A stretch of 64,000 bases of DNA from NCBI GenBank assembly GCA_947568835.1, contig OX387610.1, positions 14,055,001 to 14,119,000 of the forward strand. The letters run 5' to 3'. The notes beneath the pieces were generated by a model, which was given only the letters and a program-made list of their open reading frames with translations, was not told where the DNA came from and did no database searches. The stretch comes from Protonemura montana (lineage: Eukaryota > Arthropoda > Insecta > Plecoptera > Nemouridae). This document shows positions 1 to 64,000 of this stretch, one piece after another. Numbering within the stretch: the stretch's first letter is position 1; every line of letters begins with the position of its first letter. A program made the position numbers and the translations under genes.

Positions 1-117
1 GTATTGCTTTTGACAGAAGAAATGTGACTGAAATCTCCCGGCATGTCCCTTTTATACATCAAATTCCGTTGGCACAACTTATTGATTGGAAAAGCAAAGA
101 GATCCACGTCCTTTTTT

Positions 118-274
118 ACTATTAAGAACACTAATACCCTCACAAAAATCGATGCCTTCACAGGAATCGATTTGGGCAACCGTTAGCGTATAGATTTTTG
201 AGAGGGTAGCAGTGTTCCTGATAATTGAAAAAAATCCACGCATTTCAAGCGTTAGCAATTTAAATCAGATTTAA
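118..274 (+). repeat. Diverged fold-back tRNA-like element relic
   Basis: An old relative of the inverted-repeat tRNA-like family described at 45620-46436. Left arm gaacactaataccctcac pairs with right arm gagagggtagcagtgttc to form a stem of roughly 27 bp with mismatches. The tail still carries a degraded form of the family's hairpin (catttcaagcgttagcaatt) followed by taaatcagattt, the usual 3' end. It has no tRNA-like tandem units. The divergence suggests it is older than the other copies here. Confidence 0.6.
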
Positions 275-1094
275 CAGAGATGTAAGTAGCACTTATATGT
301 TCATGACAGGACTATCATTACAGTTATCTCAGCGATAAAAAGTAAAAAGTAAAAACATTAAACGTTATTAAAAGATGATTTCTGTTGTCGTTTGCAGCGT
401 TGAAACCGAACCGCACCGTAACATGTCTTTGACATGAAATGGCAGCCGAAATTCGATCACCTATCCCATCGTAACTGCCCCATAAAGAGTTAATTAAATC
501 TTCTGTAGCCAGCCGACCTAACCATTGCCACCAACCACTCTAGCAATGTGATAGAGTTGTACCACTACATAGCGAAGATAGGAACATTAAACCATCCCTT
601 TTACTAACGGGTCATCAATTATATTTATATCTTGCAGAAAATTCCCGTAACAAAAATCCCATTTTGTCACGGTTTCCCCTCCTACTAGGTCTCTACGCGT
701 GCTGGTCCGACATTTTATCATTGGGGTTGCTTTACGGCGGAAGATCATAAAAGGGGGATGAAAAAGAAGGTGGCTTATACGAAATGGAGAATTGAGATGA
801 TTTGAAGATGTTACGTGATTCGTGAGACGTTGCCGATGTCCGTCAGTTGTGTCTGTTGAAGAAACGGCCCAGTTCGGGTGGAAAACGGGTGAAATCAAGA
901 AGCTGTTACTTATTAACTTTAGCCGGATGCGGAAACTGACATAAGAAAAGCAATTGCTTTAAACTTTAGTAGCTGATGGAATGGGAATCGTAAGGGGGGA
1001 ACACAATGAAATAAATTTAATTCGATTCTCCAATTTTCTTTGAAACGTTTCCCGAGTATTCAATCATTCTTATAAAAGGGATTCAATTAGATCT
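275..1094. other. Non-coding stretch, no gene seen
   Basis: AT-rich sequence with scattered stops in all frames. A pyrimidine-rich acceptor-like site ends at about 396 (ttgtcgtttgcag) and is followed by a short open stretch that soon stops, so it is not called as an exon. A TATA-like tataaaag lies at about 1071. Confidence 0.5.
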
Positions 1095-1259
1095 ATGTAC
1101 GCGGACGCGTCGGAAGCGACGGTGGATTTTCAACACATTGTCTTTAGATATTGTTCGCTCCCGGAACTGTTCGAGACAACAAAAAAACAGACAGAAATAT
1201 ACGACGGAGGACAACAGATATCCAAAGAAAATCCAATCTTGCGTATATATACGGTGTAG
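1095..1259 (+). CDS. Short open frame of 54 codons, uncertain
   Basis: An ATG at 1095 opens a 54-residue frame in a locally CG-rich patch. Its composition looks protein-like (it contains VDFQHIVFRYCSLPELFETT), but I recognise no family. A strong pyrimidine tract and acceptor-like site (ttttctttttcttttttcag, ending about 1320) lies just downstream, so this could be an exon of a spliced gene. A TATA-like box only 24 bases upstream of the ATG argues against that ATG being the true start. A chance frame is equally possible. Confidence 0.15.
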   Translation: MYADASEATVDFQHIVFRYCSLPELFETTKKQTEIYDGGQQISKENPILRIYTV

Positions 1260-1539
1260 ATATAGTTTTTCTTCGTCTTTCCAAATCGTCTTGGTTGTGT
1301 TTTTCTTTTTCTTTTTTCAGATCACATTATTTTCCATTTAACGGAGTCGCACGCTGCTTCGTCGCTGATAATGTGACCCGCTTTCCCGACGTTATCTAGC
1401 CACTCTCACGCGGAAAAGCGGCTCGGAAAAGCGTCTCGACCCTCGGAAAAACCGCCTAGCGTTGCTTACATGCATCCAGCTCCACTCTAGTGAGTTGGGA
1501 AAACAAAATGTCTACGAGCACGGCACGCGTGAGTCTTGT

Positions 1540-1592
1540 GGAAAGCGTGGAAAGCGTGGAAAGCGTGGAAAGCGTGGAAAGCGTGGAAAGCG
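1540..1592. repeat. 10-bp minisatellite (gtggaaagcg)
   Basis: About five near-perfect tandem copies of gtggaaagcg lie just downstream of a CG-rich patch. The array is short, with no sign of coding use. Confidence 0.9.
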
Positions 1593-3908
1593 GATGGGGT
1601 GAATAAGAAATTATCTGGGAAGCTCATTGATGGAAATTTATATGACTAGATCCTGGGAAAGTTACAGTGTTTTCTTCGTGTAGTTGAGGAGGGAATGTTG
1701 ATGATGTTATTTGAATGTTTAACTTTTTGTATCAGCAACTTGAAAGTAACATCAGTCGTTTAGCCAGTTTCATGCTTGTGATCATAAAACATGGCCTTGT
1801 TAGGTGCTTTTCTGTTCGCTTTTATTACCTGGTTGGGGTTCACAATTTTAAATCTCTGTGTTTTTCAACAGACTTACAGTATTGAAAGGGAACCTAATGT
1901 TTTAATTGAAAAAAATCGATTTATAATAAAAAAAAAATATATTTTTGAAATATATATAGTAATAACTACTTTATAATAAACATTTTAAAATCTTTTAAAA
2001 TATGATTACGGTGATAGCATCTGTCAATATTTGTATTTTAACTATTCTTACACAAAAATACGAATGCCAATTAAAATTTGACATATAGCAGGGAAAGCGT
2101 TCGAGAAAATTGTTTGATAGCTACGTTGAAAAAGAACTGTTAAGTGTTTGTTGGCTAACAATGCAAGAAAATAGCTTTTCACTCGAACTGTTTTTATTTT
2201 TATGAACAAGATAAAGAAACTTCTCGATCGTCTGTCAAGAAACTGACAGTTCTGAGAAATCACACCGCTTTGATGCGTTGGTTTCTATTTGAAAAAAAAG
2301 CGAACCAGAAATAAAAATTCTTCATTATTGATGCATAAACATCTATAGCGTATTTTGATTAATATTTCTCTTGAGGATAAATATTTAGCAGCTCAAAGTT
2401 ATGAAAGTTTTCTACGGTATTGACATCTGTCTGTAGTTTCCATGAAATATCTTCAAGTTTCTTACAAACTTTCTTGTCGGACGATCGGTGGGAAAAAAGC
2501 ATTTCGAAAAGTTCTGCGATTGAGACGTACACTATATCATATTTTGAAACCTCGAATGGTTTATTTGGAAAACTGTAAAATAGAAAAGTGCAGGAGACGT
2601 CTGCGTTTTAACTTACTTCTTGGAGTGCAACTTATTTTCCAGCTCCATTTGAAAAACTTCTAACAGATACTAACCTTCTTCACAACTTCGTTCAACCGTA
2701 TGTGAAAAATACTTTTAAATTGTGACTGAAAATTAGATGTGAAAATCTGATACCAATATGGAATATATGATGTCAGGGGCTTCACCCATGCGCTCTTTAT
2801 TTGCCAAACCAAACCCAATTTCCCGAGGTCCAGGGGGCTACGTAACCCATATTTCCCAAACAACCTCTTCAGTTGATTTGTTCAAATTATGGCAAGTATT
2901 AAAATTGTGTTAAGCATGCAGATTTTACTGACTTTTAAATTTTACTTTTAAAATCTTACATACAAAGCCAAATTTAAGACAAAAATAGCAACACATTTTA
3001 AATTTTAGCAACAGATTCTACAATAAAATTTCGTGCATACGGAGTTTGGTAGCAAAAAACGAGACACCTGAACAACAAAGATTTTTATATTAAAGTCTAA
3101 GAAAACGCTAAAAAAAGCTATGAAATTCTATTCGTTTCATATTGTACCAAAAAATTTCCATTATTTTTTATTCGATATTCGAATAAAAGCGCCTAGCATA
3201 TTTTATTTTCCTGGGCCCAGATGAGATCGAGAGTATCATATGCAAATACCAGTAGCTGTGATTGCTGCTATGTAGATGCATGATATTTGGTATTCATGTC
3301 GGAGCCCCGGACGTTCAGTTACTAAGACCAAAATGTTCACCTCCCAACTTTATACCGGTTTCATTTCGTTTCACTGCTCTTAAAAGGATTCCGTGAATTT
3401 GACACAACTACTTCCAGAAAGTAGCGGAAAATCTCTTGACAATTTCCTTGCGAGTGATTTTTCCGGGGAAAACTGTCGCAAAACGTTGTCAAGGTTTGTG
3501 AAATGAACGTCCGGTTGGCGAATGAGATCCGTACCGAATTTTTAAATTTCTTCACTGTTTTTGTCATCTTCTAAGATGACGGCTGAGCCCAATTGTTGAT
3601 GCTACTTTCAAAAGAGATTAAACATTTATCAGATTTCTCCTAAATCGACCAAAACAAGGTTTATGATGTCACTGTGATGTAACATCACAAATATTTCTTT
3701 TCAAGTATTTCAGGAGAGTTAAAAAGAGAAGAAAAAAAATTGATGCTATGATTTGATAGTGTTTTTGTACAGAAATTTGTAGGAGAACTTCAATCTCTCT
3801 ACAGAAAGAAATATTTACCATTTAATGAAAAGATCCTTTTAGGTAAAAAATTGTCAATTGTAAAAAAATTCAGATAGAAGATTCTGAAAACTTCTGACGT
3901 ACCAACAT
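1593..3908. other. AT-rich non-coding stretch
   Basis: No convincing exon, RNA gene or repeat family was found. Short open frames here have low-complexity composition and no splice context I trust. Confidence 0.5.
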
Positions 3909-4240
3909 AGCACTAAAATTAAACGGTCATCGAAACAAATGGCCGCCAAATGAAAAAAATTTAGGGCGCTATTAGGTGATGTCACCGTCGTTTCGAATGT
4001 TAAGAAATTTAATTTGGTTATTTCTCGCAGATTACTCGCAATTGAGAATGATTTACACTCAATTAATCTTGATTGATGCTCAACGATTGATTTAAAGTCG
4101 CTTTAATTTAATTGTAGAGATGTGTTGAAAATGACGGCTGCAAGCGCCATCGGGTGGCACCAACCGTTACCACGTGTTGCCGGCCTCGTTTGCTCAACAG
4201 AATGTTTAATAATAACGCTGACTCGCTCACCACTGCTACT
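3909..4240 (+). repeat. 60-bp-unit inverted-repeat element, single unit
   Basis: A diverged copy of the element described at 38032-38853. It carries the shared leader (accgtcgtttcgaatgtta, then ttatttctcgcagattactc) and one 60-bp unit (caagcgccatcgggtggcac and onward). The array is not expanded, which shows the unit exists singly in the ancestral arrangement. The right terminal repeat is badly decayed. Confidence 0.75.
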
Positions 4241-4587
4241 TTCATTCTACCAACTCAAGTATATTGTAGATTTGCCTTACATAAACTACAAAAATACTAG
4301 AAAAATGCTTTGAAAATTTTAAATATTCATCGCAAATTTATCATTTTTGTTAAAAAGATGTTGAATGCGCTAATCTGTGTTGCATTTTCTACTTTACACT
4401 GCGTCTAAAATCTGGCGCAAGCTACACAAACTAACTAACCAGCACAAAATTTGCCCCACGCAAATCAGTCAGCTCAAACACTGGAATTCTCAAATGATTG
4501 ACAAATGATTTTTCACATTCCCATAAAACAGCTGATTCCAATAATGAAAAAACATATACAACATCACAAATCCAAAATTCCAGGCTA

Positions 4588-4860
4588 TCACAAAAATGTC
4601 CCCAACCCTTCCCTATAAATCGACGATACCCAAGTGAATAAATCATCCCATGTGTGCTCCACAAATTCTATTTTTACAATACAGATGCCGGTCCCTAGAG
4701 CGCCTGCTATCGCGATGCCAGCAAATATTTGGGAGACATGGACTGGGGTGTAGGAGAACCGCCGATAGAAATGTGGCGCCAAAAAACACACCCCTCTAAC
4801 AAGTTGACATCCCCTCGTTGCATGCCGAAGAGTTAGTCGAAGAGGAAAAAAAGGGAACAT
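4588..4860 (-). CDS. Candidate small single-pass membrane protein
   Basis: A 90-residue frame starts at a methionine at 4860. The first 40 residues are rich in Arg, Phe and Leu with almost no acidic residues, like a mitochondrial targeting sequence. A hydrophobic segment follows (IFAGIAIAGALGTGICIV), then a short tail with an acidic cluster (EFVEHTWDD) ending at a stop. The layout resembles small inner-membrane respiratory subunits, but I could not match it to COX, NDUF or UQC families. The frame stays open upstream to 4977, so the true start is uncertain. No clear polyadenylation signal was seen. It would lie inside an intron of the BAIAP2-like gene if that gene continues to the left. Chance remains possible. 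Confidence 0.3.
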   Translation of the reverse strand: MFPFFPLRLTLRHATRGCQLVRGVCFLAPHFYRRFSYTPVHVSQIFAGIAIAGALGTGICIVKIEFVEHTWDDLFTWVSSIYREGLGTFL

Positions 4861-6394
4861 GCTTGTACGCTTGGGTTGGGTATGGAATGGGGCAGTTGGA
4901 GAACAGGGGTTTCGTAGCCAAATGGGTCCTGCGTTAGGTGTGTTTTTTTTTTGGAATTGGATGGAGCTGCTTGCCAATGTTTTTTTAAAACGTGGTTCAA
5001 TTGGTGGTAGATTTGTGAAGGTGACATAACGCTTAGCGCTCTAGGAAATGCTTGTTATTTGAGTTTGTGTGTAGGTTTTGGTAGGGACCTGCTATTGAGT
5101 GGAATGCATACAAAAAAGCTGGCTTTATGTTTGTGGAAAAATTCATAGAAACAAACCAGTAAGAAATAAAATTTGATTAGCTGGTATTGATTTTGTTGTA
5201 AGCTGGAGAGATTCTATGTGTTTTTGCCCCAATTTGATAGGAAGTTCTTTTCGTTTTTAACTAAAAAAGAATTTATGCTCAATACGTGCTTGAATTTTCT
5301 GCTATACTTGACTGGTGCACATAGCTATTCAACTTCATCTATTGGTTCATTCGATTGGCTGCCCCGGATGTGCACTGGAAGTGTACTTTGTTGGTAAAGT
5401 AGTCATTTGGCGGCCATTTTTTGTAGACAGTTCAACATTTGCATTATGGTAGTATGCTTTTACTATACTATTTAATCTAAGGTAGCTAAATAAAAATATA
5501 TAAAATAAATAATCCTTTTAACTAAAACATAAGCCGAGGTTTTAAATAAATAAAAAATCTAGCACACGCACGTAATAATTCAAAGATTTCACTTAACTTT
5601 ATTAAAAAAAGCTATGCTTTCAGTAAAATATCAGGAAATGAAATTAACATTTTATATGTAGCTAAACAATAACTGGTCGCCAACAATCTTTAAAGTTCCC
5701 CAACGTTTTAGTAAAATCTCGGTCGAGATTTTATTTCTTGGATAATTTTTATACCCTTCCCTCTAAGTGGTTACTGATCTTGATCTGAGCTCTGGGTGAA
5801 GGGGGGGAAGGGAATTCACCCCGTGACTTGGGAAATGCGTTTTCATGGATTTTCATGTGGCTAAATCATAGCGTGACGGTTAAACATAGGATAAAAGCAT
5901 TGTTGGTAAGGATACTATCACATAAAGGGTATAGTTTATAGCAAAAACTCAAGTGCATCGATTTTAAGTATGGATTTAGTTCGACCATATTTACACCTTC
6001 AATAATTTATTTGGAAACTAATGTTTTTTTATTCATTTTATTTCACTTTTTTGTTATTTTGAGACCAATATTTTTTCAAATTTCATGTTATTTTATTTTT
6101 ATAAAAATAAATGTAATTGAAAGCAACTAAAAGGAGATATTCGTAGAAATAACATGTTAAAAAACTAGTATTATTTTCTAACAATTGAACGTACAGTCAT
6201 TGAATCTTTTTATTGTTAAATGCGATATGTTTTTCCTAAAGGAAAAGCGTTTGAGTGAAAATGTTATGCTATTTTCTTTGAGTTCGCAACCGTCTTCGAA
6301 TACTTGTATTTACTGGCTTAATTTGCAGGCAACTTATTTCCAAGAATGTTTTACACATGGCTTTTCAGAAATAGCTCAGGGCAGAAAAGTTAAT
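4861..6394. other. AT-rich non-coding stretch
   Basis: No gene or recognised repeat seen. A short purine-rich G run is present near 5800. Confidence 0.5.
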
Positions 6395-6522
6395 TTAACA
6401 AAAACTATTTCAACTGGGTTTTGAATGCTAGGTGAAGAACAACTGAATTTCTCAACGTTTCGTAACTTGTACCTGTTACTTCTTCAAGGGTAAGAGCAGT
6501 CCTGACAATTTTCCGATAACAA
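6395..6522 (+). repeat. MITE-like dispersed repeat, half element
   Basis: Starts near caactgggttttgaatgc and ends near gacaattttccgataac. The same sequence occurs inverted at 44305-44425, and its end is also the end of the palindrome at 20557-20667. The minus strand is open across it, but the dispersed copies mark it as a repeat rather than a gene. Confidence 0.7.
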
Positions 6523-7673
6523 AAGAACCACACATAATTATAACAATTACCAAGTTCAAGCTTCCTAAATGCATCTATTTGCTTCAAAGTTATCGAATCT
6601 AACACAAAAAAAACACAAAATGGCGGCCATGTTTTCGCGCCAAATTTCAAACAAACACCGTCAGATTAAGATCGAGCAAAGCATTTAAAAAGCCGAACAC
6701 AAGTTTCATTATCAAAAGTACACCAATCTACTCACAAAGAAACTTCAATGAAATCTATGTTAAAATACTGGATCGCCCGACCAAACGTAACTTTAGCACG
6801 TGTATACCTTCACTCTTATGATAAACCATTTTCAATTTCGTACCACCAACAAAATCCCACTCGAACCGTGCCACCGACAAAATTTCACAGCTTAGACGAA
6901 AAGCAATTGCGAAAAAAAAAAGAAAAATCACCAACCAAAAGGAATTATTATTTTAAAGTGGTTTCCCCATACAAAAAAAAATCACACGGACTGGTCAGCT
7001 TTAACTAGTGGTAGAACCGCCTGACACGGGGGGGAAAAAAACATACAGACAAAAATCCTATTTTTTTCTCTGAAAAATCACTTCCATACTCATTTTACTT
7101 TTAAATTCGTCCATTTCCAACGTGAAACTTATTATATGTGTGGTTATGTTCAACCTGGATGATGTCTCGCTTTGATCTTTGCTTCCCTGGACCAGAAGCA
7201 AAATCAACGTCAACATAAAACCACCTTTCCTGGAATAATTACAACCAGTCCAGTGGCGTAAGGACGTGTTGAAAAATGTCGTGAACTTGACGTGTTTAAA
7301 GATGAAGCAAAACCAGGCTTATCTTTCAGCTAAGTAAGTTGTATTTCAGTGATTTTATTTTAGCATTAAAAAATCTTAAATATTGTATCTTTTATGTTAT
7401 TCACAAATAATTTTTTAAACATTTAGAAATCAAGATTTGTCTGTTGACTGATATGACCCCTGAAAATGAGTAAAGTTTTCTGATGAATACTTTGATGACG
7501 AAGCCGAACACAGATGAAGTTTGTTTGACTTACCACAATACAGTTTAACAACCCCGTTGCTAATTTTGGGCAATTGGTGAGCTTTTTTATTTTCTCCTCG
7601 TTTCTACTTGAGATTTACATTAGTTAGGTTCGATTGATGATTTAAATCTGTCATTAAAATAATCTGAAAACAC
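6523..7673. other. Non-coding stretch
   Basis: No gene was supported. An ATGGCGGCCATG sequence near 6618 gives only a 22-codon frame. Confidence 0.5.
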
Positions 7674-7933
7674 ATTATTGAACTACAATAGCGTTAGTGT
7701 TAAACTGTCTTCGAGGAAACTGGCAGCCAAATGTAAGATGCCGCCAGGTGGAGACACCGTCGTTTCGAGTGTTAGGAAATTTCATTTTGTTAGTTCTCGC
7801 AGATTACTCGCATTTGAAACTGGTTCATCGGGTGGCACCTACCGTTACTACCTTTTACCGGCCTCGTTTGCTCAGCAGAAAGATTTACATTAACGCTGGC
7901 CCTCTGACTATACCTATAAACTCAATGATAAAG
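7674..7933 (+). repeat. 60-bp-unit inverted-repeat element, partial single unit
   Basis: The left end (agcgttagtgttaaactg) and right end (cattaacgctggccctctg, then ctataaactcaatga) are inverted versions of each other. Between them lie the shared leader (gtggagacaccgtcgtttcg) and one partial 60-bp unit. This is a compact version of the family at 38032-38853. Confidence 0.8.
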
Positions 7934-8494
7934 CTCGATTCATCTTCCTTGATTTGGACAAAATTCAAAATGTTTTAAATAATAAAAGAAATTCAAATAA
8001 AATTCAAATAAAAATTGTATAGAGTACATTTTGTCAAAACTAATGCTTGGGTAATTTAGGGTAGACATGACCATAATAATCCATGCATGTCTGTTTTTCA
8101 CATGAAAGCCGCCACTGCTAATATCGTTATCCTAGCTCGAAATTGTGCTCCAGGATTTCTCTAACGAAGACTGCTTCTGTTAGTTTTCATATCTGATTGC
8201 TACATCGTCAGGCTCGGAATAAAGGACGGTACTCGTCGATCTAATTACCCAATCAGAATTGTTTGTCAATTTGATGGATAAATCTGATCTGCTGCTCGCT
8301 TCGTTTTATAGCCGAGTTGTAAATAGATTCCCTTGAGTGTTATTCTACTTTGATATTGCTTGGATGTCCGCTAGAGAACTGGTAGCATACGTTGCTTTGA
8401 ACCAACTATATGAGTTCAATTTTATGTGAAAAATCCATTAATACAAAATGGTATAGTATATTGAAAAAACTCAGTTGCTTTAAATTGTCTTTGT

Positions 8495-8880
8495 TGGATT
8501 CATGTCCATCTTGTCAGGTGTCAACATTTCAACCCGTCTCGACTCGACCATCTAAGCTGTGTTGCCAACTCACGTACCTACCCCCACCCCTTCCCATCAG
8601 GAGGGTCTTTGTTCGATTCATGTCTATCTTGTCAGGTGTCAACATTTCAACCCGTCTCGACTCGACCATCTAAGCTGTGTTGCCAACTCACGTACCTACC
8701 CCCACCCCTTCCCATCAGGAGGGTCTTTGTTCGATTCATGTCCATCTTGTCAGGTGTCAACATTTCAACCCGTCTCGACTCGACCATCTAAGCTGTGTTG
8801 CCAACTCACGTACCTACCCCCACCCCTTCCCTTCAGGAGGGTCTTTGTTCGATTCATGTCCATCTTGTCAGGTGTCAACA
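8495..8880. repeat. 118-bp tandem repeat, about 3.3 copies
   Basis: The motif tgtcaggtgtcaac recurs at 8512, 8630, 8748 and 8866, a period of exactly 118 bases with very few differences. The unit contains a cytosine-rich run (ctacccccaccccttccc). Long frames across it are open only because the repeat itself lacks stops there. I see no link to the other families. Confidence 0.95.
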
Positions 8881-10104
8881 TTGACTTATAAATGCGTAAA
8901 CAATGAACCATTCTTAGAATTGGTTCGCCTCAGTTCTAGAGATACACTATAGCAGAAAATGTGGTAAATAAATTTAAGATAAAGTAATAAAAGCTGGCGA
9001 TTTAGAATTTAAAAAAAAATCTAGTTTCATATATTGAGGTTGAAATGATGAGCTCAGAACATCATAAATTAATCTGCTTTACGTATGTAAAATTACATGG
9101 ATTTTGAGAGATTTTCCGGTGAGTTTTTAAAAGATGATTGACTCTAGAAAATGCCTGACAAGATTAAGCTAACAAAGTTAACAAAATTGCAACTCGATTT
9201 ACAACGCCAAGCAATCAGAAAATCTTCGCCCAGTCAAAAAAAAAAATGATCAAAATAATGAATTCGACCAATTTCCATACATAATAGAAAACTCGAGACG
9301 GTTCCTCTCAAGTTCAGGATTCTCAAAAAGGAAAAAAAAAAAAAAAAAAACGAGGAAAACTTTCTTTTGGAAAATTGACTGTAGTTCGATTACCCTTCGA
9401 TTCACCGACAGAGTTTTTGTTCTGCTCGGTGGAAAATCGTTGGTGCAATGAAGAAGTTCGCGTTACTTCCACGAGGAGCGGTACGTGTGAAGATTCAACG
9501 ATCAGTTTCACTTTGTCTTCATATCGGTTAAGTCGAATCGATAGCTTTGTCGGTGTGTTGTTGTTTTCCCAGCGGGTTTAGCGGTAATGAAATAGACATT
9601 GTTTTTCATCAACACCAGGACAACAACGATTGCTTTTTATATGGAAATAAGAAAAAAGTGGCAAAATGTGAAATATCTTTTTTTTCTAATCCTACGCGAT
9701 ATAAGATTTTATAATTAAAATATCGGTCTAATCGTGAAATTTTACCACAATCAGAAGCTGTTGACGCTGGACGCAATTTTGAGAAATACGAACAAAAAAT
9801 GTGTGTGTATATCACATATATCACATATTGAAAAAAAAACTTTCCATTTCCTACATCGAATAAATTAATGAGAATAAAAAGTATTTTCTGATCACATTAA
9901 TCAATTAATCAAGGAATTTCACCAAAATTAAAGAGGAATCCGAACAAACATACTTTTTGGCAATTTATATTTTCTATCAATTGTAAAACTACTCTGCCCG
10001 AACTACTTTACCAAAAATACCATAAAAATTAAAAATATAAAATAATACTACTATGACTATATATCTATAAAAAAAACTATTGACTTTCAACATAAAACTA
10101 CTTT
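8881..10104. other. Non-coding stretch
   Basis: Low-complexity A runs occur near 9330. A short start-like frame with a donor-like gtacgt follows at about 9483, but it is too short to call as an exon. Confidence 0.5.
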
Positions 10105-10710
10105 TTTATTATTATCAACACTATAACCGTCTCAAAAATTGGTCCCCAAACGGGGATTCTCATCAAATACACTAAAATCGTCTCAAAAGCCAGTGTCCAA
10201 GTAGCTCAATGGTTCAGAGCAACACCCGCGATAAGTGGAGATCGGGGTCCAAGTAGCTCAATTGGTTAGAGCAACACCCGCGACAAGTGGAGATCGGGGT
10301 CCAAGTAGCTCAATTGGTTAGAGCAACACCCGCGACAAGTGGAGATCGGGGTCCAAGTAGCTCAATTGGTTAGAGCAACACCCGCGACAGGTGGAGATCG
10401 GGGTCCAAGTAGCTCAATTGGTTAGAGCAACACCCGCGACAGGTGGAGATCGGGGTCCAAGTAGCTCAATTGGTTAGAGCAACACCCGCGACAGGTGGAG
10501 ATTGGGGTCCAAGTAGCTCAATTGGTTAGAGCAACACCCGCGACAGGTGGAGATCGGGGTCCAAGTAGCTCAATGGTTCAGAGCAACACCCGCGACAGGT
10601 GGAGATTGGGGTTCGAGTCCGCGTTTGGGCATCAATTTTTGAGACGGTTATAGTGTTGTTAATATCAAAATACCCGCGCATTGCAAGCGTTTGCAATTTA
10701 AATAAGATTT
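10105..10710 (+). repeat. tRNA-like inverted-repeat element with 8 A-box units
   Basis: An inverted-repeat arm (attatcaacactataaccg) opens the element. Eight tandem 52-bp units follow, each starting gtccaagtagctcaattgg, which contains a match to the tRNA A box (tagctcaattgg). Only the last unit continues into a B-box match (ggttcgagtcc). The closing arm is tttgagacggttatagtg, then a hairpin (attgcaa, gcgt, ttgcaat) and the usual end taaataagattt. The first and last units read ggttcag instead of ggttag. Confidence 0.92.
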
Positions 10711-11247
10711 TATAGTAATAAAACTACTATTTCTGAACTACAATGCACGGTACACCACAATCATTTCGCTCTCAACTCTCATAGCAATTTAATGACTTTA
10801 TTTTATACAAAAGTAATTAAGAAAAATGTCTCATACCGTTAAACTTCACGAGAAGTTCTTAACAAACACAAAACTAAACAGTCGCGTCCAATGAATTATC
10901 TATTAAACGTTTTATAATTGCATCCAATCCCAGCTTCGTTTTATCACCAGCTTTGTTTTCAGCGGAAAATCTAATAAAACCCCAGAGAACAAATTTGTTA
11001 AAACTAATCCAGAACGATGCTCGGCAGCGTTCATCTCCAGCCAAACTTGTCATCGCTTTTTAACAAATGACAGGCAAAAATAGCAAGGAATTAAAATCTC
11101 CATTTCCCATTTTTCTTTAACCCTTAACCATTTCCATCACGGAAAATCCAGTGAGACAAGAAAGTATTGTAACACATTTCCTCCCTCTGCCTTTTCACCC
11201 CGCTTATGAATTTAAGTGAGCGATCAGTTTTGCATGTTAATCACAGC

Positions 11248-11865
11248 CTTTAAACATTGAGTTTTCAGTTAAAGTCAGAGGACCAGCGTTAATATTAAAC
11301 TTGCTGCTGAGCAAACGAGGCCGGCAACACGTGGTAACGGTAGGTGCCACCCGATGGCGCTTGCTGCTGAGCTAACGAGGCTGGCAACACGTGGTAACGG
11401 TAGGTGCCACCCGATAGCGCTTGCTGCTGAGCAAACGAGGCCGGCAACTCGTGGTAACGGTAGATGCCACCCGATGGCGCTTGCTGCTGAGCAAACGAGG
11501 CTGGCAACACGTGGTAACGGTAGGTGCCACCCGATGGCGCTTGCTGCTGAGCAAACGAGGCCGGTAACACGTGGTAACGGTAGGTGCCACCCGATGACGC
11601 TTTCAACCGTTCTTTTTGACAAAACCTCTACTAATTAAATAATAAAAACTCAAAATATCGGTACATTTATATCAATTGAGGAATTAGCAAAGATCGGAAT
11701 TCAAATGCGAGTAATCTGCGAGATATAAAACACAAAACGACCATCTCCACCTAGAATCGTCCATTGTTTGGCAGTAAAATAGCTTTATGGCGGCTAATTT
11801 TCGTGAAAACCGTTTTACACTATCACTGGTCCTCTATCTATAGACCTATAAACTCAATGGTTCTA
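11248..11865 (-). repeat. 60-bp-unit inverted-repeat element, 5 units
   Basis: A full-length copy with both terminal inverted repeats (left cattgagttttcagttaaag, right ctataaactcaatg), leader and five 60-bp units on the minus strand. Imperfect 15-bp direct repeats (catgttaatcacagc at 11233, catgctaatcacggc at 11866) lie just outside. They are not flush with the ends, so they may be chance or an older event. Confidence 0.88.
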
Positions 11866-12283
11866 CATGCTAATCACGGCTCGCTCTGATTTTGTGAAAT
11901 AGCCTTGCTTTTAGCGTTTAAAATTCTGTGGTACTTTTTTTCAAGATGGCGTTGAGGGGGGGTTGAGGGGGGCTTAAAGCTCGCCGTCTCCTTTGCGGGT
12001 TGAGGATAAATTCGTGCAGGATTAGAAAAGGTTTTGGAACGAGTCTTCACAGCTTAAAGAAATATCCTTTTTCTTTTTAAACGACGAGTCTCTCGTCTTT
12101 TTCCTGCCGCGACTAACGTTTTGCTTAATAAATCCTGAAAGTGTGTAAGATTTAGTTAAAATTTTACGCTGAAACTTTCGTCGAGCGGGGTTTTATATGA
12201 ATCGTTAGATTTCTTTCATTTAGCATCTAAAATCTAGTTTGTACATTTTTTATGGTTGTTTTATATTTCTCAGAAACAAAGCC

Positions 12284-12590
12284 ACTGTATTTTATTATTA
12301 ACAACACTATGACCGTCTCAAAAATTGATGCCCAAACGCGGACTCAAACCCCGATCTCCGCCTGTCGCAGGTGTTGCTCTGAACCAGTGAGCTACTTGGA
12401 CCCCGATCTCCACCTGTCGCGGGTGTTGCTCTAACCAATTGAGCTACTTGGACCCCGATCTCCACCTGTCGCGGGTGTTGCTCTAACCAATTGAGCTATT
12501 TGGACACTGGCTTTTTGAGACGATTTTAGTGTATTTGATGAGAATGACAGTTCTCCAAGGAGTAGAACCAAGAGGCTGTGAATACTCACA
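12284..12590 (-). repeat. tRNA-like inverted-repeat element, 3 units
   Basis: Minus-strand copy. The arm aacactatgaccgtctc leads into the reverse complement of the B box, three 52-bp A-box units, then ttgagacgattttagtgt and the 5' head (atttgatgagaatgacag). The head region matches the composite copy at 53136-53462, which helps define the element's 5' end. Confidence 0.88.
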
Positions 12591-12675
12591 GTCACTCTGA
12601 TTCTAGTGACGCTATATCACGTCACAACCTGTCAATCTCGAATAACTCCAATTTGACGTTGGATGTGTTTTAATT

Positions 12676-12795
12676 GTGTAAGATCGGGGTTCGAATCCCA
12701 GTTTAGGCATCAATTTTTGTGAGGTTAGTAGGGTCCATAAAAATAAAATACCGCACGCATTGCAAGCGTTTGCAATTTAAATCAGATTTCACATA
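12676..12795 (+). repeat. tRNA-like element 3' end, variant copy
   Basis: Carries a B-box match (ggttcgaatcc), a diverged arm (ttttgtgaggttagtagggt), the tail hairpin attgcaagcgtttgcaat and the end taaatcagattt. It represents an older subfamily sharing features with the relic at 118-274. No A-box array is present. Confidence 0.75.
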
Positions 12796-13535
12796 AAGTT
12801 AAAGTATTTCGTAAAATGCTGTAAATATCACAAAAATAAACAGCTGACGTTTTTTGCTGCTTTTAATTTGCTTAAAATAAACGTTTTTCCATTTTTTTCG
12901 ATTTGCGTTCCATTACAGAATCCAGAATATAGATTGATGACTAAGTATTGTGTTAACGATAAATACAATATAGTTTTATCATTTTTAAGTACTAACTTTA
13001 ACCGTGTATTTGGAGAATAAATTGAATTATAGAACTAAAACTTGAATTAAAAAATGACCGAACTTTTCATGTTATTAACGACAAGATGCGAAAACTCGTT
13101 GAAATCACATCAATAATAAGCAATTGAAATAAAGCAACAGAGAAAAAAACATCAATCTTTTCACTGCAGGTAAAACGAGAACAAAATGTTGTCATAATTA
13201 TGAAAGAAAATATGCGTGAGAGCAACATTCTCTTGTTCTGGTTGCTTTATTAATTGATTCTATTGCAATGAAAAACAAGTGCAATATGCAATTGTATCAA
13301 ATGTCGCAAGAGTATAATTATCACCTGCTATTACCATGTCAGCATATGTCAATTCATTTCAATTCAGCATATGTACCATGTCTCTGATACCAGTAATTGT
13401 GTGGGCATCGTCAGTTTTATAAATATGTATAGACAGTATTTAAAAAGATCACCTTTTTGAGATAATTTCCATCATGTTTTGTCAAAGGGTTAGGGAGGGA
13501 AGGGAGATAAGTTGGTTACTTTGTATGCTGCTTAC

Positions 13536-13611
13536 CATGGAGCGCCTTCAGGTAAGTTTTTCCAGCGTTTATTAGTTGTCTGGCTCCAGGGTTAAACTTT
13601 TCCAGGATATT
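13536..13611 (-). CDS. BAIAP2/IRSp53-family I-BAR gene, coding exon 2
   Basis: A 76-base exon on the minus strand with a strong acceptor (gttttcttgcag) and a strong donor (gtaagc). It encodes NILEKFNPGARQLINAGK then TYLKALH, ending on the first base of a glycine codon. It closely resembles the start of helix 1 of the I-BAR (IMD) domain in human BAIAP2L1 and BAIAP2, where the matching stretch reads [22 protein letters not shown] (compared from memory). Family members bind and bend membranes outward and link Rac/Cdc42 to actin. It joins in phase to the start exon at 52224-52268. The remaining I-BAR, SH3 and WH2-type exons were not found to the left and probably lie outside the window. Whether it is a BAIAP2 or BAIAP2L type cannot be decided. 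Confidence 0.88.
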
Positions 13612-13753
13612 CTGCAAGAAAACAAAACAATTTGGTTAAGTTTTGTAAGTTGAAACAATTGGCTGGACGTCGTTTGGGGGATTTTGAAAATAAGGTGAGT
13701 TAACTTTGGGGAAAATTATGAAAACATTTTTTATGTATAATATCAGTTTTCCC

Positions 13754-13790
13754 CTGAAGATGGCAGAGCTGTCTCTGCCGAAAAGTCACG
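13754..13790 (+). ncRNA. Hammerhead-ribozyme-like core motif
   Basis: Reads ctgaaga, then a perfect 7-bp hairpin (ggcagag, loop ctgt, ctctgcc), then gaaaagtc. This has the order of the hammerhead core: CUGANGA, stem II, GAAA, then a GUC-like cleavage triplet. Similar minimal hammerheads are known in Penelope-like retroelements. Helix I pairing is not obvious and helix III would have to be minimal, so activity is doubtful. It may be a retroelement scrap or chance. Confidence 0.25.
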
Positions 13791-13970
13791 AAATGTCCTT
13801 TTTATAACTAAAACCCCTTAAAAAAAAAAGCATATACCGCGGAAAACCACAAGTTTCATGTTTTGATTTGTGTTTTGTGTGTAATTTGAATTAAATTTGT
13901 ATTGATTTCTGATTATTTTCAATGATTTCATTGATATATGATATACAGTAGTTGAAAATAGACCACGATT

Positions 13971-14019
13971 TGCTATTTTGCAAGCTATTTTGCTATTTTG
14001 CTATTTTGCTATTTTGCAA
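13971..14019. repeat. Short tandem repeat of tattttgc
   Basis: Five to six copies of an 8-9 bp unit, tattttgc(aagc), in AT-rich DNA. Confidence 0.85.
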
Positions 14020-14842
14020 GGTAAAATTTGGTTTTCGCTAAGTTATGATATATTTTTTTGTTTAACTTTGTAGTTTTTTATTTTTTCAAAAAAACGTACC
14101 AGTTTTAGGATACACTTCTTATAACCAGAGCACAACCATTTATTATCAGTTTAGATCTAATTATGACATGTCTGTTAGGTAATTATTTTTTGAAAATAAT
14201 TATTCGAACCAGACTGGATAAAAAGCACCAGATTTTAGTACATCATAGAATTAGTTTTACTTGTCAAATATATTTGCATTGAGTTAAAACTCTCTAAATA
14301 ATATCAGTAAATCTTCTTCCAAACAATTGTTCACCTGCTAAACACAGAAAGTAAGCGCACCTACTCGCATGTAAAAGTTTATACTACAGTTCTGTTTTTT
14401 AACAAAGTACTGAAGATTTTTGCTATTATTTTCAGTCGCTTTTCATCCCACTCAGCTGATGTTTTTGTAATTACTCTCCTTTTCTTCGCCCATGCCTCTA
14501 TTTTTCATTGAGCGCCAAATGAATTCCTTCCCCCAATTTCTGACTCCCCCCCCCCCCTTCCCCTTCCCCGGCTCGCTGGAAAATCTTTGATAGGGAAAAG
14601 TGAGCCGATTTTCTTTGTAGAGCTTTTCCCCACTAATAATGGTAACCAATTTTCCATTCAATTCCCTTGTAAATGAAAGAAAATGCCGGGCTGTAGCAAT
14701 AATAACAAAAAAGCTCTATTTCTGAGGGCAGAGACGAGGAAGCCAATGAAAGACAAGCATTTGTGATTTGCTTAGTTAATAAAAAAATGTGTCTGTTTGA
14801 AAGACCAAAATTGATTGTTCAGCTTTTTATAAGAAATATTCT
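14020..14842. other. Non-coding stretch with C-rich run
   Basis: No gene seen. A run of about 10 cytosines lies near 14548. Confidence 0.5.
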
Positions 14843-15633
14843 TGATTGGCTGATTTGTTGTGTTTAACGACGCATTGTTTTGACAACGGGCCATGCGGCA
14901 TTGGTCTAATGACGTTGGTGAATGAGTAGGCAATAAAGATGACGATGATTTACCTAACCTAGCCTAGAAGGGAGGAGGGGAAACCCGGTGCCGGCACGTA
15001 GTCTACTCCTGTCGAAGACCAAGGGGACCACTGGCTTAACGTCCCTTCCGAAGGACGGTACAACGCGAACAACAGGATTCCTCCACAAATCCAAGCTGTC
15101 GAGAGGTTGATAAGCAAGACGAGTGAAGTTGCTGTACTAACTTTCATCCCTACAACTTCTCTCCCAAACAGAACTGGTCATGTGTATGATGGTCACCTAT
15201 CCAATACCTGACCCAGCGCAGTGTTGCTTTACTTTCATCCCTCCAACCTCTCTCCCGAACAGAACTGGTCATGTGTATGATGGTCACCCATTCAATACCT
15301 GACTCAGCGCAGTGTTGCTTAACTTTCATCTCACCAACCTCTCTCCCGAACAGAACTAGTCATGTATATGATGGTCACCCATGCAATACCTGACCCAGCG
15401 CAGTGTTGCTTAACTTTCATCCCTCCAACCTCTCTCCCGAACAGAACTGGTCATGTGTATGATGGTCACCCATCCAATACCTGACCCAGCGCTGTGTTGC
15501 TTAACTTTCATCCCTCCTACCTCTCTCCCGAACAGAACTGGTCATGTGTATGATGGTCACCTATCCAATACCTGACTCAGCGCAATGTTGCTTAACTTCA
15601 GTGATATAATGAGAACCTGTGTTTTCAACACAA
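14843..15633 (-). repeat. 5S-headed SINE, 5 tandem 5S units
   Basis: A full-length minus-strand copy. From its 5' end it has a 5S-like head (gttgaaaacacagg), five 91-bp units carrying the 5S A-box to C-box region, one 36-bp unit, the Deu-like core (ccttcggaagggacgttaag) and the 3' tail with TCATC-type repeats ending at gtgtttaacgacgc. An adjoining tgattgg run resembles the (tgat)n end seen in other copies. Confidence 0.93.
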
Positions 15634-16846
15634 TAAACCATTAGTAACGGTTATATAATATTTGAGGCAAAAAAGTAGTGTCAAATAGAAGTATCACAAA
15701 TCTGAATTAAAATGGGAGCATCAAACATTTGAACCAATTAACTTTGATGAAATCAGCAAAATTCTTTGTTAAAACTCACACAATATTTCTCATTTCGCGA
15801 ATAACATCTGTCGACACCAAAAATGAGTTTTCAACCGCATCTTCATTTTTTTTTATTGAGTAACACGGATCAAAATTCAGATCAAGAACACATTAAAATT
15901 AAATTCTTTAAAAATCATTCAGATGCACTTTGAAAAAAACACTTTCTGTGTCAAATTAATGTGAATTATGTAAGATTTTTTTTCATTAACTTTCTCGCTT
16001 GCATAGATTTGGTGCCAATTTGAGGCCATCTGCTTTTTTCTTTCCGTCGCCTTCGCCATGAAAATATGGACCAAGCGATAAATAACAATCGCCAATTCTC
16101 TGACCGGCGTCCGGGTTTGAATCTTGGCGGCACCACGCCTTTTATAATTGTATCAACAAATGATATACACACGCGTTTGACAAGAATATAAATCAACCTA
16201 ATGACCGTGATGAAAAAGTTTGAAAAAAAACGACAAAATTCTTTAAATGTTTCAAAATAAATCATTAAGTATCTTCTAAAATTATCAATTTGTTAATTTT
16301 TTTTTTTCAAAAAATTAATATTTCAAAAAATTAAATATTCTTCTTATGAGTTTTACCAGTTTATAGAAAGTATTTTTTTGTATTTTTTTTACTAACCTCT
16401 AAACACCTGACAATTCAAGAAACAACCGTTCCAATCAAAACCAGATTTTAATACCTTAATTACAAGCACTCATTTCATAGAACCACAGTAACAATAAAAG
16501 TACAAAGTAATTTATATAAAACACTTATTACACCAATTAAACAGCATTTGAATATCAATAAAACTTAAACATCATTGCTCTGAAACGGAATCACTATTTC
16601 AATGTCATTAAGCCAAAGGAATGCAGTTTTAAAACGCAACGCCAGTGAAGGATAACTTCAGAGACAAGTTCCTCACTGCAAACTATAGCATCGCATCAAA
16701 ATGTCATCAACAGAGAATATTTCAAAGATGTATAATTATAAAGTAGACCAGCAAGTGGTATCGAACATATGTATCAAACCAGCAAAGTAGGCCACCCATG
16801 CATTGACCACTATCTAAATTAGAAATGCATGTGGTATTCTCGGCAG
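15634..16846. other. Non-coding stretch with a tRNA-like scrap
   Basis: At about 16108-16142, gtccgggtttgaatcttggcg then gcacca resembles a tRNA T-arm and acceptor end without a recognisable 5' half. It is probably a SINE fragment. Nothing else was identified. Confidence 0.35.
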
Positions 16847-16922
16847 GTTTCACTTATGTTAGACCAGGAAGATTGCAGAAGACGACTTAGCCTATACCTT
16901 CAAGCTCAAGCACAAGCCGCTG
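16847..16922 (+). CDS. Candidate exon of an unknown plus-strand gene
   Basis: A 76-base segment between an acceptor-like site (tggtattctcggcag) and a strong donor (gtaagac). One frame is fully open and encodes VSLMLDQEDCRRRLSLYLQA followed by QAQAA, a charged helix-like sequence. An internal ATG at 16856 could make it a start exon. No partner exon or family was recognised. It lies inside the BAIAP2-like intron on the opposite strand. The composition and both splice sites favour a real exon, but the evidence is thin. Confidence 0.28.
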
Positions 16923-17548
16923 GTAAGACAAGAATATCTTTATGTAAATTAAATTTCACTCCATAGCCAGAGCAATCGAAACCGATTTGATTTGAGGTAG
17001 CTGGTTCGACTTTTTCAAATATATGACATGTGCAGGTATTTGTAATGGTAGCTACTGTCATAGAAATTATTTGTGATGGAAAATACATTTGTTAAATCTG
17101 TAAAATTTAACAGTATTTTAACTTAAGGCTTTAGTGCGTGTAATAAATTAAGAAGCATAATTAGGAATACAAAATCAATATTAAATTTTAAGAAAGAATT
17201 GTGTTAACATTTTGAAAAGGAAGAATTAAGCTAGTATTTTTGTTAAACAATGTAGATTTATTGAAACGCTGTAAAGCTAAATAAAACCTTACAAACAAAC
17301 AAAAAAATCGCGCTATTTTATAAAACAGTTTATGGTAATTGGCATTTAGTTTTTTTTGTGGAATTTGTTTTGGGATCAAATAAAAAAAGTGATATTTTAT
17401 TTGCACTCTATTTCGTTTTATTACATTTTTAAATACGTGATATGCCTTATATGTGATGGTAAAAATTTGAAAAACCGAATAGTTATTTAATATACTTTTA
17501 TGAGAAGCCAAAATTGCAAAGAAATTAAAGAGTCTGTGATGATCTCTT

Positions 17549-17625
17549 TATTTAAATTGCAAACGCTTGCAATGCGCGGGATATTTATTATTATCAACAC
17601 TATAGGTAACCGTCCCAAAAATAAC
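17549..17625 (-). repeat. tRNA-like element 3' end fragment
   Basis: Contains the tail hairpin (attgcaaacgcttgcaat), gcgcgggatatttattatta and the arm tcaacactataggtaaccgt. It is truncated before any tRNA-like unit. Confidence 0.85.
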
Positions 17626-18160
17626 CGTCTGTGAATTTGTGAAAGAATTTGTGTAAAGTTTTATTTGTGAAAACTGGCGTAAGAAATGACAGCTTCCTAA
17701 TAATTCAAACTGTAGTTAATCTATTATAATAATAATAATAAAATAAACAGATAAAGAAAATAATCATACAAATGTCGTAAGATTGTTCCTGTATTTTAAT
17801 CATCCTGCAACAATTTGTTGATCCCCAGGTGCAAGATGAAGACAAAACCAAGATATTTTAAACTCAAATAAACCTAGAAAATTGTCATAAACACTTCCCG
17901 TTAGACCAATCTTGAAAAGTAATTTCGTAATCCAAGCACTCACGTACCAAGAGGACATTAGGAAAATAAACGCATGAAATTTGCTAAAAAGGTAGATTCA
18001 ATTCCAATCTAAAACGTCCGTGTGCATCGTATTAATTTAATCAGAATAATTAGATTTCGTGCAAGTGGGATTCGCTGGCGGTGATCGACATTAGCATGCG
18101 AATGAGAAGGTAGACGATGGGATGCACTCAAACCGATTGCATTCCTATGTGTACCAAAAG
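17626..18160. other. Non-coding stretch
   Basis: No feature seen apart from a short (aat)n run near 17728. Confidence 0.5.
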
Positions 18161-18222
18161 GAGATGAAGAAGAAGAAGAAGATGAAGATGAAGAAGATGA
18201 AGAAGATGAAGAAGATGAAGGC
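18161..18222 (+). repeat. GAA/GAT microsatellite
   Basis: Imperfect trinucleotide run. The plus strand reads as an acidic DE-rich tail ending GWK and stop, and the minus strand reads as polyserine. I found no gene context, so I treat it as simple sequence. Confidence 0.8.
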
Positions 18223-18343
18223 TGGAAGTGAATGGCTCTGGAATTAAGGATGGTGCTGAGCTCTATTATTAACCTGTCTCTTTCAGTTGACGTTAGCGAG
18301 ATAATTTTCTTCATTTTTTTGGAGACTTTCAAACTGCAGAACC

Positions 18344-19230
18344 GAACTGTTTGTCGTGTTGAAAACACTAGTTCTCATAACTTCATAAGAACACCGAAAT
18401 TAAGCAACACTGCGCTGGGTCAGGTATTGGATGGGTGACCATCAAACACATGACCAGTTCTGTTCGGAAGAGAGGTTGGAGGGATGAAAGTTAAGCAACA
18501 CTGCGCTGGGTCAGGTATTGGATGGGTGACCATCAAACACATGACCAGTTCTGTTCGGGAGAGAGGTTGGAGGGATGAAAGTTAAGCAACACTGCGCTGG
18601 GTCAGGTATTGGATGAGTGACCGTCATACACATGACCAGTTCTGTTCGGGAGAGAGGTTGGAGGGATGAAAGTTAAGCAACACTGCGCTGGGTCAGGTAT
18701 TGGATGGGTGACTATCATACACATGACCAGTTCTGTTCGGGAGAGAGGTTGGAGGGATGAAAGTTAAGTAATACTGCGCTGGGTCAGGTATTGGATGTGA
18801 GACCATCATACACATGACCAGCTCTGTTCGGGAGAGAGGTTGGAGGGATGAAAGTTAAGCAACACTGCGCTGAGTCAGGTATTGGATGGGTGACCATCAT
18901 ACACATGACCAGTTCTGTTCGGGAGAGAGGTTGAAGGGATGAAAGTTAGTACAGCAACTTCACTCGCCTTGCTTATCAACCTCTCGACAGCATGGATTTG
19001 TGGAGGAATCCTGTTGTTCACGTTGTACCGTCCTTCGGAAGGGAAGTTAAGCCGGTGGTCCCCTTGGTCTTCGACAGGAGTAGGCTACGTGCCGGCACCG
19101 ATTTTACCTCCTCCCTTCTAGGCTATGTAAGGTTTATCATCATCCACTCATTCACCGACGCCATTAGACCAGCGCCGCATGGCCAGATGTCAAAACAATG
19201 CTATGTTAAACACAGTACTTAATCAATCAA
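18344..19230 (+). repeat. 5S-headed SINE, 6 tandem 5S units, full length
   Basis: The most complete plus-strand copy. The head (gaactgtttgtcgtgttg) is followed by units whose taagcaac motif starts at 18401, 18492, 18583, 18674, 18765 and 18856, an exact 91-base period. Each unit holds an A-box-like gttaagcaacactgcg, an intermediate gtcagg and a C-box match (ggatgggtgacc) as in 5S rRNA genes. Then come one 36-bp unit, the Deu-like core and a tail ending in aatcaatcaa. Confidence 0.95.
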
Positions 19231-20353
19231 ACGGCAACGATTTAAGTTTTATAAACATTTTTTGTTGTTTTTATCAACAAAAAAAAATCTAAGATTTCTA
19301 AAGAATATTTCTATGTAAATCATGCAATACCAGAAAGCACAACGAATATAAAAAAAAAAAAAAAATCAGCCCAGCAAACAAACTCTAATAAACAAATGAA
19401 ATTGTTCATAAATAACTCTTACAATATTTGTCACATAAAAGGTTTTATATTGATCTGTTTATAATATGCAAACAAATTTGTTTGATTTACAAATGTAATA
19501 CGATCCAGGCACAGGCTGCAGAGCAGGTTGCCATAAAACTAAATTGTATCCTGATTTTTGAGACCGCAAAACCGTAGACTGAATTCACAGCCGTGATTTA
19601 AGTTTTACTTTCTAGAATGCATGAATATTAATTACAACATTACGCAGCAAGGAGTTGTAAGTGTAAAGTAAGTGCATGTTCGTTACGGTGTAATGAATGC
19701 GACATGGTGATTGTGGTGATTGTGTAATAACGGTCTGGTTTACCTAGATTATCGCGGAAAGTCAAAGTGACATGCTTTTGAAAGTAGACATGGAATTCTT
19801 TGAGGCGCGGAATTTTGACAGGTGTAACATTTGAGCGATGCGTGGTGTTTTTTATTCTAAAAAACAGTTTTTTTTTTGAGATGGTCATTTTATAAAAAAG
19901 GGACAGAAATGTTAAGACAAAAGCTGAAAATTGATAATTTTTTTTTTTATGAGTTCAATAATATTATGTAAGGAACAGTTTAACGATAGCCGGTTAAAAA
20001 GTTAACTGCCGGTTAATGACTCGCCTTAACGGATACTGCCAATAACACAATTAACTGGCATGTTAACTTCTGGTTCCTCATATAGCTGACCATTTGTAAA
20101 ACTAGCCCGAAATAACTTAAATAAATCAACAATAAGGATAATAATAATGTTAATAATAATAATGATCACTGGTCAGAATTGGTGAAAAGACACATTTTAA
20201 TCACTGCTTTATTGATTTCTTCATTAAACAACTAATAGAAAATTATCAAATAAAAAAATATATAGCAAAAAGCAACGTTATTTCAAATCAATTTTGCCCA
20301 AAAGCTAAACTTAATTTTACAGCTAGCTTACCACTGACAGATGAAATCAAGGG
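19231..20353. other. Non-coding stretch with a gttaac-rich patch
   Basis: Around 19981-20080 several short inverted matches (gttaactgccggttaa, ttaactggcatgttaac) form a palindrome-rich patch. It resembles sequence near 50384. No gene found. Confidence 0.4.
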
Positions 20354-20490
20354 ATAGGTGCCGGCACCGGTATTAACCTCCTCCCTACTAGACTAGTTCA
20401 TCATCATCCTCATCATCACCCACTCATTCAACACATGAAAACACATAGCACATTGTCAAAACAGTGCGTCGTTAATCACAACAAACCAAT
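20354..20490 (+). repeat. 5S-headed SINE, 3' fragment
   Basis: Begins inside the core at ataggtgccggcacc and runs through the tcatcatcatcctcatc run to gcgtcgttaatcacaac. It looks like a 5'-truncated insertion. Confidence 0.85.
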
Positions 20491-20556
20491 GCAGATAGAA
20501 TTTTCATATTTTTATCAAATTTCCTTTACAATACTTTCTTGAACTACTAACCCTAC

Positions 20557-20667
20557 TTGAACTGGGTTTTGAATGCTAAGTAAAGGGCTACTAATTTTTC
20601 CTAAATATACTCTTTATACTTAGGGAAATTTAGTAGCCCTTTACTTAGCATTCAAAACCCAGTTCAA
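20557..20667. repeat. Near-perfect palindrome (MITE-like)
   Basis: Two arms of about 47 bp (ttgaactgggttttgaatgc onward, and its reverse complement ending cagttcaa) differ at only two or three positions around a loop of roughly 15 bases. The arm end matches the dispersed repeats at 6395-6522 and 44305-44425. A structure this well matched is either young or kept alike by conversion. Confidence 0.9.
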
Positions 20668-20705
20668 ATAGTTTTTCTAAAAATCTAAATTCTAAAAAGT
20701 GTTAA

Positions 20706-20893
20706 TGGTATTCTATGGTATTCTATGGTATTCTATGGTATTCTATGGTATTCTTTGGGTTTCTTTGGTATTGTATGGTCTTCGTTGGTATTCGATGGTA
20801 TTCGATGGTATTCTATGGTGTGGTATTACATGGCATTGAATCGTTATGTATGGTATTCTTTGGTATTGTTTGGTATAGTATGGTATTACAGGT
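20706..20893. repeat. 10-bp minisatellite (tggtattcta)
   Basis: About 18 copies of a tggtattcta-like unit. The first copies are identical and later ones increasingly varied. Confidence 0.9.
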
Positions 20894-21897
20894 ATAAGAG
20901 GCTTTACATTTAAACCAAAATGCCCACTCCCTCAAAATCTTTAGGTGCCGTAAGGCAGCGGGTTCTGCTAGTTTCTTTATAAATGCGATTTCTGTTCACA
21001 AACCAAATAGTTTCACTTGATTTAAATCTTCTTTCATAAGAAAGTCGGTAATAAAGCACTGCACAAAGAAGCACATATCGTGCATTTCACAAATTGCTTC
21101 TCGCAAACTGTGACAGGTGCATCAAGACAAAGTGCAATTCGATTTGAATCTGCATTTCAATGCATTCAAAGTGAGACAAATAACAATAACACAGAAGTTA
21201 TGATGACTTGCCACGCATGAGACTACCAGAACGCGTCAATGCATAAAAAGCGTAGAAAAAATATTCATGTAAAATTATCATTTCTCTTTATACTTAGACT
21301 TAGTTAAAAAAAATAAGATCCACCTAAACAAGATAATAACTTTATTGTTAATTTACTTTCTTTTGCCACTTTTGTTTTTAAATATTTTTCAACTAGCTCG
21401 TATAGCAAAGCTAGAAATACTATGCTAAAAACGGCACAATAAATCAAAACTATAGCTTTAGAAATGAAATTAAATCCATTCAATTAGCAACCTAGAAATT
21501 ACTGTATTAATTACTAGATAACTATCAGTTACACCATTAACCCTGCTTCAGTGAAGTAATAAAATCTTTTTACTGTAGTTTTTATGTCGGCTATACTTTA
21601 ATATAAAGTAATGGGGTGAATGGTACTTTATGTGGCCAAAGCTCCTGGCAAAGCTGATAAGTTTGATATCCATTGCTTTTATCAGCTTAAAGCTCATGGG
21701 GGTTATGATTAAAATCACCGTTTTCATGTGAATATTCATAAATGTTCGGTACATGCGGCATTAAATTATACCTGTAATAAAAAAGTTGTTTTGGGCGAAA
21801 TGGCTCATTGGACGCCGGTTCACGAGATGCTATCGCTCATATTTGAAATTGTTCCATTGCTTCTCAGTATTTCGGCTAGGATTAACTATATGTACAT
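20894..21897. other. Non-coding stretch
   Basis: AT-rich, no gene or repeat family recognised. Confidence 0.5.
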
Positions 21898-22922
21898 TTT
21901 TTATTATTATGTACACTAAAACCGTCTCAAAAAGTTATGCCCAAACGGGGACTCGAACCCCGATCTCCACCTGTCGCGGGTGTTGCTCTAACCAATTGAG
22001 CTACTTGGACCCCGATCTCCACCTGTCGCGGGTGTTACTCTAACCAATTGAGCTACTTGGACCCCGATCTCCACCTGTCGCGGGTGTTGCTCTAACCAAT
22101 TGAGCTACTTGGACCCCGATCTCCACCTGTCGCGGGTGTTGCTCTAACCAATCGAGCTACTTGGACCCCGATCTCCACCTGTCGCGGGTGTTGCTCTAAG
22201 CAATTGAGCTACTTGGACCCCGATCTTCACCTGTCACGGGTGTTGCTCTTACCAATTGAGCTACTCGAACCCCGATTTCCACCTATCGCGGGTGTTGCTC
22301 TAACCAATTGAGCTACTTGGACCCCGATCTCCACCTGTCGCGGGTGTTACTCTAACCAATTGAGCTACTTGGACCCCGATCTCCACCTGTCGCGGGTGTT
22401 GCTCTAACAAATTGAGCTACTTGGACCCCGATCTCCACCTGTCGCGGGTGTTGCTCTGACCAATTGAGCTACTTGGACCCCGATCTCCACCTGTCGTGGG
22501 TGTTGCTGTAACCAATTGAGCTACTTGGAGCCCGATCTCCACCTGTCGCGGGTGTTGCTCTAACCAATTGAGCTACTTGGACCCCGATCTCCACCTGTCG
22601 CGGGTGTTGCTCTAACCCATTGAGCTACTTGGACCCCGATCTCCACCTGTCGTGGGTGTTGCTCTAACCCATTGAGCTACTTGAACCCCGATATCCACCT
22701 GTCGCGGGTGTTGCTCTAACTAATTGAGCTACTTGGACCCCGATCTCCATCTGTCGCAGGTGTTTCTCTAACCAATTGAGCTACTTGGACCCCGATTTCC
22801 ACCTGTCATGGGTGTTGCTCTGAACCATTGAGCTACTTAGACACTGGCTTTTTGAGACGATTTTAGTGTATTTGATGAGAATGACAGATCTCCAACGAGT
22901 AGAACCAAAAGGCTATGAATAA
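21898..22922 (-). repeat. tRNA-like inverted-repeat element with 17 A-box units
   Basis: The longest 52-bp array here, with 17 units on the minus strand between the arms cactaaaaccgtctcaaaa and ttttgagacgattttagtg. A single B-box (gggactcgaacccc on this strand) lies at the 3' end. Units differ by scattered substitutions, showing an array old enough to diverge. The tail after the 3' arm is missing: the sequence runs into tttattattatgt and then other DNA. Confidence 0.93.
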
Positions 22923-24883
22923 ATTTTATGTTAAGTCATGAATTCGTTTAGTTTTTCGCCGGTCTGATCCACATAAACTTGACTTCAACTTTGACCTATG
23001 AAAACCAGTAAATATTCACAATCAAATTTAAATATCTCATCTACAGTAGAACATATTATAAAGTATTTTAACTTGACCAAAAAAAAACTAACCCAGACTT
23101 CTCCCACTACTTAAACCAACTATAGACAATCATTACGAATTAAATATACTTTTATATCTGATATTACTCGTCGAGATCAAGGCTGGCAATCTTAAAATAA
23201 TCACACTGACAAACCGCAAAAAAAAAAAAAAAATCTTCAAAATAAAGTCGCTTCATTTTTACAACCTTTTTTTGACAAAGAGATGGTACGCTTGCATTGT
23301 AATTTATCAGAAAAAAAAACTAAATCGCATCAATCCATCATAATTATCAGCGTTCAATGACAATAGAAGATCACTTGAAAAATCTAAATTGGCCAATTTG
23401 AAGCGGATAATCACGGCCACTCATATTTTGACTCCACTTGTTTTTGTGCTGTCAAGGATTCTGCATCTTGGCAACATGTAAACATGCAGACCTGGGTTCG
23501 AGACAAGTCTAGGGTAATTTTTAAATCGTGCGCGACCATGAAAATCCTGGGACAAGGTTAAGAAAGTGAGAGCAGTTCGTAAAAGTGCTGCGTTTTGCAT
23601 CTCAAGACGCTTGTTTTGAATTAAATGACAAGAGGTATTTCTTGTTCTATAGGAAGTTGTTGGTACCTATTATATGAGCCATCTTGTTCTTGGATTTTTT
23701 TACACGTTTGTTCGCTCAGGAGTTGAGTCAGGAAATAAGGATGCTGTTGTCATGGAAGTTTGCACGAAATGCTTTTGTTTTAAAAATGATCTTGAATTAA
23801 TTTTGGATTTATAACGGAATCACGGTCTCTTTGTGTTAAGAAATCAACGTGGTTTCCAATATGCCGTGCAAAGAATATTTTCTAAAGAGATAAATAGCCA
23901 AAGCCTTCTGAATTTTATTGTTCCTCGTAAGTCTTTTGAGTTTAATTTTTACCAATTAACGAATGCTGTAAACCATTTTTAATTTTTTTTTTTGTAAACA
24001 GAAAGATTGCTTATATTTATAGTCAATCCCGTGAATGAAAAGTTTCAAAATGTTTGAATTTGGTATCTGATATGATATTTTAATTTACAAAAAATCTAAA
24101 ATAAATTCTGTAATTTCTTGACAAAGAAATATCTCGAATAATCTTAGATATCAATAGAATTCGCTTCTAATCAACGGTGACATAACCTAAAAAATAAATT
24201 TACATGCAATTTTTTCCAGCAAAACCAAAAAATATCACATTTTGAAATAAATTCCATTCAAGACTCACGACCATTTTGAATAATTGACAGTCAGAACGAA
24301 GAGGGCTGTGTGTTTGGGATCTTGTTTGGTTACTATCTTATTTACTTACAATCAAGAATGCTGTGGTCTTAAATTACATTAGTCTCCGCTAGGGTTTGAA
24401 ACGGTTTCTAAGGAGCCTATGTCATGTGATTCACAAAATGGCCTACTTGCATGCAATCCTGGCACCGAAATTAAAAGTAGATCATTTTTGTGTGATAGCT
24501 TTTGTGTTTTTACTGCTAAGACGGCTAGGTCGACGATAAATTCTAACCACGCACTAGAAATTGGCCGCAAATCTTTCAACGTTAGCACATAATAAAACCT
24601 AATAAGCAATAAGTTTCGTAGAATTGACAAAAAAATAGCTTTAAATGCAAGAAAATAGCAATTTTAAGTTTGCATCTTACTGGAAAAATTTATTATTTTG
24701 GCACTTAAAATTGTCAACACTTCCTATGTAAATTCCATGCCCATCATTTTAATGATTTAGCTATTTTTAACCAAAGTTTTGCGATATTTTTTAAATAGCA
24801 TAACAGTTGCCTTTATATATTTGCATAAAGTAAAAAAAAAACATATGAGTTTATCGTTTGAAACTGATCAATGAAGTTTTTTT
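22923..24883. other. Non-coding stretch
   Basis: No gene supported. At about 23492-23515, gacctgggttcgagacaagt has a B-box-like core and may be an old tRNA-derived scrap. Confidence 0.4.
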
Positions 24884-25185
24884 TTTTTTATTATTAACAA
24901 CACTATAACCGTCTCAAAAATTGATGCCCAAACGCGGACTCGAACCCCGATCTCCACCTATTCTCATCAATTCTCATTAAATACACTAAAATCGGCCCCA
25001 AAAGCCAGTGTCCAAGTAGCTCAATGGTTCAGAGCAACACCCGCGACAGGTGGAGATCGGGGTTCGAGTCCGCATTTGGGCACCAATTTTTGAGACGGTT
25101 ACAGTGTTGATAATAATAAAATACCCCGCGCATTGCAAGCGTTTGCAATTTAAAATACAGATTTCATCCTAAGTATATTTTTTTG
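24884..25185 (+). repeat. Composite head-to-head tRNA-like element, 1 unit
   Basis: A minus-oriented fragment (arm, B-box region, first part of a unit) is joined at about 24960 to a plus-oriented copy with head, one A-box unit, B box (ggttcgagtcc), arm and tail hairpin. The whole therefore folds back on itself over most of its length. The tail extends as catcctaagtat, and an acceptor-like tttttttgtttctcag follows. Confidence 0.88.
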
Positions 25186-25343
25186 TTTCTCAGCACGTAA
25201 AACATGTTTTAATTCTAAATAAAAGCTCCAACAAAGAGCAAATCCTGCGTCAACCTAGGCGTCTTAACTCTGAGAAAGCTGCAACTGACTGTTGGATAAT
25301 CAAAGAGATGTCGCCTCTGAATCGTTGCTGCTCATCATGGCTA

Positions 25344-25514
25344 TTATCTGCAGCTGATCTGGACCATCGCACCACCAGCACCACCAGCAGCTCGAAATGG
25401 TTCAAATAAAGGAATACTCAAGACGTAGAAGTCACTGTAGTGAAACGATACCGATGTCGTTATCTCCTGAATAACCAGACTTTTATATGAGATTCGATTC
25501 TGTGAAATCTCCTC
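25344..25514 (-). CDS. Coding-like C-terminal segment, unrecognised
   Basis: Fifty-six open codons ending in a stop. The composition is protein-like (HYSDFYVLSIPLFEPFRAAG and a Gly/Ala-rich stretch). An acceptor-like AG lies just upstream (taacataccag) with a weak pyrimidine tract, so it could be a last exon of a minus-strand gene. The frame continues by accident into the adjacent 5S-headed SINE. No family recognised. Confidence 0.18.
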   Translation of the reverse strand, partial: EEISQNRISYKSLVIQEITTSVSFHYSDFYVLSIPLFEPFRAAGGAGGAMVQISCR

Positions 25515-25539
25515 TGGTATGTTACCATTAAAAGAGTCC

Positions 25540-26257
25540 GAGCGGCTTGAAGTGTTGGAAACACTGTTCCTTGTGAGATCACTGAAGTTAAGCAACACTG
25601 CGCTGGGTCTGTTATTGGATGGATGACCATCATACACATGACCAGTTCTGTTCGGGAGAGAGGTTGGAGGGATGACAGTTAAGCAACACTGCGCTGGGTC
25701 AGGTATTGGATGGGTAACCATCATACACATGACCAGTTCTGTTTGGGAGAGAGGTTGGAGGGATGAAAGTTAAGCAACACTGCGCTGGGTCAGGTATTGG
25801 ATGGGTGACCATCATACACATGACCAGTTCTGTTCGGGAGAGAGGTTGGAGGGATGACAGTTAAGCAACACTGCGCTGGGCTAGGTTTTAGATGGGTGAC
25901 CATCATACACATGACCAGTTCTGTTTGGGAGAGAGGTTGTAGGGATGAAAGTTAAGCAACACTGCGCTGGGTCAGGTATTGGATGGGTAACCATCATACG
26001 CATGACCAGTTCTGTTCGGGAGAGAGGTTGGAGGGATAAAAGTTAGTATAACTTAACTCGTCTTGCTTATCAACCTCTCGACAGCAACTTCACTCGCCTT
26101 GCTTATCAACCTCTCGACAGCATGGATTTGTGGAGGAATCCTGTTGTTCGCGTTGTACCGTCCTTCGGAAGGGACGTTAAGCCGGTGATCCCCTTAGTCT
26201 TCGACAGGAGTAGGCTACGTGCCGGCACTAGGTTTTAACTCCTTCCTTCTAGCTAAA
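25540..26257 (+). repeat. 5S-headed SINE, 5 tandem 5S units
   Basis: Head (cttgaagtgttggaaacac), five 91-bp units, two 36-bp units and most of the core. It is truncated in the tail at ccttccttctag. A rare copy with a small 36-bp duplication. Confidence 0.93.
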
Positions 26258-27589
26258 TAAATCAATTAATATTTTTATGAAATTTTTAATTCTATGAGAA
26301 CTCAGCGCCCGGGTTGGATCCCTTTTTTCTACTATAAGTAGATGTACTTCCATTTGAAAACAATTTTGAAAAAAAGCAGCGGCTCTGCATGCAAATTTAA
26401 AACGAAACTCCTAGTGTCCTTTCCTGAGAAAAAAACTGTATATTAAATCAAAAATCTGCGGACAGATTTTCTGCATTCTTTCAAAACAATCTTTCTTCTG
26501 TTCTGGTCAGAATATTTCCAGAATGTGGTGCACAAGTCCGGGAAGGGGAAGAGAATATTAACCCTCTGATAAACATCGTAAAGATGTCATGATATTATGT
26601 AGGGGTGGACTTTTTCCCCATTTATACAGAAGCTCTTTGCCTTTTTTTTCTTTCGCCCTTCAAGATTAATGCATGCCAGTTTTATGGGAGACGTTTCGAA
26701 ACTTTTCTTGCAAGTCAGAGAAAAACTCTCCATGGTTTCAGGGGTTCTTTTCTAATGAATTACAAGATCAGATTCTGCATTGGAATGATTCCTGAATAAA
26801 GTCTAGACTAAAATCACGTTGTCTTCTTCGAGTATCGAACTGCGATCGTTTAGATCGGAAGAAACAGAGCAGAAAATAAATGATTAACAATAAAATTACA
26901 CAATTCTTGTAACAATACTATAGTGATTTGCTTTCAAGTGGTCAAAGAAAACGGGAAATCTCGTCGAACGTAATGGATATGGATTAATAAAGAAGTGGAA
27001 AAAAGAATTATAGAATCGCATTTCCGTGATTTCAAAAAGAAATCACTGCAAGTTGATCGTTATCGAGTTGTAGGCAAGAAAGTGTCCACAGGAAAAAAAA
27101 CTGTGGAACAGAACCTTTCCATTTCATCCAATTAGTTTGATTTAAAAACATGTAAAATAGCTCCCAAACAACAGCAAAAACATATGTAATTGAATTATAT
27201 TTCACCACAAATCTCTGTGATCTAATTATTAAATTGGTTACGCTGCGGTTATACAAATAAGAAATATGTATAGTTTTGATATCTAAATTATATCGATTTC
27301 CTTAAAAATGATAACAAACAAAAGAGAGAAATTCTTCGGAAATGAATGCAACATAGCGGAACTAATATTCTTCTTCAACATAAAATGCAGAGTCATTTCA
27401 CGAGACACTTTACCAAGAAGCAAACAATACACCAAGAAATAACTTTAAAAAAAAAGTACTCCAATTTTTTTCAACAGAACGTGTCTAAAATTTGATGGTT
27501 AAACCTTCTCGACACCGTCAGAGTTGGAATGACAATACTTTTAACTGACATGAAATAGCGTATTCCAGGCACGCACCGTTTAACGGCAC
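26258..27589. other. Non-coding stretch
   Basis: No exon recognised. The sequence is AT-rich. Confidence 0.5.
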
Positions 27590-27880
27590 CTACCGTTCTA
27601 CGACGCAGTGCGTCGTCGTTAAACCCATTCTCATCAACATATCACCGCTTGCTTTACGACGTTCGATGGATACGCAACGTAATAAAAAGGCGACGCGGCG
27701 TCTGTCAAAGTTGGGCGTCGTTTTATTGGAGCGTCGGTGGCGTCGTCTGTTTGACGTCGCTAGGATATTGTGTGTGTGTCCAATGCCAAATGACGTCGGG
27801 TTTTGTTGTTTCCTTTTTGTAAGTCGGGGTAAAGTAGATTTTGTTGAAAGCATATTCTGTGAATAGGGCTGTCCAAAGTC
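27590..27880. promoter_or_regulatory. CG-dinucleotide-rich patch
   Basis: A block of about 290 bases dense in cg, especially gtcg/cgac (gacgtcg, gcgtcg, tcgtcg), in otherwise AT-rich and cg-poor DNA. The same flavour recurs at 52790-52985 upstream of the BAIAP2-like start exon. It may mark an unmethylated promoter or an internal start site. Both strands are open for about 65-100 codons, but that follows from composition. Confidence 0.35.
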
Positions 27881-29035
27881 GGGGCTGTTCATTGCTTGGG
27901 AAGGTTTGTGTTAATATGTAAGTTTATTATATTCTGGTTTGAATGTCAAAAAGAATGAGCGTAGCGACAGTCTGACAGATCGAAATTTCTTGTTTTCTTA
28001 GCAAATTTAGCGCCAAAGTGGCCAAAAAAACAAAAAAAATTGTTGTAAAAAAAAATGCGAAGTTAATGTTTATGCATAAGAGCATTAAAAAATATATATA
28101 TATTCGGCAAAATTTGCTTAAATTGTGTCACTTGCACGAATTCAGATAAAAAAATATACCAAAAGAAAATTGATTTTACAAGAAAAAAAAAAAATTTAGT
28201 ATTTATTTATTTTAAAATGAACCATATATCGGTCCAAAAAATTTTAAGATTTTTTGGAAATTTCATCATAATCGATCCGGCCATTTCTTTGCTAAAGAAA
28301 TAATTAAACAAACAAAACAATACGGGTTTTCACAGAAATTATTTGCGTACTTTGTCAGGTTAATTTGCAGAGATTATTACTTAAATTTTTCAGCGCCCTA
28401 TCATGAAAAAAATAAGCCTCGGAAGTCAGTTAAGTTAGCATGACCATAAAAATATCTGCTAAAAATTAAAACGATTTTGCTGTGATTTTGCACCAATTTG
28501 CACCCCTAAAGCTTATGAGTTCAAATGAGTCCGAATCTAGCACCCAGAGTACACTATACCATTCTTGGCATGATGTCTTAATATTTTCCTCTGGTGGTCG
28601 CCATAGCTTATAAAACTTTGCCTGCCATCCACTTTATGCACCGAAAATTGTAAGTGCTTCTAGCCATTAAATTAATACAAAACGGAGATGTACAACTCGC
28701 AGAATTGTACAAAAATAACGGCCCATTTTAATAAATCAGCAAAGAAAACTTGAACCAACTTAGACAAAGTTTTGCCTGCAAATCTCCACAACAAACGCTC
28801 ATAAAATCAGTTATAACGCCGCACAAAAACCATTGATTGGTCAAAGGGTCAGCGTCATCGACAAATACTGCTTTAATATCGCAATTTGCAGGCCGATATC
28901 GTTCCTAATTTACCGCTACCCTGACACTTGGCTGAACAACAACTTGAATTCATTGTTTGGCATCGCCACCTTGTAAGATTACCATAAGCTAAACGGCACA
29001 CACCCAAGTCATACATGGGTCGAAGGACAATACTC
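27881..29035. other. Non-coding stretch
   Basis: AT-rich; no gene or known repeat seen. Confidence 0.5.
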
Positions 29036-29600
29036 TACCCGTGGTAACATAAGATAGCAGAATTGAGAAGCTTTGTCAGGCGATCTTAGCATCTCCATGG
29101 CTACCAAACGTTGAATCTACCATTGAATCTCCTATGCTAGGCCATGATATACCCGTGGTAACATAAGATAGCAGAATTGAGAAGCTCTGTCAGGCGATCT
29201 TAGCATCTTCATGGCTACCAAACATTGAATCTACCATTGCACCTCCTATGCTAGGCCATGATATACCCGTGGTAACATAAGATAGCAGAATTGAGAAGCT
29301 CTGTCAGGCGATCTCAGCATCTCCATGGCTACCAAACGTTGAATCAACCATTGAACCTCCTATGCTAGACCATGATATACCCGTGGTAACATAAGATAGC
29401 AGAATTGAGAAGCTCTGTCAGGCGATCTCAGCATATCCATGGCTACCAAACGTTGAATCTACCATTGAACCTCCTATGCCAGGACATGATATACCCGTGG
29501 TAACATAAGATAGCAGAATTGAGAAGCTCTGTCAGGCGATCTCAGCATCTCCATGGCAACCAAACGTTGAATCTACCATTGAACCTCCTATGCTAGGAAC
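29036..29600. repeat. 114-bp tandem repeat, 5 copies
   Basis: The motif acccgtggtaacataag recurs at about 29038, 29151, 29265, 29379 and 29493. Units are nearly identical, differing by single bases. Each contains gatctcagcatctccatgg. Not related by eye to the other arrays. Confidence 0.95.
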
Positions 29601-30103
29601 GGCGGGTAAGTCACGTGCTACGCGAATATGCGCTGAGATTTTGATCGATTTGATTACATCGTCTCGGCGAATGGTCTTATTGTCTGCGGTGTAAAGTAAA
29701 GACAGGTATTTCGGCCACACCTGACACGTTGGCTTTATATGTGCTGTCACGTACAGACATAACACTTGTTTGTATCATATGTCACAACATACAAACCCAA
29801 TCAAACATTGTCATTAGACAACGCGACGCGTGTGAGTTCGGCACGTAGGTTTCAAATAGTTCAGGTGAAATTTAACTGCGTCTGATGTTTCATAGGACGC
29901 CTAGATTATAAGTTCATTTGTTGCGATCATAAAATAGATTTGTTTTTCAGTTAAAATGTCATTAGATTCCGGGTTAACCAACTTATCAATAATTGACGTA
30001 GAATACCAATTTTTTTTTTTGTTATTCGAAATAATGATTTTTATCCTTGTGCAAAATCCTTGTTCAAAATACCATAAAACGTGCAAAACCGTTACAAATC
30101 TGT
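29601..30103. other. Non-coding stretch
   Basis: No gene supported. A 77-codon minus-strand frame ends in the last 114-bp unit and is not considered coding. Confidence 0.45.
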
Positions 30104-30606
30104 GCTGTCGAGAGGTTGATAAGCAAGGCGAGTGAAGTTGATGTACTAATTTTCATCCCTCCAACCTCTCTCCCGAACAGAACTGGTCATGAGTATGATG
30201 GTCACCCATCCAATACCTGACTCAGCGCTGTGTTGCTTAACTTTCATCCCTCCAACCTCTCTCCCGAACAGAACTGGTCATGTGTATGATGGTCACCCAT
30301 CATATACCTGACCCAGCGCAGTGTTGCTTAACTTTCATCCCTCCAACCTCTCTCCCGAACAGAACTGGTCATGTGTATGTTGGTCACCCATCCAATACCT
30401 GACTCAGCTCAGTGTTGCTTAACTTTCATCCCTCCAACCTCTCTCCCGAACAGAACTGGTCATGTGTATGATGGTCACCCATCCAATACCTGACCCAGCG
30501 CAGTGTTACTTAACTTTCATCCCTCCAACCTCTCTCACGAACAGAACTGGTCATGTGTATGATGGTCACCCATTCAATACCTGACCCAGCGCAGTGTTGT
30601 TTAATA
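30104..30606 (-). repeat. 5S-headed SINE fragment, 5 tandem 5S units
   Basis: Minus-strand copy truncated at both ends. It begins in the 36-bp unit (no core or tail) and ends inside the outermost 5S unit (no head). Five 91-bp units remain. Confidence 0.92.
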
Positions 30607-32125
30607 TACAAAAACTCAGCTCACATAGATTAGTTTAAATTTATTTCCAGCTAAATTAAGACAGGCTTTTTTTTTAAGTGTTGTTAGTTATTTCGTTCAA
30701 TTCACATCGAATGTGGTATTAAAATATCAATTTTTTACGCCCAAAAAACCTTAACCTTATATCCCTGTGATTTTCAAATATCAACGCAATTTGTCGAACG
30801 TGTTGAGAGCAAATTTGCCGAATGCAACAATTCACATGCAGTCGTAAACAGCAAAATCAATTTGATCGTAAAACCAACCTTAAATCTCACGCCGCAGGTG
30901 AAAGGACTCGCCATAAATGTAGTGCTGCGAGCAGATTTATTTGCTAATACTTCAATTGATTAGCAAACCTCGTGAAAATACCTTTAAAACAGCTTTAATT
31001 TACCACAAAAACCCTTGATATTCCAAACTATAACCAGAAAAAAATTCTAAATAACAGTCATATTTCTCGCATATGGACCTCAAAAACGGCACGTTTTACA
31101 TTTGCAAGGAAACGATCGGCTTACCAAATGTAATTACGTGCTGTCTGACGTGTCCTTAAGCCTTAATTACAGGCGCGTGATAATCATGCTCGTGCATGCA
31201 TTTGATTGATTGATTATCTCATATTCAGAGATAGATTGAAGATTGTGTTCCAGAGAAGATGACCATGAAGTAGATCGAACAATGACTAACGTATTGGAAG
31301 TGTATTCATGCTTGATGGCTTTATAGTGGTTGAGGAAGGAGGTTGGCTTTATAACACTTGATTTTATTTATAACTATTATAGCATTAATTCCGCCTCTTT
31401 GATTTTTGCATCTTAAAGTAGCTCTTCGCCTGAAGGACTTTCGCTGTAATTTTACTTTCACTCGACTCGCGGTCGCAGCTTGGCATAGTGGCTTATTTCT
31501 GACGTTAATTGATGTTGTTAATTTGGTTGCAGTGTTTTGAGCTAAAAGAAGTATAATAGCACAATGTTTTGTTCTGTTTGTTAAAATGTTTGGTTCAATT
31601 AATAGATATAGAGTAATTAAAAACGATTGGAACGAACCAGCATGTACACATGGTTCTGTGGAAATGGGTACAAAAGGTACTTAAAATTGAATGTCACATT
31701 TTTTTGTAATATCTTATCAGATTCCCACTTATATTTGTGTTACATTTCAGAACATAGTATTTTACTGGAACACCTTTAGGGGTGGCAATGTAGTTCTAAG
31801 ACATGGTGTAAATAAGATTAAATAAAGCGGAAGAAGACCTTTGTAAAATGGCGTTGTAGATTCTAATTTAGTGAAAAATAAGATTTAAAAAAAAAAACAC
31901 GAAACTACGTTAATTTGAGATGCAAAGAAACTTGTTTCTGCCTATGTTTTTTAAACTATTTAAATATATCTGACAGATAGGAAAACATATGCAAAATGAA
32001 GGTTGTTTCGTTTAGTTTTGCCATCCGATCAAAGTGGCCGTGTGTTTGTTTCCCTTTCAAACGTCAAACGAGGGGTAAAATCGATTCTTTTTGTGACAGG
32101 GTGAGTTCAGCAAACTTGTTCGTAA
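30607..32125. other. Upstream region of the 32126 gene
   Basis: No earlier exon was recognised. The last 150 bases are less AT-rich and may hold the promoter and leader of the gene that starts at 32126. No TATA box is obvious. Confidence 0.4.
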
Positions 32126-32349
32126 ATGGAAACCCGTGAAACGGTTACGGAAGTGAAACTAGATGAAACTTCTAAGATGGAAAAAAGCGTGGATATCGTA
32201 GAAGATGTGAGAGATCTTACGACGAAAGTGAGACATAGTCAATGTCCGATCATCAAGGTTGTCCAAAATCAAATAGCAAGATTTATGAAAGACGAGACAG
32301 ACTTTGACGGTGACTTCCAGTCATCGAACTTGCGGTCGCTTCCCGAAAG
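32126..32349 (+). CDS. Small single-pass membrane protein, exon 1
   Basis: ATG at 32126 (taaatgg context) opens 74 codons plus two bases and ends at a donor (gaaag then gtacga). The encoded part is charged and probably cytosolic: METRETVTEVKLDETSK, an acidic/basic stretch with VEDVRDLTTKVRH, and DETDFDGDF near the end. It joins in phase to exon 2 at 33408, where the membrane segment lies, giving a 142-residue product in total. I do not recognise the family. The gene sits inside the BAIAP2-like intron on the opposite strand. Confidence 0.6.
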
Positions 32350-32452
32350 GTACGACCAACGAATCCGTTTTACTAGACGTTGTTAAAAAAACTACGGGGC
32401 AATGTAGATATATTACGTCATATGACATAGTTTTCTTTTAGTAGAGAGTTGA

Positions 32453-32988
32453 TGATTGATTGATTTGTGGTGTTTAACGACGCGCTGTTTTGACATCTGG
32501 CCGTGCGGCGCTGATCTAATGGCGTCGGTGAATGAGTGGATGATGATGAACCTAATCTAGCCTAGAAACGAGGAGGGGAAACCTGGTGTCGGCACGTAGC
32601 CTACTCCTGTCGAAGACCAAGGGGACCACCGGCTTAACGTCCCTTCCGAAGGACGGTACAACTCGAACAACAGGATTCCTCCACAAATCCATGCTGTCGA
32701 GAGGTTGATAAGCAAGTCGAGTGAAGTTGCTGTCGAGAGGTTGATAAGCAAGGCGAGTAAAGTTGCTGTCGAGAGGTTGATAAGCAAGGCGAGTGAAGTT
32801 GGTGTCGAGAGGTTGATAAGCAAGGCGAGTGAAGTTGGTGTCGAGAGGTTGATAAGCAAGGCGAGTGAAGTTGCTGTCGAGAGGTTGATAAGCAAGGCGA
32901 GTGAAGTTGCTGTCGAGAGGTTGATAAGCAAGTCGAGTGAAGTTGCTGTCGAGAGGTTGATAAACAAGGCGAGTGAAGTTGGGGATGC
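32453..32988 (-). repeat. 5S-headed SINE derivative, 36-bp array (8 copies)
   Basis: Minus-strand copy. It has the (tgat)n-tggtgtttaacgacgc end, tail and Deu-like core, then eight or so copies of a 36-bp unit (ttgataagcaaggcgagtga). No 5S units or head remain. Because 36 is a multiple of three, four long frames are open across it on both strands. None is a gene. Confidence 0.93.
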
Positions 32989-33235
32989 CACATGACACTC
33001 ACTGGTTATTTAGAAGTAATTTTACAAGAGTATTTCTTTGAAATAGAAGAATGATGTCTGAAAAACTAAATCCATCCGCCTCCTTGTCCCATATCTTAAA
33101 TTTTTGGGGTTACTTAAGTTATCTAAAATGTCAGAATCAAAATAAAATAATTTTTGTTTGGGTTTTTTTATTAAAAACCTCCAAAAATGATTGCAAATTA
33201 GCAAACTGCACGAAGTTATTAAAGTGGTAACATAA

Positions 33236-33390
33236 TTTTATTATTATCAACACTATAACTGTCTCAAAAATCGGGGTTCGTGTCCGCGTTTGGGCATCAA
33301 TTTTTGAGACGGTTATAGTGTTGATAATAATAAAATACCCCGCGTATTGCAAGCGTTTGCAATCTAAATAAGATTTCATCCTGGTCATAT
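33236..33390 (+). repeat. Fold-back tRNA-like element abutting a splice acceptor
   Basis: The left arm (attatcaacactataactg) joins straight to a partial B-box region (cggggttcgtgtccgcg) and the right arm (tttgagacggttatagtg), followed by the hairpin and aataagatttcatcctg. The A-box part is missing, leaving mostly inverted repeat. It ends just before the pyrimidine tract of the acceptor at 33407. Confidence 0.88.
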
Positions 33391-33407
33391 TATTATTTTC
33401 CTTTCAG

Positions 33408-33612
33408 TTTCTCCTTCGATCTACGGGGTGACAGAGCTCGTCAGGTCATTCTGCTCCTGCTCCTGGTTTTGTTCCTGTACTTCCTGACCAGATGCCTCTG
33501 CGGAGGCGACAATCTTGCAGGCTCCGAACATTCCAAGATCTGCTACTGGCCAATATTCAACTTTTACAACCTGTCCTCGCAAAAGTCACGAGGTAGTCAA
33601 TTCCACTCCTAA
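33408..33612 (+). CDS. Small single-pass membrane protein, exon 2
   Basis: Acceptor attattttcctttcag precedes 68 codons ending in taa. It encodes SFSFDLRGDRARQ followed by a leucine-rich membrane segment (VILLLLLVLFLYFLTRC, product residues 88-104), then CGGDNLAGSEHSKICYWPIF and a short polar tail. Arg/Lys before the segment and a Cys-containing tail after it fit a type II orientation with the N terminus in the cytosol, which is inference. An alternative donor (cacgag then gtagtc, 33593) lies 20 bases before the stop, so the protein could continue into further exons. A candidate polyadenylation signal is at 33872. Family unknown. Confidence 0.6.
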
Positions 33613-33871
33613 AAATGTCCACCACATATTGGCCAATTTGTAAAGCTATAGTTTCTGATCTCATTGCATTATGTCAAGATAAAATATACTTAAATGTTTT
33701 CACTTTCTTTTAAGTTTTGTTATGCGATGGACTGGAATATTGGAGCTGATTTGCATGATCTTCCATGCGTTCCAAGTTAAATTCAATTAAATCCCTTACG
33801 CTCGGACCCATTTTCTTTGCCATCTACTACTTTTGCCATTTTATTTTAAAATTTTAACAATTTTCTTTGTA

Positions 33872-33877
33872 AATAAA
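33872..33877 (+). terminator. Candidate polyadenylation signal (aataaa)
   Basis: Lies 260 bases past the stop of the 32126 gene. Plausible, but AT-rich DNA yields such hexamers often. Confidence 0.3.
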
Positions 33878-34062
33878 AATTGTCCTTTTCAGTTCATTAC
33901 ATATTTCCAAAAACTAAAAAAAAAATACAATCACGTTCTTAGCGACCAGTTTTGCAAGGCTTTTACCACGGAGATGAACTCAAATTTGCCTGGCAGTTAT
34001 CTTTTTTAAAAGTAAATTTAAAAACTCTATTTAAACGTCAAATAAAGTTATTAAAAAATCCA
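33878..34062. other. Non-coding stretch
   Basis: Downstream flank of the 32126 gene, nothing else seen. Confidence 0.4.
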
Positions 34063-34185
34063 ACAGCAGGTTTCCCCTCCTTCCTTCTAGACAAGGTTAA
34101 GTTCATCATCATCCACTCATTCACCGACGCCATTAGACCAGCGCCACACGACCCGTTATCAAAACAGTACGCCATTAACCAATAA
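34063..34185 (+). repeat. 5S-headed SINE, 3' fragment
   Basis: Starts in the core (caggtttcccctccttcc) and ends near gtacgccattaaccaa. 5'-truncated. Confidence 0.85.
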
Positions 34186-34324
34186 AAAAATATTTTAGCT
34201 ATGAAAATGTGCCATCATATCCCAGCTAGGCTCACACATTGGCAACTAACCCCTAGATTAACCGTTAGTAAAACAAAACCAATTCTTAAATTCCCCAAAC
34301 CTCTTCCTCATTCTACGGTGCCGT

Positions 34325-34375
34325 ACGCACAAGCGCACGCACAAGCGCACGCACAAGCGCACGCACTCTGCGTTC
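34325..34375. repeat. 12-bp tandem repeat (acaagcgcacgc)
   Basis: About three and a half perfect copies, CG-rich against AT-rich flanks. Confidence 0.88.
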
Positions 34376-36474
34376 ATAATTCAACGCAAGAGATGCATTT
34401 TAATCGCACGCTCCTCGTGTGAACCAGACCGAAAAGGAATTTCTGATACAATCCGAAGTCACCGAGCTCCAGTCGTTTCCTTCCAAGGTTAAATCAATGC
34501 TGGCACCACAGAAAAACTACAGTTTAATTTCAAACTTCTCTTTTTTATAACCACTCTAAGATTAAACATTTGGCGAAAAACGTTTTTCTTAAAAGGTTAC
34601 CAATTCGAAAATTATACATTAATGCCATGTTACGGTTGAGTACATAGATTTGTTTTCTGCTTTTAAAAGATAAGTCACGCAAATGTATAAATGATTTTAA
34701 TAAATTTAAGTTATAAATGTATATAATTTAAAATGAGCCACAGCTTTACGCGAGAGTGGTCACGTGATAGTATTAAAAAAAAATACAGTTTACTTAAAAG
34801 TGCAATTATATGGCAGTGAATTATAGACGTTTAAAAATGATGCGATAATTGAATTGGGACATGAAAGTTGTAAAAAAAGGTTGAATAAAAAGTGATCCTT
34901 GTGGGTTTCTTTGGCACGATGAACTGGTTTGAATGATGAACGTGATTTTATGATGGACAAGGTGAGTAAAATAGCTTACTGACTGACTGCCAAGAAGTTG
35001 TCAGTCATTCAAAGTCTAAATACCTTGAGTTATGTGCTTTATGCTGGTTTTAAGACCAGTTTTGTCGATGCATTGGATTTGATTGCAATCTGTTCGCTTT
35101 GCTTTGTACGATATCTAGAGTTTAGGGTCATATTGAAGAATTAGTCAGGATACAGCTGCTATTTTAGTTTGATGGGATATTTTATTTTTTTTACTTTTTG
35201 TCTAAGACTCTAAATATGTAGTTAAAGCGACATCTGTCTTATGTTGTTATTTTCAGTGGGTTTAATACACTTTCCATCATCAATCAGAAGAATTTAAATT
35301 GTTTTTTAAAGTATCTTGCAATTATTTCTAAACAAATTTTTTTTTTTTTTAACTTTTGATAAATTTTATAATTTCAAATCAAGTAGTTGTTCATTTCTAT
35401 GTAAATGTGTTAACTTATTTTCGATCATTATCACAACATAATAATAAATAACTTCCAATCCGAATTCCGATAAGTCCATCTAATCCTGGAAATCCTGTTT
35501 CAAAGTTATTTTGTGGTGTTTAACGACGCACTGTTTTGACATCTGGCCATGCGGCGCTATCAGAGATAGCAATACTTCATCAAAACAAAACATTTCAAGA
35601 ATCAATTTTTTTTTCAAAAATTTCCATGACTTTTCTGGGATAAAAAAAATGTAAAAATCACACTAATTTACAAGAAATAATTAATTTCGAATCACATGGA
35701 CTCGTAACTAAAACTAACTCGATTAGTTCAGATGCAACAACTTTCCTTTATAAGGTGAGAAATTACTTTTGACTGAATTCCCAAAAAACACACACACATT
35801 GAAATTCATCGAAGTTGCCTAAAGATAAGCAAAGTGTGGCACTTTGAGATAACGTTAATTAGTGTAAGTAGGCGTGGGCTTTTTTCTCTCTTCTCTTATA
35901 GTTCTCCGTTTCGCGCGCCTAAACAATTAAAAGTGATTGAAATTTAGTAATTGCTTGGGTGCAGGGAAAGCTCGCAGGGCAAACGGTTTCATAACTGAGC
36001 TAAGCTAATTGAATCACCTTCATAATTAAACAAGAAGAACGAAAATTGCGGATAATTGCACCGAGAAAAATTTGTTGAAAACTCTACTTTTATGCTGACT
36101 TTGACTTTCTGTAAGAAAGTATTTTGTAAAAAAATTAAGATAATTAAAAGTGTATTTGTAAGTGTTTTTATTTGGCTATAAACTGGTGAATACCGTAGAT
36201 TAAGACTACTCGTCTACTCTGAACTGACAACTCATTTATTAAATTTGTATCCAAATTCTGATGCACCTTTTGATCAAGTTCAATGACACTTGCAATAACT
36301 TTCATATTTTCAAATGCCATTTGACACAAAGTTTGATGCCCAATCGTAATATTAAATAAATAACTGTCAATTATAATTACTTTTACTAATGATTCGTTCT
36401 CCATTCGATCAATAATTTGTAAGCAATTGCTTTTCTCAAAGTAGCTTTACAATTAAAGCCGAACCATAAAACGC
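34376..36474. other. Non-coding stretch with SINE scrap
   Basis: A minus-strand 5S-SINE 3' end remnant lies at about 35511-35558 (ttgtggtgtttaacgacgc). An acceptor-like site at about 35901 (ctctcttctcttatag) is followed by only 14 codons. No gene called. Confidence 0.45.
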
Positions 36475-37381
36475 TAATCATAAATGTTTCCAGAAAAATT
36501 ACTACCAAATTCTACTTTCAAAAAAAGGGAAAATGCTACGAGATGGAGACACCGTCGTTTTGAGTTTTAAAAAATTTAATTTCGTTATTTCTCGCAGATT
36601 AATCGCATTTGAGTCTGGTTTACACTCAATTAATCTTTATTAATGCTAACCTCAACGATTGATAAACATGTATCGCGATATTTTGAGTCTTCATTGTTTA
36701 ACTGTAGAGGTTTGTTAAAAATGACGGTTGCAAGCGCCATCGGGTGGCACCTACCGTTACCACGTGTTGCCGGCCTTGTTTGCTCAGCAGCAAGCGCCAT
36801 CGGGTGGCACCTACCGTTACCACGTGTTGCCGGCCACGTTTGCTCAGCAGCAAGTGCCATCGGGTGGCACCTACCGTTACCACGTGTTGCCGGCCTTGTT
36901 TGCTCAGCAGCAAGCGCCATCGGGTGGCACCTACCGTTACCACGTGTTGCCAGCCTCGTTTGCTCAGCAGCAAGCGCCATCGGGTGGCACCTACCGTTAC
37001 CACGTGTTACCGGCCTCGTTTGCTCAGCAGCAAGCACCATCGGGTGGCACCTACCGTTACCGCGTGTTGCCAGCCTCGTTTGCTCAGCAGCAAGCACCAT
37101 CGGGTGGCAACTACCGTTACCACGTGTTGCCGGCCTCGTTTGCTCAGCAGCAAGCGCCATCGGGTGGCACCTACCGTTACCACGTGTTGCCAGCCTCGTT
37201 TGCTCAGCAGCAAGCGCCATCGGGTGGCACCTACCGTTACCACGTGTTGCCAGCCTCGTTTGCTCAGCAGCAAGCGCCATCGGGTGGCACCTACCGTTAC
37301 CACGTGTTATGCCGACCTCGTTTGCTCAGCAGCAAGTTTAAACTTAGCGCTGTAACTCTGAATATATTTACAAACTCAATG
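36475..37381 (+). repeat. 60-bp-unit inverted-repeat element, 10 units
   Basis: Leader (gatggagacaccgtcg, ttatttctcgcagatta) followed by ten 60-bp units from about 36727 to 37330 and the right end (aaactcaatgg). The units are about 95% alike or better by eye. All frames on both strands are open for up to 237 codons because the unit length is a multiple of three. Confidence 0.92.
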
Positions 37382-38031
37382 GTAAGAGGTTTTGTTACAA
37401 ATTTGCAAAAGAAATTTACATTTCGTGCAACTTTTTCCTAGAGATCAGTCAGGTCATCTGACACTTCACGAGTTGGATCTCATAAGATAAGAGAATAATT
37501 TGGTCCATCCATGTTTGGAGCCAAGGTGCGATCTTCGCTGTGATCTAGCGCTGAATATCTAAATAATTGGACAAACGACTGCGGTAATGAGCGTAATTTA
37601 GTCTTACCAGCAACGAGATGAGAAGAAAGATTTAAGTTTTGCATTTTTGTTTTGTGAAATGCATCGTAGTTTCTCTCGGCAAAGTATGTGTAAGCCCACG
37701 CACGACTTTTTTGTATGCAGGATGGTTTAAATTTTAGATTGGTGATTTATAAAATGAAGCCTCTGTCGTGATGTTGAAATTTAATGCAACTTCTGGTGTT
37801 TGTTTGGTACAGTTTCAATTTGCAGACGTTTAATATCGATGTGAATTTTTAGAGAAATTAAAAGTTTTCGTTTTGGACCACTTCGGGAATTGGGAACAGA
37901 TTATTTTTAATTTTTTTTTTTTCGGAGATGCTTAGGAATTTAGTTAAGTTTTTTAAATATTTTAATGCTTTTTTTGTTCGATAGATAAATAGCTTATCAC
38001 CTTCCCATGAGTAATTATTTCTTATATAGAA
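37382..38031. other. Non-coding stretch between two 60-bp elements
   Basis: No feature seen. The T-rich patch near 37910 is low complexity. Confidence 0.5.
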
Positions 38032-38853
38032 TCATTGAGTTTAGAGATCCATTAGGCTATAGGCTGGACCAAAATGCCAGGGCTAATATTAAACTGTCTT
38101 CAAGGAAAAATGGCCGCCAAATTACAATAATATTGACATTAATTGAAGATACTCCCAGGTGGCGTATTTCACTGCCGTTATTTCTCGCAGATTACTCGCA
38201 TTTGAGTCTGGTTTACACTCAATTAATCTTGATTAATGCTAATCTCAACGCTTGATAATCATGTATCGCGATATTTTGAGTCGTTATTATTTAATTGTAG
38301 GGATTTGTTAAAAAGAACAGCAGCAAGCGTCATCGGGTGGCACCTACCGTTACCACGTGTTGCCGGCCTCGTTTGCTCAGCAGCAAGCGCCATCGGGTGG
38401 CACCTACCGTTACCACGTGTTGCCGGCCTCGTTTGCTCAGCAGCAAGCGCCATCGGGTGGCACCTACCGTTACCACGTGTTGCCGGTCTCGTTTGCTCAG
38501 CAGCAAGCGCCATCGGGTGGCACCTACCGTTACCACGTGTTGCCGGCCTCGTTTGCTCAGCAGCAAGCGCCATCGGGTGGCACCTACCATTACCACGTGT
38601 TGCCGGCCTCGTTTGCTCAGCAGCAAGCGCCATCGGGTGGCACCTACCGTTACCACGTGTTGCCGGCCTCGTTTGCTCAGCAGCAAGCGCCATCGGGTGG
38701 CACCTACCGTTACCACATGTTGCTAGCCTCGTTTGCTCAGCAGCAAGCGCCATCGGGTGGCACCTACCGTTACCACGTGTTGCCGGCCTCGTTTGCTTAG
38801 CAGCAAGTTTAACATTAACGCTGGCCCTCTGACTTTACCTATAAACTCAATGA
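38032..38853 (+). repeat. 60-bp-unit inverted-repeat element, 8 units, intact ends
   Basis: The best-bounded member. Terminal inverted repeats tcattgagttta and taaactcaatga are flanked by identical 5-bp direct repeats, tagaa at 38027 and at 38854, a likely target-site duplication. Inside are the sub-terminal repeats (gctaatattaaac, inverted gtttaacattaacgc), a leader of about 250 bases and eight 60-bp units. There is no coding capacity, so this is a non-autonomous DNA-transposon-like (MITE) element carrying a minisatellite. Confidence 0.92.
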
Positions 38854-39754
38854 TAGAACTAAATCACGTTAAAAAATTGTTTCGTGACACTTCAAAAAAT
38901 ACCAAACCGACTTAAAACACTCGACTGATGACAGCAAAATCTCATCTCGTAAATAAACTGAATTAACAAAACACTAATGGAATTAAATGACCGATCATCA
39001 AACCATTTTGAGCCAACAGACTTTTTCACACTTTCCACCATCGAAAGGCTTCGGATGATAATTCGACATCGAAACGGCATTGAAAGTAAAAAAAGATTAG
39101 TCACAGATTGTCCATTCTTTGACCCCAATCTTTGATAGTTCCTCCCACTCAACACCTCCACAGAGTGAAGAATCTAAGAAACTAACAATTAAATTAGCTT
39201 TAGAATTGGCTTGTAAATCTGAACCAAGCAGCTCAGTAAAAATATGCCTCTTTTAATAAAATCCTTTAAAAGCTTTATTGATTCGCTAATGATTTTAATC
39301 GGATTTTACAGCTTATAATATTTCTCTGTTGTAAATCACAGATATTCTATCTTAAATGCACTCGGGTTTCTTCACACACATTGAAGAAACAGCAATAACA
39401 TGAAATTAGCCAAATCATCTTCAAATCAATCTCACGAGGACATGATGAACTTTAATTCACTGTATATAGGTATAGACATTGATCACGACTTTATTTTCTT
39501 TCTTCGCTTTCATCATCGCTGATCCTAACCAACAATAACTTCTCGCTGAATCCTCCTCCAATCAAGCGAACAAATTGACCAAACCATTGAAAAAAAAGTG
39601 GCATTGAACTTAATAATACTTGACCCTAATTAAACAGTTTTGTGTCAAAATATGGCCACAATGGGAGTTTGCACAATTATCATTCTTTTTCTTCAGAACG
39701 CCTCTTCAAAATAACACTGTAATAATAATTTATTTGTTTCTTCCCATTATCACC
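38854..39754. other. Non-coding stretch
   Basis: An 89-codon minus-strand frame covers 38892-39161 without splice or family support. Nothing else seen. Confidence 0.45.
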
Positions 39755-40290
39755 ATTGATCTTATAGGTTTCTGCTGAGAAAACGAGGCTGGCAACACGT
39801 GGTAACGGTAGGTGCCACCCGATGGCGCTTGCTGCTGAGCAAACGAGGCCGGCAACACGTGGTAACGGTAGGTGCCACCCGATGGCGCTTGCTACTGGGC
39901 AAACGAGGCCGGCAACACGTGGTAACGGTAGGTGCCACCCGATGGCGCTTGCTGCTGAGCAAACGAGGCCGGCAACACGTGGTAACGGTAGGTGCCACCC
40001 GATGGCGCATGCTGCTAAGAAAACGAGGCTGGTAACACGTGGTAACGGTAGGTGCCACCCGATGGCGCTTGCTGCTGCCCTTTTTAAAAATCTCTACAAT
40101 TAAATAACGAGCTACAGAATCGATACATGTTTATCAATCTGTGAGGTTAGCATTAATAAAGATTAATTAAATGATTGTAAGCCAGTCTCAAACACTAGTG
40201 AACTAAACGGTGACTTCATCATAGCAGCATCTTTAATTTTTTTAAGTTAAGAAGTAATTTAGGTCGATTTTAGTGGAGACAGCTTAACAT
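39755..40290 (-). repeat. 60-bp-unit inverted-repeat element, 5 units
   Basis: Minus-strand copy. Its end (cattgatcttataggt) jumps directly into the first unit. Five 60-bp units and the leader follow, ending with a decayed sub-terminal repeat (cttaacattagcgct). Confidence 0.88.
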
Positions 40291-42939
40291 TAGCGCTATT
40301 GTTTTACGATTCTTGCGAACGCACAAAATTCTTTCTTTTTACAACGCCTTATTCTTGTCTCAATCCAAGATTGGAATGTCTTCGATCGACACTTGCTGGG
40401 AGACGATTGTCGAACAACAGGTTGTTATTATCTCAAATAATTTGCCTGATCTATGACCCGATTAAGAATGATATTGCGAGAGTTATCGGCATTGTTGACC
40501 GCACCTTCAGCCGGCTGAGAATAGGACAGCGTTTCTAATACGAGTTCAGGTACACGCCCTTTCAAATGGGTGTTGCACAAAATATATGTATATATATTTT
40601 TAAGATGTTTGTGAAGGTTTCGCTTTAAACTAAATATTGTTGATGGGAACCGGAATAATAACGCATGTGCTTTTATATATTTTGAGAAAGTGTGTCTTAA
40701 TTTGAGTGAAATGAAGGTAATTTTGATTCTTGGCTAGTTTTCGTTTGTTATGGTGATTATTTCCCTGTTGTAATTGCGTTCAATGTGTAGGTGATATTCA
40801 ATATGAATATTATTGTTTTGATGAGTGGGTTCCGTGGAAAGGTTTTTGTTATTTTTAATTGAGGTTCAGAAGAGATTTGAATATTAGTTGTAATAAAACT
40901 GTGGGCGATTTTGATTTGTTTTATAGGATGTAGATTTATGATTTAAACACATTTGAATGTCAATTATTTCGTTGGTTTCCAAGGACAGTGTTTAACATAA
41001 TTTATTGTTCCCTCGGGATATGGATCAGTATATCCTGGACAAGAAAATAATCTTAAGCGATTCTAGAAATTAAAGCAGAATAAAAATGTGTCTGAAATTT
41101 AAATGTTTTGACCAAAAATAAAAGAATTTTTGTACTTTTCTGCGAGAAAAAAATATCTAATCTTAGAAAATCAAGGACTGTCATTTTTATAATTAACTTC
41201 ATAAATATTTAACTACAAAAATTAAAAAAATTAAAAAATAATTGGAGCAATCGTTTTATAAAAACACCACGTATTTGCATATTCGAATATCTCAATTACA
41301 TTAACAATTTTCAGTTTTGCAATTATACAATTGAGGTAATTTGTCGCTAATCCCGTAGACATTTCTGTGCACCTTGAACGGAAAAAACTAGACAAATAAA
41401 AAACATAGATAAATATTTATTTGATCTCCTAAAATATTCAGAGGTTATTTTTTTTCTTTACAATTATTTTTGAAGGTAAAATCATTTTAGCATCTCGTGC
41501 AAAGTTCATTACTTTGCTCGCTCGTGATCTTTAACATGCTCATAATAATTACAACTCTAATTACGGATCCTAACATGTCTCCACTCATTCCTTCATGACC
41601 ATCGAAAGTTTACAAATCCACATTAGAATGTACCCAAAAGTAATCAACAAAAATTATATAATTCTTTTCTCAAGGAACAGAAATGCAAAATACTAATCTT
41701 AATAATAAACGCGTCTACTCGATTACAAATCGAGCAAACATTTCCTAATTACATTTCCTCTCTTTTCAACATTACGCAATTAAACGCAGACCATTTCTTT
41801 AATAGCAAACTTCCCATACGCACGAAAAGAAAGAAATGTTTGAACCCGCGAGAATCTTTAGACGACCAGAAACTTTCTCAAACTAACCTAAAGACAGAGA
41901 GAAAACATAATCTAATTAAGATTTCGGAAAAGTAAAATACCAATGAAATTACATCTTTTTATAATGACAAAGATTGGATTGCTATGATGTCATTTCTGGT
42001 TGCATCATTTATTGTTTAAAGATGACCTGATCATGGAATGTGGTAATACAAGTAGAATCTCACAAGAGATTCAATTGATCAAGGTATTCTCTTGGTAAAT
42101 TACATACATTTACCTGTACCTGTATGATTGTTTTGTAAGCTAAAAGCATGGATCATGAATCGCATTGTGTATGAGACCTTGTCCTATCAGTAATCGACAA
42201 TAAAACAATATTTCATGCTTGATCTGCGTCATACTTTGCAGTACAGACATTGTTTTTGAAAGTAATTTTAGTCAATTTATGTTAACTAGGCCTAATGGGT
42301 CATGAAAAAATATATATAGAAATGTTAAATTCGTGTTAAACTAGGATAGTAAAATTCGATCAAAACTGGATTTTCACTTTTAATTAATAGTATTAACCAA
42401 AATGATTGATACTTAAAACAAAATTGGTACTTTAAAGATTTTATCGATAGTTTTTCCTATAATTATACGGCTGTAACGTGAAATTACTCACCCGACGATT
42501 AACCTTCGTATTTAAAAAAAAACGCTTTTTCATAACTTTGTACTCATTGAAATCTAAATGCACTTGTACAGCCGTGCAATGCAATGTTGTTACCGTAATT
42601 ACCTTGGCTTATTCAACCTAGAGAAACATTCCTGCAATGCGTATCCGCATTAATACAGGTTGTTGAATTAATCACCAGCGACTTGTATTTATAATATGTT
42701 ATGTGTGTCATTAAATGCGTTCATAAAATAGGTATGATCAAGTTTTGAACCATTCGTGAACACAGCCAAATGAAACCTTATCTAACCGGTCGGTATCGAG
42801 AATATTTATTTGTGTTTAAACTCCATTTAACTTTAAGAAATATAATTTGTATGACATGTAGATATTAGATATTAGGAGAACTGGACACAGGGAAAAAGGT
42901 ATTGTGGGCAGTTTTTAAAATTTGACTTTGACATTTTAG
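40291..42939. other. AT-rich non-coding stretch
   Basis: A 79-codon open plus-strand frame at 40299-40538 looks somewhat protein-like near its end (LIYDPIKNDIARVIGIVDR), but it has no splice or family support. Otherwise nothing seen over 2.6 kb. Confidence 0.4.
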
Positions 42940-43008
42940 TAATTTGTATTGTCTTCCCAACTCAACGCTGATGTCAACGATATCTTTGCAGAATGCCACG
43001 AACACAAA

Positions 43009-43110
43009 ATGGCTGACAACAGCCTTCAAACAGCATTCGCCAATAATGAGCTAATCGACAAGAAGGCTGTGCGTTGGCCATTTTTTCCTGTATTAATTCC
43101 ATTTTTATAG
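43009..43110 (+). CDS. Short open frame, uncertain
   Basis: ATG in an aaaatgg context opens 33 codons: MADNSLQTAFANNELIDKK then AVRWPFFPV and a stop. The frame is open upstream to about 42940. An acceptor-like atctttgcag ends at 42991. It could be a small protein or an exon. No family recognised and chance is possible. Confidence 0.15.
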   Translation: MADNSLQTAFANNELIDKKAVRWPFFPVLIPFL

Positions 43111-43373
43111 GGCTTACCAAACAGGCTACCGGGGTCAAAAAAGGGCTACCCTAATATTTTTTCGATATTAACCTGCGACCGTTCCGAAACTATGTCAAAT
43201 TCAACTGTCACAAAATGCACATTCGGTAGCAAAATCTCGCTCGCTTTTTTTTTCAAAATAAACTCAGTTCTTGGAACAAAATGTAGAGTAAACATATAAA
43301 TTTACAAAACAGAAGCACGAGGTTCCAGCCTCCTTATGTTAGACTTAACATAAAACAAAAAATAATATATTAT

Positions 43374-43700
43374 TTGTTCGGGAGAGAGGTTGGAGGGATG
43401 AAAGTAAGTACAGCAACTTCACTCGCCTTGCTTATCAACCTCTCGACAGCATGGATTTGTGGAGGAATCCTGTTGTTCGCGTTGTACCGTCCTTCGGAAG
43501 GGACGTTAAGCCGGTGGCCCCCTTGGTCTTCGACAGGAGTAGGCTACGTGCCGGCACCGAGTTTCCCCTCCTCCCTTCTAGGTTAGGTTAGGTTCATCAT
43601 CATCCTCATCATCATCCACTCATTCACCGACGCCATTAAACCAGTGCCGCAGGGCCAGTTGTCAAAACAGTGCGTCGTTAAACACAACAAATAAATAAAT
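43374..43700 (+). repeat. 5S-headed SINE, 5'-truncated
   Basis: Starts at the end of a 5S unit (gttcgggagagaggttgg), with one 36-bp unit, the full Deu-like core and a full tail ending gcgtcgttaaacacaac and aaataaataaat. A useful single-unit reference for the 36-bp arrays. Confidence 0.93.
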
Positions 43701-44304
43701 ACATAAAATATTGTTATTTATATCAAAGTCAGCAACTATCCTTTTAGATCGGGTACCTAAATTAAAAATTCTCCATCTTAAACAATCTTCTATATGAATC
43801 CAATCTCAGAACGAAATGCAGTGCACAGATTTGAAAAACTGACTTGACAACCGCTTGAATGCAAGAACCAAAATGAGGAAGTGATACAGTTATTCATCAA
43901 ACGTATCTTGCAGTTGGACATCGGATAAAAGCTCTGCAACTCGCCTAGTTTCCATGGTATCGTTCGTTAGCTAATTAACAGCGCGTCGGCTAATTGATGT
44001 TAATGGTAATGAACGAGTTAAGACAATGAGCTGGTGGCGTCCACGCTTCCAGCTTTACTTTCAAGAGACGGGATTATTATGCATGGTAATGTCGATGGTA
44101 ATGTCGAACAAGACTTTGACAGTAGGTCACTCAGTGAAATGTTGCGGCTTGGTGTGGTGGTATTTTAAAAGTGCGCACGTCATTTTAAATTGTCGTGTGT
44201 TTTTTTCAACGGTTTTTAACGGTTTTTGACGGTGAAAATCGTCGTTCTTATGGGGATTGATTTGACCATTTTAAAAATTTTATAATACTGGGCATTAGAG
44301 AATT
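43701..44304. other. Non-coding stretch
   Basis: No gene seen. Confidence 0.5.
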
Positions 44305-44425
44305 GTTATCGGAAAATTGTCAGGACTGCTTTAACCCTTGATAAAGTAACAGGTACAAGTTGTTAAGAGATTTAGTTGTTCTTCACTTGGCATTCAAAAC
44401 CCAGTTGAAATAATTTTTGTTAAAA
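44305..44425 (-). repeat. MITE-like dispersed repeat, half element
   Basis: Inverted copy of 6395-6522, from gttatcggaaaattgtcagg to cattcaaaacccagttgaaa. The pair shows many shared bases with several changes. Confidence 0.75.
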
Positions 44426-44524
44426 CTAGTGCTAAGTTTACATCAAGTAGACATGATTCCAGAAATCCTCATAGAGAATTATTATATGTTTGATCGTTTT
44501 ATGGGTCAGTTTTACGTTGACGGT

Positions 44525-44592
44525 TAAAAATAACTGTCATTTAAAGACTCGTTTCCATGGTTACAGCCAATCAGATGATCCTATTTGCATCT
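44525..44592. repeat. Short dispersed repeat (ccatggttacagccaatc)
   Basis: Matches 50072-50142 over about 70 bases: taactg, ttaaagact, ccatggt, acagc and atttgcatct in the same order. The family is unknown. Confidence 0.5.
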
Positions 44593-44963
44593 TCAACTTC
44601 TGTTTTATTGTTTAACTGGCGCATAAAATAATGACATGTATTGATTTTATCATTTCAATTGTACTTTACAAAAACTTAGCCAATATTCTGAGATCAAATT
44701 TATGTTCAACAGCGTCTAATAACTATAAATAATAACCTCGGGCTGTGCTAAAATTAGATAACTCTTTAAGGCAAATAAGTTAAATGATTAAGGAAGAGTT
44801 TTTAAACTAGTACTAAGCGCAAAAAACATATGAAAACTAAAAATATATAAATATATTATTACAGAATGGTTTTTAAAAAAGTCACTTTACTATAAAAAGA
44901 CAAAAGAAAAAAGCAGCCCGTCGCGCGTCTTTCTCTGTCACAATTTTCCACTTTTCATAACAT

Positions 44964-44968
<5 letters not shown>

Positions 44969-45005
<37 letters not shown>
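44969..45005. repeat. Long poly-A tract
   Basis: About 37 consecutive A residues just before a CG-rich patch (45006-45360). It could be the tail of a retroposed sequence, but no parent was recognised. Confidence 0.8.
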
Positions 45006-45006
<1 letters not shown>

Positions 45007-45619
45007 GACGCCGAGGTCGTTAAATTTATTTGGAAAAAACATCTGGTTTTCCTTCCATCGTAGATTTCCCTCTCCCCTCTCCCTCTAACACACACTAGAG
45101 CGTCCCACAAACTTTTTCACGTATACCTTTACCTTTAAACATTTACATAGTATAATATTCGAAGAACTCTTTCCACCCAAACGCCGCGACGCTGACGAAG
45201 ATGGAGAAAATAAAACGCGTTCATCTTTTGAAAACAAATGTTGGTTCGAAGTAACGGCCGCTCGACACGCGAACCAGCGGCGCTCGGAATCGATTTCAAA
45301 TTTGGAAGTTAGTTGTTCGTGCGCGGGGCTGAAATGCCCCCGAGGGAGAGACTAACAAAAAAAAGTTGCCACATCAATTTCCAGTAGGCCGTGCGACAGA
45401 ATGGACACGTGACAATGACTGCTTCTTTGAAAGCTTTTCAATATTTCGTCTATCGCTTTTGTTAAAGAATTCACCGTAAAAATACCTCATTTTTTGATAA
45501 TTTCTAAAAAAATTACGTTTTTTTGACGCCAAAAATGGAAAAAATCCAACTTATGTATATAATTTAGTAAATGATTACAACTTTTTCAATGACCAGAGAA
45601 GTTCTACTTTAGTTAAAAT

Positions 45620-46436
45620 CTTATTTAAATTGCAAACGCTTGCAATGCGCGGGGTATTTTATTATTATCAACACTATAACCGTCTGAAAAGCAAGTGTTC
45701 AAGTCTAAGTAGCTCAATTGGTTAGAGCAACACCCGCGACAGGTGGAGATCGGTGTCCAAGTAGCTCAATTGGTTAGAGCAACACCCGCGATAGGTGGAG
45801 ATCGGGGTTCAAGTAGCTCAATTAGCTAGAGCAACACCCGCGACAGGTGGAGATCGGGGTCCAAGTAGCTCAATTGGTTAGAGCAACACACGCGATAGGT
45901 GTAGATCGGGGTTCAAGTAGCTCAATTAGTTAGAGCAATACCCGCGACAGGTGGAGATCGGGGTCCAAGTAGCTCAATTGGTTAGAGCAACACCAGCGAC
46001 AGGTGGAGATCGGGGTCCAAGTAGCTCAATTGGTTAGAGCAACACCCGCGATAGGTGGAGATCGGGGTTCAAGTAGCTCAATTAGTTAGAGCAACACCCG
46101 CGATAGGTGGAGATCGGGGTCTAAGTAGCTCAATTGGTTAGAGCAACACCCGCGACAGGTGGAGATCGGGGTCTAAGTAGCTCAATTGGTTAGAGCAACA
46201 CTCGCGATAGGTGGAGATCGGGGTTCAAGTAGCTCAATTAGCTAGAGCAACACCCGCGAAAGGTGGAGATCGGGGTCTAAGTAGCTCAATTGGTTAGAGC
46301 AACACCCGCGACAATTGGAGATCAGGGTTCGAGTCCCCGACTGGGCATCAATTTTTGAGATGGTTATAGTGTTGTTAATAATAAAATACCCCGCGCATTG
46401 CAAGCGTTTGCAATTTAAATAAGAGTTCATCTAAAA
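45620..46436 (+). repeat. tRNA-like element with long inverted-repeat ends, 12 units
   Basis: The clearest structural member. Both ends carry the whole tail module in opposite orientation. The left end reads tttaaattgcaaacgcttgc, the ggggtattttattatta block and tcaacactataaccgtct. The right end is its reverse complement, giving arms of about 70 bp. Between them are twelve 52-bp A-box units and one terminal B box (ggttcgagtcc). Two unit types alternate in part (gacaggtgg and gataggtgg), suggesting higher-order duplication of unit pairs. Confidence 0.93.
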
Positions 46437-47231
46437 GTCTGGAGTTATAGAGTTCATGATGGTAAAAAATACTTTGGCCCCAAATAAAGATGACCTGGTC
46501 TAAGCATGAGTCGTAACTTTAATCATGAACGAGCTGGGTGCTGGGTCCTATCTCCGTTTCGAAACATAATTGGATTCATCTTTATAAGGTTAGCAAATTC
46601 CGCTAAATAATCTTCTAAAATTTCTCTACAAACCACAAGAATCAAATCAGAAGCAACTAATTGTACAATTTCAAACGCTGAGAGAAACCACCTAGTAGTA
46701 GGTATACAAACTACATATACACACGAAATCTTCTATAACCTTTCAAATATTCTAACATCGACACTGAAATACTTAATTCAATGCCAATTTATTTCCAAAT
46801 GCGTTCGCAATCGTTCTTGCACCATTAAAAAACATTTTCGCGGTTTCTACGCAAGCTATTACACCTCTAAAACAGTACCAAATTGACCAAAAACATAACC
46901 TTCAGTGGAAATAATAAATCTCAATTTCACTTAACCTATAATTATCAATGATCAAATACCATTTATTCACCAGACCGAATCAAAGCGGCCGTTATTATAA
47001 TACTTCACTGCGAGGACTCAGGAAACGGCACGGCTGGTGATAACAAATCTTTTCCATTGTTAATGTTCACGTAAATCAAGGTGCAATTCACTATCAATTA
47101 ATCGACATTGTTTCTTGGTTAAGTTGGGCGTTGCTAGGCTACCGATCAAACGATCTGAGACTTGATATCTGGATGCCTTGGCAACAGACAGTTCTGCCCA
47201 CGTTTGTTACGCTGGGCAACAAGGATGAATC
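46437..47231. other. Non-coding stretch
   Basis: No gene seen. Confidence 0.5.
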
Positions 47232-47760
47232 GAATGGTTTGTCGTGTTGGAAATACTGGTACTCGTGAGATCACTGGAGTTAAGCAACGATGCGCTGGGT
47301 CAGGTATTGGATGGGTGACCATCATACACATGACCAGTTCTGTTCGGGAGAGAGGTTGGAGGGATGAAAGTTAAGCAACACAGCGCTGGGTCAGGTATGG
47401 GATGGATGATCATCATACACATGACCAGTTCTGTTCGGGAGAGAGGTTGGAAGGATGAAAGTAAGTACACCAACTTCACTCGCCTTGCTTATCAACCTCT
47501 CAACAGCATGGATTTGTGGAGGAATCCTGTTGTTCGCGTTGTACCGTCCTTCGGAAGGGACGTTAAGCCGGTGGTCCCCTTGGTGCTCTTCGACAGGAGT
47601 AGGCTACGTGCCGGCACCGGGTTTCCCCTCCTCGTTTCTAGACTAGGTTAGGTTCATCATCATCCTCATCATCATCCACTCATTCACCGACGTCATTATA
47701 TTAGTGCCGCATGGCCAGATGTCAAAACAGTGCGTCGTTGAACACTACAAATCAGTAAAT
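47232..47760 (+). repeat. 5S-headed SINE, 2 tandem 5S units, full length
   Basis: The copy closest to an unexpanded element. It has a head with the best 5S match (tcgtgagatcactggagtta), two 91-bp units, one 36-bp unit, the core and a tail ending in aacactacaaatcagtaaat. Suitable as the reference structure. Confidence 0.95.
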
Positions 47761-50071
47761 CAGAGATAGCAATATTTCCATCTCACTTTTTAATTATGTT
47801 TCTGTAAAAGGGTTTTAAAAATGTCTACAAATCGGTACAGCCGTGTTAGCCTCGCTACGCTCATCCAATGACTGTAGCAGCCCAAGTTCTTAAACGGATT
47901 TTAAATTTGTTTAGAAGTCCAAATCAACTTCACAATCAATTCACTTTAAAAAGCGACCTCAAAAATTGTATATTTGTACAAAACGAATGTGTTGAATTCG
48001 TTGACAATGATAAGACACCTACAGAGCGAGAAAATACTCAACTATAGGCACCTTAACCCAGCCAAGCTAAGTTACCAAGTTAGAGAAACACACCTGCAAT
48101 TATACCGAGCACATGGCTACTTGTTGGCAACTAATTACTCGTTTAAAACAATGAGTCTTTACCGTTTGGAATGAGAACTAAGCGACCAGATCGCCAGATA
48201 TCAAAATGTTAACCTGTTTAGATGATAACCAAACCAGTGTACATAGACATTCTATATCAAGTTTCAAATGAATGCAATTCGTTGAATGCAATGCATACCC
48301 AGATACCGTGTACCTACAATGCTGGTTACAACATAATTGGGCAGTATATTTGTTCTGATAATGATATACCCATTTATCAAAACAAGACAAACCTATTTAT
48401 TTTATTGTTAACCATTGGTAAAGTGATTGGTGAAATTTTTGTTAATTCAGAATGAGTTATAACAGAGGTAATTTTGTAAATAACTTTATGGTTGGACTTC
48501 TGGTAAATGCATCACTCTTCGATAATAGAAAGTAGACATGTGTTATTTTATTAGTGGATTGGTCTCAAAAACTGTTGTAAAATTCTGTAAGTTAAATCAA
48601 AATTCTAAATGATCGAGTAAAAAGTTGTCAGTTGGAAAGACTGATCTGAGATTATCTCACGTAACCAGGCTAGCCGGTCAGTAGAATCGAACCCAAGACC
48701 TCTCGCTTTAGAGCAAAGCAGACAATATCTCGCTTTTACTGTCTTATACCATGTTGAGTGTTGGGTGAAAGGCTAGACAGACGGACAATATCTTGAGATG
48801 ACAGGCTCATTTTGGGAAATTGAGAACAATGTATTTTTGAGATGCGTTTTTTTTGTGCAAATTTTTCACCTATTTTTACTTGAATTTGGATTAATTTTAA
48901 AAATACAATGCAAAACTTAGTTTCGGTGAATATTTATTCATCTGTAGACTTGAATATGCCCGTGATTTGTGATAAAATTACACAATTTATACAATGTTTT
49001 GAATAATTAGGATTGACATAAACATTCAGTTTCTTCAGGCGACCCACTTAAAAACGAAATTGACCCAATAATAATCATACCGAAATCAAAATCGCTATTT
49101 TAAAGAGTTGATATGCATAAATGCAAAAACCCCTCGACATCAAATCTTCGTTGAATTAAAATCTCACATTTCTAAGCCGAGTTAATCTATTTGATGACCA
49201 AACATTTTTCAAACAAGAAATTCTTCTCTGTGAACATTTTGTAAGTAAAGTCAAGTCTTGCACCGTACTTAGCCAAGACTAAGACTGATCCAATTTCTTA
49301 CAACCCGCCGTGCAGACGTCTCCACGACTCAAGCTATTCCATGTAATTTCTTTACTCAAAACGAAGCTAAAAAAACGCTCCGTTCATTAGCATCATTATG
49401 AATGCCTCTTTCACATTACACAGACAGCAATGTTATTTTTCATGCTTTCACACACAAAAAAAACACTATGAGTTAAATATCTGAAATAAAACTCAGTACT
49501 TTTGGGATTGAAAATTATTACAGCCAAGTGATCTGAATTGAAAATCTCCTAATGGTTATTATCGTGTGCTCTAAGCTTTAAATTGTGAACTTTACCAATA
49601 AAGATCCTATCGAAACGAATATAATGTTCGCAATAAAACCAAATAAAAGACCCACGTATTTATTCTTTCTGATAATTTCATATTCCGAAGGAGCACGAGA
49701 CATAATTCATCGTGTAAGGGGATGAACGAGGGATGTTGAACGGGAGTTGAAAGGGGGTTGAAAGGGGTTGAAAGGGATGCCCAATATTTTATGGGCTGTT
49801 GGAAGTTTTATTTCTGGATTCACCATCAGAATTTTGAACTAGAAACGTAGGTTTTTAACGCGAGGGCAAAACGCGGCCCGCTCTTCTCTAGTACCGGCTG
49901 GTAACGCAATAAGAAGCGATGCTAGAATTGATCGGTAAGAAACTTTGATATTCTTGCAAGTCTTTCTTAGACAGTGCGACCACTCATCTATTTTTTTTTT
50001 TGCTAATTTTTTGGATATCCGTACAAACAAGAAGACATTATAAATGTATAGCAATGGTTAAATTAGCGATT
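47761..50071. other. Non-coding stretch with a tRNA-like relic
   Basis: At about 48675-48735, read on the minus strand, aagcgagaggtcttgggttc and gattctactgacc resemble the variable loop and T-arm of a tRNA, probably a SINE relic. At 49892-49934 a 43-base open segment sits between an acceptor-like ctcttctctag and a donor-like gtaaga, but it is too short to call. A gttgaaaggg repeat lies near 49740. Confidence 0.35.
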
Positions 50072-50142
50072 TTAAAAATATAACTGCCAGTTAAAGACTA
50101 ATCTCCATGGTGACAGCAAATCATGTACTTTTATTTGCATCT
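50072..50142. repeat. Short dispersed repeat (ccatggtgacagc)
   Basis: Partner of 44525-44592. A nearby ttgccatagcaac resembles an RFX X-box but is probably chance. Confidence 0.45.
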
Positions 50143-50529
50143 TAAATCTCGGTTTCTTATTTTACCCAGGCCTGGTATTACAATTATCTTAACTCCTGTG
50201 TAAAGTGGGAGTTTAATTAATTGCCATAGCAACAATTAATCACAAGCAGTGAAATTCAGCTGTTTCTGAAAGTTAAGAACTCCACTCTGAGTTGAACATT
50301 ATTTTAATCCCAGGGCTAAACATACTAAAAGGGGTCCTCGGTTTATTGACCTCTCCTTTCAATAACAATTGAAAATTGGGATCAATTTTTTAACGTCCAG
50401 TTAAAAAGATAACAGGAGGTTAAGATGTAAAGAAAAGTATCCGATTGAATGAATCTTACCTTGGATATTATTCTGTAATTTACAGTTTTCTTTTTAATTA
50501 GAGAAATTATAAACTGAGTTTTTTTAATA

Positions 50530-50612
50530 TATGAACACTTTACCCTCTCAAAAATTGATGCCCAAAAGGGGATCAATTTTTGAGACGGTTCTAGTGTTGA
50601 TAATAATAAAAT
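50530..50612. repeat. Solo hairpin of the tRNA-like element
   Basis: Consists almost only of the two arms (aacactttaccctctcaaaa and ttttgagacggttctagtg) joined by tgatgcccaaaaggggatca. No tRNA-like unit remains. It matches an internally deleted copy kept as a simple fold-back. Confidence 0.88.
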
Positions 50613-51051
50613 ACCATCTATAATTTGCTACCAAAACAATCGTTGTTCAGGCACTTTAAATATTTAAGTGTGACAGATTGCTAGGAATCACAGAAGAATC
50701 TGTCAAATCAGAACATATAGACGTTCAACTGTGATATCCATGTAAGTTATGTTGCCATCTTTACCAGTAAATCCACCAGTAAAAAAAATCAAAACATATT
50801 TTTCACAGATTTTTTACGATAATTCGTTTTAACAAACATAAAACTTGACAAGCCCTTCACAAAAAAAGCACACAGCGAAGCTTTTTGCAGATAAACGCAA
50901 AGAATCGCAACATTTTGACAGTTTTCCCATGATTTAGAAAACATGGTAGTTTCACACATTTTCAAGGCGCTACAATATTTTTACGATTCATGGTGAAAAC
51001 TTCGTTTTAAAATGGGTCGTAAAATCAGGGAATAGCAAAATCATCACAGAG
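50613..51051. other. Non-coding stretch
   Basis: AT-rich; nothing seen. Confidence 0.5.
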
Positions 51052-51494
51052 ATTGGCTGGGACCTGGCTAGGACCTGGCTAGGACCTGGATAGGACCTGG
51101 CTAGGACCTGGCTAGGACCTGGCTAGGACCTGGCTAGGACCTGGCTGGGACCTGGGTGGGACCTGGCTAGGACCTGGCTGGGACCTGGGTGGGACCTGGC
51201 TTGGACCTGGCTTGGACCTGGCTAGAACCTGGCTAGGACCTGGCTAGGACCTGGTTAGGACCTGGCTGGGACCTGGCTAGGACCTGGCTAGGAGCTGGCT
51301 AGGACCTGGCTAGGACCTGGCAGGGACCTGGGGTGGGACCTGGCTTGGACCTGGCTTGGACCTGGCTTGGACCTGGCTTGGACCTGGCTTTGACCTGGCT
51401 AGGACTTGGCTAGGACCTGGCAGGGGCCTAGCAGAGACCTGGCAGGGGCCTAGCTGCGACCTGGCTAGGACCTAGCAGGGACCTGGCAGGGACA
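51052..51494. repeat. 11-bp minisatellite (ggacctggcta)
   Basis: About 40 copies of ggacctggcta with common variants (ggacctgggtg, ggacctggctt, ggacctggcag), arranged in small blocks of like variants. It lies in intron 1 of the BAIAP2-like gene, about 0.75-1.2 kb from its start exon. Confidence 0.95.
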
Positions 51495-51507
51495 GTGCTC
51501 GGGTTAG

Positions 51508-51814
51508 GCGATAGATCTTCCCAAGAAAGCATCGTGGTCTTGTTCGATGCCCGGCTATAGTCGAAATTTGGAAGCTCCAAGCGAGGATTTCGCGGCAATG
51601 GCAATAAAAAGAACGTATAGAGAATTGCTATGGTGATAAATTTGTAGAGTTAGCGGATTTTCGAGCTTCTTTCGCTGAGTTTTACGTTCAGCTTGTGTGG
51701 CAGGGTGGAATCATTGATGGAATGGATGAAATGTTGATCTGGTTTTCTACTAAAACTACTAGATTTTTATATTTTTGTGTGATGCCGTTTCCGTGGACGA
51801 GTCAGAAATTTTAG
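51508..51814 (+). CDS. Two overlapping coding-like frames, uncertain
   Basis: Just after the minisatellite, one frame runs 51508-51636 and contains DLPKKASWSCSMPGYSRN and EAPSEDFAAMAIKRTYRELL. Another frame continues to 51814 with VELADFRASFAEFYVQLVWQ and GGIIDGMDEM. Both read like protein, but they are in different frames and each ends in a stop, with no good splice junction between them. This could be a decayed host gene, a spliced gene with a boundary I missed, or chance. Confidence 0.2.
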
Positions 51815-52223
51815 AAAAAATAATTTTTTCTTGTTTTAAACAGTTTGTAAATGCTTTTCCGCTCATGTATATATTTTGGTCGGATGATTTCGAGGTTTTT
51901 GAATTGTTTTTACAAAATTTGCATAAACAATGACATTTCATTTGACGAGGCACCAAAATATCAGCAGCAATTGTAAATAGTCAACCAATTTTGACTGATT
52001 GCTGATAATTTATCGAGTCAACATTCCCGAAATGTTATAAAAACTCATTGAAATTGACTTTCGCTGAATGATGTACCTACTGAATAATAATTTATTTGCT
52101 ATATGTAATTTCTCGAGTGAAAAATCCGGGGGATACAGAAAAAAAAAGTTAAAAAAGCTCACAAACTTTTATATATAAAAAAAATTATAAAAAAACTACT
52201 CTTCCTTGTTGTCATTTCTTTAC

Positions 52224-52268
52224 CTTGTAAATTCCGTCCACCAGTTTGGTAATTTCTTCGGTCTCCAT
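52224..52268 (-). CDS. BAIAP2/IRSp53-family I-BAR gene, start exon
   Basis: Minus-strand ATG at 52268 in a gccatgg context begins METEEITKLVDGIYK and ends at a donor (gtaaag). Human BAIAP2 begins with a comparable short exon ending ...RLTENVYK and BAIAP2L1 with ...RLTESTYR, both followed directly by the EQFNP segment that matches the exon at 13536 (from memory). Exon length is 45 bases, phase 0, as needed to join it. Together the two exons give the first 40 residues of an I-BAR domain, which in this family dimerises, binds PI(4,5)P2-rich membrane and drives protrusions. A CG-rich block 0.5 kb upstream is the likely promoter. Confidence 0.8.
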
Positions 52269-52789
52269 GGCTTAGTTTTACTCCAAGGTGTAAACTTCCC
52301 AAGATAATTAGAAATCACTGAAACATCACTTAGAATAACGGTCACTGCACTTGCTTGTTTTACACCCGGCAAGTTAGATCAATTACCAATCAATCAAATT
52401 GCCAAACCGTCTTGCAATCCACTATGATTTAAAACACCGGGAAAAATCGGAATCTATAATTAGATTGTCCAATTTAACGTCAATTTCTTTTAGAACGTTT
52501 TTTTTTTTTAGTAAAAACAAATAAAACGCTTTATCGCTGAACTATTTAACTGTAATTTTTTAATTATTGATGTATAGTTTCAGAAAAAAATTGCGAATCG
52601 CATCTAAAACTAGATATATTCTCAAAAAAAAACGCAAAATTCACTTCTATCAATGTCAAAAACGCGATATTTTAAACACTAAAAACAACTAATAAACATA
52701 AACACACTTAAACTAATTTAATTAGTGACCTAATTATATATCTATCAAATAAAACAGTCGAATATTTATACAACTGAAAGCCAAAAATA

Positions 52790-52985
52790 AAAACACCATT
52801 CGGTAAAGATCGCGGCACTATGATCGCGACGTTTCGCAGGGCGTCGTGGAGGCGTCGATAATGCGGGCGTCGCGTTCAAAGGACGTCGGCAGACTGAAGC
52901 AGCGACGAGAGCGTCGGACGGTCTCTGGCTAGCGGGACGGCCGATCGACAATGTTGCTAGTGCGACGATTGGCGGTCTTGTTAGA
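52790..52985 (-). promoter_or_regulatory. CG-rich promoter-like block of the BAIAP2-like gene
   Basis: A dense run of cg (gcgtcg, gacgtc, gatcgcg) in AT-rich DNA, 0.5-0.7 kb upstream of the start exon on the same strand. This is the position expected of a CpG-rich promoter and leader. No TATA box was seen. The 61-codon frame inside it is probably composition only. Confidence 0.45.
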
Positions 52986-53135
52986 GAAAGTCGCGTGCTA
53001 GGATGGACATAGCATGTTCTGAGATGATCATGAGTGGTATGTTTGTTTTTTTGTTAAAATTATTACTATGATGCTAGTTTGTTTGTCGTTAAATTTGGGT
53101 TGAATTGTAAAAATGTGTTATTTAAGATCATATTT
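52986..53135. other. Non-coding stretch
   Basis: Nothing seen. Confidence 0.4.
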
Positions 53136-53462
53136 GTATTTTATTATTAACAACACTATAACCGTCTCAAAAATTGATGCCCAAACGCGGACTCGAACCC
53201 CGATCTCCACCTGTCGCGGGTGTTGCTCACAGCCTCATGGTTCTACTCCTTGGAGAACTGTCATTCTCATCAAATACACTAAAATTGTCTCAAAAAGCCA
53301 GTGTCCAAATAGCTCAATTGGTTAGAGCAACACCGGAGACAGGTGGAGATCGGGGTTCGAGTCCGCGTTTGGCCATCAATTTTTGAGACGGTTATACATT
53401 TGTTAATAATAAAATACCCCGCGCATTGCAAGCGTTTGCAATTTAAATACAGATTTCATCCT
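53136..53462 (+). repeat. Composite head-to-head tRNA-like element
   Basis: A minus-oriented 3' half (arm, B box, one partial unit) meets, at about 53230, a complete plus-oriented copy with head (ttctactccttggagaactg), one A-box unit, B box, arm and tail hairpin. The two halves are inverted and can fold over more than 90 bp. Confidence 0.88.
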
Positions 53463-54040
53463 AATCATATTTGTTGCTTGCTTTAAATTTATTTTGACCC
53501 GTTAAGGTAATTTCATGCAAATATACAAATTACACGATTTTTTTAAAGTAATAACGGTCAGATCCATTTAGCAAAATTTAAGCTTCGCCCCCATTATTTT
53601 GGGGTCAACCACCCCCTGTAAATCTGAAAACACGGCCATGTAATTGATTGATTAACTCTAAAGATACAAAATTAATCGTTGCTTTGTGAATCCGGCCAGA
53701 GGCAAGGTGAATTATCTTTTAGTAGGTCAAAGGCAATGAAAAGTATTTAAAATGTGATATTGACTAAACAAAGCAGACGAGGAAACGGATATTTTTTTAT
53801 AACCTAAATTACAAAATCAATAATTTTAATGAGCTAAGAAAATATATGGGTATCCTTGATAAGAGTTCATTTTTGGAGCGTGATGGCTTTTGATAGAAGC
53901 ATAAAAGCGAAAGATGGACAATGTTTGACCCAAATTTAATAATTTCCTTCAATGAACTCGAATGTTGATATTTAAATTTGCCATTACGTGTATTTGTCTT
54001 AAATAATTGGCTTTATAATACCAATTTTAGTTAAGATAGT
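53463..54040. other. Non-coding stretch
   Basis: Nothing seen. Confidence 0.5.
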
Positions 54041-55468
54041 TAATTGGTGTTTAACGACGCACTGTTTTGTCATCTGGCCATGCGGCACTGGTCTAATGGT
54101 GTCAGTGAATGAGTGGTTGATGATGAGGATGATGATAAACCTAACCTAGCATACAAAGGAGGAAGGAAACCCGGTGCCGGCACGTAGCCTACTCCTGTCG
54201 AAGACCAAGGGGACCACCGGCTTAACGTCCCTTCCGAAGGACGGTACAACACGAACAACAGGATTCCTCCACAAATCCATGCTGTCGAGAGGTTGATAAG
54301 CAAGGCGAGTGAAGTTGCTGTCGAGAGGTTGATAAGCAAGACGAGTGAAGTTGCTGTCGAGAGGTTGATAAGCAAGACGAGTGAAGTTGATGTCGAGAGG
54401 TTGATAAGCAAGGCTAGTGAAGTTGATGTTGAGAGGTTGATAAGCAAGGCGAGTGAAGTTGCTGTCGAGAGGTTGATAAGCAAGGCGAGTGAAGTTGCTG
54501 TTGAGAGGTTGATAAGCAAGGCGAGTGAAGTTACTGTCGAGAGGTTGATGAGCAAGGCGAGTGAAGTTGCTGTCGAGAGGTTGATAAGCAAGGCGAGTGA
54601 AGTTGCTGTTGAGAGGTTGATAAGCAAGGCGAGTGAAGTTGCTGTCGAGAGGTTGATAAGCAAGGCGAGTGAAGTTGCTGTCGAGAGGTTGATGAGCAAG
54701 GCGAGTGAAGTTGCTGTCGAGAGGTTGATAAGCAAGGCGAGTGAAGTTGCTGTCGAGAGGTTGATAAGCAAGGCGAGTGAAGTTGCTGTCGAGAGGTTGA
54801 TAAGCAAGGCGAGTGAAGTTGCTGTCGAGAGGTTGATAAGCAAGGCGAGTGAAGTTGCTGTCGAGAGGTTGATAAGCAAGGCGAGTGAAGTTGCTGTCGA
54901 GAGGTTGATAAGCAAGGCAAGTGAAGTTGCTGTCGAGAGGTTGATAAGCAAGGTGAGTGAAGTTGCTGTCGAGAGGTTGATAAGCAAGGTGAGTGAAGTT
55001 GCTGTCGAGAGGTTGATAAGCAAGGCGAGTGAAGTTGCTGTCGAGAGGTTGATAAGCAAGGTGAGTGAAGTTGCTGTCGAGAGGTTGATAAGCAAGGCGA
55101 GTGAAGTTGCTGTCGAGAGGTTGATGAGCAAGGCGAGTGAAGTTGCTGTTGAGAGGTTGATAAGCAAGGCGAGTGAAGTTGCTGTCGAGAGGTTGATAAG
55201 CAAGGCGAGTGAAGTTGCTGTTGAGAGGTTGATGAGCAAGGCGAGTGAAGTTGATGTTGAGAGGTTGATGAGCAAGGCGAGTGAAGTTGCTGTCGAGAGG
55301 TTGATAAGCAAGGCGAGTGAATTTGCTGTCGAGAGGTTGATAAGCAAGGCGAGTGAAGTTGCTGTCGAGAGGTTGATAAGCAAGGCGAGTGAAGTTGCTG
55401 TTTAGAGGTTGATAAGCAAGGCGAGTGAACTTGCTGTTGCGAGGTTGATGAGCAAGGCGAGTAAAGGA
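54041..55468 (-). repeat. 5S-headed SINE derivative, 36-bp array (about 33 copies)
   Basis: Minus-strand copy. The 3' end ggtgtttaacgacgc, tail and Deu-like core are followed by about 1.18 kb of a 36-bp unit (gtcgagaggttgataagcaa, then ggcgagtgaagttgct). Differences are almost all single substitutions (gttgag, gatgag, gttgat), some shared by neighbouring units. No 5S unit is present. The frames of 313 to 437 codons across it are open on both strands only because 36 is a multiple of three. Confidence 0.95.
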
Positions 55469-55953
55469 TCATCCCCTGAAGTGGTTATTCATTAAATAAT
55501 AACAAATAAATTGGATGATTGATAAAAATGTATACATTTCCGTGTCCTTTAATTGTTACATTTGAACCCTTGGAACAAATTGCTGGTAGCGACCAATTTC
55601 CTTGATGAAGAGTTCTGAAGAAATCTTGTAAGACATGTGGACTGATCTTAATTACCTCTTGACATGCACCCTTCGTACACGAAGAAGTAATAGTTGTAAG
55701 ACTTCATTTGAATGTCAATTTGTCTCAGATTAATAAAGATCAAATTAATAACTGCTTCGTGTTTGGGTATCTTTTATTAGATGAGCGAGTCCCAGGGTTA
55801 TTCGTGTGCTTGTTTTGCGAAATTCATTTCGAGCCAAATAAAACTAAAAATGTATTCCATCTTAGAAAAAAAAAAATAAAAAAAAAAAACAGATGAAGGC
55901 CAACTATAGTCCATTTCGATGAAAGATTGTAACATTTCTATGCCAGTAATACT
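55469..55953. other. Non-coding stretch
   Basis: No gene seen. A-rich runs near 55865. Confidence 0.5.
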
Positions 55954-56777
55954 GAACGGTTTGGCGTGTTGGAAACACAGGTCCTCGTGAGATCACTGAA
56001 GTTAAGCATCACTGCGCTGAGTCAGGTATTGGATGGGTGACCATCATACACATGACCAGTTCTGTTCGGGAGAGAGGTTGGAGGGATGAAAGTTAAGCAA
56101 CACAGCGCTGAGTGAGGTATTGGATGGGTGACCATCATACACATGACCAGTTCTGTTTGGGAGAGAGGCTGCAGGGATGAAAGTTAAGCAACATTGCGCT
56201 GAGTCAGGTATTGGATAGGGGACCATCATACACATGACTAGTTCTGTTCGGGAGAGAGGCTGTAGGGATGAAAGTTAAGCAACACTGCGCTGAGTCAGGT
56301 ATTGGATGGGTGACCATCATACACATAACCAGTTCTGTTCGGGAGAGAGGTTGGAGGGATGAAAGTTAAGCAACACTGCGCTGAGTCAGGTATGGGATAG
56401 GTGACCATCATACATATGACCAGTTCTGTTCGGGAGAGAGGCTGTAGGGATGAAAGTTAAGCAACACTGCGCTGAGTCAGGTATTGGATGGGTGACCATC
56501 ATACACATGACCAGTTCTGTTTGGGAGAGAGGCTGCAGGGATGAAAGTTAAGCAACACTGCGCTGAGTCAGGTATGGGATAGGTGACCATCATACATATG
56601 ACCAGTTCTGTTCGGGAGAGAGGTTGGAGGGATGAAAGTTAGTACAGCAACTTCACTCGCCTTGCTTATCAACCTCTCGACAGCATGGATTTGTGGAGGA
56701 ATCCTGTTGTACGTGTTGTACTGTCCTTCGGAAGGGACGTTAAACCTTCTTGGCTAGGCTAGGTTCATTATCATCCC
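55954..56777 (+). repeat. 5S-headed SINE, 7 tandem 5S units, core deletion
   Basis: Head gaacggtttggcgtgttgg, seven 91-bp units and one 36-bp unit. The core jumps from gggacgttaaacc to ttcttggctaggc, dropping about 75 bases, and the tail is cut short. Unit variants (gaggctgcaggg, gaggctgtaggg, gaggttggaggg) are interleaved rather than clustered, suggesting multi-unit duplications. Confidence 0.93.
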
Positions 56778-57308
56778 GAGATCAAGCAATGTCACATGCT
56801 CAGTCGAACACACAGATTTCCCCTCGTGCAAACTCGGGGTGCACCGGAGCAGCCAGTCGAATACGTCAATAAATCCAAATTTAGCGAATATATTTCAAAT
56901 AACCGAACAAATAACGCAAAGTGCAGACGGCAATTATTCGATTGGCAGAACTTTTGCAAATTCGCAAATTGTCTTGCATTTTTTGCAGTTTCAACAAAAA
57001 TAAAGCACAAAGCAACATCCGTCTTCGAGTTACAGTCAAGAAATTCTGTCGAGTCAATAAAAAACATAATTTCGCCTTGCAATACAAAAAACAAAATCAA
57101 GTCAGAATCACATGGATTGCTGGATATTAGTTTCCGGTAGACAGTGAAAAATCACGTGGGGTCCGAATTAAGAAGCCTAAATTGTTCCCTTATTTTCTGT
57201 ATGGTTAAAGAAGCAAACTAAACCATGACTCAACCTAATCACGTCACTTTTAATTATTTTTTTTTTTTAATGATGTCAGTGCCGCCATGTTGGAATTGAA
57301 TTTCTACA
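56778..57308. other. Stretch with several open frames but no clear gene
   Basis: A 114-codon plus-strand frame (56796-57140) overlaps three other open frames on both strands. The low stop density is shared by all frames, no splice sites frame any of them and no family is recognised, so I do not call a gene. Confidence 0.35.
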
Positions 57309-57657
57309 CCTCTCAAAGCAGAAGTCTGTTTTGAATTCGGGAGGTCCCAGGTTCGATCCTGGTGGCTGGCTATCCTAGGGAGGTCCCAGGTTCGATCCTG
57401 GTGGCTGGCTATCCTGGGAAAGTCCCAGGTTCGATCCTGGTTGTGGTATTCCGCAATTTGCAACAACTACTCCAGGCAAGCGCCGGGATAGTCCCTAGAT
57501 ACCAAAGAACACGACCGCTTCCTTTTCTCATTCCTTACTGTTATTATTCTATTTTTATTCTGACTACTAATTGCCATTCACCATCCTCGTCCTTATCATC
57601 ACCCTTCAAGATCATCATCATCATGACCTCCTGACAAATATCAAAACAGTGCGTCAA
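57309..57657 (+). repeat. tRNA-related SINE with triple B-box unit
   Basis: Contains three tandem 39-bp units, each with the self-complementary T-arm-like tcccaggttcgatcctgg (motif starts 57344, 57383, 57422), which includes a B-box match (ggttcgatcc). A body follows, then a tail with ttcaagatcatcatcatcat and caaaacagtgcgtcaacg. The tail resembles that of the 5S-headed SINE, suggesting use of the same LINE machinery. A second copy of the 3' end lies at 59168-59267. Confidence 0.8.
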
Positions 57658-58433
57658 CGAACGCTTTGACGTGTTGGAAACACCGAAGTTAAGCAACACT
57701 GCGCTGGGTCAGGTATTGGATTGGTGACCATCATACACATGACCAGTTCTGTTCGGGAGAGAGGTTGGAGGGATGAAAGTTAAGCAACACTGCGCTGGGT
57801 TAGGTATTGGATGAGTGGCCATCATACACATGACCAGTTCTGTTCGGGAGAGAGGTTGAAGGGATGAAAGTTAAGCAACACTGTGCTGGGTCAGGTATTG
57901 GATGTGTGACCATCATGTACATGACCAGTTCTGGTCGGTAGAGAGGTTGGTGGGATGAAAGTTAAGCAACACTGCGCTGGGTTAGGTATTGGATGGGTGA
58001 CCATCATGTACATGACCAGTTCTGGTCGGTAGAGAGGTTGGTGGGATGAAAGTTAAGCAACACTGCGCTGGGTCAGGTATTGGATGGGTGACTATCATAC
58101 ACATGACTAGTTCTGTTCGGGAGAGAGGTTGGAGGGATGAAAGTTAAGCAACACTGCGCTGGGTCAGGTATTGTATGGGTGACCATCCTACACATGACCA
58201 GTTCTGTTCGGGAGAGAGGTTAGAGGGATGAAAGTTAAGCAACACTGCGCTGGGTCAGGTATTGGATGGGTGACCATCATACACATGACCAGTTCTGTTC
58301 GGGAGAGAGGTTGGAGGGATGAAAGTTGAGCAACACTGCGCTAGGTCAGGTATTGTATGGGTGACCATCCTACACATGACCAGTTCTGTTCGGGAGAGAG
58401 GTTAGAGGGATGAAAGTTAAGCAACACTGCGCT
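57658..58433 (+). repeat. 5S-headed SINE, 9 tandem 5S units, no core
   Basis: Starts with a shortened head (gctttgacgtgttggaaaca) fused to the tail of the preceding SINE and holds nine 91-bp units, ending abruptly at actgcgct. Unit variants recur at spacings of two units (the ggtcggtagagagg pair; the tatgggtgaccatccta pair), indicating duplication of multi-unit blocks. Confidence 0.93.
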
Positions 58434-58468
58434 CAAAACTCGCTATTATATAAAACTTCACTCGCCTA

Positions 58469-59126
58469 TTTCACAATGTATGCATGTGATATCTAAACTA
58501 AATCTCACTTCAAATGACAACCTTAAATAGGCATGATTATAAATTACTATACACAAATGAGATGTATTTTTTTGAAAACGTCGCAAAAAGTTCAGTTATA
58601 AAGAAGCGGATTGCAAGAAAACCAGAGGGACTTTCTGCGTTAATCTTAAGAGAGGAGACATATGCATTTGTTACAAATTTCAGTGGGAAATCTATAACTT
58701 TCCTTCCCCTATCGATTCCCGGAAGAAAAATGGGATAAAAAATAAAAAAAGCGTTAGCCATATGTGTGCGTGAAAATAATAAGCAAGATACGATTTATCA
58801 CCGAGGTCAGCATATTGGGATGACTTTTCCAACCCTTGGGATGCAAGCGTTGTTGTTGGCCTGTAACCCTTTGTCGAGGAGGGTCGTAACTCAAAAAAAG
58901 TAAATGCGGATTTCAAGTTTTCAACGTTCGTAGCATCACGAGCACGTAGCGTTAGGAAATAGAGGTATTGTTTCTTTATACGTTGCAGGATAAGGTTTAA
59001 TTTTGCTCTGAAGAGAAATTGAATTTAAAAATGATGCATTGTTATTTGCTTACTTGAAACTTGTAGATGTATTTTAGAGCTAAATTTGAAATAATTAAAT
59101 TGTCAGAGTATTTGGTACAAAACGAT
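58469..59126. repeat. Dispersed duplication, copy A
   Basis: About 0.66 kb also present at 61548-62200 in the same orientation. The last 370 or so bases (from gcgttagccatatgtgtg) are nearly identical, while the first 270 carry many indels and substitutions. No terminal inverted repeats or target duplication were noticed. A minus-strand open frame with RPSSTKGYRPTTTLASQG is shared by both copies, but the function is unknown. Confidence 0.9.
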
Positions 59127-59167
59127 TTTCTATTTTGCTTGGGCCTGTCCACTACGCATCCTAAATT

Positions 59168-59267
59168 GAGTTTCTCTGACTACTAATTGTCATTCACCAT
59201 CCTCGTTCTCATCATCACCCTTCAAGATCATCATCATCAAGACATTCTGACAAATATCAAAACAATT
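59168..59267 (+). repeat. tRNA-related SINE, 3' end only
   Basis: Matches the last 100 bases of the SINE at 57309-57657 (gactactaattg, ttcaagatcatcatcatc, gacaaatatcaaaacaa) and, as there, runs straight into a 5S-headed SINE. Confidence 0.8.
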
Positions 59268-59993
59268 TACCGTGTAAGAAACACCGGTTCTTATGAGAAC
59301 ACCGAAGTTAAGCAACACTGCGCTGAGTCAGGTATTGAATGGTTGACCATCATACACATGACCAGTTCTGTTTGGGAGAGAGGTTGGAGGGATGAAAGTT
59401 AAACAACACTGCGCTGAGTCAGGTATTGGATGGTTGACCATCATACACATGACCAGTTCTGTTCGGGAGAGAGGTTGGAGGGATGAAAGTTAAGCAACAC
59501 TGCGCTGGATCAGGTATTGCATGGTTGACCATTATACACATGACCAGTTCTGTTCGGGAGAGAGGTTGGAGAGATGAAAGTTAAGCAACACTACGTCGAG
59601 TTAGGTATTGGATGGTTGACCATTATACACATTACCAGTTCAGTTCGGGAGAGAGGTTGGAGGGATGAAAGTTAGTACAGCAACTTCACTCGCCTTGCTT
59701 ATCAACCTCTCGACAGCAACGTCACTCGCCTTGCTTATCAACCTCTCGACAGCATGGATTTGTGAAGGAATCCTGTTGTTCGCGTTGTACCGTCCTTCGG
59801 AAGGGACGTTAAGCCGGTGATCCCCTTGGTCTTTGACAGGAGTAGGCTACGTGCCGGCACCGGGTTTCCCCTCCTCCCTTCTAGGCTAGGTTAGGGTTAT
59901 CATCATCCTCATCATCATCCACTCATTCGCTGACGCCATTAGACCAGTGCCTCATGGCTTGTTATCAAAACAGCGCGTCGTTAAACACCTTGC
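59268..59993 (+). repeat. 5S-headed SINE, 4 tandem 5S units, full length
   Basis: Head (gtgtaagaaacaccggttct), four 91-bp units, two 36-bp units, complete core and a tail ending gcgcgtcgttaaacacc. The second 36-bp unit reads caacgtcactcg where most read caacttcactcg. Confidence 0.95.
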
Positions 59994-60057
59994 ATATAAT
60001 TTGTCATGAATTACACCTTATGAACAAATTTACAAACATGCAGTTTAACATACAGTT

Positions 60058-60312
60058 TCACACAAAAGTGACACGTGGAAATTGTTCCTTTTGTAACACA
60101 AATTTTCGCATTGCGTGAGGATGGTGGTAAGTATGGTATACGTGGCAAGATTTCAATGCATTTAATTTTAAAATATATATAAAAACGAGAACCCCGATAA
60201 ACGAGAACCCCCTAGCCGGACGTAAATTTAGTTTTCTACCCGAAAAGCCACATCTCAGCCCCGCCAACCTCGCCCAGCGTTCGAAATAAGCAAATCCAAA
60301 AATGTTCGTCAT
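60058..60312 (-). CDS. Open frame with N-terminal and membrane-like segments, uncertain
   Basis: A minus-strand ATG (gaaaatga context) opens MTNIFGFAYFERWARLAG, an Arg-rich stretch (SGRKLNLRPARG) and a hydrophobic segment (FSFIGVLVFIYIL), then a less convincing tail. The start resembles a mitochondrial presequence with a membrane anchor. The region is less AT-rich than its surroundings. No family or splice evidence, so low confidence. Confidence 0.15.
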   Translation of the reverse strand: MTNIFGFAYFERWARLAGLRCGFSGRKLNLRPARGFSFIGVLVFIYILKLNALKSCHVYHTYHHPHAMRKFVLQKEQFPRVTFV

Positions 60313-60442
60313 TTTCAACAATAGAAACCCGGGGCAACCGATTACGGACATTATATTAGGTAGAAGATTAAAAAAAAAAAAAATCTAATTTGCATTTTAA
60401 AACAGCTACAATCGTTTATGTGTGTGCTTTGTTGTTTATTAG

Positions 60443-60553
60443 AACATCACCGCTGGGTGGATTCTAAGAAGAGCATCTTGAGAAGGAGATCCAGAACGCT
60501 TTGACTTGAAGGACGAACCACAGTTTAAAATGGGAACAAATGAGGGTGGAGAG
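60443..60553 (+). CDS. Candidate exon, possibly with start codon MGTNEGGE
   Basis: A 111-base segment between a good acceptor (tttgttgtttattag) and donor (gagag then gtaatt). No frame is open throughout. One frame is open for the second half and encodes EGDPERFDLKDEPQFK then MGTNEGGE, after a TGA. The likeliest reading is a leader exon whose ATG (aaaatggga) begins MGTNEGGE, a possible N-myristoylation start, with the rest of the gene downstream. No partner exon was identified before UQCC4. Confidence 0.22.
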
Positions 60554-60983
60554 GTAATTGTCGTGCAAGTACTCGTTAGTACTGCAAATAATTCATGTGC
60601 GGCATTAATTCTAGCGATATCATCTTCAGGAAAAAGTTTAGTAAATTGTAACGAATCATTTTGATTCGTATAATAGCCGTAATATGTATATTATCTCAGA
60701 TTTGGCTCTTTTTTGAGCTAAAGATAATATCTATATAGTAGTTAAGAGTAAAATTAGTGGGTTTCAAACGTGGTGAGCTCGAGGACATTGCATTTTAAGA
60801 ATATTAGTAATTGACTTATGTACCTACACATAGAACGTAGTTCCTATTACTTTGCCACTATGCACTTATGTGAACGGATGTTTAAGTTGTGTTGTTGTAA
60901 TATTTAGGTGCAGTAAACTAACTTCCTACAAATTAATTTGTATTTAGCTTGGGTTACGCCCCTGCTGCTTTTGGGTGCCAATC

Positions 60984-61175
60984 TTGACAGTGAGGTTTGA
61001 ACCCCCAGTTTTTCTTGGTCTATTTCTCCTTTACGTTCAAATTTGTGGCTCCGTTTGAGTAAGGTATTTTATACGTTTTATTGTGGTTACGGATTTTGTC
61101 AGGAAATGTCATTTTAGAAAGGAGAAATAGATCCTCCTCGGCAAGGAAATCCGGGGTTCAGATCTCACTGACAAG
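60984..61175. repeat. Fold-back repeat with tRNA-like arms
   Basis: The left arm (cttgacagtgaggtttgaac, then tctatttctcc) is matched inverted by the right arm (ggagaaatagatc, then ggggttcagatctcactgac). Each arm has a B-box-like ggttcaga or gtttgaacc. About 50-bp arms flank an 80-base middle. This resembles the architecture of the other fold-back family but is a different sequence. Confidence 0.7.
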
Positions 61176-61547
61176 GTATTATATTATAAGCATATTATTA
61201 TATTGTATATTGTATATATTATCAGATTTTTATATTATAAGCGATTCACAGGTAGTGATTTCTGATTTTCAGGTATCGTTACCATGGTGATAGCAACTTT
61301 ACACTCAAATTTAAGCTCTGCTTTGCGGATCCTTATAAATTATCGATGCAGAGTTGAACACCACAGCCCACAGCGAGTAGCACCTTTCTTCCAAAGCAAA
61401 TATATGAAAGCAGCATAAAAAAAATGACGGTGAACACTTTTTCTAGCTGCCTGCAAAAATTTTATTTTGCTTTCTTGGTTTTATTTATTTTTTAAACGTT
61501 AAAAGTTGATTACAAATGCGTACAAATCGTATTGTGGCTGCGTAGGA
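61176..61547. other. Non-coding stretch
   Basis: Nothing convincing seen. Confidence 0.5.
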
Positions 61548-62200
61548 TTTCACCGATGTATGCATGTGATATCTTAAACAAATCTCACTTCAAACGACAA
61601 CCTTATAAAGGCAGGATTATACAAAAATTGAGATGTAGATTTTTAAAAACGTTGCAAAAAGTATGGAGAAGTTCAGTTTTAAAGAAGGCCGATTGCGAGG
61701 AAACCAGAGGGACTTTCTGCGTTAATCCTAAGAGAGGAGACATATGCATTTGTTACAAATTTAAGTGGGAATTCCATTCCCCTATCGATTCCCGGAAGAA
61801 AAATGGGATGAAAAATAAAATCAGCGTTAGCCATATGTGTGCGTGAAAATAATAAGCAAGATACGATTTATCACCGAGGTCAGCATATTGGGATGACTTT
61901 TCCAAACCTTGGGATGCAAGCGTTGTTGTTGGCCTGTAACCCTTTGTCGAGGAGGGTCGTAACTCAAAAAAAGTAAATGCGGATTTCAAGTTTTCAACGT
62001 TCGTAACATCACGAGCACGTAGCGTTAGGAAATGGAGATATTGTTTCTTTATACGTTGCAGGATAAGGTTTAATTTTGCTCTGGAGAGAAATTGAATTTA
62101 AAAATGATGCATTGTTATTTGCTTACTTGAAACTTGTAGATGTATTTTTAAGCTGAATTTTAAATAATTAAAATTGTCAGAGTATTTGGTACAAAAAGAT
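61548..62200. repeat. Dispersed duplication, copy B
   Basis: Direct-orientation partner of 58469-59126, 3.08 kb downstream. See copy A for the two-tier similarity. Single-base differences in the conserved part include aacc for ccc and atggagata for atagaggta. Confidence 0.9.
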
Positions 62201-62724
62201 ATGGTACTCACTTTGAGCAACTGAATTGCTTCGCTTGTTTTTGTGTGCTGGATCATTTTCATCGAATCATTTTCTGTTCTTCATTGTTGTTCTATTTGTT
62301 TCCACACGTTTAAATATTGTTCCAATTTGAATGTAAGATTACTTTTCAGTAAAGAAACCACTAAAGTTACAAACGAATAAAATGCATGCTTTGAACGGTT
62401 TGCGACTAAAGCACCACCTAGAAGCAAAGTAGCAAAGTTTGCTTAAACGGCCGCGAAAACAAAATATCTTCGAATGTTGTAGAATTTAATGTGTCTAATA
62501 CTTCAGACATCCATTAATACTGTAGAGAAGAGTAAAATATTTTTAAAATGTGCAAATCTTACAAATTCTTTCTTCTAAAACGATTAAAAAATATATTTGA
62601 ATTTGCTCAAATTGACGCCATAAGCACCCGTAAGTTTGAAACCTGCATGTCTGCCAACATATATTCTCACAAACTCAAATTTGCCTACAGGCTGCCAGCA
62701 ACAAGCAGAAAGTCAAGTGCTAAA

Positions 62725-62795
62725 ATGGCGTCAATCTCAAATTTTAGGTTACACCTCGCAAGATTTCAATTTCTGCTTTTAAAACCAAACAAAAG
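62725..62795 (+). CDS. UQCC4: UQCC4/CCSMST1, exon 1 (mitochondrial presequence)
   Basis: Start ATG at 62725 in a strong context (aaaatggcg). Encodes MASISNFRLHLARFQFLLLK then PNK, a basic, hydrophobic, acid-free presequence typical of mitochondrial import, and ends on two bases of a codon at a donor (aaaag then gtatga). The frame is open further upstream to an in-frame ATG at 62548, but that sequence looks non-coding and the Kozak match is poorer, so 62725 is preferred. Intron length is 161 bases. Confidence 0.8.
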
Positions 62796-62956
62796 GTATG
62801 ATTATATTCTATTTTGAAGCTGAAAAGATAAAGTGGTGATGACTTCACGTTTAAGTTCATATAAATGTTTTTTAGAGACTTGAACAAATGATAGGTATGT
62901 TACATAATTCAAATTGTGGTTAGAGTAACCATTTAAGTTCGTTCTTTATTTTCTAG

Positions 62957-63344
62957 ATATGTTTCACCAATCATCGCTGTCAGCAGATGCAACTCAACTG
63001 AAAAACCGCCGGAGAATCATTCAAGGCCTTTGAAGTTTACCTCAAGTAATGCAGCAGCCTGGCAGGCAAAGCAAAGCAGGAGTGGAGGTAGCGATGACGA
63101 TATGCCGTGGTTTCAACCCTATATTATCTCACTCAGTTTAACAGTATTTTTAGTCTACTTTTGCATACTCAGAGAAGAAAGTGATATTGATCAAGAACTG
63201 GAAAAGACATTGTATGATAGAATAGAAGGATTGGAAGAACGTCAGCTAGAAATGTCATTAGCGTTCAACAAAGAGCGAGGACTCGAAACGGATGCCATCG
63301 AAAGAAGGCTAGGTGAATTGGAGCTTGAAAAAGTGCAATCATAA
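62957..63344 (+). CDS. UQCC4: UQCC4/CCSMST1, exon 2 (membrane domain and tail)
   Basis: Acceptor ctttattttctag, then an in-phase continuation to a stop, giving 152 residues in all (human UQCC4 is about 132). Family hallmarks seen: RPLKFTSSNAAAW (residues 47-59), PWFQP before the membrane segment (74-78), one membrane helix (about 77-95) and the LREESDID motif right after it (95-102). The remaining 50 residues are charged and probably coiled coil, longer than in mammals. UQCC4 is an inner-membrane factor needed for cytochrome b/complex III assembly. Two exons, no neighbours in an operon-like layout. Confidence 0.85.
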
Positions 63345-63427
63345 TGTATAAAGTAGATGCACACATGCATAATAGTACTGTTAGTTTGATGTTAGCTACA
63401 TGTCGATTTTTGTGTTACCTGTTAAAT

Positions 63428-63433
63428 AATAAA
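63428..63433 (+). terminator. Polyadenylation signal of UQCC4
   Basis: aataaa 84 bases after the UQCC4 stop. On the opposite strand a likely 3' end for the converging gene lies within about 50 bases. Confidence 0.6.
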
Positions 63434-63716
63434 AAAATATGTCTATCCTATGAATTAATGTCTTGAATCTTTATTTCCAAACAGCGTTTATTTTACAACA
63501 TAACCCAATATCCGACTAAGCACATTTTTATTACCAGTGACTTTATTTGGTGACCTGAATCACTTTTAATCATTTTAGTTCAAATATTCAAGTGTTTAGC
63601 ATTTTATATTTGACAAAAACAAAACGGTTCCTTCTGTTTTGATCACTGTCAAAAGGCTAGGAATATTTTCCAGAGAAGATTTCAAGACAGAATTCTCCTT
63701 ACCAATCAAATGGTTA

Positions 63717-63825
63717 TTAAATTGGAGATCCCTTTCTAAGTTCTGTGATTAAAGCATCTATTGTTGAAGTCGGTAGTGTTATTAAGGTTTCAACTGAGCT
63801 TTTTGTTTGACTGGTAAATGATGCT
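63717..63825 (-). CDS. Candidate last exon of a minus-strand gene
   Basis: Acceptor-like ttgctttttatttcaag precedes 36 codons plus one base ending in a stop: ASFTSQTKSSVETLITLP then TSTIDALITELRKGSPI. Composition and acceptor favour a real terminal exon of a gene entering from the right edge. The frame is also open upstream to 63941 with a hydrophobic start (SIFICFICILWF), so a single-exon reading is possible. Minus-strand aataaa signals lie near 63468-63494, close to the UQCC4 end. Family not recognised. Confidence 0.35.
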
Positions 63826-64000
63826 CTTGAAATAAAAAGCAAATACATGCTTGCTTCATCAAAGTTGTGGAACCATAATATACATATAAAACAGATAAAT
63901 ATCGATATCAGTTGAGCAACTCTACTTGAGGAAAATATCACAATTTTACAGTAGAGCTAGTGCCACAAACATAATTATCTAACTCAGTTTTTTCTGTCCT

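Follow-up and report, generated by a model that had tools for sequence, protein, structure and literature searches.

The closest described counterparts of the arrays studied here are the SINE-derived satellites (sSats) of squamates, in which, as described in PMC10702118, part of a SINE is tandemly repeated. According to the same account, several SINE families have given rise to such arrays independently and the snake unit includes box B; the SINE itself is dispersed, but its longer arrays show a tendency toward subtelomeric positions, and units are alike both within and between loci. PMC10702118 also questions whether several of the transposable element (TE)-to-satellite cases listed in PMC9659126 arose from SINEs. 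The view, taken in a preliminary description of the present DNA, that no single described system covers such arrays went too far, since published sSats include examples whose unit contains box B and whose arrays have a subtelomeric bias (PMC10702118). Here, we analyzed a 64,000-nucleotide stretch of the stonefly Protonemura montana (contig OX387610.1, positions 14,055,001 to 14,119,000; the window) together with related arrays elsewhere in the genome. The overall pattern seems to be one of ordinary growth of satellite DNA and not of selection for additional promoters.

Array-bearing elements in the window

All tandem arrays named in the preliminary description were detected in the window by Tandem Repeats Finder (TRF): eight of the 91-bp unit (2.0 to 8.2 copies), four of the 52-bp unit (3.0 to 17.0), four of the 60-bp unit (5.1 to 10.1), and one of the 39-bp unit (2.6), with matches of 91 to 97% in all 17. 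That list of four units was incomplete, as TRF also detected a 36-bp unit, located in the body of the 5S SINE that carries the 91-bp unit, with 2.0 copies at 26050, 8.1 at 32692, 33.0 at 54280, and 2.2 at 59677. Further TRF arrays in the window have units of 118 bp (8487), 114 bp (29036), and 11 bp (51054).

The 5S head attributed to the first element was borne out by four full-length Rfam matches in the window (42 to 47.8 bits), which places these SINEs in the SINE3 class; 47 scored 5S places genome-wide gave 108.7 to 117.5 bits. The 91-bp unit combines the 5S A box to C box with neighboring SINE sequence, and the whole 5S internal control region is repeated within it. On the forward strand, 5S SINEs with 91-bp units lie at 18341–19229 (6.1 units at 18396–18948; Rfam 5S, 44.3 bits at 18341–18464, TRF, and self-BLAST), 25538–26252 (5.1 units at 25585–26045, plus 2.0 units of 36 bp at 26050–26122; TRF and self-BLAST), 47227–47762 (2.0 units; Rfam, 42 bits, and TRF), 55950–56746 (7.1 units at 55999–56641; Rfam, 47.8 bits, and TRF), and 59175–59989 (4.1 units at 59305–59674, plus 2.2 of 36 bp at 59677–59754; Rfam, 42 bits, and TRF). 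Other 91-bp arrays were found at 15138–15598 (reverse strand, 5.1 copies, in a 5S SINE; TRF and sequence), 30147–30604 (reverse strand, 5.0 copies; TRF), and 57686–58433 (forward strand, 8.2 copies; TRF). Two reverse-strand 36-bp arrays detected by TRF, at 32692–32981 (8.1 copies) and 54280–55466 (33 copies), each lie in the body of a 5S SINE, and a box scan found no Pol III box in either. As in sSats, SINE sequence, head or body, flanks the 91- and 36-bp arrays, the unit being a part of the SINE. In single copies, the amplified segments are bounded by the direct repeats AAGTTA (6/6) and ACAGCA (5/6), a check that used 6 of 20 SINE loci; each segment is thus flanked by 6-bp direct repeats, the arrangement predicted for slippage or microhomology-mediated repair.

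The tRNA-like character of the 52-bp element was likewise correct, with four full-length Rfam tRNA matches in the window; the element was rejected as a plain tRNA SINE on account of inverted ends, seen by eye. The copy at 10102–10719 (forward strand; TRF) has a tRNA-like core, 8.0 units (10195–10612), and an 11-bp direct flanking repeat, ATAAAACTACT. Arrayed members of the family are also present at 12286–12584 (reverse strand, 3.0 units; TRF and self-BLAST), 21897–22921 (reverse strand, 17.0 units, the last of which completes a tRNA-like match of 48.5 bits; TRF and Rfam), and 45605–46435 (forward strand, 12.0 units; TRF), and forward-strand single-unit copies at 24880–25183 (Rfam tRNA, 34.4 bits) and 53133–53475 (Rfam tRNA, 39 bits), the latter with the 11-bp direct flanking repeat ATCATATTTGT. 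When flanks were compared across 24 crude end pairs, the longest word in common had 11 letters in two pairs, 15 in one, and 6 to 9 in the others, and mismatched end pairs in the same comparison often shared a word of 8. A Helenus-type element was considered and set aside because the anatomy differs: as described in PMC10886601, Helenus carries its tRNA-like sequence in LTRs and has target repeats of 4 to 5 bp.

Arrays of the 60-bp unit occur at 11300–11602 (reverse strand, 5.1 copies, in a MITE-like element with inverted ends by eye), 36730–37336 (forward, 10.1 copies), 38318–38807 (forward, 8.2 copies), and 39772–40077 (reverse, 5.1 copies), all from TRF; self-BLAST placed a single-unit copy of this MITE family at 3919–4220 (forward strand). 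Because of their inverted ends (by eye), the 52- and 60-bp elements are not classed as sSat hosts; the 5S SINE is one. No clear direct repeat was found at the 52- and 60-bp units in single copies (9 of 20 interior loci in the 52-bp family), and direct repeats were therefore rejected as a general rule across families. The 39-bp array (57339–57441, forward strand, 2.6 copies; TRF and box scan) holds a B-box-like motif with two mismatches to the consensus.

Genome-wide recurrence and chromosomal position

The 52-, 91-, and 60-bp arrays are not confined to one locus: exact unit-unit junction 23-mers number 9780, 14687, and 1070, respectively, in the whole genome, and a reversed-pattern control gave 0 in each case. 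The 39-bp unit is different, its exact junction (a single 28-letter pattern) occurring twice genome-wide, both times at the window locus, and it was dropped as an array family. Relative to their elements, junctions amount to 6.7 and 3.3 per end site for the 52- and 91-bp units, respectively, 2.1 per body site for the 60-bp unit, and 0.25 for the 36-bp unit, whose junction pattern fits one lineage only. The longest array noticed has ~65 units (contig C1, 1.119–1.122 Mb).

Where these arrays lie along the chromosomes was examined mostly on C1, with position thresholds chosen after the data had been seen. Below 1.4 Mb on C1 there are eight 52-bp arrays and 11 end-sites of the element, three of which belong to counted arrays, compared with no array and 32 end-sites at 1.4–19.03 Mb (Fisher P = 1.2e-4). 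For the 5S SINE, an exact 91-bp junction lies upstream in 7/15 copies below 2 Mb on C1 (90 bp away in one of the seven, eight units away in another), and arrays were found in 0/20 copies at 5–20 Mb, 18 of which have the 5S head (P = 9.6e-4, left end versus interior). Junctions of the 36-bp unit on C1 are restricted to 31.1–32.7 Mb, and its first 20.1 Mb hold 100 body sites. On C1 to C4, six 60-bp arrays are distal (≤5 Mb from the end) and none is interior, with 37 MITE sites in the interior (P = 0.029). Of 1436 first-look candidates for the 52-bp unit, 40 places were scored (the window's own included), and all of them lie ≤3.8 Mb from a contig end; of 1557 for the 60-bp unit, the 40 that were scored (at least three from the window) all lie ≤5.5 Mb from one. 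Both sets were chosen by likeness to one array.

The distal bias has exceptions. Six short 52-bp arrays occur at 19.0–25.1 Mb of C1, 8 to 14 Mb from the nearer end, no exact 60-bp junction was present at 31 MITE sites at 21.4–23.1 Mb of C4 (2.7 to 4.4 Mb from the end), and no array was found in three unselected stretches ≤3.2 Mb from a chromosome end. The left end of C1 is also not denser in 91-bp junctions, with 100 among the matches listed in its first 2.3 Mb (~43 per Mb) versus a genome mean of ~57 per Mb (14687 in 258.5 Mb). With these exceptions, with post hoc thresholds, and with the 91-bp data taken from the matches listed, the C1 samples show distal arrays and dispersed single copies, as described for sSats, and almost all sampled interior copies have a single unit. 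Chromosomal position predicts arrays better than promoter content does, position being confounded with lineage.

Origin and spread of the arrays

The explanation we lean toward is that the arrays are TE-seeded satellites, produced by growth and probable exchange of units between loci in distal chromosome regions. Arrays form with or without a promoter in the repeated block, mostly toward chromosome ends, which points to ordinary satellite-DNA growth. In this scheme, part of a short element, whether or not it includes a promoter, would be duplicated in tandem, in the 5S SINE possibly through slippage or microhomology-mediated repair at the 6-bp direct repeats, and the array would then grow and shrink. 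In the 60-bp family, and less surely in the 52-bp family, units may be exchanged between loci, presumably by recombination. Growth or retention would be favored in the distal few megabases, which may be permissive.

Support for unit exchange comes from divergence comparisons, from which, as from the flank, typing, and flanking-repeat comparisons, duplicates and contained copies were dropped. At selected loci, units differed less between loci than the adjoining element sequence did in 365/378 pairs (60 bp) and 45/45 pairs (52 bp), with units below 75% identity dropped and loci dropped if the flank was <90% of the wanted length or ≥0.35 from the reference flank. The same held in 1/3 pairs for the 91-bp unit, for which differences of 0.063 within arrays, 0.073 between arrays, and 0.085 in the body were also obtained. 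Counting also in favor of TE-seeded growth, the C-type 52-bp unit occupies 4/32 edge positions of arrays and 0/145 inner ones. The four 52-bp arrays of the window are less alike than the selected loci, their between-array difference of 0.073 (ungapped, edges included) being near the flank's 0.10, a flank comparison from which short BLAST pieces were dropped. Arrays on the same chromosome were not more alike, as 60-bp pairs differed by 0.051 on the same chromosome (179 pairs) and by 0.046 on different ones (172 pairs). A more far-reaching version, which we regard as tentative and rather doubtful, is that distal regions form one exchange domain, where unrelated elements, both retrotransposed and inverted-end, have their modules amplified and passed between loci and chromosomes without transposition, so that units stay alike as their hosts diverge. 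If it were true, the many interior single copies would be a built-in control for the birth of tandem repeats by chromosomal position.

Alternatively, array-bearing lineages may transpose as arrays, a master copy having gained an array and its descendants having been inserted, or having survived, mainly in distal regions; the distal bias would then reflect insertion or retention instead of local growth. We consider this possible but on the unlikely side. Differences within and between arrays are almost equal (0.039/0.038 for the 52-bp, 0.059/0.061 for the 91-bp, and 0.041/0.040 for the 60-bp unit, units below 80% identity being dropped), as expected if arrays predate dispersal, and this high similarity within and between loci is also that of sSats. 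Lineage markers separate arrays from interior singles as well. The 36-bp marker reads CATT in 19/20 interior copies and CACT in 21/22 elsewhere. The 52-bp unit is C-type in 12/16 interior single copies, and 122/145 inner array units are T-type; this typing left out one cut array and units without a recognized D-arm motif (12/17 units at array 21957 had one). Moreover, the arrayed 52-bp copy at 10102–10719 has its 11-bp flanking repeat. In contrast, joint dispersal does not make units more alike between loci than the adjoining element sequence, as seen at the selected loci of the 60- and 52-bp families, interior singles and arrays differ in their 91-bp consensus at only 1/91 positions, single-unit copies adjoin arrays in the window (24880, 53133, and 3919), and a block repeat at 15 units shows later in-place growth in one array. 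That interior copies are single merely through age was rejected: an ungapped comparison had shown 11.4% divergence, but gapped local alignment gave 0.02 to 0.15, with 13/18 interior single 5S SINE units ≤0.058 from the array consensus, compared with 0.026 to 0.058 for window arrays (two short window bodies dropped).

It is improbable, in our judgment, that extra Pol III promoter modules would be selected or would confer a transposition advantage, as the preliminary description proposed; for the 5S unit this is conceivable. Three of the units it listed coincide in part with Pol III promoter elements, the 91-bp unit holds the full 5S control region, and junctions are more frequent for the 91- and 52-bp units (3.3 and 6.7) than for the 36-bp unit (0.25). 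There are also precedents, in that the gibbon LAVA VNTR sets mobilization efficiency (PMC4432496), and Galileo repeats with extra transposase sites have been proposed to raise efficiency (PMC4079207). However, sequence outside promoter modules is amplified too: the 36- and 60-bp units, with up to 33 and 30 copies, contained no A or B box at ≤1 mismatch, in a scan of limited power (an A-box match at one mismatch was obtained on both strands of the 114-bp unit). Junctions of the 60-bp unit, at 2.1 per body site, come near the 3.3 of the 5S unit, the 52-bp unit has an A box and no B box, so that extra units add no complete promoter, and the 39-bp array is one locus. An advantage would also be expected to yield arrays wherever elements insert. 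The other option raised there, a genome-wide tendency to slippage inside short elements, survives in part: promoter and non-promoter parts both form arrays, and minisatellites of other kinds exist (47 bp × 42, 41 bp × 60, and 45 bp × 4 in unselected stretches), but the tendency is uneven, with a distal bias in the samples.

Wrong expansion of repeats by the assembler is very improbable, given that several families are affected in many places and that units within an array differ, partly in a locus-specific manner (permutations 0/200 for the 52-, 91-, and 60-bp units and 104/200 for the 36-bp unit, comparing ≤20 units per shuffled array).

Comparison with described systems

If arrays are TE-seeded satellites, SINE-derived satellites would be extended beyond squamates and beyond SINEs, with a 5S SINE, a tRNA-like inverted-end element, and a MITE seeding arrays of similar distal bias in one genome. 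Which copies turn into satellites would then appear to depend on chromosomal position and not on the promoter, and the many dispersed single-unit copies would allow the first step in the birth of satellites to be counted.

As described in PMC10702118, squamate sSats share with the present arrays a SINE part in tandem, a distal bias, and units that are alike within and between loci. They differ in that the SINE here is 5S-headed with two segments amplified separately, that two further families with inverted ends are not plain SINEs, and that the longest array noticed has ~65 units versus up to 1000. The SVA/LAVA VNTR, in the account of PMC4432496, is likewise an array carried inside a non-autonomous element, and its expansion and contraction take place at the DNA level and involve microhomology; there it is a constitutive domain that sets LAVA mobilization efficiency, whereas the interior copies read here have one unit. 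In the Tetris foldback element of Drosophila virilis (PMC4079207), tandem repeats of an element with terminal inverted repeats (TIRs) also seed satellite arrays in a particular chromosomal environment, but that account concerns one element and beta-heterochromatin, compared with several families and distal regions here. Finally, the TE-to-satellite cases listed in PMC9659126, including Hy/Pol III (tRNA-related), Xenopus Satellite 1, and the MITE satellite miDNA4, resemble the present arrays in that tRNA-related or MITE-internal segments became arrays; they are given there as single families in separate species.

Tandem arrays in the window and their genome-wide abundance

Tandem Repeats Finder recovered every array that the preliminary description had named in the window; its entries were correct, and the list was incomplete in that 36-, 118-, 114- and 11-bp arrays were absent from it. 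The 36-bp unit, which lies in the body of the same 5S-headed SINE that carries the 91-bp unit on its head side, reached 2.0, 8.1, 33.0 and 2.2 copies. Rfam scored the window elements as 5S in four cases (42-47.8 bits) and as tRNA in four (34.4-48.5 bits). The other minisatellites found by Tandem Repeats Finder, with units of 11 bp (39 copies, 51054-51487), 118 bp (3.4 copies, 8487-8882) and 114 bp (4.9 copies, 29036-29597), had no match elsewhere in the window by self-BLAST. A segment of some 655 bp was also present as two direct copies, 3 kb apart (58468-59126 and 61547-62200).

The assembly comprises 258.5 Mb in 34 contigs, 11 of which (13.0-33.1 Mb each) total 247.6 Mb, and the window, C13:14055001-14119000, stops roughly 3.7 Mb short of the contig end. 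Over this whole assembly, we counted exact patterns for unit-unit borders (junctions) and for element copies (end or body sites), with the reversed-pattern control returning zero each time. There were 9780 junctions and 1465 element ends for the 52-bp unit of the tRNA-like element (the end, present in both inverted repeats, being counted up to twice per element), 14687 and 4452 for the 91-bp unit, 1401 junctions and 5544 body ends for the 36-bp unit, and 1070 junctions and 520 body sites for the 60-bp unit of the MITE-like element. The 39-bp junction occurred twice genome-wide, both times inside the window. The resulting junctions per end or body site (6.7, 3.3, 0.25 and 2.1 for the 52-, 91-, 36- and 60-bp units, respectively) are rough, since exact patterns favour certain lineages and the 36-bp junction pattern includes the lineage marker CACT.

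Several related features were seen alongside. The tRNA-like element had clear 11-bp flanking direct repeats at window 10102-10719 and 53133-53475, and candidate ones of 8, 9 and 15 bp at three loci elsewhere (L071, L084 and L089). True 5S genes (116.7 bits) recurred on another contig (C11:1-105743, L012-L038), initially as repeats of roughly 9.5 kb, each containing three 5S genes on both strands; one of these genes (L013) has a histone 3' stem-loop 184 bp away, which suggests a putative histone-5S linkage on this contig.

Promoter content and origin of the units

An amplification confined to promoter modules is at odds with the 36- and 60-bp arrays, which lack an A or B box at up to one mismatch in what is a weak scan. 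Against the box consensi, neither box was found in the 36-bp unit even at two mismatches, and the 60-bp unit scored an A box only at two. The junction ratio was highest for promoter-bearing units, and that of the 60-bp unit (2.1) was near that of the 5S unit (3.3), in which the 5S control region is repeated. In the 52-bp unit, the scan gave an A box at one mismatch and no B box; therefore, extra units give no complete type 2 promoter. The scan is weak because the 114-bp unit (A boxes at one mismatch, both strands) and the 118-bp unit (A and B boxes at two mismatches) also score, and both arrays were therefore left out as evidence. Promoter advantage is a weak explanation of the arrays.

As to how the units arose, the 91-bp segment was bounded by two AAGTTA motifs in all six single 5S SINE copies tested, and the 36-bp segment by two ACAGCA motifs in five of six, against a background of direct-repeat runs of at least 6 at 1.5-7.7% of other periods. 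No comparable repeat was found at the unit borders of the 52- and 60-bp families.

Unit similarity within and between loci

Distances between units were about the same within as between arrays for the 52-, 91- and 60-bp families (15, 14 and 30 arrays), which are nevertheless slightly homogenised locally, the observed value being matched by 0 of 200 permutations in each. Local homogenisation was not detected among the three 36-bp arrays (104 of 200 permutations reached the observed value). In the 60-bp family (28 loci), sequence flanking the array differed between loci by 0.204, or by 0.128 in a BLAST projection of 34 copies, and the units differed by 0.048, with units closer than flanks in 365 of 378 locus pairs; the same held for 45 of 45 pairs in the 52-bp family (10 loci) and one of three in the 91-bp family. 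Most of the compared 60- and 52-bp loci were chosen for the resemblance of their arrays, a choice that brings the unit distance down. With window arrays only, the 60-bp units differed by 0.043 between arrays and the contrast with the flank stayed, whereas the 52-bp units differed by 0.073 (ungapped, edges included) against 0.10 for the flank, and the contrast was nearly gone. In the 91-bp family, the distances within arrays (0.063), between arrays (0.073) and in the SINE body (0.085) do not tell competing models apart.

C-type units stood at the edge of three 52-bp arrays (both edges at 10195, L001; one edge in L007 and at 21957), which suggests foreign units within resident elements. A 36-unit 52-bp array (L074) contained a block repeat of 15 units: units at lag 15 differed by 1.19 on average, and those at the remaining lags between 1 and 24 by 1.5-2.0. 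Such a pattern is a signature of unequal exchange within the array.

Chromosomal position, lineage and published systems

Position lists were limited to the 100 matches that come first when contigs are taken in order, and distance limits were chosen after inspection of the data. Among the matches listed, 52-bp ends were dispersed on C1 (33.1 Mb), with eight junction clusters (11 ends) below 1.4 Mb and none (32 ends) at 1.4-19.03 Mb; six short clusters (15 ends) listed at 19.03-25.11 Mb argue against a strict distal rule. None of 20 interior 52-bp loci read was an array, and the 40 52-bp places that were scored, out of 1436 candidates, all lay within 3.8 Mb of an end, the 40 scored 60-bp loci, out of 1557, within 5.5 Mb. 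Junctions of the 60-bp unit, among the matches listed, were absent from C1 and on C2-C5 all lay within 5.1 Mb of an end; on C1-C4, with a 5-Mb limit, listed MITE sites were 38 distal and 37 interior, and 60-bp arrays six and none. A second limit on the distal rule comes from C4, where 31 exact MITE body sites are clustered in 1.7 Mb (21.44-23.12 Mb) and lack any exact 60-bp junction; this cluster would represent either a local burst or a segmental duplication. Among the matches listed, 36-bp junctions on C1, whose pattern carries the CACT marker, fell only at 31.1-32.7 Mb (72 rows), and 100 body ends fell in the first 20.1 Mb.

For the 5S SINE, a second 91- or 36-bp unit was found in none of 20 sites read at 5-20 Mb of C1 (18 with a single-unit 5S head, two truncated). 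Below 2 Mb, an exact junction lay a whole number of units upstream in 7 of 15 listed (one at 90 bp, one eight units off; Fisher p=9.6e-4 versus interior), the distal set being scored from pattern positions and the interior set from sequences read. The 100 listed 91-bp junctions all fell between the start of C1 and 2.3 Mb, at about 43/Mb versus a genome mean of about 57/Mb. Among ten unselected 5-kb stretches, large arrays occurred in the two less than 1 Mb from an end: 47-bp (42 copies, 341-2310) and 91-bp (8 copies) units in L069, and 41-bp (60 copies, 2523-5000) and 52-bp (36 copies) units in L074. Arrays were absent from three stretches at most 3.2 Mb from an end and from two farther in; the remaining three had arrays of at most 4.2 copies (periods of at least 15 bp).

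Age alone is insufficient for the interior-distal contrast, as most single 91-bp units from the interior (13 of 18) were within 0.058 of the array consensus (gapped local comparison), the mean distance in window arrays being 0.026-0.058 (ungapped). Lineage also differed: the 36-bp segment nearly always carried CATT in interior copies (19 of 20) and CACT in copies elsewhere (21 of 22), and 12 of 16 interior 52-bp singles were C-type versus 0 of 145 inner array units (122 T-type). Position and lineage are therefore confounded in this contrast, and the CATT/CACT split between the C1 interior (L099-L118) and the window and other loci is a possible sign of region-limited homogenisation. The most interesting question that these data raise is whether array growth is driven by position as such or by lineage.

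We conclude that the arrays are real and widespread, that they are satellites seeded by TEs, that the sampled places show a distal bias in which lineage is not separated from position, and that in this one genome a 5S SINE and two inverted-end families serve as seeds simultaneously. Meiotic breaks would be a plausible route here; in humans they yield microhomology-bearing duplications, and indels are commoner near telomeres (PMC7615360). Work on LAVA and SVA describes internal array changes at the DNA level, driven by microhomology, and an effect of the LAVA array on mobility (PMC4432496). These satellites are of a known kind: tRNA-related and MITE-derived satellites are on record in a review (PMC9659126), and key features of the arrays are common to the squamate SINE-derived satellites (PMC10702118), in which part of a SINE, with box B in snakes, is in tandem, units are alike within and between loci, locations are subtelomeric, above all when arrays are long, and dispersed SINEs serve as the control.
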